Of a stretch of DNA of 64,000 bases, positions 1 through 64,000 are shown piece by piece. Location of the stretch: positions 6,143,501-6,207,500 of the forward strand of contig BRXU01000002.1 of assembly GCA_030267565.1 (NCBI GenBank), read 5' to 3'. Every line of letters begins with the position of its first letter. Within the stretch, counting starts at the first letter, position 1. The DNA is from Pleodorina starrii. Its lineage: Eukaryota > Chlorophyta > Chlorophyceae > Chlamydomonadales > Volvocaceae. The position numbers were made by a program, and so were the translations under genes. The notes under the pieces are model-generated. The model searched no databases. It was not told the DNA's origin and saw only the letters and a program-made list of their open reading frames with translations.

Positions 1-946
1 CCGAGTTACACACCACCCCGGCCACCCTAGGCCAGCAGGATGATCATAAGTGGGCTCAGTTTTAGAGGATTAACAAATGTGATCATTTCCCTTCATGCAC
101 GCTGGTAATGTGTAATAGGCTCCTGCACTGCATGTACGATTGCCTGTCCATAGGCAGTCGTACATGCCGATGAAATAACAAACTTTCACAAAACAAACAG
201 CTTGTCTCATGTACTTATGAATTTATATGACCTACTGGATTCAATAATGGTGAAAGCATTATAAATACCTAAGGTTTCTTGTACAGAAGCCCCGTTAACA
301 TTGCTGATGTCTGGTTGCGGCCAATCCTGCCGTCCTTTCGCTGTGATATATAACATTTTACATAAATAGTCATACAGAATGGTTCATTTTACTTGTGCTT
401 GACGATACATGTCTGTTGGCTGCTGGCTGCTAGTAACAACAGTCAAACACAAGGTCAGCGAGGCAAGAAATTGTAAATCTGTTGGCCGTATGCCTTGCTG
501 CAATCATCTCTCATTCCCTATGTGCTACAGGATGCATTGGGCACTTCAGGGAGCTCATAGTTCCCGGTGTGCAGACCAGCGTCGTCGGCATGGATGCGTG
601 CTTCTACTGTGGATGAAGCTTATCCATTGGACTATCTTCCAGTCATCATGTTCGTGCGTATAATTAATTTTATTTGTAACGGACATATTTCGTCAACCTT
701 GGTAGCTCTGTTTGCTTCCATCCTGTACCCATCCATTTGTGAATCTCACAGAGGTGCAGTAGTTAGGATGGACCTGATTGTAAAGTTTTCATGTCCACAT
801 GTCGCATATGGATGGCCAGTTTGACTGCTTTACGGCCCCATGTCTGTCCTTGCCCCGCCCTAGCCCTCCATGCTGGGTGGTCCTCCCTTGATTCACCCTC
901 TCCCTGCCTCCCTTGCCTCACTCTTGGCAAGAGTAGACTTGCTAGG
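1..946. other. Unassigned flank, probably interior of a CACTA-like element
   Basis: No gene can be supported here. Open frames are short, overlap on several frames and show no domain. Because the sequence runs without a visible break into the subterminal repeats and terminus of the element ending at 2084, I infer that it is interior to that element. The element's other end is not in the window. One possible terminal exon is listed separately. Confidence 0.4.
531..616 (+). pseudogene. Possible terminal exon of an unidentified spliced gene
   Basis: A pyrimidine-rich tract ending in CTACAG at 530 is followed by a short frame reading CIGHFRELIVPGVQTS and then VVGMDACFYCG, ending in TGA at 614-616. 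The composition looks protein-like and the acceptor is good. No upstream exon was found and the product is not recognised. It may be a remnant of a gene carried by the transposon that ends at 2084. It could also be chance, given its length. Confidence 0.22.
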
Positions 947-980
947 AGCTATTGGCCTTCAGAGTGGCTCCTGGTGGCTG

Positions 981-1220
981 GGAGCTAGCGGCCTTGGAAA
1001 GGACTGGTTTGGAGCTAGCGGCCTTGGAGAGGACTGGTGTGGAGCTAGCAGCCTTGGAGAGGACTGGTGTGGAGCTAGTGGCCTTGGAGAGGACTGGTGT
1101 GGAGCTAGCGGCCTTGGAGAGGACTGGTGTGGAGCTAGCGGCCTTGGAGTGGACTGGTGTGGAGCTAGCGGCCTTGGAGAGGACTGGTGTGGAGCTAGCG
1201 GCCCTGGAGTGGACATACTT
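981..1220. repeat. 30-bp minisatellite, 8 units
   Basis: Eight head-to-tail copies of a 30-bp unit (GGAGCTAGCGGCCTTGGAGA plus GGACTGGTGT) begin at 981, 1011, 1041 and so on. A degenerate unit lies just upstream at about 947. Because 30 is a multiple of 3, all frames free of stops stay open: the plus strand reads GASGLGEDWC repeats and the minus strand reads TPVLSKAASS repeats. That makes the overlapping open frames a by-product of the repeat, not evidence for a gene. Confidence 0.9.
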
Positions 1221-1505
1221 GGAGCTTGGGAGGTTCCCATTTCCACTGTAAGTTGTGTCAGCCCCACATCTCCACTGTCCCCAGTGCAGCTCTTCCGACC
1301 GTAGGCCTGGCCTGACCTTCCCACCTTCCCACCTTCTCACCTACCTATTGCTACACTGCTAGCCATGTGTGTTACTATCACAATGGCAGTAGTAATGCAC
1401 TCCTCGTTAGCCAAGAACCATTAAGTATCCACCAGCAAGAGGCAGAACCGGTGGTTGTTACTACCATTGAATGAGGTTTGGGCCTCCAGTTCGGTGCAGG
1501 CAGGG

Positions 1506-1721
1506 AATGACTGCGCCGAGTCATAGTGTGCAGCTGCGGGTCATGGGGTGCAAGCGGGGAATGACTGTGCCGAGTCATAGTGTGCAGCTGCGGGTCATGG
1601 GGTGCAAGCGGGGAATGACTGTGCCGAGTCATAGTGTGCAGCTGCGGGTCATGGGGTGCAAGCGGAGAATGACTGTGCCGAGTCATAGTGTGCAGCTGCG
1701 GGTCATGGGGCGCAGACGCGC
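1506..1721. repeat. 54-bp tandem repeat, 4 units, subterminal
   Basis: Four copies with a 54-bp period start at 1506, 1560, 1614 and 1668. Each contains AATGACTG, GAGTCATAG and GGGTCATGGGG, that is, the ATGAC/GTCAT core in both orientations. The same core continues irregularly to 2084. Arrays of short motifs in mixed orientation inside the ends are typical of subterminal regions of CACTA (EnSpm) transposons, where transposase binds. Confidence 0.85.
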
Positions 1722-2084
1722 TAGCAGAACATGAATGCAGAAAATGACTGAGTGGACCGAATGACTGCACGGAATGACTGAAAATGAGTCATAAAGTGGC
1801 TTCCCAGTCATATCCCAGTCCCACGGTGGTTCTTTATGACTCGTTTCCAGTCATATATTCAGTCATAAATGCAGTCATAAACAATATGACTGTGCTCTAT
1901 ATGACTGGCCCCAGTCATACCGGGTGCTCTTCCTGACCGCTTTCCATGACCAGGGGAGCACGTTATGACTGGGTTTATGACTGGGAATATGACTGGCGCC
2001 CCCGTTATGACTGGGTTTATGACTGGGTTTATGACTGGGTTTATGACCGAGATGACGCTTTATGACTGGGCCTTTTCCCGAGTG
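1722..2084. mobile_element. Terminus of a CACTA-like element (other end outside the window)
   Basis: This block is dense in ATGACTG(G). It ends at 2084 with a 24-base terminus reading inward from the array as CACTCGGGAAAAGGCCCAGT then CATA. It matches the left terminus of the 9.1-kb element at 27414 along about 45 bp with a few substitutions. The tRNA array starts at 2085 in mid-unit, so this element also inserted into the array or caps it. The matching left flank and target duplication cannot be tested within the window. Confidence 0.7.
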
Positions 2085-2476
2085 TGTATTGAACAGGTTT
2101 TTCTCAAAACATTGTGATGCTGGGTCATACATACATACTACACAGCTCACCATGGCCATGCCAGCCACCATTCCACATGAAAGCGTGATCCAATGGTACA
2201 TTTCAGATAGTGTTTTTATGTGCAGGTCATCAGCATGGCAATGCATGGAGGATGCATACTGCAGCCATATGTGGGCCAATAATAGGTGGGATGGATATTT
2301 TGAACTGGGGTCTGCACATACAATCCCTAAACATATATAGTCATACTTAGTTATGCAGTTTTCGGAGCTGCACCCATACAGACAGGGGAAACAGGTTATT
2401 CTTGTCCTGTAACTTATGCCATTCGGCTAAACGACCAAGGAAAACATGACCACATTCTCTATGTGTAAGATATCTG

Positions 2477-2547
2477 TGCACCAGCCGAGAATCGAACTCG
2501 GGTCTGGTCCGTGGCTAGGATCTATGCTACCACTATACCACTGGTGC
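2477..2547 (-). tRNA. tRNA-Gly(GCC), degenerate edge copy (unit 1)
   Basis: The anticodon is still GCC, but the loop reads TAGCCAC instead of TTGCCAC, losing the invariant U33. A second change breaks a pair of the anticodon stem (GATCC/GGACC). It is probably non-functional. Confidence 0.7.
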
Positions 2548-2661
2548 TGAACACTGCACATGTCCACTGCACAAAAGACTTACCACCCTGTTCATACTTG
2601 CCAACAAACAATTGGCCTATGTTCATGCAAACCTGGTGTACTTGCTGATAAAGACATACAC

Positions 2662-2742
2662 TGCCCAGTGAGGGGCTCAGATAGAACTCACAACCACAAG
2701 GTTAAGAGTCTTGCCCTCTTCCACTGAATGAGCTGAACAGGC
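2662..2742 (-). pseudogene. tRNA-Lys(CTT)-like sequence, left block (first of 17)
   Basis: The minus strand reads GCCTGTTCAGCTCATTC..., with an anticodon arm CAAGA-CTCTTAA-CCTTG, so the anticodon is CTT (Lys). The anticodon loop, GGTTGTGAGTTC and terminal TGGGCA match a plant-type tRNA-Lys(CTT). The gene is abnormal: the T loop reads TTCTATC (G57 lost), about seven extra bases (TGAGCCC) separate the two halves of the T stem GTGAG/CTCAC, and the D stem GCTC/GAGG has a mismatch. Further copies with the same structure are at 4189-4269, 5716-5796, 7243-7323, 8770-8850, 10297-10377, 11824-11904, 13351-13431, 14876-14956, 16314-16394, 17841-17921, 19368-19448, 20895-20975, 22422-22502, 23949-24029, 25476-25556 and 27003-27083. 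It is most likely a tRNA pseudogene amplified with the unit. A noncanonical tRNA is the alternative. Confidence 0.72.
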
Positions 2743-3103
2743 ACATTTTCAAACCTCGTACACACAGAGACATGTATGGAGTGTGCACCAATGGATGTGT
2801 TGCACAGAAAGGGACCAGACCAGATGTAGGGCTCAGCAGTGGCACAACCAGTAGGGTGCAAAAATGTTTCCCATTCAGATATACTGGATATCCAATCATG
2901 GATGCATCTTACAAATACAAATAACCCACTACCCATGTCACTTACAAATTTCACGATCAGACATCCCTCTTCCAGCTATTCACATGTGTAGTATGGAATT
3001 CCCACTTATCATGCTCCCGAAATCCACCCAGCACCCAACATGTGAATGCCGAGTTAAGGACATGTTTTAGCTGTTGCAGACATGTGTACGTGGACACATA
3101 TTC

Positions 3104-3176
3104 CGAGCCTACCAGGGATCGAACCTGGAATCTACGGTTCCGTAGACCAGCGCTTTATCCATTATGCCATAGGCCC
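3104..3176 (-). tRNA. tRNA-Arg(ACG), degenerate edge copy (unit 1)
   Basis: The anticodon ACG is kept, but the outer pairs of the anticodon stem are altered (CTGGT/ACCGT, one mismatch). The D stem is the mismatched GCAT/AAGC form. The leftmost unit has damage in both its Arg and Gly genes. Confidence 0.75.
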
Positions 3177-4003
3177 TTATCCGAGTTCAGGCACTTGTCA
3201 AATACCAGGAACGTGTTGGATTCATTGACGAGCTTGGCACGCAGGCCCACATACAGCTCAATCATTAAGCCACAGGGGCACAGGTAGAATTTATGTGCCA
3301 TGATGTCAAGCAACAACAAACAAAGTGCACAATCTGGTCTGTTGATGCACCTTTTTGTGGGAAAACAGGGACTGTCACTTTATACCATACATGGAGCCTT
3401 AGGGTGAATTCTCCCAAGGTCCTGGGTTTCTGAGCCTTCTCCTGCGGTGTCTCTCACTCGTTCCTGTTTGGTTGACTTAAGCTGGCAAGTATGGGTGAGT
3501 GTCTTGGCAGCTCTTGTCGCCTCAAGCACAGTGCATGGCTAGCTGGCCCATTGGCTCTACTTTTCAAGAGTTTGGAACCCACTGCAAGGCATACATACAC
3601 AACAAAGGAATGTATTGAACAGGTTTTTCTCAAAACATTGTGATGCTGGGTCATACATACATACTACACAGCTCACCATGGCCATGCCAGCCACCATTCC
3701 ACATGAAAGCGTGATCCAATGGTACATTTCAGATAGTGTTTTTATGTGCAGGTCATCAGCATGGCAATGCATGGAGGATGCATACTGCAGCCATATGTGG
3801 GCCAATAATAGGTGGGATGGATATTTTGAACTGGGGTCTGCACATACAATCCCTAAACATATATAGTCATACTTAGTTATGCAGTTTTCGGAGCTGCACC
3901 CATACAGACAGGGGAAACAGGTTATTCTTGACCCTGTAACTTATGCCATTCGGCTAAACGACCAAGGAAAACATGACCACATTCTCTATGTGTAAGATAT
4001 CTG

Positions 4004-4074
4004 TGCACCAGCCGAGAATCGAACTCGGGTCTGGTCCGTGGCAAGGACCTATGCTACCACTATACCACTGGTGC
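4004..4074 (-). tRNA. tRNA-Gly(GCC), reference copy (unit 2)
   Basis: This is a 71-nt tRNA carrying glycine for GGC/GGU codons. Acceptor GCACCAG pairs with CTGGTGC. The anticodon stem is GGTCC/GGACC around TTGCCAC, and the T arm is CCGAG/CTCGG around TTCGATT. The discriminator is A, CCA is not encoded, and there is no intron. The B box GAGTTCGATTCTC is intact, so RNA polymerase III transcription is possible. A TTTT on the transcribed strand lies about 33 nt downstream. Confidence 0.96.
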
Positions 4075-4630
4075 TGAACACTGCACATGTCCACTGCACA
4101 AAAGACTTACCACCCTGTTCATACTTGCCAACAAACAATTGGCCTATGTTCATGCAAACCTGGTGTACTTGCTGATAAAGACATACACTGCCCAGTGAGG
4201 GGCTCAGATAGAACTCACAACCACAAGGTTAAGAGTCTTGCCCTCTTCCACTGAATGAGCTGAACAGGCACATTTTCAAACCTCGTACACACAGAGACAT
4301 GTATGGAGTGTGCACCAATGGATGTGTTGCACAGAAAGGGACCGGACCAGATGTAGGGCTCAGCAGTGGCACAACCAGTAGGGTGCAAAAATGTTTCCCA
4401 TTCAGATATACTGGATATCCAATCATGGATGCATCTTACAAATACAAATAACCCACTACCCATGTCACTTACAAATTTCACGATCAGACATCCCTCTTCC
4501 AGCTATTCACATGTGTAGTATGGAATTCCCACTTATCATGCTCCCGAAATCCACCCAGCACCCAACATGTGAATGCCGAGTTAAGGACATGTTTTAGCTG
4601 TTGCAGACATGTGTACGTGGACACATATTC

Positions 4631-4703
4631 CGAGCCTACCAGGGATCGAACCTGGAATCTCCGGTTCCGTAGACCGGCGCTTTATCCATTATGCCATAGG
4701 CCC
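4631..4703 (-). tRNA. tRNA-Arg(ACG) (unit 2)
   Basis: Cloverleaf intact except for an A-A mismatch in the D stem (GCAT/AAGC). Confidence 0.93.
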
Positions 4704-5530
4704 TTATCCGAGTTCAGGCACTTGTCAAATACCAGGAACGTGTTGGATTCATTGACGAGCTTGGCACGCAGGCCCACATACAGCTCAATCATTAAGCCAC
4801 AGGGGCACAGGTAGAATTTATGTGCCATGATGTCAAGCAACAACAAACAAAGTGCACAATCTGGTCTGTTGATGCACCTTTTTGTGGGAAAACAGGGACT
4901 GTCACTTTATACCATACATGGAGCCTTAGGGTGAATTCTCCCAAGGTCCTGGGTTTCTGAGCCTTCTCCTGCGGTGTCTCTCACTCGTTCCTGTTTGGTT
5001 GACTTAAGCTGGCAAGTATGGGTGAGTGTCTTGGCAGCTCTTGTCGCCTCAAGCACAGTGCATGGCTAGCTGGCCCATTGGCTCTACTTTTCAAGAGTTT
5101 GGAACCCACTGCAAGGCATACATACACAACAAAGGAATGTATTGAACAGGTTTTTCTCAAAACATTGTGATGCTGGGTCATACATACATACTACACAGCT
5201 CACCATGGCCATGCCAGCCACCATTCCACATGAAAGCGTGATCCAATGGTACATTTCAGATAGTGTTTTTATGTGCAGGTCATCAGCATGGCAATGCATG
5301 GAGGATGCAAACTGCAGCCATATGTGGGCCAATAATAGGTGGGATGGATATTTTGAACTGGGGTCTGCACATACAATCCCTAAACATATATAGTCATACT
5401 TAGTTATGCAGTTTTCGGAGCTGCACCCATACAGACAGGGGAAACAGGTTATTCTTGACCCTGTAACTTATGCCATTCGGCTAAACGACCAAGGAAAACA
5501 TGACCACATTCTCTATGTGTAAGATATCTG

Positions 5531-5601
5531 TGCACCAGCCGAGAATAGAACTGGGGTCTGGTCCGTGGCAAGGACCTATGCTACCACTATACCACTGGTG
5601 C
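5531..5601 (-). tRNA. tRNA-Gly(GCC), altered T arm (unit 3)
   Basis: The T loop reads TTCTATT (G57 to T) and one T-stem pair is lost (CCCAG/CTCGG). Both changes hit the B box, so expression is doubtful. The anticodon is intact. Confidence 0.78.
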
Positions 5602-6157
5602 TGAACACTGCACATGTCCACTGCACAAAAGACTTACCACCCTGTTCATACTTGCCAACAAACAATTGGCCTATGTTCATGCAAACCTGGTGTACTTGCT
5701 GATAAAGACATACACTGCCCAGTGAGGGGCTCAGATAGAACTCACAACCACAAGGTTAAGAGTCTTGCCCTCTTCCACTGAATGAGCTGAACAGGCACAT
5801 TTTCAAACCTCGTACACACAGAGACATGTATGGAGTGTGCACCAATGGATGTGTTGCACAGAAAGGGACCAGACCAGATGTAGGGCTCAGCAGTGGCACA
5901 ACCAGTAGGGTGCAAAAATGTTTCCCATTCAGATATACTGGATATCCAATCATGGATGCATCTTACAAATACAAATAACCCACTACCCATGTCACTTACA
6001 AATTTCACGATCAGACATCCCTCTTCCAGCTATTCACATGTGTAGTATGGAATTCCCACTTATCATGCTCCCGAAATCCACCCAGCACCCAACATGTGAA
6101 TGCCGAGTTAAGGACATGTTTTAGCTGTTGCAGACATGTGTACGTGGACACATATTC

Positions 6158-6230
6158 CGAGCCTACCAGGGATCGAACCTGGAATCTCCGGTTCCATAGA
6201 CCGGCGCTTTATCCATTATGCCATAGGCCC
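6158..6230 (-). tRNA. Arg-type tRNA with ATG (His) anticodon (unit 3)
   Basis: The body is the array tRNA-Arg, but the anticodon loop reads CTATGGA, so the anticodon is ATG, complementary to the His codon CAU, instead of ACG. Stems are otherwise as in unit 2. If charged by arginyl-tRNA synthetase it would misread His codons as Arg. Loss of C35, a known arginyl-synthetase determinant, may instead make it uncharged. Confidence 0.88.
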
Positions 6231-7057
6231 TTATCCGAGTTCAGGCACTTGTCAAATACCAGGAACGTGTTGGATTCATTGACGAGCTTGGCACGCAGGC
6301 CCACATACAGCTCAATCATTAAGCCACAGGGGCACAGGTAGAATTTATGTGCCATGATGTCAAGCAACAACAAACAAAGTGCACAATCTGGTCTGTTGAT
6401 GCACCTTTTTGTGGGAAAACAGGGACTGTCACTTTATACCATACATGGAGCCTTAGGGTGAATTCTCCCAAGGTCCTGGGTTTCTGAGCCTTCTCCTGCG
6501 GTGTCTCTCACTCGTTCCTGTTTGGTTGACTTAAGCTGGCAAGTATGGGTGAGTGTCTTGGCAGCTCTTGTCGCCTCAAGCACAGTGCATGGCTAGCTGG
6601 CCCATTGGCTCTACTTTTCAAGAGTTTGGAACCCACTGCAAGGCATACATACACAACAAAGGAATGTATTGAACAGGTTTTTCTCAAAACATTGTGATGC
6701 TGGGTCATACATACATACTACACAGCTCACCATGGCCATGCCAGCCACCATTCCACATGAAAGCGTGATCCAATGGTACATTTCAGATAGTGTTTTTATG
6801 TGCAGGTCATCAGCATGGCAATGCATGGAGGATGCAAACTGCAGCCATATGTGGGCCAATAATAGGTGGGATGGATATTTTGAACTGGGGTCTGCACATA
6901 CAATCCCTAAACATATATAGTCATACTTAGTTATGCAGTTTTCGGAGCTGCACCCATACAGACAGGGGAAACAGGTTATTCTTGACCCTGTAACTTATGC
7001 CATTCGGCTAAACGACCAAGGAAAACATGACCACATTCTCTATGTGTAAGATATCTG

Positions 7058-7128
7058 TGCACCAGCCGAGAATTGAACTGGGGTCTGGTCCGTGGCAAGG
7101 ACCTATGCTACCACTATACCACTGGTGC
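7058..7128 (-). tRNA. tRNA-Gly(GCC), altered T arm (unit 4)
   Basis: It shares the broken T-stem pair of the unit-3 copy. The T loop reads TTCAATT, a different base at position 57. Confidence 0.8.
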
Positions 7129-7684
7129 TGAACACTGCACATGTCCACTGCACAAAAGACTTACCACCCTGTTCATACTTGCCAACAAACAATTGGCCTA
7201 TGTTCATGCAAACCTGGTGTACTTGCTGATAAAGACATACACTGCCCAGTGAGGGGCTCAGATAGAACTCACAACCACAAGGTTAAGAGTCTTGCCCTCT
7301 TCCACTGAATGAGCTGAACAGGCACATTTTCAAACCTCGTACACACAGAGACATGTATGGAGTGTGCACCAATGGATGTGTTGCACAGAAAGGGACCAGA
7401 CCAGATGTAGGGCTCAGCAGTGGCACAACCAGTAGGGTGCAAAAATGTTTCCCATTCAGATATACTGGATATCCAATCATGGATGCATCTTACAAATACA
7501 AATAACCCACTACCCATGTCACTTACAAATTTCACGATCAGACATCCCTCTTCCAGCTATTCACATGTGTAGTATGGAATTCCCACTTATCATGCTCCCG
7601 AAATCCACCCAGCACCCAACATGTGAATACCGAGTACAGGACATGCTTTAGCTGTTGCAGACATGTGTACGCGGACACATATTT

Positions 7685-7757
7685 CGAGCCTACCAGGGAT
7701 CGAACCTGGAATCTCCGGTTCCATAGACCGGCGCTTTATCCATTATGCCATAGGCCC
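7685..7757 (-). tRNA. Arg-type tRNA with ATG (His) anticodon (unit 4)
   Basis: Same ACG-to-ATG anticodon change as the neighbouring unit 3, so the variant was copied with the unit. The 3' spacer has already switched to the GTACAGG type of later units. Confidence 0.88.
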
Positions 7758-8584
7758 TTATCCGAGTTCAGGCACTTGTCAAATACCAGGAACGTGTTGG
7801 ATTCATTGACGAGCTTGGCACGCAGGCCCACATACAGCTCAATCATTAAGCCACAGGGGCACAGGTAGAATTTATGTGCCATGATGTCAAGCAACAACAA
7901 ACAAAGTGCACAATCTGGTCTGTTGATGCACCTTTTTGTGGGAAAACAGGGACTGTCACTTTATACCATACATGGAGCCTTAGGGTGAATTCTCCCAAGG
8001 TCCTGGGTTTCTGAGCCTTCTCCTGCGGTGTCTCTCACTCGTTCCTGTTTGGTTGACTTAAGCTGGCAAGTATGGGTGAGTGTCTTGGCAGCTCTTGTCG
8101 CCTCAAGCACAGTGCATGGCTAGCTGGCCCATTGGCTCTACTTTTCAAGAGTTTGGAACCCACTGCAAGGCATACATACACAACAAAGGAATGTATTGAA
8201 CAGGTTTTTCTCAAAACATTGTGATGCTGGGTCATACATACATACTACACAGCTCACCATGGCCATGCCAGCCACCATTCCACATGAAAGCGTGATCCAA
8301 TGGTACATTTCAGATAGTGTTTTTATGTGCAGGTCATCAGCATGGCAATGCATGGAGGATGCATACTGCAGCCATATGTGGGCCAATAATAGGTGGGATG
8401 GATATTTTGAACTGGGGTCTGCACATACAATCCCTAAACATATATAGTCATACTTAGTTATGCAGTTTTCGGAGCTGCACCCATACAGACAGGGGAAACA
8501 GGTTATTCTTGACCCTGTAACTTATGCCATTCGGCTAAACGACCAAGGAAAACATGACCACATTCTCTATGTGTAAGATACCTG

Positions 8585-8655
8585 TGCACCAGCCGAGAAT
8601 CGAACTCGGGTCTGGTCCGTGGCAAGGACCTATGCTACCACTATACCACTGGTGC
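8585..8655 (-). tRNA. tRNA-Gly(GCC) (unit 5)
   Basis: Matches the reference copy throughout the cloverleaf. Confidence 0.95.
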
Positions 8656-9211
8656 TGAACACTGCACATGTCCACTGCACAAAAGACTTACCACCCTGTT
8701 CATACTTGCCAACAAACAATTGGCCTATGTTCATGCAAACCTGGTGTACTTGCTGATAAAGACATACACTGCCCAGTGAGGGGCTCAGATAGAACTCACA
8801 ACCACAAGGTTAAGAGTCTTGCCCTCTTCCACTGAATGAGCTGAACAGGCACATTTTCAAACCTCGTACACACAGAGACATGTATGGAGTGTGCACCAAT
8901 GGATGTGTTGCACAGAAAGGGACCAGACCAGATGTAGGGCTCAGCAGTGGCACAACCAGTAGGGTGCAAAAATGTTTCCCATTCAGATATACTGGATATC
9001 CAATCATGGATGCATCTTACAAATACAAATAACCCACTACCCATGTCACTTACAAATTTCACGATCAGACATCCCTCTTCCAGCTATTCACATGTGTAGT
9101 ATGGAATTCCCACTTATCATGCTCCCGAAATCCACCCAGCACCCAACATGTGAATACCGAGTACAGGACATGTTTCAGCTGTTGCAGACATGTGTACGCG
9201 GACACATATTT

Positions 9212-9284
9212 CGAGCCTACCAGGGATCGAACCTGGAATCTCCGGTTCCGTAGACCGGCGCTTTATCCATTAAGCCATAGGCCC
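9212..9284 (-). tRNA. tRNA-Arg(ACG), reference copy (unit 5)
   Basis: This is a 73-nt tRNA for CGN arginine codons. Acceptor GGGCCTA pairs with TAGGCTC (one G-U). The D stem GCTT/AAGC is fully paired, the anticodon stem is CCGGT/ACCGG around CTACGGA, and the T arm is CCAGG/CCTGG around TTCGATC. The discriminator is G, with no intron and no encoded CCA. A34 would be edited to inosine in eukaryotes. No TTTT appears on the transcribed strand within about 45 nt downstream, which is unusual for RNA polymerase III. Confidence 0.96.
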
Positions 9285-10111
9285 TTATCCGAGTTTAGAA
9301 ACTTGTCAAACTCCAGGAACGTGTTGGATTCATTGACGAGCTTGGCACGCAGGCCCACATACAGCTCAATCATTAAGCCACAGGGGCACAGGTAGAATTT
9401 ATGTGCCATGATGTCAAGCAACAACAAACAAAGTGCACAATCTGGTCTGTTGATGCACCTTTTTGTGGGAAAACAGGGACTGTCACTTTATACCATACAT
9501 GGAGCCTTAGGGTGAATTCTCCCAAGGTCCTGGGTTTCTGAGCCTTCTCCTGCGGTGTCTCTCACTCGTTCCTGTTTGGTTGACTTAAGCTGGCAAGTAT
9601 GGGTGAGTGTCTTGGCAGCTCTTGTCGCCTCAAGCACAGTGCATGGCTAGCTGGCCCATTGGCTCTACTTTTCAAGAGTTTGGAACCCACTGCAAGGCAT
9701 ACATACACAACAAAGGAATGTATTGAACAGGTTTTTCTCAAAACATTGTGATGCTGGGTCATACATACATACTACACAGCTCACCATGGCCATGCCAGCC
9801 ACAATTCCACATGAAAGTGTGATCCAATGGTACATTTCAGATAGTGTTTTTATGTGCAGGTCATCAGCATGGCAATGCATGGAGGATGCATACTGCAGCC
9901 ATATGTGGGCCAATAATAGGTGGGATGGATATTTTGAACTGGGGTCTGCACATACAATCCCTAAACATATATAGTCATACTTAGTTATGCAGTTTTCGGA
10001 GCTGCACCCATACAGACAGGGGAAACAGGTTATTCTTGACCCTGTAACTTATGCCATTCGGCTAAACGACCAAGGAAAACATGACCACATTCTCTATGTG
10101 TAAGATACCTG

Positions 10112-10182
10112 TGCACCAGCCGAGAATCGAACTCGGGTCTGGTCCGTGGCAAGGACCTATGCTACCACTATACCACTGGTGC
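10112..10182 (-). tRNA. tRNA-Gly(GCC) (unit 6)
   Basis: Matches the reference copy; all stems are paired. Confidence 0.95.
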
Positions 10183-10738
10183 TGAACACTGCACATGTCC
10201 ACTGCACAAAAGACTTACCACCCTGTTCATACTTGCCAACAAACAATTGGCCTATGTTCATGCAAACCTAGTGTACTTGCTGATAAAGACATACACTGCC
10301 CAGTGAGGGGCTCAGATAGAACTCACAACCACAAGGTTAAGAGTCTTGCCCTCTTCCACTGAATGAGCTGAACAGGCACATTTTCAAACCTCGTACACAC
10401 AGAGACATGTATGGAGTGTGCACCAATGGATGTGTTGCACAGAAAGGGACCAGACCAGATGTAGGGCTCAGCAGTGGCACAACCAGTAGGGTGCAAAAAT
10501 GTTTCCCATTCAGATATACTGGATATCCAATCATGGATGCATCTTACAAATACAAATAACCCACTACCCATGTCACTTACAAATTTCACGATCAGACATC
10601 CCTCTTCCAGCTATTCACATGTGTAGTATGGAATTCCCACTTATCATGCTCCCGAAATCCACCCAGCACCCAACATGTGAATACCGAGTACAGGACATGT
10701 TTCAGCTGTTGCAGACATGTGTACGCGGACACATATTC

Positions 10739-10811
10739 CGAGCCTACCAGGGATCGGACCTGGAATCTCCGGTTCCGTAGACCGGCGCTTTATCCATTAA
10801 GCCATAGGCCC
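10739..10811 (-). tRNA. tRNA-Arg(ACG), T-loop variant (unit 6)
   Basis: The T loop is TCCGATC: the base that becomes pseudouridine 55 is C. This alters both tertiary structure and the B box. Shared with units 7 and 8. Confidence 0.88.
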
Positions 10812-11638
10812 TTATCCGAGTTCAGGCACTTGTTAAACTCCAGGAACGTGTTGGATTCATTGACGAGCTTGGCACGCAGGCCCACATACAGCTCAATCAT
10901 TAAGCCACAGGGGCACAGGTAGAATTTATGTGCCATGATGTCAAGCAACAACAAACAAAGTGCACAATCTGGTCTGTTGATGCACCTTTTTGTGGGAAAA
11001 CAGGGACTGTCACTTTATACCATACATGGAGCCTTAGGGTGAATTCTCCCAAGGTCCTGGGTTTCTGAGCCTTCTCCTGCGGTGTCTCTCACTCGTTCCT
11101 GTTTGGTTGACTTAAGCTGGCAAGTATGGGTGAGTGTCTTGGCAGCTCTTGTCGCCTCAAGCACAGTGCATGGCTAGCTGGCCCATTGGCTCTACTTTTC
11201 AAGAGTTTGGAACCCACTGCAAGGCATACATACACAACAAAGGAATGTATTGAACAGGTTTTTCTCAAAACATTGTGATGCTGGGTCATACATACATACT
11301 ACACAGCTCACCATGGCCATGCCAGCCACAATTCCACATGAAAGTGTGATCCAATGGTACATTTCAGATAGTGTTTTTATGTGCAGGTCATCAGCATGGC
11401 AATGCATGGAGGATGCATACTGCAGCCATATGTGGGCCAATAATAGGTGGGATGGATATTTTGAACTGGGGTCTGCACATACAATCCCTAAACATATATA
11501 GTCATACTTAGTTATGCAGTTTTCGGAGCTGCACCCATACAGACAGGGGAAACAGGTTATTCTTGACCCTGTAACTTATGCCATTCGGCTAAACGACCAA
11601 GGAAAACATGACCACATTCTCTATGTGTAAGATACCTG

Positions 11639-11709
11639 TGCACCAGCCGAGAATCGAACTCGGGTCTGGTCCGTGGCAAGGACCTATGCTACCACTATAC
11701 CACTGGTGC
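11639..11709 (-). tRNA. tRNA-Gly(GCC) (unit 7)
   Basis: Matches the reference copy; all stems are paired. Confidence 0.95.
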
Positions 11710-12265
11710 TGAACACTGCACATGTCCACTGCACAAAAGACTTACCACCCTGTTCATACTTGCCAACAAACAATTGGCCTATGTTCATGCAAACCTAGTG
11801 TACTTGCTGATAAAGACATACACTGCCCAGTGAGGGGCTCAGATAGAACTCACAACCACAAGGTTAAGAGTCTTGCCCTCTTCCACTGAATGAGCTGAAC
11901 AGGCACATTTTCAAACCTCGTACACACAGAGACATGTATGGAGTGTGCACCAATGGATGTGTTGCACAGAAAGGGACCAGACCAGATGTAGGGCTCAGCA
12001 GTGGCACAACCAGTAGGGTGCAAAAATGTTTCCCATTCAGATATACTGGATATCCAATCATGGATGCATCTTACAAATACAAATAACCCACTACCCATGT
12101 CACTTACAAATTTCACGATCAGACATCCCTCTTCCAGCTATTCACATGTGTAGTATGGAATTCCCACTTATCATGCTCCCGAAATCCACCCAGCACCCAA
12201 CATGTGAATACCGAGTACAGGACATGTTTCAGCTGTTGCAGACATGTGTACGCGGACACATATTC

Positions 12266-12338
12266 CGAGCCTACCAGGGATCGGACCTGGAATCTCCGGT
12301 TCCGTAGACCGGCGCTTTATCCATTAAGCCATAGGCCC
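12266..12338 (-). tRNA. tRNA-Arg(ACG), T-loop variant (unit 7)
   Basis: Carries the TCCGATC T loop of unit 6. Confidence 0.88.
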
Positions 12339-13165
12339 TTATCCGAGTTCAGGCACTTGTTAAACTCCAGGAACGTGTTGGATTCATTGACGAGCTTGGC
12401 ACGCAGGCCCACATACAGCTCAATCATTAAGCCACAGGGGCACAGGTAGAATTTATGTGCCATGATGTCAAGCAACAACAAACAAAGTGCACAATCTGGT
12501 CTGTTGATGCACCTTTTTGTGGGAAAACAGGGACTGTCACTTTATACCATACATGGAGCCTTAGGGTGAATTCTCCCAAGGTCCTGGGTTTCTGAGCCTT
12601 CTCCTGCGGTGTCTCTCACTCGTTCCTGTTTGGTTGACTTAAGCTGGCAAGTATGGGTGAGTGTCTTGGCAGCTCTTGTCGCCTCAAGCACAGTGCATGG
12701 CTAGCTGGCCCATTGGCTCTACTTTTCAAGAGTTTGGAACCCACTGCAAGGCATACATACACAACAAAGGAATGTATTGAACAGGTTTTTCTCAAAACAT
12801 TGTGATGCTGGGTCATACATACATACTACACAGCTCACCATGGCCATGCCAGCCACCATTCCACATGAAAGCGTGATCCAATGGTACATTTCAGATAGTG
12901 TTTTTATGTGCAGGTCATCAGCATGGCAATGCATGGAGGATGCATACTGCAGCCATATGTGGGCCAATAATAGGTGGGATGGATATTTTGAACTGGGGTC
13001 TGCACATACAATCCCTAAACATATATAGTCATACTTAGTTATGCAGTTTTCGGAGCTGCACCCATACAGACAGGGGAAACAGGTTATTCTTGACCCTGTA
13101 ACTTATGCCATTCGGCTAAACGACCAAGGAAAACATGACCACATTCTCTATGTGTAAGATACCTG

Positions 13166-13236
13166 TGCACCAGCCGAGAATCGAACTCGGGTCTGGTCCG
13201 TGGCAAGGACCTATGCTACCACTATACCACTGGTGC
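13166..13236 (-). tRNA. tRNA-Gly(GCC) (unit 8)
   Basis: Matches the reference copy; all stems are paired. Confidence 0.95.
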
Positions 13237-13792
13237 TGAACACTGCACATGTCCACTGCACAAAAGACTTACCACCCTGTTCATACTTGCCAACAAACAA
13301 TTGGCCTATGTTCATGCAAACCTAGTGTACTTGCTGATAAAGACATACACTGCCCAGTGAGGGGCTCAGATAGAACTCACAACCACAAGGTTAAGAGTCT
13401 TGCCCTCTTCCACTGAATGAGCTGAACAGGCACATTTTCAAACCTCGTACACACAGAGACATGTATGGAGTGTGCACCAATGGATGTGTTGCACAGAAAG
13501 GGACCAGACCAGATGTAGGGCTCAGCAGTGGCACAACCAGTAGGGTGCAAAAATGTTTCCCATTCAGATATACTGGATATCCAATCATGGATGCATCTTA
13601 CAAATACAAATAACCCACTACCCATGTCACTTACAAATTTCACGATCAGACATCCCTCTTCCAGCTATTCACATGTGTAGTATGGAATTCCCACTTATCA
13701 TGCTCCCGAAATCCACCCAGCACCCAACATGTGAATACCGAGTACAGGACATGTTTCAGCTGTTGCAGACATGTGTACGCGGACACATATTC

Positions 13793-13865
13793 CGAGCCTA
13801 CCAGGGATCGGACCTGGAATCTCCGGTTCCGTAGACCGGCGCTTTATCCATTAAGCCATAGGCCC
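13793..13865 (-). tRNA. tRNA-Arg(ACG), T-loop variant (unit 8)
   Basis: Carries the TCCGATC T loop of unit 6. Confidence 0.88.
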
Positions 13866-14690
13866 TTATCCGAGTTCAGGCACTTGTTAAACTCCAGGAA
13901 CGTGTTGGATTCATTGACGAGCTTGGCACGCAGGCCCACATACAGCTCAATCATTAAGCCACAGGGGCACAGGTAGAATTTATGTGCCATGATGTCAAGC
14001 AACAACAAACAAAGTGCACAATCTGGTCTGTTGATGCACCTTTTTGTGGGAAAACAGGGACTGTCACTTTATACCATACATGGAGCCTTAGGGTGAATTC
14101 TCCCAAGGTCCTGGGTTTCTGAGCCTTCTCCTGCGGTGTCTCTCACTCGTTCCTGTTTGGTTGACTTAAGCTGGCAAGTATGGGTGAGTGTCTTGGCAGC
14201 TCTTGTCGCCTCAAGCACAGTGCATGGCTAGCTGGCCCATTGGCTCTACTTTTCAAGAGTTTGGAACCCACTGCAAGGCATACATACACAACAAAGGAAT
14301 GTATTGAACAGGTTTTTCTCAAAACATTGTGATGCTGGGTCATACATACATACTACACAGCTCACCATGGCCATGCCAGCCACCATTCCATGAAAGTGTG
14401 ATCCAATGGTACATTTCAGATAGTGTTTTTATGTGCAGGTCATCAGCATGGCAATGCATGGAGGATGCATACTGCAGCCATATGTGGGCCAATAATAGGT
14501 GGGATGGATATTTTGAACTGGGGTCTGCACATACAATCCCTAAACATATATAGTCATACTTAGTTATGCAGTTTTCGGAGCTGCACCCATACAGACAGGG
14601 GAAACAGGTTATTCTTGACCCTGTAACTTATGCCATTCGGCTAAACGACCAAGGAAAACATGACCACATTCTCTATGTGTAAGATACCTG

Positions 14691-14761
14691 TGCACCAGCC
14701 GAGAATCGAACTCGGGTCTGGTCCGTGGCAAGGACCTATGCTACCACTATACCACTGGTGC
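14691..14761 (-). tRNA. tRNA-Gly(GCC) (unit 9)
   Basis: Intact cloverleaf. It lies in the 1525-bp unit, but the 2-bp loss is outside the gene. Confidence 0.95.
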
Positions 14762-15317
14762 TGAACACTGCACATGTCCACTGCACAAAAGACTTACCAC
14801 CCTGTTCATACTTGCCAACAAACAATTGGCCTATGTTCATGCAAACCTGGTGTACTTGCTGATAAAGACATACACTGCCCAGTGAGGGGCTCAGATAGAA
14901 CTCACAACCACAAGGTTAAGAGTCTTGCCCTCTTCCACTGAATGAGCTGAACAGGCACATTTTCAAACCTCGTACACACAGAGACATGTATGGAGTGTGC
15001 ACCAATGGATGTGTTGCACAGAAAGGGACCAGACCAGATGTAGGGCTCAGCAGTGGCACAACCAGTAGGGTGCAAAAATGTTTCCCATTCAGATATACTG
15101 GATATCCAATCATGGATGCATCTTACAAATACAAATAACCCACTACCCATGTCACTTACAAATTTCACGATCAGACATCCCTCTTCCAGCTATTCACATG
15201 TGTAGTATGGAATTCCCACTTATCATGCTCCCGAAATCCACCCAGCACCCAACATGTGAATACCGAGTACAGGACATGTTTCAGCTGTTGCAGACATGTG
15301 TACGCGGACACATATTC

Positions 15318-15390
15318 CGAGCCTACCAGGGATCGAACCTGGAATCTCCGGTTCCGTAGACCGGCGCTTTATCCATTAAGCCATAGGCCC
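15318..15390 (-). tRNA. tRNA-Arg(ACG) (unit 9)
   Basis: Matches the reference copy with a fully paired D stem. Confidence 0.96.
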
Positions 15391-16128
15391 TTATCCGAGT
15401 TCAGGCACTTGTTAAACTCCAGGAACGTGTTGGATTCATTGACGAGCTTGGCACGCAGGCCCACATACAGCTCAATCATTAAGCCACAGGGGCACAGGTT
15501 GAATTTATGTGCCATGATGTCAAGCAACAACAAACAAAGTGCACAATCTGGTCTGTTGATGCACCTTTTTGTGGGAAAACAGGGACTGTCACTTTATACC
15601 ATACATGGAGCCTTAGGGTGAATTCTCCCAAGGTCCTGGGTTTCTGAGCCTTCTCCTGCGGTGTCTCTCACTCGTTCCTGTTTGGTTGACTTAAGCTGGC
15701 AAGTATGGGTGAGTGTCTTGGCAGCTCTTGTCGCCTCAAGCACAGTGCATGGCTAGCTGGCCCATTGGCTCTACTTTTCAAGAGTTTGGAACCCACTGCA
15801 AGGCATACATACACAACAAAGGAATGTATTGAACAGGTTTTTCTCAAAACATTGTGATGCTGGGTCATACATACATACTACACAGCTCACCATGGCCATG
15901 CCAGCCACCATTCCACATGAAAGCGTGATCCAATGGTACATTTCAGATAGTGTTTTTATGTGCAGGTCATCAGCATGGCAATGCATGGAGGATGCATACT
16001 GCAGCCATATGTGGGCCAATAATAGGTGGGATGGATATTTTGAACTGGGGTCTGCACATACAATCCCTAAACATATATAGTCATACTTAGTTATGCAGTT
16101 TTCGGATAACCCATGTGTAAGATACCTG

Positions 16129-16199
16129 TGCACCAGCCGAGAATCGAACTCGGGTCTGGTCCGTGGCAAGGACCTATGCTACCACTATACCACTGGTGC
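16129..16199 (-). tRNA. tRNA-Gly(GCC) (unit 10)
   Basis: Intact cloverleaf. The 89-bp net deletion of this unit removes the downstream TTTT terminator candidate and stops about 20 nt from the gene's 3' end. Confidence 0.95.
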
Positions 16200-16755
16200 T
16201 GAACACTGCACATGTCCACTGCACAAAAGACTTACCACCCTGTTCATACTTGCCAACAAACAATTGGCCTATGTTCATGCAAACCTGGTGTACTTGCTGA
16301 TAAAGACATACACTGCCCAGTGAGGGGCTCAGATAGAACTCACAACCACAAGGTTAAGAGTCTTGCCCTCTTCCACTGAATGAGCTGAACAGGCACATTT
16401 TCAAACCTCGTACACACAGAGACATGTATGGAGTGTGCACCAATGGATGTGTTGCACAGAAAGGGACCAGACCAGATGTAGGGCTCAGCAGTGGCACAAC
16501 CAGTAGGGTGCAAAAATGTTTCCCATTCAGATATACTGGATATCCAATCATGGATGCATCTTACAAATACAAATAACCCACTACCCATGTCACTTACAAA
16601 TTTCACGATCAGACATCCCTCTTCCAGCTATTCACATGTGTAGTATGGAATTCCCACTTATCATGCTCCCGAAATCCACCCAGCACCCAACATGTGAATG
16701 CCGAGTACAGGACATGTTTTAGCTGTTGCAGACATGTGTACGTGGACACATATTC

Positions 16756-16828
16756 CGAGCATACCAGGGATCGAACCTGGAATCTCCGGTTCCGTAGACC
16801 GGCGCTTTATCCATTATGCCATAGGCCC
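16756..16828 (-). tRNA. tRNA-Arg(ACG), acceptor variant (unit 10)
   Basis: The 3' acceptor strand reads TATGCTC, leaving one C-T mismatch. The D stem is of the GCAT form. Confidence 0.88.
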
Positions 16829-17655
16829 TTATCCGAGTTCAGGCACTTGTCAAATACCAGGAACGTGTTGGATTCATTGACGAGCTTGGCACGAAGGCCC
16901 ACATACAGCTTAAACATTAAGCCACAGGGGCACAGGTAGAATTTATGTGCCATGATGTCAAGCAACAACAAACAAAGTGCACAATCTGGTCTGTTGATGC
17001 ACCTTTTTGTGGGAAAACAGGGACTGTCACTTTATACCATACATGGAGCCTTAGGGTGAATTCTCCCAAGGTCCTGGGTTTCTGAGCCTTCTCCTGCGGT
17101 GTCTCTCACTCGTTCCTGTTTGGTTGACTTAAGCTGGCAAGTATGGGTGAGTGTCTTGGCAGCTCTTGTCGCCTCAAGCACAGTGCATGGCTAGCTGGCC
17201 CATTGGCTCTACTTTTCAAGAGTTTGGAACCCACTGCAAGGCATACATACACAACAAAGGAATGTATTGAACAGGTTTTTCTCAAAACATTGTGATGCTG
17301 GGTCATACATACATACTACACAGCTCACCATGGCCATGCCAGCCACCATTCCACATGAAAGCGTGATCCAATGGTACATTTCAGATAGTGTTTTTATGTG
17401 CAGGTCATCAGCATGGCAATGCATGGAGGATGCATACTGCAGCCATATGTGGGCCAATAATAGGTGGGATGGATATTTTGAACTGGGGTCTGCACATACA
17501 ATCCCTAAACATATATAGTCATACTTAGTTATGCAGTTTTCGGAGCTGCACCCATACAGACAGGGGAAACAGGTTATTCTTGACCCTGTAACTTATGCCA
17601 TTCGGCTAAACGACCAAGGAAAACATGACCACATTCTCTATGTGTAAGATATCTG

Positions 17656-17726
17656 TGCACCAGCCGAGAATCGAACTCGGGTCTGGTCCGTGGCAAGGAC
17701 CTATGCTACCACTATACCACTGGTGC
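17656..17726 (-). tRNA. tRNA-Gly(GCC) (unit 11)
   Basis: Matches the reference copy. Confidence 0.95.
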
Positions 17727-18282
17727 TGAACACTGCACATGTCCACTGCACAAAAGACTTACCACCCTGTTCATACTTGCCAACAAACAATTGGCCTATG
17801 TTCATGCAAACCTGGTGTACTTGCTGATAAAGACATACACTGCCCAGTGAGGGGCTCAGATAGAACTCACAACCACAAGGTTAAGAGTCTTGCCCTCTTC
17901 CACTGAATGAGCTGAACAGGCACATTTTCAAACCTCGTACACACAGAGACATGTATGGAGTGTGCACCAATGGATGTGTTGCACAGAAAGGGACCAGACC
18001 AGATGTAGGGCTCAGCAGTGGCACAACCAGTAGGGTGCAAAAATGTTTCCCATTCAGATATACTGGATATCCAATCATGGATGCATCTTACAAATACAAA
18101 TAACCCACTACCCATGTCACTTACAAATTTCACGATCAGACATCCCTCTTCCAGCTATTCACATGTGTAGTATGGAATTCCCACTTATCATGCTCCCGAA
18201 ATCCACCCAGCACCCAACATGTGAATACCGAGTACAGGACATGTTTCAGCTGTTGCAGACATGTGTACGCGGACACATATTT

Positions 18283-18355
18283 CGAGCCTACCAGGGATCG
18301 AACCTGGAATCTCCGGTTCCGTAGACCGGCGCTTTATCCATTAAGCCAGAGGCCC
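18283..18355 (-). tRNA. tRNA-Arg(ACG), acceptor variant (unit 11)
   Basis: The 5' acceptor strand reads GGGCCTC, breaking its last pair. Other stems are intact. Confidence 0.9.
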
Positions 18356-19182
18356 TTATCCGAGTTCAGGCACTTGTTAAACTCCAGGAACGTGTTGGAT
18401 TCATTGACGAGCTTGGCACGCAGGCCCACATACAGCTCAATCATTAAGCCACAGGGGCACAGGTAGAATTTATGTGCCATGATGTCAAGCAACAACAAAC
18501 AAAGTGCACAATCTGGTCTGTTGATGCACCTTTTTGTGGGAAAACAGGGACTGTCACTTTATACCATACATGGAGCCTTAGGGTGAATTCTCCCAAGGTC
18601 CTGGGTTTCTGAGCCTTCTCCTGCGGTGTCTCTCACTCGTTCCTGTTTGGTTGACTTAAGCTGGCAAGTATGGGTGAGTGTCTTGGCAGCTCTTGTCGCC
18701 TCAAGCACAGTGCATGGCTAGCTGGCCCATTGGCTCTACTTTTCAAGAGTTTGGAACCCACTGCAAGGCATACATACACAACAAAGGAATGTATTGAACA
18801 GGTTTTTCTCAAAACATTGTGATGCTGGGTCATACATACATACTACACAGCTCACCATGGCCATGCCAGCCACCATTCCACATGAAAGTGTGATCCAATG
18901 GTACATTTCAGATAGTGTTTTTATGTGCAGGTCATCAGCATGGCAATGCATGGAGGATGCATACTGCAGCCATATGTGGGCCAATAATAGGTGGGATGGA
19001 TATTTTGAACTGGGGTCTGCACATACAATCCCTAAACATATATAGTCATACTTAGTTATGCAGTTTTCGGAGCTGCACCCATACAGACAGGGGAAACAGG
19101 TTATTCTTGACCCTGTAACTTATGCCATTCGGCTAAACGACCAAGGAAAACATGACCACATTCTCTATGTGTAAGATACCTG

Positions 19183-19253
19183 TGCACCAGCCGAGAATCG
19201 AACTCGGGTCTGGTCCGTGGCAAGGACCTATGCTACCACTATACCACTGGTGC
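19183..19253 (-). tRNA. tRNA-Gly(GCC) (unit 12)
   Basis: Matches the reference copy. Confidence 0.95.
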
Positions 19254-19809
19254 TGAACACTGCACATGTCCACTGCACAAAAGACTTACCACCCTGTTCA
19301 TACTTGCCAACAAACAATTGGCCTATGTTCATGCAAACCTGGTGTACTTGCTGATAAAGACATACACTGCCCAGTGAGGGGCTCAGATAGAACTCACAAC
19401 CACAAGGTTAAGAGTCTTGCCCTCTTCCACTGAATGAGCTGAACAGGCACATTTTCAAACCTCGTACACACAGAGACATGTATGGAGTGTGCACCAATGG
19501 ATGTGTTGCACAGAAAGGGACCAGACCAGATGTAGGGCTCAGCAGTGGCACAACCAGTAGGGTGCAAAAATGTTTCCCATTCAGATATACTGGATATCCA
19601 ATCATGGATGCATCTTACAAATACAAATAACCCACTACCCATGTCACTTACAAATTTCACGATCAGACATCCCTCTTCCAGCTATTCACATGTGTAGTAT
19701 GGAATTCCCACTTATCATGCTCCCGAAATCCACCCAGCACCCAACATGTGAATACCGAGTACAGGACATGTTTCAGCTGATGCAGACATGTGTACGTGGA
19801 CACATATTT

Positions 19810-19882
19810 CGAGCCTACCAGGGATCGAACCTGGAATCTCCGGTTCCGTAGACCGGCGCTTTATCCATTATGCCATAGGCCC
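19810..19882 (-). tRNA. tRNA-Arg(ACG) (unit 12)
   Basis: Intact apart from the GCAT-type D stem. Confidence 0.93.
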
Positions 19883-20709
19883 TTATCCGAGTTCAGGCAC
19901 TTGTTAAACTCCAGGAACGTGTTGGATTCATTGACGAGCTTGGCACGCAGGCCCACATACAGCTCAATCATTAAGCCACAGGGGCACAGGTAGAATTTAT
20001 GTGCCATGATGTCAAGCAACAACAAACAAAGTGCACAATCTGGTCTGTTGATGCACCTTTTTGTGGGAAAACAGGGACTGTCACTTTATACCATACATGG
20101 AGCCTTAGGGTGAATTCTCCCAAGGTCCTGGGTTTCTGAGCCTTCTCCTGCGGTGTCTCTCACTCGTTCCTGTTTGGTTGACTTAAGCTGGCAAGTATGG
20201 GTGAGTGTCTTGGCAGCTCTTGTCGCCTCAAGCACAGTGCATGGCTAGCTGGCCCATTGGCTCTACTTTTCAAGAGTTTGGAACCCACTGCAAGGCATAC
20301 ATACACAACAAAGGAATGTATTGAACAGGTTTTTCTCAAAACATTGTGATGCTGGGTCATACATACATACTACACAGCTCACCATGGCCATGCCAGCCAC
20401 CATTCCACATGAAAGCGTGATCCAATGGTACATTTCAGATAGTGTTTTTATGTGCAGGTCATCAGCATGGCAATGCATGGAGGATGCATACTGCAGCCAT
20501 ATGTGGGCCAATAATAGGTGGGATGGATATTTTGAACTGGGGTCTGCACATACAATCCCTAAACATATATAGTCATACTTAGTTATGCAGTTTTCGGAGC
20601 TGCACCCATACAGACAGGGGAAACAGGTTATTCTTGACCCTGTAACTTATGCCATTCGGCTAAACGACCAAGGAAAACATGACCATATTCTCTATGTGTA
20701 AGATATCTG

Positions 20710-20780
20710 TGCACCAGCCGAGAATCGAACTCGGGTCTGGTCCGTGGCAAGGACCTATGCTACCACTATACCACTGGTGC
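20710..20780 (-). tRNA. tRNA-Gly(GCC) (unit 13)
   Basis: Intact gene; one base differs only in the 3' flank (CATATTC). Confidence 0.95.
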
Positions 20781-21336
20781 TGAACACTGCACATGTCCAC
20801 TGCACAAAAGACTTACCACCCTGTTCATACTTGCCAACAAACAATTGGCCTATGTTCATGCAAACCTGGTGTACTTGCTGATAAAGACATACACTGCCCA
20901 GTGAGGGGCTCAGATAGAACTCACAACCACAAGGTTAAGAGTCTTGCCCTCTTCCACTGAATGAGCTGAACAGGCACATTTTCAAACCTCGTACACACAG
21001 AGACATGTATGGAGTGTGCACCAATGGATGTGTTGCACAGAAAGGGACCAGACCAGATGTAGGGCTCAGCAGTGGCACAACCAGTAGGGTGCAAAAATGT
21101 TTCCCATTCAGATATACTGGATATCCAATCATGGATGCATCTTACAAATGCAAATAACCCACTACCCATGTCACTTACAAATTTCACGATCAGACATCCC
21201 TCTTCCAGCTATTCACATGTGTAGTATGGAATTCCCACTTATCATGCTCCCGAAATCCACCCAGCACCCAACATGTGAATGCCGAGTACAGGACATGTTT
21301 TAGCTGTTGCAGACATGTGTACGTGGACACATATTC

Positions 21337-21409
21337 CGAGCATACCAGGGATCGAACCTGGAATCTCCGGTTCCGTAGACCGGCGCTTTATCCATTATGC
21401 CATAGGCCC
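21337..21409 (-). tRNA. tRNA-Arg(ACG), acceptor variant (unit 13)
   Basis: Shares TATGCTC and the GCAT D stem with unit 10. Confidence 0.88.
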
Positions 21410-22236
21410 TTATCCGAGTTCAGGCACTTGTCAAATACCAGGAACGTGTTGGATTCATTGACGAGCTTGGCACGCAGGCCCACATACAGCTCAATCATTA
21501 AGCCACAGGGGCACAGGTAGAATTTATGTGCCATGATGTCAAGCAACAACAAACAAAGTGCACAATCTGGTCTGTTGATGCACCTTTTTGTGGGAAAACA
21601 GGGACTGTCACTTTATACCATACATGGAGCCTTAGGGTGAATTCTCCCAAGGTCCTGGGTTTCTGAGCCTTCTCCTGCGGTGTCTCTCACTCGTTCCTGT
21701 TTGGTTGACTTAAGCTGGCAAGTATGGGTGAGTGTCTTGGCAGCTCTTGTCGCCTCAAGCACAGTGCATGGCTAGCTGGCCCATTGGCTCTACTTTTCAA
21801 GAGTTTGGAACCCACTGCAAGGCATACATACACAACAAAGGAATGTATTGAACAGGTTTTTCTCAAAACATTGTGATGCTGGGTCATACATACATACTAC
21901 ACAGCTCACCATGGCCATGCCAGCCACCATTCCACATGAAAGCGTGATCCAATGGTACATTTCAGATAGTGTTTTTATGTGCAGGTCATCAGCATGGCAA
22001 TGCATGGAGGATGCATACTGCAGCCATATGTGGGCCAATAATAGGTGGGATGGATATTTTGAACTGGGGTCTGCACATACAATCCCTAAACATATATAGT
22101 CATACTTAGTTATGCAGTTTTCGGAGCTGCACCCATACAGACAGGGGAAACAGGTTATTCTTGACCCTGTAACTTATGCCATTCGGCTAAACGACCAAGG
22201 AAAACATGACCATATTCTCTATGTGTAAGATATCTG

Positions 22237-22307
22237 TGCACCAGCCGAGAATCGAACTCGGGTCTGGTCCGTGGCAAGGACCTATGCTACCACTATACCA
22301 CTGGTGC
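22237..22307 (-). tRNA. tRNA-Gly(GCC) (unit 14)
   Basis: Intact gene; shares the flank variant of unit 13. Confidence 0.95.
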
Positions 22308-22863
22308 TGAACACTGCACATGTCCACTGCACAAAAGACTTACCACCCTGTTCATACTTGCCAACAAACAATTGGCCTATGTTCATGCAAACCTGGTGTA
22401 CTTGCTGATAAAGACATACACTGCCCAGTGAGGGGCTCAGATAGAACTCACAACCACAAGGTTAAGAGTCTTGCCCTCTTCCACTGAATGAGCTGAACAG
22501 GCACATTTTCAAACCTCGTACACACAGAGACATGTATGGAGTGTGCACCAATGGATGTGTTGCACAGAAAGGGACCAGACCAGATGTAGGGCTCAGCAGT
22601 GGCACAACCAGTAGGGTGCAAAAATGTTTCCCATTCAGATATACTGGATATCCAATCATGGATGCATCTTACAAATACAAATAACCCACTACCCATGTCA
22701 CTTACAAATTTCACGATCAGACATCCCTCTTCCAGCTATTCACATGTGTAGTATGGAATTCCCACTTATCATGCTCCCGAAATCCACCCAGCACCCAACA
22801 TGTGAATGCCGAGTACAGGACATGTTTTAGCTGTTGCAGACATGTGTACGTGGACACATATTC

Positions 22864-22936
22864 CGAGCATACCAGGGATCGAACCTGGAATCTCCGGTTC
22901 CGTAGACCGGCGCTTTATCCATTATGCCATAGGCCC
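22864..22936 (-). tRNA. tRNA-Arg(ACG), acceptor variant (unit 14)
   Basis: Identical variant set to unit 13. Confidence 0.88.
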
Positions 22937-23763
22937 TTATCCGAGTTCAGGCACTTGTCAAATACCAGGAACGTGTTGGATTCATTGACGAGCTTGGCAC
23001 GCAGGCCCACATACAGCTCAATCATTAAGCCACAGGGGCACAGGTAGAATTTATGTGCCATGATGTCAAGCAACAACAAACAAAGTGCACAATCTGGTCT
23101 GTTGATGCACCTTTTTGTGGGAAAACAGGGACTGTCACTTTATACCATACATGGAGCCTTAGGGTGAATTCTCCCAAGGTCCTGGGTTTCTGAGCCTTCT
23201 CCTGCGGTGTCTCTCACTCGTTCCTGTTTGGTTGACTTAAGCTGGCAAGTATGGGTGAGTGTCTTGGCAGCTCTTGTCGCCTCAAGCACAGTGCATGGCT
23301 AGCTGGCCCATTGGCTCTACTTTTCAAGAGTTTGGAACCCACTGCAAGGCATACATACACAACAAAGGAATGTATTGAACAGGTTTTTCTCAAAACATTG
23401 TGATGCTGGGTCATACATACATACTACACAGCTCACCATGGCCATGCCAGCCACCATTCCACATGAAAGCGTGATCCAATGGTACATTTCAGATAGTGTT
23501 TTTATGTGCAGGCCATCAGCATGGCAATGCATGGAGGATGCATACTGCAGCCATATGTGGGCCAATAATAGGTGGGATGGATATTTTGAACTGGGGTCTG
23601 CACATACAATCCCTAAACATATATAGTCATACTTAGTTATGCAGTTTTCGGAGCTGCACCCATACAGACAGGGGAAACAGGTTATTCTTGACCCTGTAAC
23701 TTATGCCATTCGGCTAAACGACCAAGGAAAACATGACCACATTCTCTATGTGTAAGATATCTG

Positions 23764-23834
23764 TGCACCAGCCGAGAATCGAACTCAGGTCTGGTCCGTG
23801 GCAAGGACCTATGCTACCACTATACCACTGGTGC
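23764..23834 (-). tRNA. tRNA-Gly(GCC) (unit 15)
   Basis: One T-stem change (CTGAG/CTCGG) is tolerated as a G-U pair. Confidence 0.93.
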
Positions 23835-24390
23835 TGAACACTGCACATGTCCACTGCACAAAAGACTTACCACCCTGTTCATACTTGCCAACAAACAATT
23901 GGCCTATGTTCATGCAAACCTGGTGTACTTGCTGATAAAGACATACACTGCCCAGTGAGGGGCTCAGATAGAACTCACAACCACAAGGTTAAGAGTCTTG
24001 CCCTCTTCCACTGAATGAGCTGAACAGGCACATTTTCAAACCTCGTACACACAGAGACATGTATGGAGTGTGCACCAATGGATGTGTTGCACAGAAAGGG
24101 ACCAGACCAGATGTAGGGCTCAGCAGTGGCACAACCAGTAGGGTGCAAAAATGTTTCCCATTCAGATATACTGGATATCCAATCATGGATGCATCTTACA
24201 AATACAAATAACCCACTACCCATGTCACTTACAAATTTCACGATCAGACATCCCTCTTCCAGCTATTCACATGTGTAGTATGGAATTCCCACTTATCATG
24301 CTCCCGAAATCCACCCAGCACCCAACATGTGAATGCCGAGTACAGGACATGTTTTAGCTGTTGCAGACATGTGTACGTGGACACATATTC

Positions 24391-24463
24391 CGAGCCTACC
24401 AGGGATCGAACCTGGAATCTCCGGTTCCGTAGACCGGCGCTTTATCCATTAAGCCATAGGCCC
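24391..24463 (-). tRNA. tRNA-Arg(ACG) (unit 15)
   Basis: Matches the reference copy. Confidence 0.96.
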
Positions 24464-25290
24464 TTATCCGAGTTCAGGCACTTGTTAAACACCAGGAACG
24501 TGTTGGATTCATTGACGAGCTTGGCACGCAGGCCCACATACAGCTCAATCATTAAGCCACAGGGGCACAGGTAGAATTTATGTGCCATGATGTCAAGCAA
24601 CAACAAACAAAGTGCACAATCTGGTCTGTTGATGCACCTTTTTGTGGGAAAACAGGGACTGTCACTTTATACCATACATGGAGCCTTAGGGTGAATTCTC
24701 CCAAGGTCCTGGGTTTCTGAGCCTTCTCCTGCGGTGTCTCTCACTCGTTCCTGTTTGGTTGACTTAAGCTGGCAAGTATGGGTGAGTGTCTTGGCAGCTC
24801 TTGTCGCCTCAAGCACAGTGCATGGCTAGCTGGCCCATTGGCTCTACTTTTCAAGAGTTTGGAACCCACTGCAAGGCATACATACACAACAAAGGAATGT
24901 ATTGAACAGGTTTTTCTCAAAACATTGTGATGCTGGGTCATACATACATACTACACAGCTCACCATGGCCATGCCAGCCACCATTCCACATGAAAGCGTG
25001 ATCCAATGGTACATTTCAGATAGTGTTTTTATGTGCAGGTCATCAGCATGGCAATGCATGGAGGATGCATACTGCAGCCATATGTGGGCCAATAATAGGT
25101 GGGATGGATATTTTGAACTGGGGTCTGCACATACAATCCCTAAACATATATAGTCATACTTAGTTATGCAGTTTTCGGAGCTGCACCCATACAGACAGGG
25201 GAAACAGGTTATTCTTGACCCTGTAACTTATGCCATTCGGCTAAACGACCAAGGAAAACATGACCATATTCTCTATGTGTAAGATACCTG

Positions 25291-25361
25291 TGCACCAGCC
25301 GAGAATCGAACTCGGGTCTGGTCCGTGGCAAGGACCTATGCTACCACTATACCACTGGTGC
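25291..25361 (-). tRNA. tRNA-Gly(GCC) (unit 16)
   Basis: Matches the reference copy. Confidence 0.95.
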
Positions 25362-25917
25362 TGAACACTGCACATGTCCACTGCACAAAAGACTTACCAC
25401 CCTGTTCATACTTGCCAACAAACAATTGGCCTATGTTCATGCAAACCTGGTGTACTTGCTGATAAAGACATACACTGCCCAGTGAGGGGCTCAGATAGAA
25501 CTCACAACCACAAGGTTAAGAGTCTTGCCCTCTTCCACTGAATGAGCTGAACAGGCACATTTTCAAACCTCGTACACACAGAGACATGTATGGAGTGTGC
25601 ACCAATGGATGTGTTGCACAGAAAGGGACCAGACCAGATGTAGGGCTCAGCAGTGGCACAACCAGTAGGGTGCAAAAATGTTTCCCATTCAGATATACTG
25701 GATATCCAATCATGGATGCATCTTACAAATACAAATAACCCACTACCCATGTCACTTACAAATTTCACGATCAGACATCCCTCTTCCAGCTATTCACATG
25801 TGTAGTATGGAATTCCCACTTATCATGCTCCCGAAATCCACCCAGCACCCAACATGTGAATGCCGAGTACAGGACATGTTTTAGCTGTTGCAGACATGTG
25901 TACGTGGACACATATTC

Positions 25918-25990
25918 CGAGCCTACCAGGGATCGAACCTGGAATCTCCGGTTCCGTAGACCGGCGCTTTATCCATTAAGCCATAGGCCC
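25918..25990 (-). tRNA. tRNA-Arg(ACG) (unit 16)
   Basis: Matches the reference copy. Confidence 0.96.
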
Positions 25991-26817
25991 TTATCCGAGT
26001 TCAGGCACTTGTTAAACACCAGGAACGTGTTGGATTCATTGACGAGCTTGGCACGCAGGCCCACATACAGCTCAATCATTAAGCCACAGGGGCACAGGTA
26101 GAATTTATGTGCCATGATGTCAAGCAACAACAAACAAAGTGCACAATCTGGTCTGTTGATGCACCTTTTTGTGGGAAAACAGGGACTGTCACTTTATACC
26201 ATACATGGAGCCTTAGGGTGAATTCTCCCAAGGTCCTGGGTTTCTGAGCCTTCTCCTGCGGTGTCTCTCACTCGTTCCTGTTTGGTTGACTTAAGCTGGC
26301 AAGTATGGGTGAGTGTCTTGGCAGCTCTTGTCGCCTCAAGCACAGTGCATGGCTAGCTGGCCCATTGGCTCTACTTTTCAAGAGTTTGGAACCCACTGCA
26401 AGGCATACATACACAACAAAGGAATGTATTGAACAGGTTTTTCTCAAAACATTGTGATGCTGGGTCATACATACATACTACACAGCTCACCATGGCCATG
26501 CCAGCCACCATTCCACATGAAAGCGTGATCCAATGGTACATTTCAGATAGTGTTTTTATGTGCAGGTCATCAGCATGGCAATGCATGGAGGATGCATACT
26601 GCAGCCATATGTGGGCCAATAATAGGTGGGATGGATATTTTGAACTGGGGTCTGCACATACAATCCCTAAACATATATAGTCATACTTAGTTATGCAGTT
26701 TTCGGAGCTGCACCCATACAGACAGGGGAAACAGGTTATTCTTGACCCTGTAACTTATGCCATTCGGCTAAACGACCAAGGAAAACATGACCACATTCTC
26801 TATGTGTAAGATATCTG

Positions 26818-26888
26818 TGCACCAGCCGAGAATCGAACTCGGGTCTGGTCCGTGGCAAGGACCTATGCTACCACTATACCACTGGTGC
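26818..26888 (-). tRNA. tRNA-Gly(GCC) (unit 17)
   Basis: Intact; last Gly gene before the transposon that splits the array. Confidence 0.95.
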
Positions 26889-27410
26889 TGAACACTGCAC
26901 ATGTCCACTGCACAAAAGACTTACCACCCTGTTCATACTTGCCAACAAACAATTGGCCTATGTTCATGCAAACCTGGTGTACTTGCTGATAAAGACATAC
27001 ACTGCCCAGTGAGGGGCTCAGATAGAACTCACAACCACAAGGTTAAGAGTCTTGCCCTCTTCCACTGAATGAGCTGAACAGGCACATTTTCAAACCTCGT
27101 ACACACAGAGACATGTATGGAGTGTGCACCAATGGATGTGTTGCACAGAAAGGGACCAGACCAGATGTAGGGCTCAGCAGTGGCACAACCAGTAGGGTGC
27201 AAAAATGTTTCCCATTCAGATATACTGGATATCCAATCATGGATGCATCTTACAAATACAAATAACCCACTACCCATGTCACTTACAAATTTCACGATCA
27301 GACATCCCTCTTCCAGCTATTCACATGTGTAGTATGGAATTCCCACTTATCATGCTCCCGAAATCCACCCAGCACCCAACATGTGAATGCCGAGTACAGG
27401 ACATGTTTTA

Positions 27411-27413
27411 GCT
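27411..27413. repeat. Target-site duplication GCT, left copy
   Basis: The array reads ...TTTTAGCT before the element and GCTGTTGCAG... after it, while uninterrupted units read TTTTAGCTGTTGCAG. The 3-bp duplication is therefore seen directly; the second copy is at 36536-36538. Confidence 0.93.
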
Positions 27414-27436
27414 CACTCGGGGAACGGCCCAGTCAT
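27414..27436 (+). repeat. Left terminal inverted repeat
   Basis: 23 bp, perfect inverted match to 36513-36535. The next 20 bp also resemble the terminus ending at 2084. Confidence 0.92.
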
Positions 27437-28020
27437 ACAGCGCTATCCGAGTCATGAACCCGTTCATGAACCCAGTCATGCGGCCAGTCATGAAGTGCCT
27501 GCAGTCATGAAGTGCTAGTCATAGATGTGTTCATGTTGTGCACTGGTCATGTTGGACAGTCATGCCCCTGGTCATGAGATGGGTCATGCATTGCGCCATG
27601 GGCTGCATAAGATGACTGGAACTGGTCATGGAAAACAGCAATCATGACCACATTCATGACCACAGTCATGACCCAATTTCATGACTGGCTGGACTCAATT
27701 TATGACTGGCAGGTGCCTACATGACGGATTCCAGTCATGTTGCGCACTGTAAGTTGTTCATGAATTCGGCCATGAATTCGGTCATGATCTGCATCATCAT
27801 ACACACATGACCATGGACTGTCATATTACGCTTACATTACATGACTGCCGTACAGTCCAACATGACCAAAACCGGTCATTGCGCGCGTGCACCCCATGAC
27901 TGCCGTACGTTCCAACATGACCAGAACCGGTCATTGCGCACGTGCACCCCATGACTGCCGTACATTCCAACATGACCAGAACCGGTCATTGCACGCGTGC
28001 ACTCCATGACTACCGGGCGA
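27437..28020. repeat. Left subterminal repeat region with a 55-bp tandem repeat
   Basis: GTCATG/CATGAC motifs recur every 10-30 bp. From 27841 three 55-bp units (ATGACTGCCGTACGTTCCAA..., starts 27841, 27896, 27951) run head to tail with a partial fourth. Each unit has two inverted ATGAC cores and a GCGCACGTGCACCCC segment. Confidence 0.85.
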
Positions 28021-28026
28021 GTAATA

Positions 28027-28048
28027 CCCTAAAACCCTAAACCCTATA
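28027..28048. repeat. Short telomere-like motif (CCCTAAA)
   Basis: Three imperfect copies of CCCTAAA, the plant/algal telomere type read on its C-rich strand, lie at the inner edge of the subterminal region. Possibly an interstitial telomere remnant; three copies is close to what chance and low complexity can give. Confidence 0.5.
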
Positions 28049-29600
28049 ACATGAATCTACACATTGCACTCTGGCCCGGCCCTGTCTTCTTTTCCGGCCT
28101 CTCTCCCCCGCCGCCATAACCACCGCTGCTGCCTGCACCACCTCCTTTGCCTTTGCCATCTGCTTCTTGTTATTAGCGGCGGCCCTGGCAAGGTCCTCCA
28201 GCTCCTCCAGCTCCGAGTCGAAGTCGCCACTCCGCTTCTGTAACACATCGGTCAACAAAAGCGTTGCTTAGCACAACTCCTTACAACCAAAAAGCCGTTT
28301 TGATTGACTACGCAATTCTCACCAAGGGGGAAGCCTGCAGGCATGCACGGGTGTGTACCGCCATCTCACCGGGCTTCACCTGCTGGCTGGCCGGCTTGCC
28401 AGCAGAGGTTGGCTGGCCTTCTTCGTCTGCAACTGTGTCATGGTGATGCCCAGCCAGTCCAGCATGGACTGGCAGATCTTGACGTCTGCAAAAGACACAG
28501 AGCACGAGCATCAGAGTGTGCCATGGATGAGACATAGCACCCAAACGTGTCACTTGCTTTCCTGTTTGCAAGACGAACCTGTGAAGTGGCACCACAGGTA
28601 CTCCACCGTGTCGGTCCAGCTGTCAGACAAGCCGACAGACAAGACCGTCTTGGGATGCTTGAGCAGCGCCGACTTGCTGATCATCCCTTCGAGGCAACAA
28701 GATGGGCAGTGTGACGCGGGTGTTGAACCTGGGAGAGGCATCGGCCATCGAGCAGGCACCCTGCAAAACCGTGCGTCAAACTCGTACAGCTCCTGCTGAA
28801 TTGGAATTTGCTAATACAAACCTGGCGGTGTGGCGGGTGCGGCTGCTTGCCACATGCATGCTGGCCGCTGGGCCGCGTGTCCATCCATAGGGACGTGCCA
28901 GCCATGAATGCAGCTGGTCATCTTAAGACAAGGGGTTGCACTGTGAAATGCTCGAGTGCACCCTTTTTTGAATATAAGGGTTACTTACATGGTGAGGGCG
29001 GGTGCAGGCGTGATGCCATGGACTTCCACCTTGTCGAAGTAGCCACATCAGGCCCTTTGCGTTCCGTTTCGTGGTCGGAGGCTCTGACAGCTTACAGAAC
29101 AGTGGAACGTTTGCGGGATTCGCCTGGCCGGTCTTGATCTTGTCGATGTAGGCCTGCAGGTTGTTGACTGTGCCTGCAGAGCTTGCCAGCCCGCGGCATC
29201 ACCTGCACATGAACAGCAATAACAACAATGTCAACAGTGTTCCCTGATATTAGCTCCACTGAAGGAATATTAACATCTAAAAGCTTGCATGAAGTCGGTA
29301 TCACTTGAGTCCCAGTGCGGCTCTTGCAATGTCTACGAGGAAAGTCAAAGACGCTTCGGGCACATTGACTTTGTCCACGAACCTAGCTATCTATCTCCGG
29401 CAGCATTGTTTCCTCATAGACGTCGATAAGGTTGAGTTCGGCCTTCCAGCGAGCAGCCACGGCCCGCAACGCATGCACTGTCCATTTTGCAGTCTCCGCT
29501 GGTCGAAGTACGCCTCTGGCCGCCCAAAGCATGGTGCAGACAGCCGACGAGAACCGGTGTAAGGACGACCTCAATTTATCAATTTATGTTCTGTCTACGG
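28049..29600 (-). pseudogene. Decayed multi-exon gene of unknown function inside the transposon
   Basis: Minus-strand blocks with protein-like sequence are separated by plausible introns. In transcription order they are: ...AKWTVHALRAVAARW and LIDVYEETMLPEID (about 29400-29570); FVDKVNVPEASLTFL (after a frame break near 29395); NNLQAYIDKIKTGQANPANV (about 29000-29200, acceptor TGTGCAG near 29206); FDKVEVHGITPAPALTM ending at a GTAAGT donor near 28986; SWTDTVEYLWCHFT ending at a donor at 28578; then exon 28380-28485, which continues in phase (DVKICQSMLDWLGITMTQ); and an acidic-to-basic tail (SELEELEDLARAAANNKK) near 28100-28230. At least two frame breaks mean it is not intact. No domain is recognised. 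It may be a transposon-specific gene such as a TnpA-type protein, or a captured host gene. Confidence 0.5.
28380..28485 (-). pseudogene. Internal exon of the decayed gene
   Basis: The acceptor is TTTTGCAG and the donor CAGCAG|GTGAAG. Joined to the exon ending at 28579 (donor ACAG|GTTCGT, codon phase 1), it extends the frame without a stop, reading ...CHFT-DVKICQSMLDWLG. This is the best-supported splice junction of the gene. Confidence 0.5.
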
Positions 29601-29984
29601 AGCCGACCTATGGTGCGTCCATTGCAAATTGTTGCCCGACCGGAGAGAACTGTTAGGGCACGCAGAACTACAGCGCCATTTATAAGCTAATAAACATATA
29701 TGTATTGTAAGGCTTTGATGAAAGGAAAGCAAGGAAGCTAACACAGTTACCACTCAGTCGCTTTTGGGACTTTTGGATCCATGTGGATCCAATGTGCTGT
29801 TGGGCTGTTGGGTGCTGTGGGCCGAGCGCACGGTAGCCCGCAAGTGACATAACACAGGGAGGTGTTAATATGTTTGGTGTGCTTGATTTCCAGTGCGGAC
29901 GAGAAGTATGTCGCATAGCTAAATTGTCGCCGAAAATTGTCGCCAAATGTAAACTGGTACAAATGCCCACCTCATGTTACAGTT

Positions 29985-30313
29985 CTGCTGTTCTTTGCTT
30001 AATTTTATAATTGCCCATAAGTACTGTGCCATCACAGGTGATAAATGCTCCCTAACATCATCCACGATATACGACGTCATCCTTCGTAATGCCTCTACAT
30101 GAGCTAAACATGATGTAAATTATGTAACACTAAGCGTTCAAGATGAGTTCGTTTTACCCAAAGCTAGGTCTTTGCTGAACTACTTTGCCGTACCGTCACC
30201 ATCGGTGACGGTGTACGACATTAAGCAGCTTCACCGCCTGCTCCCTTACTCCAACCCGTGGTTGTCCGCTGTGTGGTTAGTTAAGTCCCTTGATGGACGT
30301 ATTTGGCATTCTA
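29985..30313. repeat. Long direct repeat, copy 1
   Basis: About 330 bp, starting CTGCTGTTCTTTGCTT and ending TTTGGCATTCTA, reappears at 35612-36047 with scattered substitutions and one replaced internal stretch. Both copies contain a protein-like frame with YFAVPSPSVTVYDIKQLHRL. In copy 1 the splice donor after SAVW reads GTTAGT, where copy 2 has GTAAGT. Confidence 0.85.
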
Positions 30314-30382
30314 GGTGCTGCCTGTCGCCACCGCCAGTTTTCGTTTACCTGGTGGTTGTTTCAGTGGGCTCCAGCCCACTGA

Positions 30383-30685
30383 AACACACCCCGCCCGGTC
30401 GTTGCAGCTTTCTGCCATCGGGCACTGCACCAGCTGGACACCCTCCTTCTGTCACAGAACCACAGCTGGCTGTCCCCACGGTGCCCGCCTGTGCTGCCCG
30501 ACGCGAAGGCCGCGGCCCAATCAGCCCTGGAGCCATCCATCAAAGCTGGGACCGGCAATCGCAGCTCCACCGGTGCTTATTTGAAGGTCTACCATGACCA
30601 TCTGTGCTCCCTGGACCCTTTCCTACCTGGCCTGCGCCCCACCCCCGGGCACGCACGTTCCTTCTTCGATGCTGCCCTGGGCTAG
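30383..30685 (+). pseudogene. Possible LINE ORF1 3' remnant
   Basis: This frame reads HRALHQLDTLLLSQNHSW ... SSTGAYLKVYHDHLCSLDPF ... SFFDAALG and ends at 30685, about 75 bp before the endonuclease-like frame. Its position directly upstream of an APE domain in the same orientation suggests the end of a LINE first ORF. No RNA-binding motif such as CCHC is visible, so this is inference from position. Confidence 0.3.
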
Positions 30686-30759
30686 CTGCAGCAGGCCCGA
30701 GCCCAAGCCGCCTGCCACACTGACCACCCCTACCGACGGGCGGCGTGTGGTGCAGAGCC

Positions 30760-31275
30760 ATGAGTGCCCACGGGAGCATGCCCACCTTCAATCTCCTGAC
30801 CGTAAACTTCAATGGGCTTGGGCGGGCACGAACCTCCAGGCTGCTCTGCTACCAACAGCAGGTCGCAGGCAACCCGGATGTCACCTTCGTTCAGGAGGCC
30901 AAACTGGGTAGCAAAGCAGCACTGCAGTCAGTTCTACAACGGGGCAGCGGCCCGGGGGCCCCCTGGCGGGGCAAATGGGGTTACAGCCCGGGGACGGACC
31001 ACAGCTGTGGGGCCGCCATCCGGGCGCGGCCAGGGGTTAGCCTGCCGGGCTGTGTACATAGCCTACCCGCCACAGCACCCGCCTACCTCGGACACAGCTG
31101 GCCGTGTCTGCTGCCGGGACTGGGATGTCCCCCACCTTCGCCTGCGCCTCCTATGCATCTACGCCCCGTCGGTGGCCGCCGGCCGCCTGGAGTTCTTCCA
31201 AAATCTGCAGCCATACCTCGAGACAGACCGCCGCCACCAAACGGGCATCGACTGGGCTCTTAACAGCCCCATTCC
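30760..31275 (+). pseudogene. LINE ORF2 fragment: APE-type endonuclease domain
   Basis: The product would nick target DNA to start target-primed reverse transcription. From ATG 30760 the frame reads FNLLTVNFNGLG, then DVTFVQEAKLGSK (catalytic Glu motif of AP endonucleases), then CGAAIRARPG. Near 31035-31050 the match shifts by one base into the next frame and continues as DWDVPHLRLRLLCIYAPS and RLEFFQNLQPYLE. This is the order of motifs in L1/Tad-like endonucleases. The reverse transcriptase that should follow is absent, and unrelated repeats begin near 31276. The frameshift plus truncation make it a dead copy. Confidence 0.75.
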
Positions 31276-31313
31276 CAGCGTCTGGGGCTCACACCTGCTC
31301 CTCCCGACCAGCC

Positions 31314-31416
31314 GTGCGCCTTGCATGGCAGCCCGGTGGCGATCCGACAGCCGACCCCTGGTGTAGAACTATAGCCCATCGGAACCGGCGTGTTGCACGC
31401 TGCACGGCGGTCGTTT
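31314..31416. repeat. 103-bp direct repeat, copy 1
   Basis: GTGCGCCTTGCATGGCAGCC... recurs at 31919-32020 with about five substitutions, in the same orientation, 600 bp apart. The ends lack TG...CA, so these are not convincing LTRs. The 500-bp GC-rich interval between has no recognisable gene. Confidence 0.85.
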
Positions 31417-31918
31417 TGGTTGTGTGTCCGCACGAATGGGGTTGCGGCTGGGAAGGCTGTTGTACAGTTGGGAGTGTAACGGTTCGCCAGGCCCCTTTCC
31501 GGGGAATCCCCACTTCCCTCGCCCCACAACCCTTCTGCCGCCCCGCGTCCGCCACCTAACCCCTCCCCCCGGCTCGGACAAGGGCCGCTTGTGACGTGGG
31601 CTGTTCATGCACACGTAACCCCGTCCCCTTCCCCGCTGCGAATTGGTGCCGTACGCATGATGACAGCATGGGCTGCAGCAGCGGGCAGCCACAGGGATGT
31701 GGACGGAGCCGCCAAAACACGGCGGGGAGGCCTCAGCCATCCCGAAGGTGAGGGTTGCACTTCTGTACGGCACCTGTGGGTGCCGCACACCATGCCTCGG
31801 AATAGCCCTGCGGCCCATATATAGCAGCTGGCGTGCAGGGGCCAGCGGGTTGTGTGACCCGTGCGCTTGTTGTTGCACAGTGTACGGCTCGTAACCCAAG
31901 CGGCGGCTGCCGTCAGCT

Positions 31919-32020
31919 GTGCGCCTTGCATGGCAGCCCGGTGGCGATCCGACAGCCGGCCCCTGGTGTAGAACTATGGCCCATCGGAACCGGCGTGTTG
32001 CACGCTGCACGGTGGTCGTT
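31919..32020. repeat. 103-bp direct repeat, copy 2
   Basis: Direct partner of 31314-31416. The similarity stops abruptly after GGTCGTTT at the right side in both copies. Confidence 0.85.
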
Positions 32021-32042
32021 TCATGGGGCGGATTGCTGAAGC

Positions 32043-32305
32043 CGCAGGCATTTCAGATGTCAAGCTTTGGCTGTCTATCAGCAGGATGTCGACACTCTCA
32101 CACTTGACGTCCTCGCCGCTCGCTTTGGAAATGATGCCGTACTTCGGTCGATGCACTCATGCACCCGGCGGGATGGCGCGCTTCACGCGGTGCCGGCAGG
32201 CCTTGCTAACGACTCAGCTAGCAGGCATTTCGGGAATAGAGCTCTGGCTGTCTATCAGCATGAATGTCGACACTCTCACACTTCACGCCCTCGCCGCCCT
32301 AGCAC
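32043..32305. repeat. Two diverged ~85-bp direct repeats
   Basis: GGCATTTCAGATGTCAAGCT... (from about 32047) and GGCATTTCGGGAATAGAGCT... (from about 32224) share TGGCTGTCTATCAGCA and GTCGACACTCTCACACTT. On the plus strand both copies read as LWLSIS-type peptides within one open frame. That frame is short and has no known domain. Confidence 0.65.
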
Positions 32306-32900
32306 TCAACTTAACCCGCACGGATAAAACGGGACCCCGCCCTTTTTCTGGCTTCACGGAAGCCGACACCAACCCCTTGTTCCCGTGATGCTCCGTGGCA
32401 GTTTTGTGGGCTGTTTGGTTTTGCGTGTTGTGGCTGCTTGCCAGGGTTGCTTGTGGTTGCTGTTGTGCGGGTTGTGGGTTTCGCTCCTGTCTGTTGAGCT
32501 TGTGTGGGTTGTGGTTGCTGTTGGGGCCCTGATGTCTTGGAGGTAGGGGTGGCCGTGTGTGCCGCCCGTGCAGCGGAGGTTCTTCTCCTTTTGCTGCCCC
32601 TGTCCCTGTCCTCGCTGCGAGTTTGGGAATTGCTTGGCTCATCTCTCTTTGGCTCCCTGCTGTGGTTTTGGGTTTCTCGCCAGGTGGTGTGGCTTGCCGG
32701 TCGGGCTCTTTCGGCTTCCCCGTCCTTGTAACGTCACTCGAGGAAAAAAAGCCCCCTCGGAGGGGTAGAGCCGCTGGGCCATCCGGCTTTGCACTGCCGT
32801 GGGGCCCCTTGGGCAAGGGTTCAGCCACCCCGAACCGACCGTACCCATGGCTGATTGTCACGCAGTCCGAAATCGGTGATTTTCTTTGGAAGTCGTGCAC
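32283..32900 (-). CDS. Unidentified proline/lysine/glutamine-rich open frame
   Basis: 205 codons, rich in Pro, Lys, Gln, Asn, His and Thr, with no predicted membrane segment or recognised motif. It is the longest open frame between the LINE fragment and the satellite. Composition of this type occurs in disordered N-termini and in the first ORFs of retroelements, but also arises by chance in GC-rich DNA. No splice partner was found. Confidence 0.2.
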   Translation of the reverse strand: MHDFQRKSPISDCVTISHGYGRFGVAEPLPKGPHGSAKPDGPAALPLRGGFFSSSDVTRTGKPKEPDRQATPPGEKPKTTAGSQREMSQAIPKLAARTGTGAAKGEEPPLHGRHTRPPLPPRHQGPNSNHNPHKLNRQERNPQPAQQQPQATLASSHNTQNQTAHKTATEHHGNKGLVSASVKPEKGRGPVLSVRVKLSARAARA

Positions 32901-33689
32901 CCATCGCGTGAGTCGAATTGCGAGTTGTGCATCACTGATTAGCTTTCAAGGTCGTGCAGGCAAATAATTACAACCCTGGACAACAACCCGTTTCGCCTCA
33001 GAACCGTAGACCTCTGTTGCCGCCTGATACACGCCAAACACAGCTGTGAATTACAGCTCACTGCCCGCATCCTCCTCCCTGTCCCTCTCCCCCGTGCTCT
33101 CCCACGCCCCCTCCTCTCTTCCGAACTCCCCATCACTCTCAACCTGCTGGCCCCTTCCCCAACACTCTCGCCGTTGCCATACTCCTCCCTGTCGCTGCCC
33201 CCCTACCCGCTGCCATGCTCTTGTCGGCCTCAACCCGACCCCGCGAGCCGCCGCCTTTGCCAGCAAAGGCAAGCTGGCAAACGCACGGGGCCAAAGTAGG
33301 GACGTGCCGATTGGTGGAGGGCAAGGTTGGTCGCGGCATGTCAGGGGAGGGTCAGACGACGGAATGGTGTAAGGGAGACAGCAAGTCATGATGTATAGCA
33401 GGTCAGGATCGCACATCCCAGCCTGCACAGCCCTGGGTCCCTCTGAACGGACTTCGTTGCCCCTTGACACTGCGGTGCTGTTCTACCATATGCCGGCCCC
33501 GCCCTCATGGTCGGCCGTCGTTGCAGTGGTACCCGGCCCGACCTGCGGATTAGAGCTGTCCTGTGTACCGCAGCATTGAGGGGAGCATCCCGCGACGGCC
33601 CCCAACCCTCGCCAATCGGCATGGGCAACATGGCGGTGGTGCTCGATCCGCCCGTGGCATTCCGCTGCTGTGCTCGTGTACGGGAGCCG
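32901..33689. other. GC-rich transposon interior without an assignable gene
   Basis: Pyrimidine-rich sequence with short overlapping open frames on both strands. Around 33290-33350 there is a diverged copy of part of the downstream ~290-bp satellite (GTGCCGATTGGTGGAGGGCA against the GCCGACTGGTGGCGGGCTGG of the satellite). The plus-strand stretch near 32960-33080 (LDNNPFRLRTVDLCCRLIHA) vaguely resembles part of a LINE reverse transcriptase, too weakly to call. Confidence 0.4.
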
Positions 33690-35475
33690 GCAAACACGCC
33701 AGTCGGCCGGGCTAGCTGCTGCCGTGTCCATCCGTTCCACCCTGCACAAGAAGAAAGGGCGAGCCGGTGAACACGCAAGGCAGCAAAGGTCAACGACGGG
33801 GTTGCCGACTGGTGGCGGGCTGGGTTGGGTACGGCAGGGAAAGCCGGGCATGGAAGGCACTGCAGGTCAGGGGAACGGCGTGTCCTCGGGTTCCTCCAAT
33901 TGAGCTACATTGCCCCGCTGTGTGCACGTACCTCTCCGCCCTCCGCACCGTCCCATCCCACCTGATATGCGCTTGCTCCTGCACGCCAGTCGGCCGGGCT
34001 AGCTGCCGCCATGTCCATCCATTCCACCCTGCGCAATAAGCAAGGGTGAGCCGGTGAACGCGAAAGGCAGCAAAGGTCAACGACGGGGTTGCCGACTGGT
34101 GGCGGGCTGGGTTAGGTACGGCAGGGAAAGCCGGGCATCAAAGGCACTGCAGGTCAGGGGCTCGGTGTGTCCCCGGATCCGCCGATTGAGCTGCATTGCC
34201 CCAGACATTCGGCTGCTGAGCTCACATACCTCTCCGCCCCCGGCACCGTCCCCTCCCACCTGGTATGCACCTGCTCGGTCGTGCCGGTCAGCTGGGCTAG
34301 CTGCTGCCGTGTCCATCCGTTCCACCCTGCACAAGAAGAAGGGCGAGCCGGTGAACACGCAAGGCAGCAACGGTCAACGACGGGGTTGCCGACTGGTGGC
34401 CGGCTGGGTTGGGTACGGCAGGAAAAGCCGGGCATGGAAGGCAGTGCAGGTCAGGGGAACGGCGTGTCCTCGGGTTCCTCCAATTGGGCTGCATTGCCCC
34501 AGACATTCGGCCGCTGTGCTCACGTACCTCTCCGCCCCCCGCGCCGTCCCCTCCCACCTGGTATGCGCCTGCTCGGTCGTGCCGGTCGGCCGGGCTAGCT
34601 GCTGCCGTGTCCATCCGTTCCACCCTGCACAAGAAGAAAGGGCGAGCCGGTGAACACGCAAGGCAGCAAAGGTCAACGACGGGGTTGCCGACTGGTGGCG
34701 GGCTGGGTTGGGTACGGCAGGGAAAGCCGGGCATGGAAGGCAGTGCAGGTCAGGGGAACGGCGTGTCCTCGGGTTCCTCCAATTGAGCTGCATTGCCCCG
34801 CTGTGCGCACGTACCTCTCCGCCCTCCGCACCGTCCCATCCCACCTGATATGCGCTTGCTCCTGCACGCCAGTCGGCCGGGCTAGCTGCCGCCATGTCCA
34901 TCCATTCCACCCTGCACAATAAGCAAGGGTGAGCCGGTGAACGTGCAAGGCAGCAAAGGTCAACGACGGGGTTGCCGACTGGTGGCGGGCTGGGTTAGGT
35001 ACGGCAGGGAAAGCCGGGCATCGAAGGCACTGCAGGTCAGGGGCTCGGTGTGTCCCCGGGTTCCTCCAATTGAGCTGCATTGCCCCGCTGTGCGCACGTA
35101 CCTCTCCGCCCTCCGCGCCGTCCCGTCCCACCTGGTATGCACTTCCTCCTGCACGCCAGTCGGCCGGCCTAGCTGCTGCCGTGTCCATACGTTCCACCCT
35201 GCACAAGAAGAAAGGGTGAGCCGGTGAACATGCAAGGCAGCAAAGGTCAACGACGGGGTTGCCGACTGGTGGCGGGCTGGGTTGGGTACGGTAGGGAAAG
35301 CCGGGCATCGAAGGCACTGCAGGTCAGGGGAACGGCGTGTCCCCGGGTTCCTCCAATTGGGCTGCATTGCCCCAGACATTCGGCTGCTGTGCTCACGTAC
35401 CTCTCCGCCCCCCGCACCGTCCCATCCCACCTGGTATGCGCTTGCTCGGTCGTGCCAGTCAGCCGGGCTACTGAC
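33690..35475. repeat. Tandem satellite with 287-bp and 298-bp units, about 6 copies
   Basis: A unit containing GGCCGGGCTAGCTGCTGCCG, CACAAGAAGAAAGGGCGAGC and GACGGGGTTGCCGACTGGTG repeats from 33690. Equivalent points lie at 33767, 34054, about 34352, 34650, 34937 and 35224, so two length classes (287 and 298 bp) are intermixed. Long open frames on both strands follow from the repeat and high GC. The products have no recognisable domain, so I do not call genes. Confidence 0.88.
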
Positions 35476-35611
35476 ACTGACTGTGTACCTTCTCGACGGC
35501 CAGAGCAAGCTGCACACACTGTGGCACGAGGTTGTTGACGCCAGGTGGCGACGCTGACGGCAATCGTAGTGCCCGACTTGCTAAACCACAGCTTGTAGCC
35601 GAAAAAGCAGT

Positions 35612-36047
35612 CTGCTGTTCTTTGCTTTATTCATATAAGTTGTCCATAAGTTCTGTGCCATCACAGGTGTTAAATGCTCCCTAACATCGTCCCTGGTATA
35701 CGATGTCATCCTTCGTAATGCCGCTGCATGTGCTAATCATTATGAAAATTAAGTAACTCAGCATTCAAGATGAGTTCGTTTTACCCAAAGTACTGTATGC
35801 TGAGACATGAGGCATTACATGTGTACGAGCCAAAATGGCTGGTAACATGCGTCCCCCCACAACGGTTATCCGTCAAGGGGCACACTTTGAGACAACATAA
35901 GCCGTATGGTTAGCTACTTTGCCGTACCGTCACCATCGGTGACGGTGTACGACATTAAGCAGCTTCACCGCCTGCTCCCTCACTCCAACCTGTGCTTGTC
36001 CGCTGTGTGGTAAGTTAAGTCCCTTGATGGACTTATTTGGCGTTCTA
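35612..36047. repeat. Long direct repeat, copy 2
   Basis: Same orientation as copy 1, with about 100 extra bases after TTTTACCCAAAG. The exon-like segment is preceded by GTATGGTTAG (acceptor) and followed by GTAAGT (consensus donor), so this copy may keep the ancestral exon of a plus-strand gene. The 5.3 kb between the copies holds the LINE fragment and satellites. Confidence 0.8.
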
Positions 36048-36279
36048 ACTTTGTATGCTATATGATGCGACTGCATAGCTGTCCGCATGTGGCTGTCCGT
36101 ATAGTTCATATTTGAGGCAGAAAAGGTCTGAGGCGAAAAGGACAAGTAAAAGTTCCTGAAATGAATCCAGCTCCAGCTGCATAACAGTAAATGCAGTCCC
36201 ATAAAAAGCACTCACATTAGAATAGCCGACTGGAGAGTGTAAATCGTCACAGCACTGATTGTAAGAAATGACTACAAAG
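36048..36279 (-). other. Spacer with a possible small coding remnant
   Basis: The minus strand holds an open stretch reading LDSFQELLLVLFASDLFCLK that looks protein-like but is bounded by no clear start or splice sites. It may be another exon of the decayed gene content of this transposon. Confidence 0.2.
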
Positions 36280-36512
36280 CTTATGCCCAGCACCAGATGA
36301 CTGGACGTAGGCTTCCATGACAGGCTTAGTTTCACACGACTAGCCCAAAATGACTGGGCACAACATGACTGGGGGCATGGCGTCCTGATATGACTGGGGC
36401 CCTGCCCGGCATGACTGGAGGGGCCCACATGACTGGAGTTATGACTGGTCATGTCGTGCGAATGGCTGCATGACTGGGTTCATGACCCAAAACACACTGT
36501 ATGACCCGGTTC
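36280..36512. repeat. Right subterminal repeat region
   Basis: About ten ATGACTGG or ATGACC motifs lie in roughly 230 bp, mostly in one orientation. That orientation is opposite to the prevailing orientation at the left end, as expected for transposase-binding subterminal repeats. Confidence 0.8.
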
Positions 36513-36535
36513 ATGACTGGGCCGTTCCCCGAGTG
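36513..36535 (-). repeat. Right terminal inverted repeat
   Basis: 23 bp, perfect inverted match to 27414-27436. It is followed at once by the second GCT and array sequence. Confidence 0.92.
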
Positions 36536-36569
36536 GCTGTTGCAGACATGTGTACGTGGACACATATTC

Positions 36570-36642
36570 CGAGCCTACCAGGGATCGAACCTGGAATCTC
36601 CGGTTCCGTAGACCGGCGCTTTATCCATTAAGCCATAGGCCC
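36570..36642 (-). tRNA. tRNA-Arg(ACG) of the interrupted unit 17
   Basis: Intact gene with its 3' end only 34 bp from the transposon terminus. Its Lys-like and Gly partners lie 9 kb away at 27003 and 26818 across the insertion. Confidence 0.96.
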
Positions 36643-37469
36643 TTAGCCGAGTTCAGGCACTTGTTAAATACCAGGAACGTGTTGGATTCATTGACGAGCT
36701 TGGCACGCAGGCCCACATACAGCTCAATCATTAAGCCACAGGGGCACAGGTAGAATTTATGTGCCATGATGTCAAGCAACAACAAACAAAGTGCACAATC
36801 TGGTCTGTTGATGCACCTTTTTGTGGGAAAACAGGGACTGTCACTTTATACCATACATGGAGCCTTAGGGTGAATTCTCCCAAGGTCCTGGGTTTCTGAG
36901 CCTTCTCCTGCGGTGTCTCTCACTCGTTCCTGTTTGGTTGACTTAAGCTGGCAAGTATGGGTGAGTGTCTTGGCAGCTCTTGTCGCCTCAAGCACAGTGC
37001 ATGGCTAGCTGGCCCATTGGCTCTACTTTTCAAGAGTTTGGAACCCACTGCAAGGCATACATACACAACAAAGGAATGTATTGAACAGGTTTTTCTCAAA
37101 ACATTGTGATGCTGGGTCATACATACATACTACACAGCTCACCATGGCCATGCCAGCCACCATTCCACATGAAAGCGTGATCCAATGGTACATTTCAGAT
37201 AGTGTTTTTATGTGCAGGTCATCAGCATGGCAATGCATGGAGGATGCATACTGCAGCCATATGTGGGCCAATAATAGGTGGGATGGATATTTTGAACTGG
37301 GGTCTGCACATACAATCCCTAAACATATATAGTCATACTTAGTTATGCAGTTTTCGGAGCTGCACCCATACAGACAGGGGAAACAGGTTATTCTTGACCC
37401 TGTAACTTATGCCATTCGGCTAAACGACCAAGGAAAACATGACCACATTCTCTATGTGTAAGATATCTG

Positions 37470-37540
37470 TGCACCAGCCGAGAATCGAACTCGGGTCTGG
37501 TCCGTGGCAAGGACCTATGCTACCACTATACCACTGGTGC
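37470..37540 (-). tRNA. tRNA-Gly(GCC) (unit 18)
   Basis: Intact; first Gly gene after the transposon. Confidence 0.95.
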
Positions 37541-37654
37541 TGAACACTGCACATGTCCACTGTACAAAAGACTTACCACCCTGTTCATACTTGCTAACAA
37601 ACAATTGGCCTATGTTCATGCAAACCTGGTGTACTTGCTGATAAAGACATACAC

Positions 37655-37735
37655 TGCCCAGTGAGGGGCTCAGATAGAACTCACAACCACAAGGTTAAGA
37701 GTCTTGCCCTCTTCCACTGAATGAGCTGAACAGGC
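37655..37735 (-). pseudogene. tRNA-Lys(CTT)-like sequence, right block (first of 11)
   Basis: Same aberrant T-arm structure as in the left block. Further copies are at 39182-39262, 40709-40789, 42235-42315, 43761-43841, 45288-45368, 46814-46894, 48340-48420, 49867-49947, 51394-51474 and 52921-53001. I found no base change inside the anticodon arm in any copy. Transcription would run from here toward tRNA-Gly, 114 bp downstream, with a TTTT on the transcribed strand in between. Confidence 0.7.
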
Positions 37736-38096
37736 ACATTTTCAAACCTCGTACACACAGAGACATGTATGGAGTGTGCACCAATGGATGTGTTGCACAG
37801 AAAGGGACCAGACCAGATGTAGGGCTCAGCAGTGGCACAACCAGTAGGGTGCAAAAATGTTTCCCATTCAGATATACTGGATATCCAATCATGGATGCAT
37901 CTTACAAATACAAATAACCCACTACCCATGTCACTTACAAATTTCACGATCAGACATCCCTCTTCCAGCTATTCACATGTGTAGTATGGAATTCCCACTT
38001 ATCATGCTCCCGAAATCCACCCAGCACCCAACATGTGAATGCCGAGTACAGGACATGTTTTAGCTGTTGCAGACATGTGTACGTGGACACATATTC

Positions 38097-38169
38097 CGAG
38101 CCTACCAGGGATCGAACCTGGAATCTCCGGTTCCGTAGACCGGCGCATTATCCATTAAGCCATAGGCCC
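38097..38169 (-). tRNA. tRNA-Arg(ACG), D-stem variant (unit 18)
   Basis: The 3' D-stem strand reads ATGC instead of AAGC, giving one T-T mismatch. Otherwise intact. Confidence 0.92.
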
Positions 38170-38996
38170 TTATCCGAGTTCAGGCACTTGTTAAACACAA
38201 GGAACGTGTTGGATTCATTGACGAGCTTGGCACGCAGGCCCACATACAGCTCAATCATTAAGCCACAGGGGCACAGGTAGAATTTATGTGCCATGATGTC
38301 AAGCAACAACAAACAAAGTGCACAATCTGGTCTGTTGATGCACCTTTTTGTGGGAAAACAGGGACTGTCACTTTATACCATACATGGAGCCTTAGGGTGA
38401 ATTCTCCCAAGGTCCTGGGTTTCTGAGCCTTCTCCTGCGGTGTCTCTCACTCGTTCCTGTTTGGTTGACTTAAGCTGGCAAGTATGGGTGAGTGTCTTGG
38501 CAGCTCTTGTCACCTCAAGCACAGTGCATGGCTAGCTGGCCCATTGGCTCTACTTTTCAAGAGTTTGGAACCCACTGCAAGGCATACATACACAACAAAG
38601 GAATGTATTGAACAGGTTTTTCTCAAAACATTGTGATGCTGGGTCATACATACATACTACACAGCTCACCATGGCCATGCCAGCCACCATTCCACATGAA
38701 AGCGTGATCCAATGGTACATTTCAGATAGTGTTTTTATGTGCAGGTCATCAGCATGGCAATGCATGGAGGATGCATACTGCAGCCATATGTGGGCCAATA
38801 ATAGGTGGGATGGATATTTTGAACTGGGGTCTGCACATACAATCCCTAAACATATATAGTCATACTTAGTTATGCAGTTTTCGGAGCTGCACCCATACAG
38901 ACAGGGGAAACAGGTTATTCTTGACCCTGTAACTTATGCCATTCGGCTAAACGACCAAGGAAAACATGACCACATTCTCTATGTGTAAGATATCTG

Positions 38997-39067
38997 TGCA
39001 CCAGCCGAGAATCGAACTCGGGTCTGATCCGTGGCAAGGACCTATGCTACCACTATACCACTGGTGC
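38997..39067 (-). tRNA. tRNA-Gly(GCC), G-U variant (unit 19)
   Basis: The anticodon stem reads GGTCC/GGATC, giving one G-U pair. The variant is shared with units 21 and 24. Confidence 0.94.
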
Positions 39068-39623
39068 TGAACACTGCACATGTCCACTGTATAAAAGACT
39101 TACCACCCTGTTCATACTTGCTAACAAACAATTGGCCTATGTTCATGCAAACCTGGTGTACTTGCTGATAAAGACATACACTGCCCAGTGAGGGGCTCAG
39201 ATAGAACTCACAACCACAAGGTTAAGAGTCTTGCCCTCTTCCACTGAATGAGCTGAACAGGCACATTTTCAAACCTCGTACACACAGAGACATGTATGGA
39301 GTGTGCACCAATGGATGTGTTGCACAGAAAGGGACCAGACCAGATGTAGGGCTCAGCAGTGGCACAACCAGTAGGGTGCAAAAATGTTTCCCATTCAGAT
39401 ATACTGGATATCCAATCATGGATGCATCTTACAAATACAAATAACCCACTACCCATGTCACTTACAAATTTCACGATCAGACATCCCTCTTCCAGCTATT
39501 CACATGTGTAGTATGGAATTCCCACTTATCATGCTCCCGAAATCCACCCAGCACCCAACATGTGAATGCCGAGTACAGGACATGTTTTAGCTGTTGCAGA
39601 CATGTGTACGTGGACACATATTC

Positions 39624-39696
39624 CGAGCCTACCAGGGATCGAACCTGGAATCTCCGGTTCCGTAGACCGGCGCTTTATCCATTAAGCCATAGGCCC
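39624..39696 (-). tRNA. tRNA-Arg(ACG) (unit 19)
   Basis: Matches the reference copy. Confidence 0.96.
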
Positions 39697-40523
39697 TTAT
39701 CCGAGTTCAGGCACTTGTTAAACACAAGGAACGTGTTGGATTCATTGACGAGCTTGGCACGCAGGCCCACATACAGCTCAATCATTAAGCCACAGGGGCA
39801 CAGGTAGAATTTATGTGCCATGATGTCAAGCAACAACAAACAAAGTGCACAATCTGGTCTGTTGATGCACCTTTTTGTGGGAAAACAGGGACTGTCACTT
39901 TATACCATACATGGAGCCTTAGGGTGAATTCTCCCAAGGTCCTGGGTTTCTGAGCCTTCTCCTGCGGTGTCTCTCACTCGTTCCTGTTTGGTTGACTTAA
40001 GCTGGCAAGTATGGGTGAGTGTCTTGGCAGCTCTTGTCACCTCAAGCACAGTGCATGGCTAGCTGGCCCATTGGCTCTACTTTTCAAGAGTTTGGAACCC
40101 ACTGCAAGGCATACATACACAACAAAGGAATGTATTGAACAGGTTTTTCTCAAAACATTGTGATGCTGGGTCATACATACATACTACACAGCTCACCATG
40201 GCCATGCCAGCCACCATTCCACATAAAAGCGTGATCCAATGGTACATTTCAGATAGTGTTTTTATGTGCAGGTCATCAGCATGGCAATGCATGGAGGATG
40301 CATACTGCAGCCATATGTGGGCCAATAATAGGTGGGATGGATATTTTGAACTGGGGTCTGCACATACAATCCCTAAACATATATAGTCATACTTAGTTAT
40401 GCAGTTTTCGGAGCTGCACCCATACAGACAGGGGAAACAGGTTATTCTTGACCCTGTAACTTATGCCATTCGGCTAAACGACCAAGGAAAACATGACCAC
40501 ATTCTCTATGTGTAAGATATCTG

Positions 40524-40594
40524 TGCACCAGCCGAGAATCGAACTCGGGTCTGGTCCGTGGCAAGGACCTATGCTACCACTATACCACTGGTGC
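40524..40594 (-). tRNA. tRNA-Gly(GCC) (unit 20)
   Basis: Intact; member A of the three-unit higher-order repeat. Confidence 0.95.
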
Positions 40595-41150
40595 TGAACA
40601 CTGCACATGTCCACTGTACAAAAGACTTACCACCCTGTTCATACTTGCCAACAAACAATTGGCCTATGTTCATGCAAACCTGGTGTACTTGCTGATAAAG
40701 ACATACACTGCCCAGTGAGGGGCTCAGATAGAACTCACAACCACAAGGTTAAGAGTCTTGCCCTCTTCCACTGAATGAGCTGAACAGGCACATTTTCAAA
40801 CCTCGTACACACAGAGACATGTATGGAGTGTGCACCAATGGATGTGTTGCACAGAAAGGGACCAGACCAGATGTAGGGCTCAGCAGTGGCACAACCAGTA
40901 GGGTGCAAAAATGTTTCCCATTCAGATATACTGGATATCCAATCATGGATGCATCTTACAAATACAAATAACCCACTACCCATGTCACTTACAAATTTCA
41001 CGATCAGACATCCCTCTTCCAGCTATTCACATGTGTAGTATGGAATTCCCACTTATCATGCTCCCGAAATCCACCCAGCACCCAACATGTGAATGCCGAG
41101 TACAGGACATGTTTTAGCTGTTGCAGACATGTGTACGTGGACACATATTC

Positions 41151-41222
41151 CGAGCCTACCAGGGATCGAACCTGGAATCCCGGTTCCGTAGACCGGCGCT
41201 TTATCCATTAAGCCATAGGCCC
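41151..41222 (-). tRNA. tRNA-Arg(ACG), 72-nt form (unit 20)
   Basis: One base is missing in the variable loop (GGGATTCC against GGAGATTCC), giving a four-base loop. Stems are intact. The same deletion occurs in units 21, 23 and 24. Confidence 0.92.
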
Positions 41223-42049
41223 TTATCCGAGTTCAGGCACTTGTTAAACACGAGGAACGTGTTGGATTCATTGACGAGCTTGGCACGCAGGCCCACATAC
41301 AGCTCAATCATTAAGCCACAGGGGCACAGGTAGAATTTATGTGCCATGATGTCAAGCAACAACAAACAAAGTGCACAATCTGGTCTGTTGATGCACCTTT
41401 TTGTGGGAAAACAGGGACTGTCACTTTATACCATACATGGAGCCTTAGGGTGAATTCTCCCAAGGTCCTGGGTTTCTGAGCCTTCTCCTGCGGTGTCTCT
41501 CACTCGTTCCTGTTTGGTTGACTTAAGCTGGCAAGTATGGGTGAGTGTCTTGGCAGCTCTTGTCGCCTCAAGCACAGTGCATGGCTAGCTGGCCCATTGG
41601 CTCTACTTTTCAAGAGTTTGGAACCCACTGCAAGGCATACATACACAACAAAGGAATGTATTGAACAGGTTTTTCTCAAAACATTGTGATGCTGGGTCAT
41701 ACATACATACTACACAGCTCACCATGGCCATGCCAGCCACCATTCCACATGAAAGCGTGATCCAATGGTACATTTCAGATAGTGTTTTTATGTGCAGGTC
41801 ATCAGCATGGCAATGCATGGAGGATGCATACTGCAGCCATATGTGGGCCAATAATAGGTGGGATGGATATTTTGAACTGGGGTCTGCACATACAATCCCT
41901 AAACATATATAGTCATACTTAGTTATGCAGTTTTCGGAGCTGCACCCATACAGACAGGGGAAACAGGTTATTCTTGACCCTGTAACTTATGCCATTCGGC
42001 TAAACGACCAAGGAAAACATGACCACATTCTCTATGTGTAAGATATCTG

Positions 42050-42120
42050 TGCACCAGCCGAGAATCGAACTCGGGTCTGATCCGTGGCAAGGACCTATGC
42101 TACCACTATACCACTGGTGC
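42050..42120 (-). tRNA. tRNA-Gly(GCC), G-U variant (unit 21)
   Basis: Carries the GGATC anticodon-stem variant; member B of the higher-order repeat. Confidence 0.94.
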
Positions 42121-42676
42121 TGAACACTGCACATGTCCACTGTATAAAAGACTTACCACCCTGTTCATACTTGCTAACAAACAATTGGCCTATGTTCATG
42201 CAAACCTGGTGTACTTGCTGATAAAGACATACACTGCCCAGTGAGGGGCTCAGATAGAACTCACAACCACAAGGTTAAGAGTCTTGCCCTCTTCCACTGA
42301 ATGAGCTGAACAGGCACATTTTCAAACCTCGTACACACAGAGACATGTATGGAGTGTGCACCAATGGATGTGTTGCACAGAAAGGGACCAGACCAGATGT
42401 AGGGCTCAGCAGTGGCACAACCAGTAGGGTGCAAAAATGTTTCCCATTCAGATATACTGGATATCCAATCATGGATGCATCTTACAAATACAAATAACCC
42501 ACTACCCATGTCACTTACAAATTTCACGATCAGACATCCCTCTTCCAGCTATTCACATGTGTAGTATGGAATTCCCACTTATCATGCTCCCGAAATCCAC
42601 CCAGCACCCAACATGTGAATGCCGAGTACAGGACATGTTTTAGCTGTTGCAGACATGTGTACGTGGACACATATTC

Positions 42677-42748
42677 CGAGCCTACCAGGGATCGAACCTG
42701 GAATCCCGGTTCCGTAGACCGGCGCTTTATCCATTAAGCCATAGGCCC
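42677..42748 (-). tRNA. tRNA-Arg(ACG), 72-nt form (unit 21)
   Basis: Carries the variable-loop deletion of unit 20. Confidence 0.92.
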
Positions 42749-43575
42749 TTATCCGAGTTCAGGCACTTGTTAAACACGAGGAACGTGTTGGATTCATTGA
42801 CGAGCTTGGCACGCAGGCCCACATACAGCTCAATCATTAAGCCACAGGGGCACAGGTAGAATTTATGTGCCATGATGTCAAGCAACAACAAACAAAGTGC
42901 ACAATCTGGTCTGTTGATGCACCTTTTTGTGGGAAAACAGGGACTGTCACTTTATACCATACATGGAGCCTTAGGGTGAATTCTCCCAAGGTCCTGGGTT
43001 TCTGAGCCTTCTCCTGCGGTGTCTCTCACTCTTTCCTGTTTGGTTGACTTAAGCTGGCAAGTATGGGTGAGTGTCTTGGCAGCTCTTGTCGCCTCAAGCA
43101 CAGTGCATGGCTAGCTGGCCCATTGGCTCTACTTTTCAAGAGTTTGGAACCCACTGCAAGGCATACATACACAACAAAGGAATGTATTGAACAGGTTTTT
43201 CTCAAAACATTGTGATGCTGGGTCATACATACATACTACACAGCTCACCATGGCCATGCCAGCCACCATTCCACATGAAAGCGTGATCCAATGGTACATT
43301 TCAGATAGTGTTTTTATGTGCAGGTCATCAGCATGGCAATGCATGGAGGATGCATACTGCAGCCATATGTGGGCCAATAATAGGTGGGATGGATATTTTG
43401 AACTGGGGTCTGCACATACAATCCCTAAACATATATAGTCATACTTAGTTATGCAGTTTTCGGAGCTGCACCCATACAGACAGGGGAAACAGGTTATTCT
43501 TGACCCTGTAACTTATGCCATTCGGCTAAACGACCAAGGAAAACATGATCACATTCTCTATGTGTAAGATTTCTG

Positions 43576-43646
43576 TGCACCAGCCGAGAATCGAACTCGG
43601 GTCTGGTCCGTGGCAAGGACCTATGCTACCACTATACCACTGGTGC
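43576..43646 (-). tRNA. tRNA-Gly(GCC) (unit 22)
   Basis: Intact gene with a distinctive downstream flank; member C of the higher-order repeat. Confidence 0.95.
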
Positions 43647-44202
43647 TGAACACTGCACATGTCCACTGCACAAAAGACTTACCACCCTGTTCATACTTGC
43701 CAACAAACAATTGGCCTATGTTCATGCAAACCTGGTGTACTTGCTGATAAAGACATACACTGCCCAGTGAGGGGCTCAGATAGAACTCACAACCACAAGG
43801 TTAAGAGTCTTGCCCTCTTCCACTGAATGAGCTGAACAGGCACATTTTCAAACCTCGTACACACAGAGACATGTATGGAGTGTGCACCAATGGATGTGTT
43901 GCACAGAAAGGGACCAGACCAGATGTAGGGCTCAGCAGTGGCACAACCAGTAGGGTGCAAAAATGTTTCCCATTCAGATATACTGGATATCCAATCATGG
44001 ATGCATCTTACAAATACAAATAACCCACTACCCATGTCACTTACAAATTTCACGATCAGACATCCCTCTTCCAGCTATTCACATGTGTAGTATGGAATTC
44101 CCACTTATCATGCTCCCGAAATCCACCCAGCACCCAACATGTGAATGCCGAGTAAAGGACATGTTTTAGCTGTTGCAGACATGTGTACGTAGACATATAT
44201 TC

Positions 44203-44275
44203 CGAGCCTACCAGGGATCGAACCTGGAATCTCCGGTTCCGTAGACCGGCGCTTTATCCATTAAGCCATAGGCCC
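44203..44275 (-). tRNA. tRNA-Arg(ACG) (unit 22)
   Basis: Full-length intact gene with a diverged 3' flank (GTAGACATATATTCC on plus). Confidence 0.95.
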
Positions 44276-45102
44276 TTAGCCGAGTTCAGGCACTTGTTAT
44301 ATACCAGGAACGTGTTGGATTCATTGACGAGCTTGGCACGCAGGCCCACATACAGCTCAATCATTAAGCCACAGGGGCACAGGTAGAATTTATGTGCCAT
44401 GATGTCAAGCAACAACAAACAAAGTGCACAATCTGGTCTGTTGATGCACCTTTTTGTGGGAAAACAGGGACTGTCACTTTATACCATACATGGAGCCTTA
44501 GGGTGAATTCTCCCAAGGTCCTGGGTTTCTGAGCCTTCTCCTGCGGTGTCTCTCACTCGTTCCTGTTTGGTTGACTTAAGCTGGCAAGTATGGGTGAGTG
44601 TCTTGGCAGCTCTTGTCGCCTCAAGCACAGTGCATGGCTAGCTGGCCCATTGGCTCTACTTTTCAAGAGTTTGGAACCCACTGCAAGGCATACATACACA
44701 ACAAAGGAATGTATTGAACAGGTTTTTCTCAAAACATTGTGATGCTGGGTCATACATACATACTACACAGCTCACCATGGCCATGCCAGCCACCATTCCA
44801 CATGAAAGCGTGATCCAATGGTACATTTCAGATAGTGTTTTTATGTGCAGGTCATCAGCATGGCAATGCATGGAGGATGCATACTGCAGCCATATGTGGG
44901 CCAATAATAGGTGGGATGGATATTTTGAACTGGGGTCTGCACATACAATCCCTAAACATATATAGTCATACTTAGTTATGCAGTTTTCGGAGCTGCACCC
45001 ATACAGACAGGGGAAACAGGTTATTCTTGACCCTGTAACTTATGCCATTCGGCTAAACGACCAAGGAAAACATGACCACATTCTCTATGTGTAAGATATC
45101 TG

Positions 45103-45173
45103 TGCACCAGCCGAGAATCGAACTCGGGTCTGGTCCGTGGCAAGGACCTATGCTACCACTATACCACTGGTGC
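45103..45173 (-). tRNA. tRNA-Gly(GCC) (unit 23)
   Basis: Intact; second copy of member A. Confidence 0.95.
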
Positions 45174-45729
45174 TGAACACTGCACATGTCCACTGTACAA
45201 AAGACTTACCACCCTGTTCATACTTGCCAACAAACAATTGGCCTATGTTCATGCAAACCTGGTGTACTTGCTGATAAAGACATACACTGCCCAGTGAGGG
45301 GCTCAGATAGAACTCACAACCACAAGGTTAAGAGTCTTGCCCTCTTCCACTGAATGAGCTGAACAGGCACATTTTCAAACCTTGTACACACAGAGACATG
45401 TATGGAGTGTGCACCAATGGATGTGTTGCACAGAAAGGGACCAGACCAGATGTAGGGCTCAGCAGTGGCACAACCAGTAGGGTGCAAAAATGTTTCCCAT
45501 TCAGATATACTGGATATCCAATCATGGATGCATCTTACAAATACAAATAACCCACTACCCATGTCACTTACAAATTTCACGATCAGACATCCCTCTTCCA
45601 GCTATTCACATGTGTAGTATGGAATTCCCACTTATCATGCTCCCGAAATCCACCCAGCACCCAACATGTGAATGCCGAGTACAGGACATGTTTTAGCTGT
45701 TGCAGACATGTGTACGTGGACACATATTC

Positions 45730-45801
45730 CGAGCCTACCAGGGATCGAACCTGGAATCCCGGTTCCGTAGACCGGCGCTTTATCCATTAAGCCATAGGCC
45801 C
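45730..45801 (-). tRNA. tRNA-Arg(ACG), 72-nt form (unit 23)
   Basis: Carries the variable-loop deletion of unit 20. Confidence 0.92.
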
Positions 45802-46628
45802 TTATCCGAGTTCAGGCACTTGTTAAACACGAGGAACGTGTTGGATTCATTGACGAGCTTGGCACGCAGGCCCACATACAGCTCAATCATTAAGCCACAG
45901 GGGCACAGGTAGAATTTATGTGCCATGATGTCAAGCAACAACAAACAAAGTGCACAATCTGGTCTGTTGATGCACCTTTTTGTGGGAAAACAGGGACTGT
46001 CACTTTATACCATACATGGAGCCTTAGGGTGAATTCTCCCAAGGTCCTGGGTTTCTGAGCCTTCTCCTGCGGTGTCTCTCACTCGTTCCTGTTTGGTTGA
46101 CTTAAGCTGGCAAGTATGGGTGAGTGTCTTGGCAGCTCTTGTCGCCTCAAGCACAGTGCATGGCTAGCTGGCCCATTGGCTCTACTTTTCAAGAGTTTGG
46201 AACCCACTGCAAGGCATACATACACAACAAAGGAATGTATTGAACAGGTTTTTCTCAAAACATTGTGATGCTGGGTCATACATACATACTACACAGCTCA
46301 CCATGGCCATGCCAGCCACCATTCCACATGAAAGCGTGATCCAATGGTACATTTCAGATAGTGTTTTTATGTGCAGGTCATCAGCATGGCAATGCATGGA
46401 GGATGCATACTGCAGCCATATGTGGGCCAATAATAGGTGGGATGGATATTTTGAACTGGGGTCTGCACATACAATCCCTAAACATATATAGTCATACTTA
46501 GTTATGCAGTTTTCGGAGCTGCACCCATACAGACAGGGGAAACAGGTTATTCTTGACCCTGTAACTTATGCCATTCGGCTAAACGACCAAGGAAAACATG
46601 ACCACATTCTCTATGTGTAAGATATCTG

Positions 46629-46699
46629 TGCACCAGCCGAGAATCGAACTCGGGTCTGATCCGTGGCAAGGACCTATGCTACCACTATACCACTGGTGC
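46629..46699 (-). tRNA. tRNA-Gly(GCC), G-U variant (unit 24)
   Basis: Second copy of member B, with the GGATC stem variant. Confidence 0.94.
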
Positions 46700-47255
46700 T
46701 GAACACTGCACATGTCCACTGTATAAAAGACTTACCACCCTGTTCATACTTGCTAACAAACAATTGGCCTATGTTCATGCAAACCTGGTGTACTTGCTGA
46801 TAAAGACATACACTGCCCAGTGAGGGGCTCAGATAGAACTCACAACCACAAGGTTAAGAGTCTTGCCCTCTTCCACTGAATGAGCTGAACAGGCACATTT
46901 TCAAACCTCGTACACACAGAGACATGTATGGAGTGTGCACCAATGGATGTGTTGCACAGAAAGGGACCAGACCAGATGTAGGGCTCAGCAGTGGCACAAC
47001 CAGTAGGGTGCAAAAATGTTTCCCATTCAGATATACTGGATATCCAATCATGGATGCATCTTACAAATACAAATAACCCACTACCCATGTCACTTACAAA
47101 TTTCACGATCAGACATCCCTCTTCCAGCTATTCACATGTGTAGTATGGAATTCCCACTTATCATGCTCCCGAAATCCACCCAGCACCCAACATGTGAATG
47201 CCGAGTACAGGACATGTTTTAGCTGTTGCAGACATGTGTACGTGGACACATATTC

Positions 47256-47327
47256 CGAGCCTACCAGGGATCGAACCTGGAATCCCGGTTCCGTAGACCG
47301 GCGCTTTATCCATTAAGCCATAGGCCC
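47256..47327 (-). tRNA. tRNA-Arg(ACG), 72-nt form (unit 24)
   Basis: Carries the variable-loop deletion of unit 20. Confidence 0.92.
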
Positions 47328-48154
47328 TTATCCGAGTTCAGGCACTTGTTAAACACGAGGAACGTGTTGGATTCATTGACGAGCTTGGCACGCAGGCCCA
47401 CATACAGCTCAATCATTAAGCCACAGGGGCACAGGTAGAATTTATGTGCCATGATGTCAAGCAACAACAAACAAAGTGCACAATCTGGTCTGTTGATGCA
47501 CCTTTTTGTGGGAAAACAGGGACTGTCACTTTATACCATACATGGAGCCTTAGGGTGAATTCTCCCAAGGTCCTGGGTTTCTGAGCCTTCTCCTGCGGTG
47601 TCTCTCACTCTTTCCTGTTTGGTTGACTTAAGCTGGCAAGTATGGGTGAGTGTCTTGGCAGCTCTTGTCGCCTCAAGCACAGTGCATGGCTAGCTGGCCC
47701 ATTGGCTCTACTTTTCAAGAGTTTGGAACCCACTGCAAGGCATACATACACAACAAAGGAATGTATTGAACAGGTTTTTCTCAAAACATTGTGATGCTGG
47801 GTCATACATACATACTACACAGCTCACCATGGCCATGCCAGCCACCATTCCACATGAAAGCGTGATCCAATGGTACATTTCAGATAGTGTTTTTATGTGC
47901 AGGTCATCAGCATGGCAATGCATGGAGGATGCATACTGCAGCCATATGTGGGCCAATAATAGGTGGGATGGATATTTTGAACTGGGGTCTGCACATACAA
48001 TCCCTAAACATATATAGTCATACTTAGTTATGCAGTTTTCGGAGCTGCACCCATACAGACAGGGGAAACAGGTTATTCTTGACCCTGTAACTTATGCCAT
48101 TCGGCTAAACGACCAAGGAAAACATGATCACATTCTCTATGTGTAAGATTTCTG

Positions 48155-48225
48155 TGCACCAGCCGAGAATCGAACTCGGGTCTGGTCCGTGGCAAGGACC
48201 TATGCTACCACTATACCACTGGTGC
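48155..48225 (-). tRNA. tRNA-Gly(GCC) (unit 25)
   Basis: Intact; second copy of member C. Confidence 0.95.
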
Positions 48226-48781
48226 TGAACACTGCACATGTCCACTGCACAAAAGACTTACCACCCTGTTCATACTTGCCAACAAACAATTGGCCTATGT
48301 TCATGCAAACCTGGTGTACTTGCTGATAAAGACATACACTGCCCAGTGAGGGGCTCAGATAGAACTCACAACCACAAGGTTAAGAGTCTTGCCCTCTTCC
48401 ACTGAATGAGCTGAACAGGCACATTTTCAAACCTCGTACACACAGAGACATGTATGGAGTGTGCACCAATGGATGTGTTGCACAGAAAGGGACCAGACCA
48501 GATGTAGGGCTCAGCAGTGGCACAACCAGTAGGGTGCAAAAATGTTTCCCATTCAGATATACTGGATATCCAATCATGGATGCATCTTACAAATACAAAT
48601 AACCCACTACCCATGTCACTTACAAATTTCACGATCAGACATCCCTCTTCCAGCTATTCACATGTGTAGTATGGAATTCCCACTTATCATGCTCCCGAAA
48701 TCCACCCAGCACCCAACATGTGAATGCCGAGTAAAGGACATGTTTTAGCTGTTGCAGACATGTGTACGTAGAAATATATTC

Positions 48782-48854
48782 CGAGCCTACCAGGGATCGA
48801 ACCTGGAATCTCCGGTTCCGTAGACCGGCGCTTTATCCATTAAGCCATAGGCCC
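48782..48854 (-). tRNA. tRNA-Arg(ACG) (unit 25)
   Basis: Full-length intact gene; flank related to unit 22. Confidence 0.95.
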
Positions 48855-49681
48855 TTAGCCGAGTTCAGGCACTTGTTAAATACCAGGAACGTGTTGGATT
48901 CATTGACGAGCTTGGCACGCAGGCCCACATACAGCTCAATCATTAAGCCACAGGGGCACAGGTAGAATTTATGTGCCATGATGTCAAGCAACAACAAACA
49001 AAGTGCACAATCTGGTCTGTTGATGCACCTTTTTGTGGGAAAACAGGGACTGTCACTTTATACCATACATGGAGCCTTAGGGTGAATTCTCCCAAGGTCC
49101 TGGGTTTCTGAGCCTTCTCCTGCGGTGTCTCTCACTCGTTCCTGTTTGGTTGACTTAAGCTGGCAAGTATGGGTGAGTGTCTTGGCAGCTCTTGTCGCCT
49201 CAAGCACAGTGCATGGCTAGCTGGCCCATTGGCTCTACTTTTCAAGAGTTTGGAACCCACTGCAAGGCATACATACACAACAAAGGAATGTATTGAACAG
49301 GTTTTTCTCAAAACATTGTGATGCTGGGTCATACATACATACTACACAGCTCACCATGGCCATGCCAGCCACCATTCCACATGAAAGCGTGATCCAATGG
49401 TACATTTCAGATAGTGTTTTTATGTGCAGGTCATCAGCATGGCAATGCATGGAGGATGCATACTGCAGCCATATGTGGGCCAATAATAGGTGGGATGGAT
49501 ATTTTGAACTGGGGTCTGCACATACAATCCCTAAACATATATAGTCATACTTAGTTATGCAGTTTTCGGAGCTGCACCCATACAGACAGGGGAAACAGGT
49601 TATTCTTGACCCTGTAACTTATGCCATTCGGCTAAACGACCAAGGAAAACATGACCACATTCTCTATGTGTAAGATATCTG

Positions 49682-49752
49682 TGCACCAGCCGAGAATCGA
49701 ACTCGGGTCTGGTCCGTGGCAAGGACCTTTGCTACCACTATACCACTGGTGC
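49682..49752 (-). tRNA. tRNA-Gly(GCC) (unit 26)
   Basis: One A replaces T between the D and anticodon stems. All stems are paired. Confidence 0.94.
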
Positions 49753-50308
49753 TGAACACTGCACATGTCCACTGCACAAAAGACTTACCACCCTGTTCAT
49801 ACTTGCCAACAAACAATTGGCCTATGTTCATGCAAACCTGGTGTACTTGCTGATAAAGACATACACTGCCCAGTGAGGGGCTCAGATAGAACTCACAACC
49901 ACAAGGTTAAGAGTCTTGCCCTCTTCCACTGAATGAGCTGAACAGGCACATTTTCAAACCTCGTACACACAGAGACATGTATGGAGTGTGCACCAATGGA
50001 TGTGTTGCACAGAAAGGGACCAGACCAGATGTAGGGCTCAGCAGTGGCACAACCAGAAGGGTGCAAAAATGTTTCCCATTCAGATATACTGGATATCCAA
50101 TCATGGATGCATCTTACAAATACAAATACCCCACTACCCATGTCACTTACAAATTTCACGATCAGACATCCCTCTTCCAGCTATTCACATGTGTAGTATG
50201 GAATTCCCACTTATCATGCTCCCGAAATCCACCCAGCACCCAACATGTGAATGCCGAGTTAAGGACATGTTTTAGCTGTTGCAGACATGTGTACGTGGAC
50301 ACATATTC

Positions 50309-50381
50309 CGAGCCTACCAGGGATCGAACCTGGAATCTCCGGTTCCGTAGACCGGCGCTTTATCCATTAAGCCATAGGCCC
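50309..50381 (-). tRNA. tRNA-Arg(ACG) (unit 26)
   Basis: Matches the reference copy. Confidence 0.96.
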
Positions 50382-51208
50382 TTATCCGAGTTCAGGCACT
50401 CGTTAAACACCAGGAACGTGTTGGATTCATTGACGAGCTTGGCACGCAGGCCCACATACAGCTCAATCATTAAGCCACAGGGGCACAGGTAGAATTTATG
50501 TGCCATGATGTCAAGCAACAACAAACAAAGTGCACAATCTGGTCTGTTGATGCACCTTTTTGTGGGAAAACAGGGACTGTCACTTTATACCATACATGGA
50601 GCCTTAGGGTGAATTCTCCCAAGGTCCTGGGTTTCTGAGCCTTCTCCTGCGGTGTCTCTCACTCGTTCCTGTTTGGTTGACTTAAGCTGGCAAGTATGGG
50701 TGAGTGTCTTGGCAGCTCTTGTCGCCTCAAGCACAGTGCATGGCTAGCTGGCCCATTGGCTCTACTTTTCAAGAGTTTGGAACCCACTGCAAGGCATACA
50801 TACACAACAAAGGAATGTATTGAACAGGTTTTTCTCAAAACATTGTGATGCTGGGTCATACATACATACTACACAGCTCACCATGGCCATGCCAGCCACC
50901 ATTCCACATGAAAGCGTGATCCAATGGTACATTTCAGATAGTGTTTTTATGTGCAGGTCATCAGCATGGCAATGCATGGAGGATGCATACTGCAGCCATA
51001 TGTGGGCCAATAATAGGTGGGATGGATATTTTGAACTGGGGTCTGCACATACAATCCCTAAACATATATAGTCATACTTAGTTATGCAGTTTTCGGAGCT
51101 GCACCCATACAGACAGGGGAAACAGGTTATTCTTGACCCTGTAACTTATGCCATTCGGCTAAACGACCAAGGAAAACATGACCACATTCTCTTTGTGTAA
51201 GATATCTG

Positions 51209-51279
51209 TGCACCAGCCGAGAATCGAACTCGGGTCTGGTCCGTGGCAAGGACCTTTGCTACCACTATACCACTGGTGC
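51209..51279 (-). tRNA. tRNA-Gly(GCC) (unit 27)
   Basis: Same variant as unit 26, consistent with a recent duplication of that unit. Confidence 0.94.
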
Positions 51280-51835
51280 TGAACACTGCACATGTCCACT
51301 GCACAAAAGACTTACCACCCTGTTCATACTTGCCAACAAACAATTGGCCTATGTTCATGCAAACCTGGTGTACTTGCTGATAAAGACATACACTGCCCAG
51401 TGAGGGGCTCAGATAGAACTCACAACCACAAGGTTAAGAGTCTTGCCCTCTTCCACTGAATGAGCTGAACAGGCACATTTTCAAACCTCGTACACACAGA
51501 GACATGTATGGAGTGTGCACCAATGGATGTGTTGCACAGAAAGGGACCAGACCAGATGTAGGGCTCAGCAGTGGCACAACCAGAAGGGTGCAAAAATGTT
51601 TCCCATTCAGATATACTGGATATCCAATCATGGATGCATCTTACAAATACAAATACCCCACTACCCATGTCACTTACAAATTTCACGATCAGACATCCCT
51701 CTTCCAGCTATTCACATGTGTAGTATGGAATTCCCACTTATCATGCTCCCGAAATCCACCCAGCACCCAACATGTGAATGCCGAGTTAAGGACATGTTTT
51801 AGCTGTTGCAGACATGTGTACGTGGACACATATTC

Positions 51836-51908
51836 CGAGCCTACCAGGGATCGAACCTGGAATCTCCGGTTCCGTAGACCGGCGCTTTATCCATTAAGCC
51901 ATAGGCCC
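51836..51908 (-). tRNA. tRNA-Arg(ACG) (unit 27)
   Basis: Matches the reference copy. Confidence 0.96.
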
Positions 51909-52735
51909 TTATCCGAGTTCAGGCACTCGTTAAACACCAGGAACGTGTTGGATTCATTGACGAGCTTGGCACGCAGGCCCACATACAGCTCAATCATTAA
52001 GCCACAGGGGCACAGGTAGAATTTATGTGCCATGATGTCAAGCAACAACAAACAAAGTGCACAATCTGGTCTGTTGATGCACCTTTTTGTGGGAAAACAG
52101 GGACTGTCACTTTATACCATACATGGAGCCTTAGGGTGAATTCTCCCAAGGTCGTGGGTTTCTGAGCCTTCTCCTGCGGTGTCTCTCACTCGTTCCTGTT
52201 TGGTTGACTTAAGCTGGCAAGTATGGGTGAGTGTCTTGGCAGCTCTTGTCGCCTCAAGCACAGTGCATGGCTAGCTGGCCCATTGGCTCTACTTTTCAAG
52301 AGTTTGGAACCCACTGCAAGGCATACATACACAACAAAGGAATGTATTGAACAGGTTTTTCTCAAAACATTGTGATGCTGGGTCATACATACATACTACA
52401 CAGCTCACCATGGCCATGCCAGCCACCATTCCACATGAAAGCGTGATCCAATGGTACATTTCAGATAGTGTTTTTATGTGCAGGTCATCAGCATGGCAAT
52501 GCATGGAGGATGCATACTGCAGCCATATGTGGGCCAATAATAGGTGGGATGGATATTTTGAACTGGGGTCTGCACATACAATCCCTAAACATATATAGTC
52601 ATACTTAGTTATGCAGTTTTCGGAGCTGCACCCATACAGACAGGGGAAACAGGTTATTCTTGACCCTGTAACTTATGCCATTCGGCTAAACGACCAAGGA
52701 AAACATGACCACATTCTCTATGTATAAGAAATCTG

Positions 52736-52806
52736 TGCACCAGCCGAGAATTGAACTCGGGTCTGGTCCGTGGCAAGAACCTATGCTACCACTATACCAC
52801 TGGTGC
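52736..52806 (-). tRNA. tRNA-Gly(GCC), right-edge variant (unit 28)
   Basis: The T loop is TTCAATT (position 57 changed) and the anticodon stem is GGTTC/GGACC with one G-U pair. Probably still folds. Confidence 0.88.
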
Positions 52807-53362
52807 TGAACACTGCACATGTCCACTGCACAAAAGACTTACCACCCTGTTCATACTTGCCAACAAACAATTGGCCTATGTTCATGCAAACCTGGTGTAC
52901 TTGCTGATAAAGACATACACTGCCCAGTGAGGGGCTCAGATAGAACTCACAACCACAAGGTTAAGAGTCTTGCCCTCTTCCACTGAATGAGCTGAACAGG
53001 CACATTTTCAAACCTCGTACACACAGAGACATGTATGGAGTGTGCACCAATGGATGTGTTGCACAGAAAGGGACCAGACCAGATGTAGGGCTCAACAGTG
53101 GCACAACCAGTAGGGTGCAAAAATGTTTCCCATTCAGATATACTGGATATCCAATCATGGATGCATCTTACAAATACAAATAACCCACTACCCATGTCAC
53201 TTACAAATTTCACGATCAGACATCCCTCTTCCAGCTATTCACATGTGTAGTATGGAATTCCCACTTATCATGCTCCCGAAATCCACCCAGCACCCAACAT
53301 GTGAATGCCGAGTACAGGACATGTTTTAGCTGTTGCAGACATGTGTACGTAGACATATATTC

Positions 53363-53435
53363 CGAGCATGCCAGGGATCGAACCTGGAATCTCCGATTCC
53401 GTAGACCGGCGCTTTATCCATTAAGCCATAGGCCC
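53363..53435 (-). tRNA. tRNA-Arg(ACG), right-edge degenerate copy (unit 28)
   Basis: The acceptor 3' strand reads CATGCTC, with two mismatches to GGGCCTA. The anticodon stem has a G-U pair. The Helitron junction lies about 90 bp upstream in transcription terms. Confidence 0.8.
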
Positions 53436-53526
53436 TTATCCGAGTTCAGGCACTTGTTAAATACCAGGAACGTGTTGGATTCATTGACGAGCTTGGCACG
53501 CAGGCCCACATACAGCTCAATCATTA

Positions 53527-54309
53527 CTGGCCTTCGGCTCGCCCTTTGGGCTCGCTTAGCAAATCCCTTTCGCGGCGCAACCGCCAGCGCAAGTGCAACC
53601 GCAACCGAAACGAAAACCGCAACTGCAACCACAAGCGCAAGCGCTCCGTTTTGGCCCGCCTCGTCCCATGGTCCGTGCCGTTCCGGCACACAAGCGCAAG
53701 CGCCTGTTATGCGTGCTGCATAGTACCGTTCATGAAGACTGGGCACTTCCGTGCAGCGGGGCAAGCAGGGCGGACAGGCGAAGGGGGACTCTTGCAGTCG
53801 GTGTCACCCCAGCCTATGCTCCGTGCCGTTCGACCCCATGCTCCCCAGGTGTGTATCACATGACTGACAGCAGTTATGCGTGTGTCCGGCCCACCCGGTT
53901 TCAGTTCACCTCCCGCTTCGTTGATGACGTGTTCACCCTCAATAATGTGGGCATTTGCAGCGTCCTCCCTGCGGTCGTTGTGCTCCCTGCGGCTCCCCTC
54001 GCCTCATGCTGTGTTGTGCTCCGCCCTGCGTGATGCTCCGCCCCGCTTTGCATTGCCCCATGCTTCGCCCCGCCCCGCCTCGCTCCATGCGTTGGCCCGC
54101 TTTGCGTCGCCCCATGCTCCACCCCGCCCCGCCTTGTGGCATGGTCCACCCCGCTCCAGCCGATGCTCCTCGCCATCCCGTGTCGCCCCATGCTGTGCCC
54201 GGCTCCACCCCATTCTCCGGCCCGACTTGCTGTGGCCCATGTTCCACGCCGCTCCACCCCATGGTTCGGGGTGCTCCACAGGTCGGCATGCACCTCCGAT
54301 TTGTCGGCA
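53527..54309. other. Helitron 3' non-coding region, GC-rich degenerate repeats
   Basis: This region lies downstream of the helicase stop. From about 53560 it has AAGCGCAAGCGC-type repeats. From about 54020 to 54280 degenerate units of roughly 27-45 bp contain GCCCCATGCTCCGCCCCG variants. Open frames here on both strands are repeat-driven. A hairpin GCCC-TTT-GGGC sits at about 53541-53551, near the proposed terminus. Confidence 0.6.
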
Positions 54310-54774
54310 CTAGGCAGCGGCGCCGCCGGGTTGCTGCACCATTCCGGCGCGCTGGTACGCCAGCAGTATGGTGTCGTACTGGTGGGCCGTGCGGTCCGCC
54401 AACAGCGTGAGGCGCTCCCACTCGGCCGCGAGATCGGGGTCGCGGCCCGCCAGTTTGCGGAAGCGCTGTTTGACCTTTTTCTCCTCGTGGTGTTCCGGGT
54501 CGTGAGCGGGCCACAGCGGTGTGAGGAGGAAGAAATTAGCCAGGGAAGTGAAGCGCGTTGGGAGGACGTACAGGGACGCGCGGTGGTAGGATCCGGTCGG
54601 GGGTTTGGCCAGGTGTGCTACCCAGAATCCACGGAAGGTGGCTCCCTGGACGTAGTAGTCCGTCGCGGCGTACGCAGGCTCCAGCGGGAAGCCATAGCGG
54701 CGGATGGGCTGCGGGTTTTGGGCACTGTGTGGCGTGAACTGGACAGTGATGGGGGCGACCACGATTTCGCCAGC
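54310..54774 (-). CDS. Helitron exon 7: helicase C-terminus
   Basis: 154 codons plus stop. Acceptor TTGTGCCAG; the preceding intron (54775-54969, 195 bp) is divisible by three and lacks stops. IRRYGFPLEPAYAATDYYVQ then GATFRGFWV matches the PIF1 motif V-VI region (R..FPL..A.A.T.H..QG.T). YVLPTRFTSLANFFLLTPLW corresponds to the (Y)VALSR(V) helicase motif VI. The final 60 residues are charged and Gly/Ala-ended. Confidence 0.82.
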   Translation of the reverse strand, partial: AGEIVVAPITVQFTPHSAQNPQPIRRYGFPLEPAYAATDYYVQGATFRGFWVAHLAKPPTGSYHRASLYVLPTRFTSLANFFLLTPLWPAHDPEHHEEKKVKQRFRKLAGRDPDLAAEWERLTLLADRTAHQYDTILLAYQRAGMVQQPGGAAA

Positions 54775-54969
54775 CTGGCACAAGGGAGCACGGGGGCGGG
54801 TGGGCGTTTGGATGTGGTTGGTCGGATGGCTTTTTGTGTGTAGTTTCCTTCTGCTAGTTGCTTGGTCTTTGACGCTTTCCATTTGCCCATTGTGGCTTGC
54901 TTCGTTCGGCTTGCTTTTTCCCCGTTCCCCGTTGCGTTTTGTCCCTGTGGTTGTGTAGAAACGGCGTAC

Positions 54970-55787
54970 CTGCAGGTGCCCGATGCGGATGCTATTGTCC
55001 AGGCCGTCCGGGCGAATGATGATGGCGCGGGGTGGGTATCGTAGGACGTGCACCACGGTGCTGCCGGCCAAAGGTGGCTCGCGGGGGTCGAGCACCATCC
55101 CGGTGCCAGTCGCCACGTTGTTGTGGACGTGGCGGAGGGCGGGATTGGTGGTGGTGGTGAGGTTGTACTGGATGCCCGGGAAGAAGGCGCAGACTGTCGG
55201 GACGGCGCCATCGTTCTCGGAGCCGCCCAGCCGCTCGAGCTCTTGGAAGACGGATGCTGATAGTGCACCGCCCTCGGGCGTCAGGTCGACGCTGCGCCAA
55301 ATGAACAGCGGCTGTTTTGCGTGGGCGGCATGCAGACGCAGGAGGTGTGGCAGCAGTGCCAGACGGACGCTGTGCCGGAGGACGACGACTTTGGGCGGGC
55401 CATGCTGTGCGAGGTCCGTAGGCTTCAGTGTGCGTTTGTTCAGCTGGTCGCACGCGGAATCCACTTGTGCGGGGCTGGCCTCTCCCCGGCCGTTGAAGAT
55501 CTCGGCGATCTCCAGCAGGTTGGGGTGCTGGTCGGTGTCGGTCTGGCGGAAGGGCTTTGTGAGTAGGAAGGCGTGTGGGATGGCGCGCCAGAGCTGCACG
55601 CCGAGCTCAACTGCGCTACCGCCCGGGTTCCGGAGCAACTGCAGAAGCTGAACGAGCGGTGTTGGCTCGCCGGGCTGCTGCTGGCTGACGGGGTGTGCAG
55701 TGGTTGAGGTGGTGGCGGCGGCGGGGGCGGCGGCATGCGACGGCAGTGCGTGTGCACGCTGCTCCAGGAGGTTGTGGGCGTGTGCAC
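54970..55787 (-). CDS. Helitron exon 6: C-terminal helicase domain, first part
   Basis: The acceptor CCCAACCCACAG restores the frame (ACC G|GT). After an Ala/Gln-rich insert come ELGVQLWRAIPHAFLLTKPF and RQTDTDQHPNLLEIAEIF (helicase motif IV region), then FFPGIQYNLTTTTNPALRHV and NNVATGTGMVLDP, corresponding to the conserved G-x-x-V-M-L-x-x-N...N-G-x-x-G segment of PIF1/RecD helicases. It ends GHLQ at a GTACGC donor. Confidence 0.82.
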
Positions 55788-55953
55788 CTGTGGGTTGGGG
55801 TGTACGATCGAGGAGAGGAGGTCAGGATGCAGTTAGGTGTATTCTTTTGTGTTTGTTTCCTCGCTGGTTGGATGCTGTGTCCCTGTGCCCTGTTGTCGAT
55901 GAGTACCTGCCCACTTTCATGCCCCACTTCCCTGTTGTCTCGGTTACACTCAC

Positions 55954-57460
55954 CGGTGTGCATTGCGGGCGCTCCAGGTTGTGACAGCTGCGGCGGGTCG
56001 CCTGCGAGGAGGCCGTGCAGGTCTGCCAGTACGCCGTCGTGCACGGCTATATCGTCGGGCCGTAGGGCGCCGCGCACAGTGTGTACGACGGCGACGATCC
56101 GCGCCCAGTGCGGGGGGCTGCAGCAGCTGAACTCGTCCAGGAGGATGAGCCGTACGCCGTTGAGCCGTGCCGCGACCTGCATGCGCGCCGTGTCGCTGGG
56201 TGGCTTGGTGCCGTGCACACGGAAGAACGTGGTGGTGCTGACACCGATATTGGCGGGCGTGGTGTCGTGCAGGGCGGCGCGCCAGGTGTAGCTGACAACT
56301 GCGACCAAGTGGTGGAAGCCGTGCTGGAAGGCGTGCCACAGGATGGCGTGGAACACTCGGCTCTTGCCGGTGCCTGCCTTGCCAGTGAGGATGGCCGTGA
56401 GGGGTTCCTGGCGGTGACCTGCATTTTCAGCGTGGAGGATCGCCGCATATAGCTTGAAGACGCGGGCCTGCTCGTCCGAGAGCGTGAAAAGGCGTGCGGT
56501 GTCATCGGTGCTGGGCCGGCTGTCGGGTGGGAGGAGCACGTATGGCGGCGGCTCGTTGCCGGACGCCGGCGTGGGGTACTCGGCGGTCTGGTGCTGCAGC
56601 AGGAAGAGCTGTGCGCGGACGTTAGAGGTGCCAGCATGGACGAGGCGGAGCGTGAGCGGCGAGGAGGCAGATGGGTCGGTGGGGTCGTACTTAAGCTGCT
56701 GCTCCAGCATATTTTCCAGCATAGCATCGCTGTACTCCGGGCCGTCACGGAGGTCGCTCTGTGGCGGCGCCGCCGCATAGGACTCTGCTGAGTCCGGCAG
56801 GGGCTTCAGCGCCGCCTCGATATAGTGTTTTTCGCGGTCGTGCTGGCCTGTGATGGTGCGTGGCGGATGCAGATACGTATCGTGCAGCCGTGTATGGGCG
56901 TTGTCCTCCAGAACGTGGTTCCGCCAGGCGGCGTCACTGTGGCGGGTAGTGTGCGGCTCGGTCGTCGCGTCGTCCTCCTCATCGGCACCGGTTGGCACCA
57001 CAAACTCCTCGCCTTCCACGTCCTCCATGAGCGCTGTCTCGGCCTGCCGCATGACGTCCTGATCTGCACGTGCCCGGAGTAGCCGCTGCTCATCTGCGTG
57101 TGCCCGCACCTGTGCGAGGCTGTCCGTGTTGTCCAGCATGTGCCGTGCGATCTGCAGCTCCAGGGGTGCTGTGGGTGATGTGGCAGCGTCGCTGCAGAAG
57201 TACCGCTGGTACGCCGCCCACAGGCCGCTGCTGAGGTCCAGCCGGTTATCCTCGCTGTATGCGGCTAAGTTACCCAGTGCAAAGGCGGCATAGGCGTCCC
57301 GCTGTGCCGGCGGGCTGTCATTGCTGGGGCGGATTGGCGGATCGTTCAGCGGCTGCGGCGTTGCGAAATGCCGGCGGTGCACCCAGCTGTGCGTCTCGGC
57401 CTGCGGGTGCCTCGGGTCCAGCGGGTGCGGCGGCGCGGCCTCGTCGGGGTGCAGTTTTCG
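55954..57460 (-). CDS. Helitron exon 5: linker and N-terminal half of PIF1 helicase
   Basis: 502 codons plus one base. Helicase motifs are LSDEQARVFKLYAAILHAEN (Q-motif region), Walker A GKAGTGKS (56360-56383), VSTTTFFRVHG, Walker B LILLDEFS (about 56126-56149) and motif III-like LLAGDPPQL. This is the PIF1-type SF1B helicase fused to Rep in all autonomous Helitrons. The donor ACCG|GTGAGT is phase 1. The following 166-bp intron is entered by an open frame that runs on without homology. Confidence 0.88.
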
Positions 57461-58150
57461 CTGCGGGCGGGCAGGGGGAATTGAGCGGGTTGCGTTAGTA
57501 CGGTCATGTGTGGTGTTGTGGGAGGGAGCGGTGGCACGGTTGGCATATGATGGCAGCTTTGCATTATTTGGCCCGCGAGTACTGTACTGTACCTTGTAAT
57601 GCAGCATGAAGAAAATGACTGGGCACAGGTGGGCGTAGTCAGGCCCGCGCAGCATGTAGTCGGTGTGCCGGGTGACCACCAGCATCTCGTCGCCGGGCTG
57701 GGCGGGTGCGCTGGTGTGGGCGGCCTCACCGCCGCTGTACAGGGCCTCGATCTGTTCCGGCACGCTCGCATCTTCCATGGGAGCGTCACGGTGTGCAGGC
57801 GTCAGCTCGATGTCTACATCCGGGGGCGGCGGCCCGATCACCTCCTCGTGAGCCAGCAGTGGGTGCTGGAAGACCCGGTAGTCAATCGGCTGGCTGCTGT
57901 ACGACTCGTAGCTGCCCCGCCCCTCGATGAGGTGTAGTGCCGCGGCGGTGGAGGGCAGTGTGGTGTGGATGGTCTGCACGTTGCAGGCGTGTGCGAGGTT
58001 CCAGCGTGACACCTCGTACGTGCTGCGCTGCCGGGCATGGAGTGTACTGCTGTCATGTGCCCCGCGTTCCGCCTGCTCCTGCACCTCCTGCGCCTGACGC
58101 GCATGCACGTCTCCAGCCGATTCCGTGCCTGCAGGTGTGTCCAGTGATTC
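57460..58150 (-). CDS. Helitron exon 4 (57593-58150) with its in-frame intron (57461-57592)
   Basis: The exon has 186 codons. The acceptor CCTATCCCACAG opens the frame ESLDTPAGTESAGDV. The C-terminal part TDYMLRGPDYAHLCPVIFFM resembles the segment linking Rep and helicase in Helitrons. The intron is 132 bp, divisible by three and free of stops, so the frame stays open through it. It is called from the donor ACAAG|GTACAG and the acceptor CCCGCCCGCAG. Confidence 0.75.
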
Positions 58151-58262
58151 CTGTGGGATAGGGGGGGGGGCGGAGGGAGGGCTGTAGGTAAACGGGGTAG
58201 GTGGTAGGGGCTATAGGCCTGGTGCTATGGGGCTATCCCGTCCTGTACTGTGTGCAGCACAC

Positions 58263-60362
58263 CTGCAGCGGAATGGTGGCGTCGCTGCCCTCCCCCACCG
58301 GCACAAGCCCCTGCCGCTGTTGCCACCTCAGCAGGAGCAGTCCGGCCAGCTGCGCGGCGCTGCCCTCGCTGGTCTCCCCCTTGGTGTTGTATTTCAGTGC
58401 GTAATCCGCGGCGTCGGCCGCGAGCTGCGCCATGCTGCGCAGCTTGGGGCGGCGCGGATCGTCCAGCGAGGCGCCTGGGTGGTGCTTGCCCCAGCGGCGT
58501 TGCTCGTGTAGCGCGCGGCTCACCTCGCATGCAAATGCAAGCGTGTGATTGCACGGGTGCGCGAGCAGCAGGCTGCAGATGTGTGCCACCAGCGTCCGCC
58601 CGAATCGCTGCAGGTGCACGCTCCCAGTGTGCTCGTCGATGTGGCTGGTCCAGTTCAAGAGGTACGGGATCCGGAAGCGGCAGTTGTCGCCGGTTACCGG
58701 CGTGCGGCCTGTGGTGCAGGTGCCGGGGATGTGGTCGTGCATGAGCACCTCCAGCATAGCTTCCGCACAGTATAGCGCCGCGGCCTCCGGGTCAGGGTTG
58801 TGCTCCGACAGCGGGTGCTGGCATGCCTTCGCCTGCGGCTCGGTGGTCCGCTTGCGCACGAGCCACAGCGCTTTTTTCACCGCGTCCAGTGTGCGCTGGT
58901 GCTCGGAACGGGCGTGGATGACGTGCTTGCCCTCCGCACAGGCGCACGGCTGTTGCTGGTGCTCCGGCGCCGGCTGGGATGGGTCGGACGGTGTTTCAGC
59001 GAGCGGCGTTTTCACGGCGGTCAGTGTGGGCGCGGGGATGCCCTGGTTTTGCACCCGCTCCATGTACTGCAGGAGGGCCGCGTGCTCACCACGGCGTATT
59101 GCCGCCTCCAGGCGGTCGGGGTGGAAGGCGTGCAGCCACAGGGAGATGTGCACGTGCAGCTCCGCACGCTGAGTAGTCTCCGGCTTTGCAAACCATGCCT
59201 GCACCCGGCCAAAGAGGCAGTCTCGGTTGTGCTGCTGCTGCTCGCCGATCCGCCAGCCAGCGTACGTCTCCATGAAGGCGTGCAGGAAGGCGCGGAAATA
59301 CTCAGCGCTGGCGACGGGGTGGTCGACCGCGATTTGCCAGCGCTCCGCGTCCCCCGGCCGGCCGACCGGTGTACCAGCCTCATCGAAACTGTACGGCTGG
59401 CCGCAGAGCGTGAAGAACGCCGCAGCACCGAGGCTGCTGGGGTTGAGCGTTAGCGATACGGCCGGCGGGCCGTAGAGCAGCCAATTGCCGTATGCGCGGC
59501 TCCGGAGCGCACCGATGCTGGCACTGGTACCCGCGACCCGGCTGGTGGCGATCCGCACGCCGTGCACCAGATCCGCGACGATTGGGGGGGCGGCGTGGAG
59601 CCGCTCCGCCAGCTCTCGGCCGCGCAGCCCCATTGCCAGCAGCTCCACGGCGCTGAGCACCTGCTCGTACGTCATGCCCGCGAGGCGGTGCTGCATGCCG
59701 GGGTGCATCGTCAGGTGCCGGCGAACGCCCGTTAGCACGTCGTGCCGCTGCAAGCGGTCGAACATGTCGAGAATGAAGTGCGGCGCCTGGCTGCTGCTGT
59801 CGTCGGGTGGGTACCACCGCTGCAGCTGCAGGGTGACCCACTGGTTCTCGGACATGCCGTCTGGTTTGGCGCCCGTGCCGTTTGGGAAGCGGTTGGGGTG
59901 CGCGAGCAATGGCCAGTTTGCACCGTAGTCCGAGATGGGCGTGCTTCCTGAGCTCTCCACGAGCGTGCCCTGCTGTGCCAGCACGCGGGCAATGTTCTCC
60001 GGTGACGCGCCGGCGCGCAGGATGTGCGGGAGGCCGGTGCTCTCGGCGCTGGGCAGTAGCTCTGCCTCGTCGGCTCAGTACATGGGTGTGCGCTGGGCGC
60101 CGGCAGGCAGTGCTGTACTCGCCGGTGGAGGTGGGGGTGCATGGACGACGGGCTGTGGTGTGTGCATCTGCGCGGATGTTGTGCCGGCCGGTCGAGGCGG
60201 TGTTTCCTCCACGGCCGGGAGTGTAGTGTGCTGCCGTGCGGCGGCGGCTTCTGCAGTGGATCGCAGTGCCGCCGCATGCTCAGGGTGCGGCTGCCGGGTG
60301 GTATCCGAAGGTGGGAACTCCAGGACGTATACGTCTGGCTGTCCTGGTGCGGGCGCGACGGC
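58263..60362 (-). CDS. Helitron exon 3: Rep (HUH endonuclease) domain
   Basis: 700 codons, acceptor GGCACAG, donor CTGCAG|GTGTGC. After a Pro-rich linker the in-frame TGA lies at 60075-60077. The Helitron N-domain then runs from SDYGANWPLL through WVTLQLQRWYPP, SLTLNPSSLGAAAFF and DHPVASAEYFRAFL to TTQRAELHVHISLWL. The HVH at 59148-59156 is the HUH metal-binding motif. Near the end DYALKYNTKG (58377-58406) has the two tyrosines expected of a Helitron Rep nuclease. Most Helitrons have G-x-P-H-x-H where this has AELHVH, a variant of the same motif. Confidence 0.88.
60075..60077 (-). other. In-frame TGA in Helitron exon 3
   Basis: TAC TGA GCC GAC lies between two stretches that share one frame (...AQRTPMY and ADEAELLPSAEST...). 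A single C-to-T (CGA) or G-to-A (TGG) change would explain it. Confidence 0.85.
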
Positions 60363-60783
60363 CTGTGCCGTGGGGTCCAGACGGGCGAGGGGGTGGGGAG
60401 TTTGGTGGGGTAGGGATTGTATCGGTATAGAGTCCAGGCAGTACGGTTGGCAGCACTGAGTGGGTGTGTATGGGTATAGAGTCCATGCACTATTCCAGGC
60501 GTATAACCCGTACGGTGTCTTGCAGGCAACAAAGTATGTAAGCCCCGGCCCCCACCTTTCAGGCACCGGCCCCCTAGGCTGTTGCACTGTGTACCCCGTT
60601 CCTATGGTCCTGCAGTGCTTGCCTGTTGTGGGTGGACTTCGGTGCGGGCAGCGGGGCCTGCTTCCGTATGGGCCGATGCCTGAGGTGACCGGCCGCGTTT
60701 GTGGCGCTGTGGGACACAGCGAGAATTGGCAAAGGTTAGGGTGACGAGTCATGGTGCAGGTGCATACTTGCGCAATGACTTAC

Positions 60784-61056
60784 GGTTGGAAGGTGTGGAC
60801 TGGTGCCGGTACCAGCTGATGCCGTGAGGGTGTTCACGTAACGCTGGGTGCAGTTGCTGAGGTGCCTTTCCAGCTTCCTTTTGTTATCAGGCGGGATGCC
60901 TGCAACGGTGGTGAGGCCGATGCTTTCTGAAGCACTGTATAGCAAATCCGCAGCCTCGCGCCATTGCCTGCTTCTGAGGTGCTGCAGTAACTTCGCCTGT
61001 GCGTCATGTGGGAGCCGGAGCGTAGCTGCTGTAAGCGCCCCCTGATCTATTTGGCG
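60784..61056 (-). CDS. Helitron exon 2
   Basis: 91 codons between a CCACCTGCAG acceptor and a GTAAGT donor, phase 0 on both sides. It reads RQIDQGALTAATLRLPHDAQ to TSPHLPT. No domain is recognised. It lies between the N-terminal and Rep regions. The upstream intron is 154 bp. Confidence 0.75.
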
Positions 61057-61210
61057 CTGCAGGTGGAGGAAGGGATGGGAGGATAGTTATGAATTCAGGC
61101 CTGAAATGAAAAGAGCTGTTTTCTGATAGGTTACATCTGTTGCTGTAATGTTTATGCTAAGTTGGGGCCATATTGTTCCTGCTTATGTTATCCTTGTTGC
61201 TGTTCCTTAC

Positions 61211-62980
61211 CGCAATGCTGCCGGTAGGTGCGGTTGCAGGGACAGGCGGGTGTGTTGCATGGTGCTCAGGCACATGGGCGGACGCCGCGTTGGCGTCCGC
61301 AACAGCTGTCGCCTCGTCGTCCACCACGGACGCCTGGGCCGACGCGTCAGTGTGAACTCCGGCTGTGCCGTGTGCTGCTGCCTGCTCGGGCCCTCCAAAG
61401 CGTGCCGCTGCATACCCTGCTTGCCGCTGCTGCTGGTGCTCCCCCAGCGCGAGCGCCTCCTCCTCTGTGTCCACATGCAGTGCAGTGGCCAGAACGTTGC
61501 GCGGGATGCTGTCCGCAGCCTCCTCCCACTGCTGTACTGCATCGTGATCAAGGCGGTCGTGCAGGTGCGGGTACACCTCCGCCAGCCAGCGCGCCCAGCG
61601 GGCGATGACATGGCCTCGCAGGTGGAGGGCATTTGTGCGCTTTGCGAGGTCGATGATTTCAGCTTCGCTTTGCGCTGCTGCAACAAGCACCACCGACACG
61701 ATTTCCGGCACACGGTCAGGGGGCAAAGGAAACATGGCCGCCAGGCTGTCCGGCCCTGGATTGTTGAAGCTGATGATGTGCGCCCGCAGGACTGCATGCC
61801 CAACTTGCGATGCACTGGTAGAACGGTCGTGTGCATGCCGGCAGATGGCCAGGTGCCGTAGTACCCGGGCGGGTGCTACCACGCGCTCCTCCAGCATCGT
61901 CAGCTGCGTCAGATGTTCGGGCCGGGGCCCGTTGTCGACCGCCTTGTACGACAGGGGTGGCACTGTGCCGTTAGCAAGGCTGCCGCTGCAATGGTGACAG
62001 ATGTCAAGATCGGCATCCCCGTAACCGGTGGCTCGAATGCAGCCGGCACGCTCGTCGCCAAGCAGGTGGTACTGCAGCACAAGCGGTACCGAGGGTCCGG
62101 GATCAGTGCTGGCCGCTGCCGGTGCCGTCCAGAGTGTGGTATGGTTGAGGCGATGCACTGTCTGGTCCACCTCGCGGGTGCTGTATAGAACCGGCTGCAG
62201 CAGCGCCACGTTGTGCAAGTACGTGTGTACCCGCAGGTCGCAGTGCCGCATGCGGATGCCGCACACGCAGCATGGGTGCAGCGGGAGATGATCGTCCAGC
62301 AGGCGCCTGAACTTGAGGGCGTCCCGGCTGTCGTCATCCAGCTGCAGTGGAGGCTGGGGTCCCTGCGCTGAGCTGCCTGCCGCGGCTGTTGTCTGTCCCG
62401 CTGCCGCCTGTTCCACTGCTGTCTTCGCGGCATCGAAGAGGCTGTTCCGTTCCGGAAAGACCGGTGGATCGTTGAAGCCCATGGCGTCCGCGAGTACTTG
62501 CAGCGGGTCTTTTCCGTCGTGCTCCCGGGCTGTTGCTGTTGCTTGTACGCTTGCGTCCGCAATTGCCACTCTGTATTGCGCGCATTTCGCCGCACCACAG
62601 TCCCGCAGGAAGTTGAAGAGGTGCTGGTATGGAATCTCCTTGCAAAGCTTGTGTTTTTGCAGAATGTTCGCGGCGGCATTCCAGCGTCGTTGCTGCAGCG
62701 CTGCTATGAAGTTGGTGTTGTTGTTTGTAACGTACTCATGGAAAACGCATCCAATATCTGCTGGGTTGGGAGTTGTAAGGTCGTCGAGGTTGCTTTTCTG
62801 TTGTGTGAGCCAATTTCGCAAGTCTGTTGGTATCTGAATTCCTTCTTTGAGGAGTTCAGGTTCAATAATTTCAGTTAGGTTCTTCCATTCGTGCTTGTGA
62901 GCTAGTTTACGGGCGGTGTCGTTGCTGCATAAAAGTGCGCGAATAATCCATACGAGTTGCTCAGCTTCATGTGGTAACAT
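61211..62980 (-). CDS. Helitron exon 1: N-terminal cysteine-rich region
   Basis: 590 codons. The first ~200 residues are not recognised. CVCGIRMRHC followed by RVHTYLH near residues 240-255, and DICHHC near residue 330, could bind zinc. The stretch VPPLSYKAVDNGPRPEHLTQ, then LTMLEERVVAPARV, resembles the conserved region that precedes Rep in many Helitron proteins (SLSYKAL...P..L..LT..E...I). It is followed by GHAVLRAHIISFNNPGPDSL and a PPDRVPEIVSVVLV segment. The exon ends TGSIA at a GTAAGG donor. The C-terminal ~70 codons before the donor are Ala/Glu/His-rich linker. Confidence 0.8.
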
Positions 62981-63447
62981 TGTATGATATGTTTTGTCTT
63001 GATAATGGACTGAGAACTCTATCACAGCGACTTTTTGAACACAGACGGACGGTCGTGCAGCAGGTATTGCTCGTATCGTACAGCCGAAACGACACCTTCA
63101 ATATGTTGGTGAAGTTTGTTTCTGTTCGTGTGGCGGTTGGCGACCGAACCGCTGACCGAATTGGTGAATCGTGAACCGGCGACCCAACTGCCCACCGAAC
63201 CGACACCGGCGACCGAACTGCCGAACGAACCCCACGGCGAGTTTTGGATTCATGCCATAATTCGTGCACACGATTCCAACTGACGATCAAGGCTGTTAAC
63301 AAATTGGAGTCGCGCACCATTCCAACCGGTCATTCCTTGTATCTTTTAATACGACCGCCCGCCTATTGTGCGTGCTGTGGGGCAATCGGGGCAATAGGGG
63401 CCAGTCAGCCATCCAGTCAGACAGCCAGGCAGCCAGGCAGTCGTATT
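62981..63447. other. Upstream region of the Helitron gene; no gene seen
   Basis: From 63125 to 63245 imperfect CGACCGAACTGCC-type motifs repeat. Around 63375-63445 there are short GGGGCAAT and CAG(C/T)CAG simple repeats. The Helitron 5' end and promoter should lie here, but no terminal TC signature or inverted match to 53527 could be fixed by eye. Confidence 0.4.
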
Positions 63448-63508
63448 GCTCACATTTCGCTGCACCGCAGTCCCGCAGGAAGTTGAATAGCAGTTGGTAT
63501 GGAGCTCG
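63448..63508 (-). pseudogene. Fragment of a second Helitron exon 1
   Basis: The minus strand reads PYQLLFNFLRDCGAAKCEQY, nearly identical to PYQHLFNFLRDCGAAKCAQY encoded at about 62578-62636. The DNA match covers about 57 bp with roughly nine differences. The fragment is in the same orientation as the main gene and is cut off at 63508 by the G-rich repeat. Confidence 0.8.
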
Positions 63509-64000
63509 TAGGGGCTAGGGGCTAGGGGCTAGGGGCTAGGGGCTAGGGGCTAGGGGCTAGGGGCTAGGGGCTAGGGGCTAGGGGCTAGGGGCTAGGGGCT
63601 AGGGGCTAGGGGCTAGGGGCTAGGGGCTAGGGGCTAGGGGCTAGGGGCTAGGGGCTAGGGGCTAGGGGCTAGGGGCTAGGGGCTAGGGGCTAGGGGCTAG
63701 GGGCTAGGGGCTAGGGGCTAGGGGCTAGGGGCTAGGGGCTAGGGGCTAGGGGCTAGGGGCTAGGGGCTAGGGGCTAGGGGCTAGGGGCTGGGGGCTGGGG
63801 GCTCGGGGCTAGGGGCTAGGGGCTAGGGGCTAGGGGCTAGGGGCTAGGGTCTGGGGGCTGGGGGCTTGGGGCTGGGGGCTAGGGGCTAGGGGCTAGGGGC
63901 TTGGGGCTAGGGGCTAGGGGCTAGGGGCTAGGGGCTAGGGGCTAGGGGCTAGGGGCTAGGGGCTAGGGGCTAGGGGCTAGGGGCTAGGGGCTAGGGGCTA
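63509..64000 (+). repeat. GGGGCTA heptamer array, about 70 units, to the window end
   Basis: Near-perfect 7-bp repeats fill 492 bp. A few variant units (GGGGCTG, GGGGCTC, GGGGCTT, GGGTCTG) are grouped at about 63787-63810, 63843-63880 and near 63898, and all keep the 7-bp phase. The G-rich strand points 5' to 3' toward the window end, as in a right-hand telomere. It could instead be an internal G-quadruplex-forming microsatellite, since I cannot see whether the sequence continues. It is not one of the common telomere repeats (TTTAGGG, TTAGGG, TTTTAGGG). Confidence 0.85.

What the first reader, a model, noticed from the sequence alone, without database searches (positions are those of the whole stretch)
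2085..53526. 28-unit tandem array of a tRNA-Arg / Lys-like / Gly cluster
Seen: 28 copies each of tRNA-Arg(ACG), a Lys(CTT)-like sequence and tRNA-Gly(GCC) in a 1527-bp head-to-tail unit, nearly identical along 42 kb. Known: tandem tRNA arrays are described in Entamoeba, Xenopus and Arabidopsis, but this gene combination and unit are not familiar to me. Inference: it is a tRNA dosage locus or a tRNA-bearing satellite, possibly with structural roles (Pol III/TFIIIC sites as boundaries).
Basis: partly seen in the sequence, partly recalled or inferred. Interest (0 to 1): 0.75.

Follow-up and report, generated by a model that had tools for sequence, protein, structure and literature searches.

The report
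Giant tRNA array with variable genes
A green alga carries a roughly 230-kilobase head-to-tail array of about a hundred copies of a unit with two tRNA genes, and, unlike ribosomal DNA, the genes and their edges are the most variable part of each copy, which suggests mutation caused by transcription and copies that no longer matter one by one.

Summary
The window carries 28 units spaced ~1,527 bp (blocks 2085-27413 and 36536-53526, split by a 9.1-kb transposon-like insert) with 28 tRNA-Gly(GCC) and 28 tRNA-Arg bodies (26 ACG, 2 ATG), all on the minus strand. The Lys-like stretch is a relic: present 28 of 28 times, accepted 0 times by ARAGORN or Rfam. The array runs on: C2:6,118,913 to at least 6,352,539, with 201 tRNA genes up to 6,350,500. 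The assembly matches Pleodorina starrii NIES-4479. Two more multi-kilobase arrays were sampled (Lys-CTT; Trp-CCA/Glu-CTC). In 81 full units the tRNA genes plus short flanks are the most variable part (93/385 versus 63/1142 sites, odds 5.5) while the relic is quiet (3/75); the other arrays show this more weakly and differently. The 4 Arg and 5 Gly dispersed genes fetched, chosen by exact core, equal the array's master allele. Best reading: an array kept by unequal exchange, transcribed by Pol III, mutated by transcription, with individually dispensable copies. Transcription is inferred, not shown.

The parts
2085..27413 (-). Array block 1: 15 full units, one unit with a ~94-bp deletion, and the first 988 bp of a unit split by an insert
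   Evidence: BLAST of the unit on the window
36536..53526 (-). Array block 2: the last 542 bp of the split unit, 10 full units, and a last unit cut at unit position 1183
2085..3611 (-). Reference unit used here; most neighbouring units start 1527 bp apart
   Evidence: 81 full units in C2:6118913-6347500
2476..2547 (-). tRNA-Gly(GCC) of the reference unit; this copy is below Rfam's cut-off, the other 27 in the window pass
2671..2745 (-). Lys(CTT)-like relic: conserved between units, no A or B box, not accepted as a tRNA
3104..3176 (-). tRNA-Arg(ACG) of the reference unit
2396..2587 (-). High-variation zone around tRNA-Gly (40 bp upstream to 80 bp downstream), first unit as example
3024..3216 (-). 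High-variation zone around tRNA-Arg, first unit as example
27414..36535 (.). 9.1-kb insert with terminal inverted repeats starting CACTCGGGGAACGGCCCAGTCAT and a 3-bp target duplication GCT; CACTA-like DNA transposon (superfamily name recalled)
1..2084 (.). Right part of a related ~8.2-kb element (C2:6137397-6145584) inserted at the unit boundary
53527..64000 (.). Left part of an 18.5-kb compound insert (to C2:6215565) with Helitron-like ORFs and a TAGGGGC satellite

Best explanation
A nuclear tandem array of Pol III tRNA genes in the volvocine alga Pleodorina starrii. Units (Arg-ACG and Gly-GCC genes plus a dead Lys relic) multiply and are homogenised locally by unequal exchange between neighbours (inferred from a clear distance pattern). 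Most copies still have both internal promoter boxes (shown by pattern match) and are transcribed (inferred). Transcription raises the mutation rate from about 40 bp upstream to 60-90 bp past each gene (the pattern of variation is shown; the cause is inferred). Because there are about a hundred copies plus dispersed genes with the master sequence, selection on any one copy is weak, so genes and short flanks become the most variable part of the unit. Net effect: a large, self-eroding supply of two tRNAs, refreshed by the spread of good units (inferred).
For: Array and genes. Local exchange: divergence 0.50% between successive full units, 1.17% at lag 60; shared variants in the zone cluster (mean gap 3.7 versus 18.6 expected, 0 of 2000 permutations); units with inserts re-amplified at periods of about 2.73, 2.44 and 3.90 kb. 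Variation: genes 37/145 variable sites versus 119/1382 elsewhere, odds 3.6; zone 93/385 versus 63/1142, odds 5.5, p 3e-22; non-CpG sites alone 81/351 versus 57/1122; singletons 44 in 421 hot versus 25 in 1106 cold sites. Internal control: Lys relic 3/75. Other arrays: Lys zone 11/194 versus 17/1231; Trp/Glu zone 31/386 versus 37/1221 after excluding one block. Relaxed selection: genes as variable as their zone flanks (37/145 versus 56/240, p 0.63), while the 4 Arg and 5 Gly dispersed genes fetched equal the master allele in full.
Against: No expression data. The spectrum lacks a clear strand signature: in broad flanks G>A 38 events at 71 G sites versus C>T 23 at 59 C sites on the tRNA strand. 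In the Lys array the gene (1/74) and 40 bp upstream (0/40) are quiet and only the 3' side is hot, 18/156. The zone and the hot/cold split were drawn after seeing the first array's profile. The Trp/Glu result depends on excluding unit positions 1351-1520, where one unit carries foreign sequence (52 of 63 variant letters); with it kept, 31/386 versus 93/1391, p 0.37. Smaller clusters of variable sites at unit 81-140 and 1401-1440 lie far from any gene. The dispersed genes were chosen by exact core matches from capped listings, which favours identity.
Confidence: 0.6

Rival explanations
1. The genes look variable because bound Pol III factors block gene conversion there, so old variants persist; the mutation rate itself is normal.
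For: Shared variants are also in excess in the hot regions (68 in 421 hot versus 28 in 1106 cold sites).
Against: Singletons, likely the youngest class, are also in excess (44 in 421 versus 25 in 1106 sites). Shared variants in the zone are locally clustered much as those outside are (mean gap 3.7 and 2.6, against 18.6 and 21.3 expected), so exchange does act on the zone.
Confidence: 0.15
2. A silenced tRNA-bearing satellite: heterochromatic, not transcribed, expanding as selfish tandem DNA and transposon sink, with the hot zones having another cause (replication-fork pausing or poor repair at factor-bound sites).
For: Many inserts in the array, some with transposon-like ORFs or ends; dispersed master copies could suffice; the Arabidopsis SYY cluster is silenced in most tissues (PMC12308677, abstract).
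Against: Footprint centred on intact genes and absent at the relic; promoter-box patterns kept in 75-78 of 81 full units; the first 24 nt of the genes vary less (6/48 versus 31/97, p 0.014).
Confidence: 0.2
3. Assembly or polishing artefact: copy number or variants made by assembly merging or short-read polishing of repeats.
For: The assembly merged two assemblies and was polished with Illumina reads (PMC10256686, passages). C3 begins inside the Trp/Glu array and C59 holds more of it, so arrays may break contigs.
Against: High-fidelity PacBio reads were used. Inserts and re-amplified insert-bearing units anchor the array; variants cluster in space and extend into flanks; polishing from the dispersed genes fetched would restore the master allele, not diversify it.
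Confidence: 0.05

Closest known systems
Entamoeba tRNA gene arrays (Tawari et al., PMC2652664; abstract and two sections read)
   Same: Head-to-tail units with up to several tRNA genes; several different arrays in one genome; homogenised units; transposons nearby; function open.
   Different: Entamoeba histolytica: almost all tRNA genes, over 10% of the genome, units mostly uniform, no clear evidence of pseudogene copies. Here: dispersed genes coexist, genes and their flanks are the most variable part, and a relic gene sits in every unit of the window.
Arabidopsis SYY (Ser/Tyr/Tyr) cluster (PMC12308677; start of abstract and passages)
   Same: Tandem tRNA units; clustered Tyr copies hold more sequence variants (1 major, 9 minors) than dispersed ones (1 major, 2 minors).
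   Different: 27 units over almost 40 kb (PMC10701932 passage), against about 100 units over about 234 kb here; silencing not testable here.
Arabidopsis tRNA-Cys cluster (PMC10701932; passages and one section)
   Same: Tandem units, high gene variability with stem mispairs, an accompanying pseudogene; annotated Helitrons overlap it, though the paper's own checks found no reliable Helitron over the genes.
   Different: Four to six units; the parts I read do not compare genes with spacer.
Elevated mutation at tRNA genes (Thornlow et al. 2018; content recalled, only the reference was seen, paper not held)
   Same: Excess variation in and around tRNA genes, attributed to transcription.
   Different: As recalled: gene bodies held by selection, flanks hot. 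Here bodies of the Arg/Gly array copies are as variable as their flanks.

Membership tests
Tandem tRNA gene array (Entamoeba type) | Head-to-tail units each with complete tRNA genes in one orientation | tested here: met
   201 of 201 on the minus strand in C2:6103501-6350500
Tandem tRNA gene array (Entamoeba type) | Several distinct arrays in the genome | tested here: met
   Lys-CTT (34 of 44 cores), Trp-CCA (56 of 59) and Glu-CTC (53 of 59) in arrays; a small Arg-TCG run
Tandem tRNA gene array (Entamoeba type) | Almost all tRNA genes are arrayed | tested here: inconclusive
   Dispersed copies exist for each of the five cores tested; the whole tRNA set could not be listed (63 of 4674 candidates scored)
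Tandem tRNA gene array (Entamoeba type) | Short tandem repeats between genes (E. histolytica and E. dispar only) | tested here: not met
   Tandem Repeats Finder at score 50 lists none inside the two blocks
Silenced plant tRNA cluster (SYY type) | Transcriptional silencing in most cells | not testable with these tools
   no expression or chromatin data
tRNA-derived SINE | Dispersed copies sharing more than the tRNA (body and tail; recalled) | tested here: not met
   The 9 dispersed genes fetched match the unit only over the tRNA plus at most 5 bases
Transcription-associated mutagenesis at tRNA genes | Excess variation in gene and flanks | tested here: met
   for the Arg/Gly array; two other arrays, with the caveats
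Transcription-associated mutagenesis at tRNA genes | Strand-asymmetric spectrum (recalled) | tested here: inconclusive
   no excess of C>T over G>A on the tRNA strand

The most novel reading that the evidence does not exclude
In this alga, tRNA arrays are self-mutating tandem genes: Pol III transcription is the main mutagen, genes and their edges become the least conserved part of the Arg/Gly repeat (the reverse of rDNA), dead genes such as the Lys relic go quiet, and only unequal exchange refreshes working units, while the cell tolerates variant tRNAs, including anticodon changes (3 ATG and 1 TCG among 101 Arg bodies; one gene at a Glu position reading CTT).
Probability: 0.4. Interest if true: 0.75.

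Novelty: new variant of a known kind. Interest (0 to 1): 0.6.

Why it matters
It extends Entamoeba-like tRNA arrays to a multicellular green alga, and offers a natural experiment: many near-identical units, with an internal dead-gene control, that record where mutations fall around Pol III genes. It gives an assembled, insert-anchored case for asking why some genomes array tRNA genes and how redundancy, transcription and unequal exchange balance.

Tried and rejected
A three-gene unit (rejected: the Lys copy is a relic). SINE origin (rejected for the 9 dispersed genes fetched). CpG decay as cause of the hot zones (rejected: non-CpG sites show the same excess). Base composition (rejected: GC sites 26.2% versus 6.3%, AT sites 22.2% versus 4.8%). 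Polishing from the dispersed genes fetched (disfavoured). A second cmscan, of 12 of the 18 flanking loci, gave 117 tRNA hits over the cut-off. An 18S rRNA search for the species did not complete; the species rests on assembly size and contig number (95 contigs, 136.1 Mb) and a P. starrii protein 93% identical over 100% of the query. Chromosome context (centromere, telomere) and presence of the array in other strains were not tested. Literature: all 10 searches used.

Rows dropped: of 133 BLAST pieces of the unit, the 81 with at least 1500 aligned query bases were used for variation. In the Lys array 17 of 18 pieces, from 25 kb of an array whose cores span about 85 kb. In the Trp/Glu array 17 units or part units from 30 kb of C3; the C59 stretch was not aligned; columns with fewer than 8 letters were skipped.

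Limit found on checking: the place lists stop at 100 rows (of 115 and 118) and the Gly list omits at least one exact array copy, C2:6351865. So the lists of dispersed genes may be incomplete; after all copies seen in fetched letters, 10 Arg and 12 Gly matches remain unplaced.
Full report
What is there. Window 2085-53526 holds 28 units spaced about 1,527 bp in two blocks. ARAGORN lists 56 tRNA genes, all on the minus strand: 28 Gly(GCC), 26 Arg(ACG) and 2 Arg bodies with anticodon ATG. Rfam's tRNA model passes 55 of 56. The Lys(CTT)-like sequence is in all 28 units. It aligns to the tRNA-Lys of this genome's Lys array, with extra bases inside the T arm and other changes, lacks my A- and B-box patterns (recalled consensus) in 81 of 81 full units, and is not accepted as a tRNA in the window. 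It is a relic.

How far it goes. The window is C2:6,143,501-6,207,500 of a 136-Mb assembly with 95 contigs. Unit pieces run from C2:6,118,913 to the end of the contiguous stretch, 6,347,500, and cover 154,848 of those 228,588 bp; the rest is inserts. 201 tRNA genes lie in the stretch to 6,350,500, every one on the minus strand, and one further Gly/Arg pair ends at 6,352,539; beyond that I did not read. Core patterns count 115 Arg copies genome-wide at up to 1 mismatch; 92 exact ones are listed, 88 in the array and 4 dispersed. For Gly, 118 at up to 2 mismatches; 72 exact ones are listed, 67 in the array and 5 dispersed. The lists stop at 100 rows and the Gly list omits at least one exact array copy (C2:6351865), so other dispersed copies may exist; 10 Arg and 12 Gly matches remain unplaced.

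Which organism. A Helitron-like protein in the right flank (window 58233-59984) is 93% identical over its whole length to a Pleodorina starrii protein. The bisexual P. starrii strain NIES-4479 was published with 95 contigs and 136.1 Mb (PMC10256686, passages), which fits the assembly here. The main text of that paper shows 0 occurrences of tRNA (term search).

Not alone. Other arrays in the same genome: Lys-CTT, unit ~1,425 bp, C2:6.651-6.736 Mb, 34 of 44 cores; Trp-CCA/Glu-CTC, unit ~1,777 bp, on C3 from its first bases to about 125 kb and on C59, 56 of 59 and 53 of 59 cores; and a short Arg-TCG run with a 162-bp unit, five copies in 1 kb. Of the 10 other Lys cores, one is the relic of a Gly/Arg unit at C2:6352057 and 9 are elsewhere. 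The Trp/Glu unit also seems to hold a tRNA-like remnant (read by eye, not tested).

Where the variation lies. In 81 full units (of 133 BLAST pieces), the Gly gene has 26.4% variable sites, Arg 24.7%, the spacer 9.8% and the relic 4.0% (3/75), gaps counted. Counting substitutions only, genes are 37/145 against 119/1382 elsewhere. A zone from 40 bp upstream to 80 bp past each gene has 93/385 against 63/1142 outside, odds 5.5, p 3e-22; the excess holds at non-CpG sites and at both AT and GC sites; sliding the zone around the unit reaches the observed count only for 54 of 1527 shifts (the zero shift included), all within 40 bases of the true place. The p-values treat sites as independent and the zone was drawn after seeing the profile, so they overstate certainty. 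Singletons show the same excess (with a hot/cold split also drawn after the profile). Shared variants sit in neighbouring units far more than chance, as expected of inherited differences, not random errors.

Other arrays as replication. With the zone unchanged, the Lys array gives 11/194 against 17/1231 and the Trp/Glu array 31/386 against 37/1221 after leaving out unit positions 1351-1520. That block is mostly foreign sequence in one unit (52 of 63 variant letters); with it kept the Trp/Glu test is null, 31/386 against 93/1391, p 0.37. In the Lys array the gene itself is nearly invariant (1/74) and the heat is downstream, 18/156. So the pattern recurs in weaker form and with a different shape.

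Selection. Within the zone the Arg/Gly genes are as variable as their flanks (37/145 against 56/240, p 0.63), although the first 24 nt vary less (6/48 against 31/97, p 0.014) and both promoter-box patterns survive in 78 of 81 Gly and 75 of 81 Arg copies. Only 12 of 81 units carry both master alleles and 29 carry neither. The 4 Arg and 5 Gly dispersed genes fetched are identical over the tRNA to the master alleles (chosen by exact core). Selection on single array copies therefore looks weak, while the master sequence is kept in the genome.

Mechanism. Local unequal exchange explains the gradient of divergence with distance (0.50% at lag 1, 1.17% at lag 60) and the re-amplified insert-bearing units. 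Transcription-associated mutation best explains a footprint that follows the intact genes and skips the relic; this is inference, since I had no expression data and the mutation spectrum shows no clear strand bias. Rivals are blocked gene conversion, a silent satellite with fork pausing, and artefact. That Arg-ACG, Gly-GCC, Lys-CTT and Glu-CTC read codons favoured in GC-rich volvocine genomes is recalled, not tested.

Compared with the known. Tandem tRNA arrays are known in Entamoeba (PMC2652664; abstract and two sections) and plants (PMC12308677, PMC10701932, PMC11700998; passages and one section). Clustered genes with damaging variants are known in Arabidopsis. Volvox carteri is reported with 1,051 tRNA genes including pseudogenes against 256 in Chlamydomonas (PMC11700998 passage), and the two with 41% and 56% of tRNA genes in clusters (PMC2888827 passage), so arrays in volvocine algae would not be out of place. 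What I did not find described in the listings is a tandem array in which the tRNA genes are measured as the most variable part of the unit; these searches cover open-licence papers only and I opened few of the hits.

Change on checking. The count of dispersed genes is now stated as a lower bound.

Noticed in passing
window 27414-36535 and 1-2084: Two related elements with inverted ends starting CACTCGGG, TCATGAC-type subterminal repeats and 3-bp target duplications (GCT; TGT), inserted in array units.
   Followed up: partly
window 53527-64000: ORFs matching Helitron_like_N (PF14214), AAA domains (PF13245; PF13604 just under its cut-off) and DUF6570 (PF20209) inside an 18.5-kb insert in the array.
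   Followed up: partly
window 63395-64000, on to C2:6215045: About 8.15 kb with 804 exact TAGGGGC strings, G-rich and telomere-like, inside the array.
   Followed up: no
L022-L023, C2:6307694-6316516; L016-L017, C2:6248353-6255311: Units with inserts re-amplified as higher-order repeats of about 2.44 and 2.73 kb.
   Followed up: partly
L035:1049-1122: A tRNA at a Glu position of the Trp/Glu array with anticodon CTT.
   Followed up: no
L035:1 and L029: C3 starts inside the Trp/Glu array and C59 carries more of it in the opposite orientation; perhaps a contig break within one array, or an array near a chromosome end as proposed for Entamoeba.
   Followed up: no
window 2165-2224 and 3485-3524 (unit positions 81-140 and 1401-1440): Smaller clusters of variable unit sites far from any tRNA gene, unexplained.
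   Followed up: no
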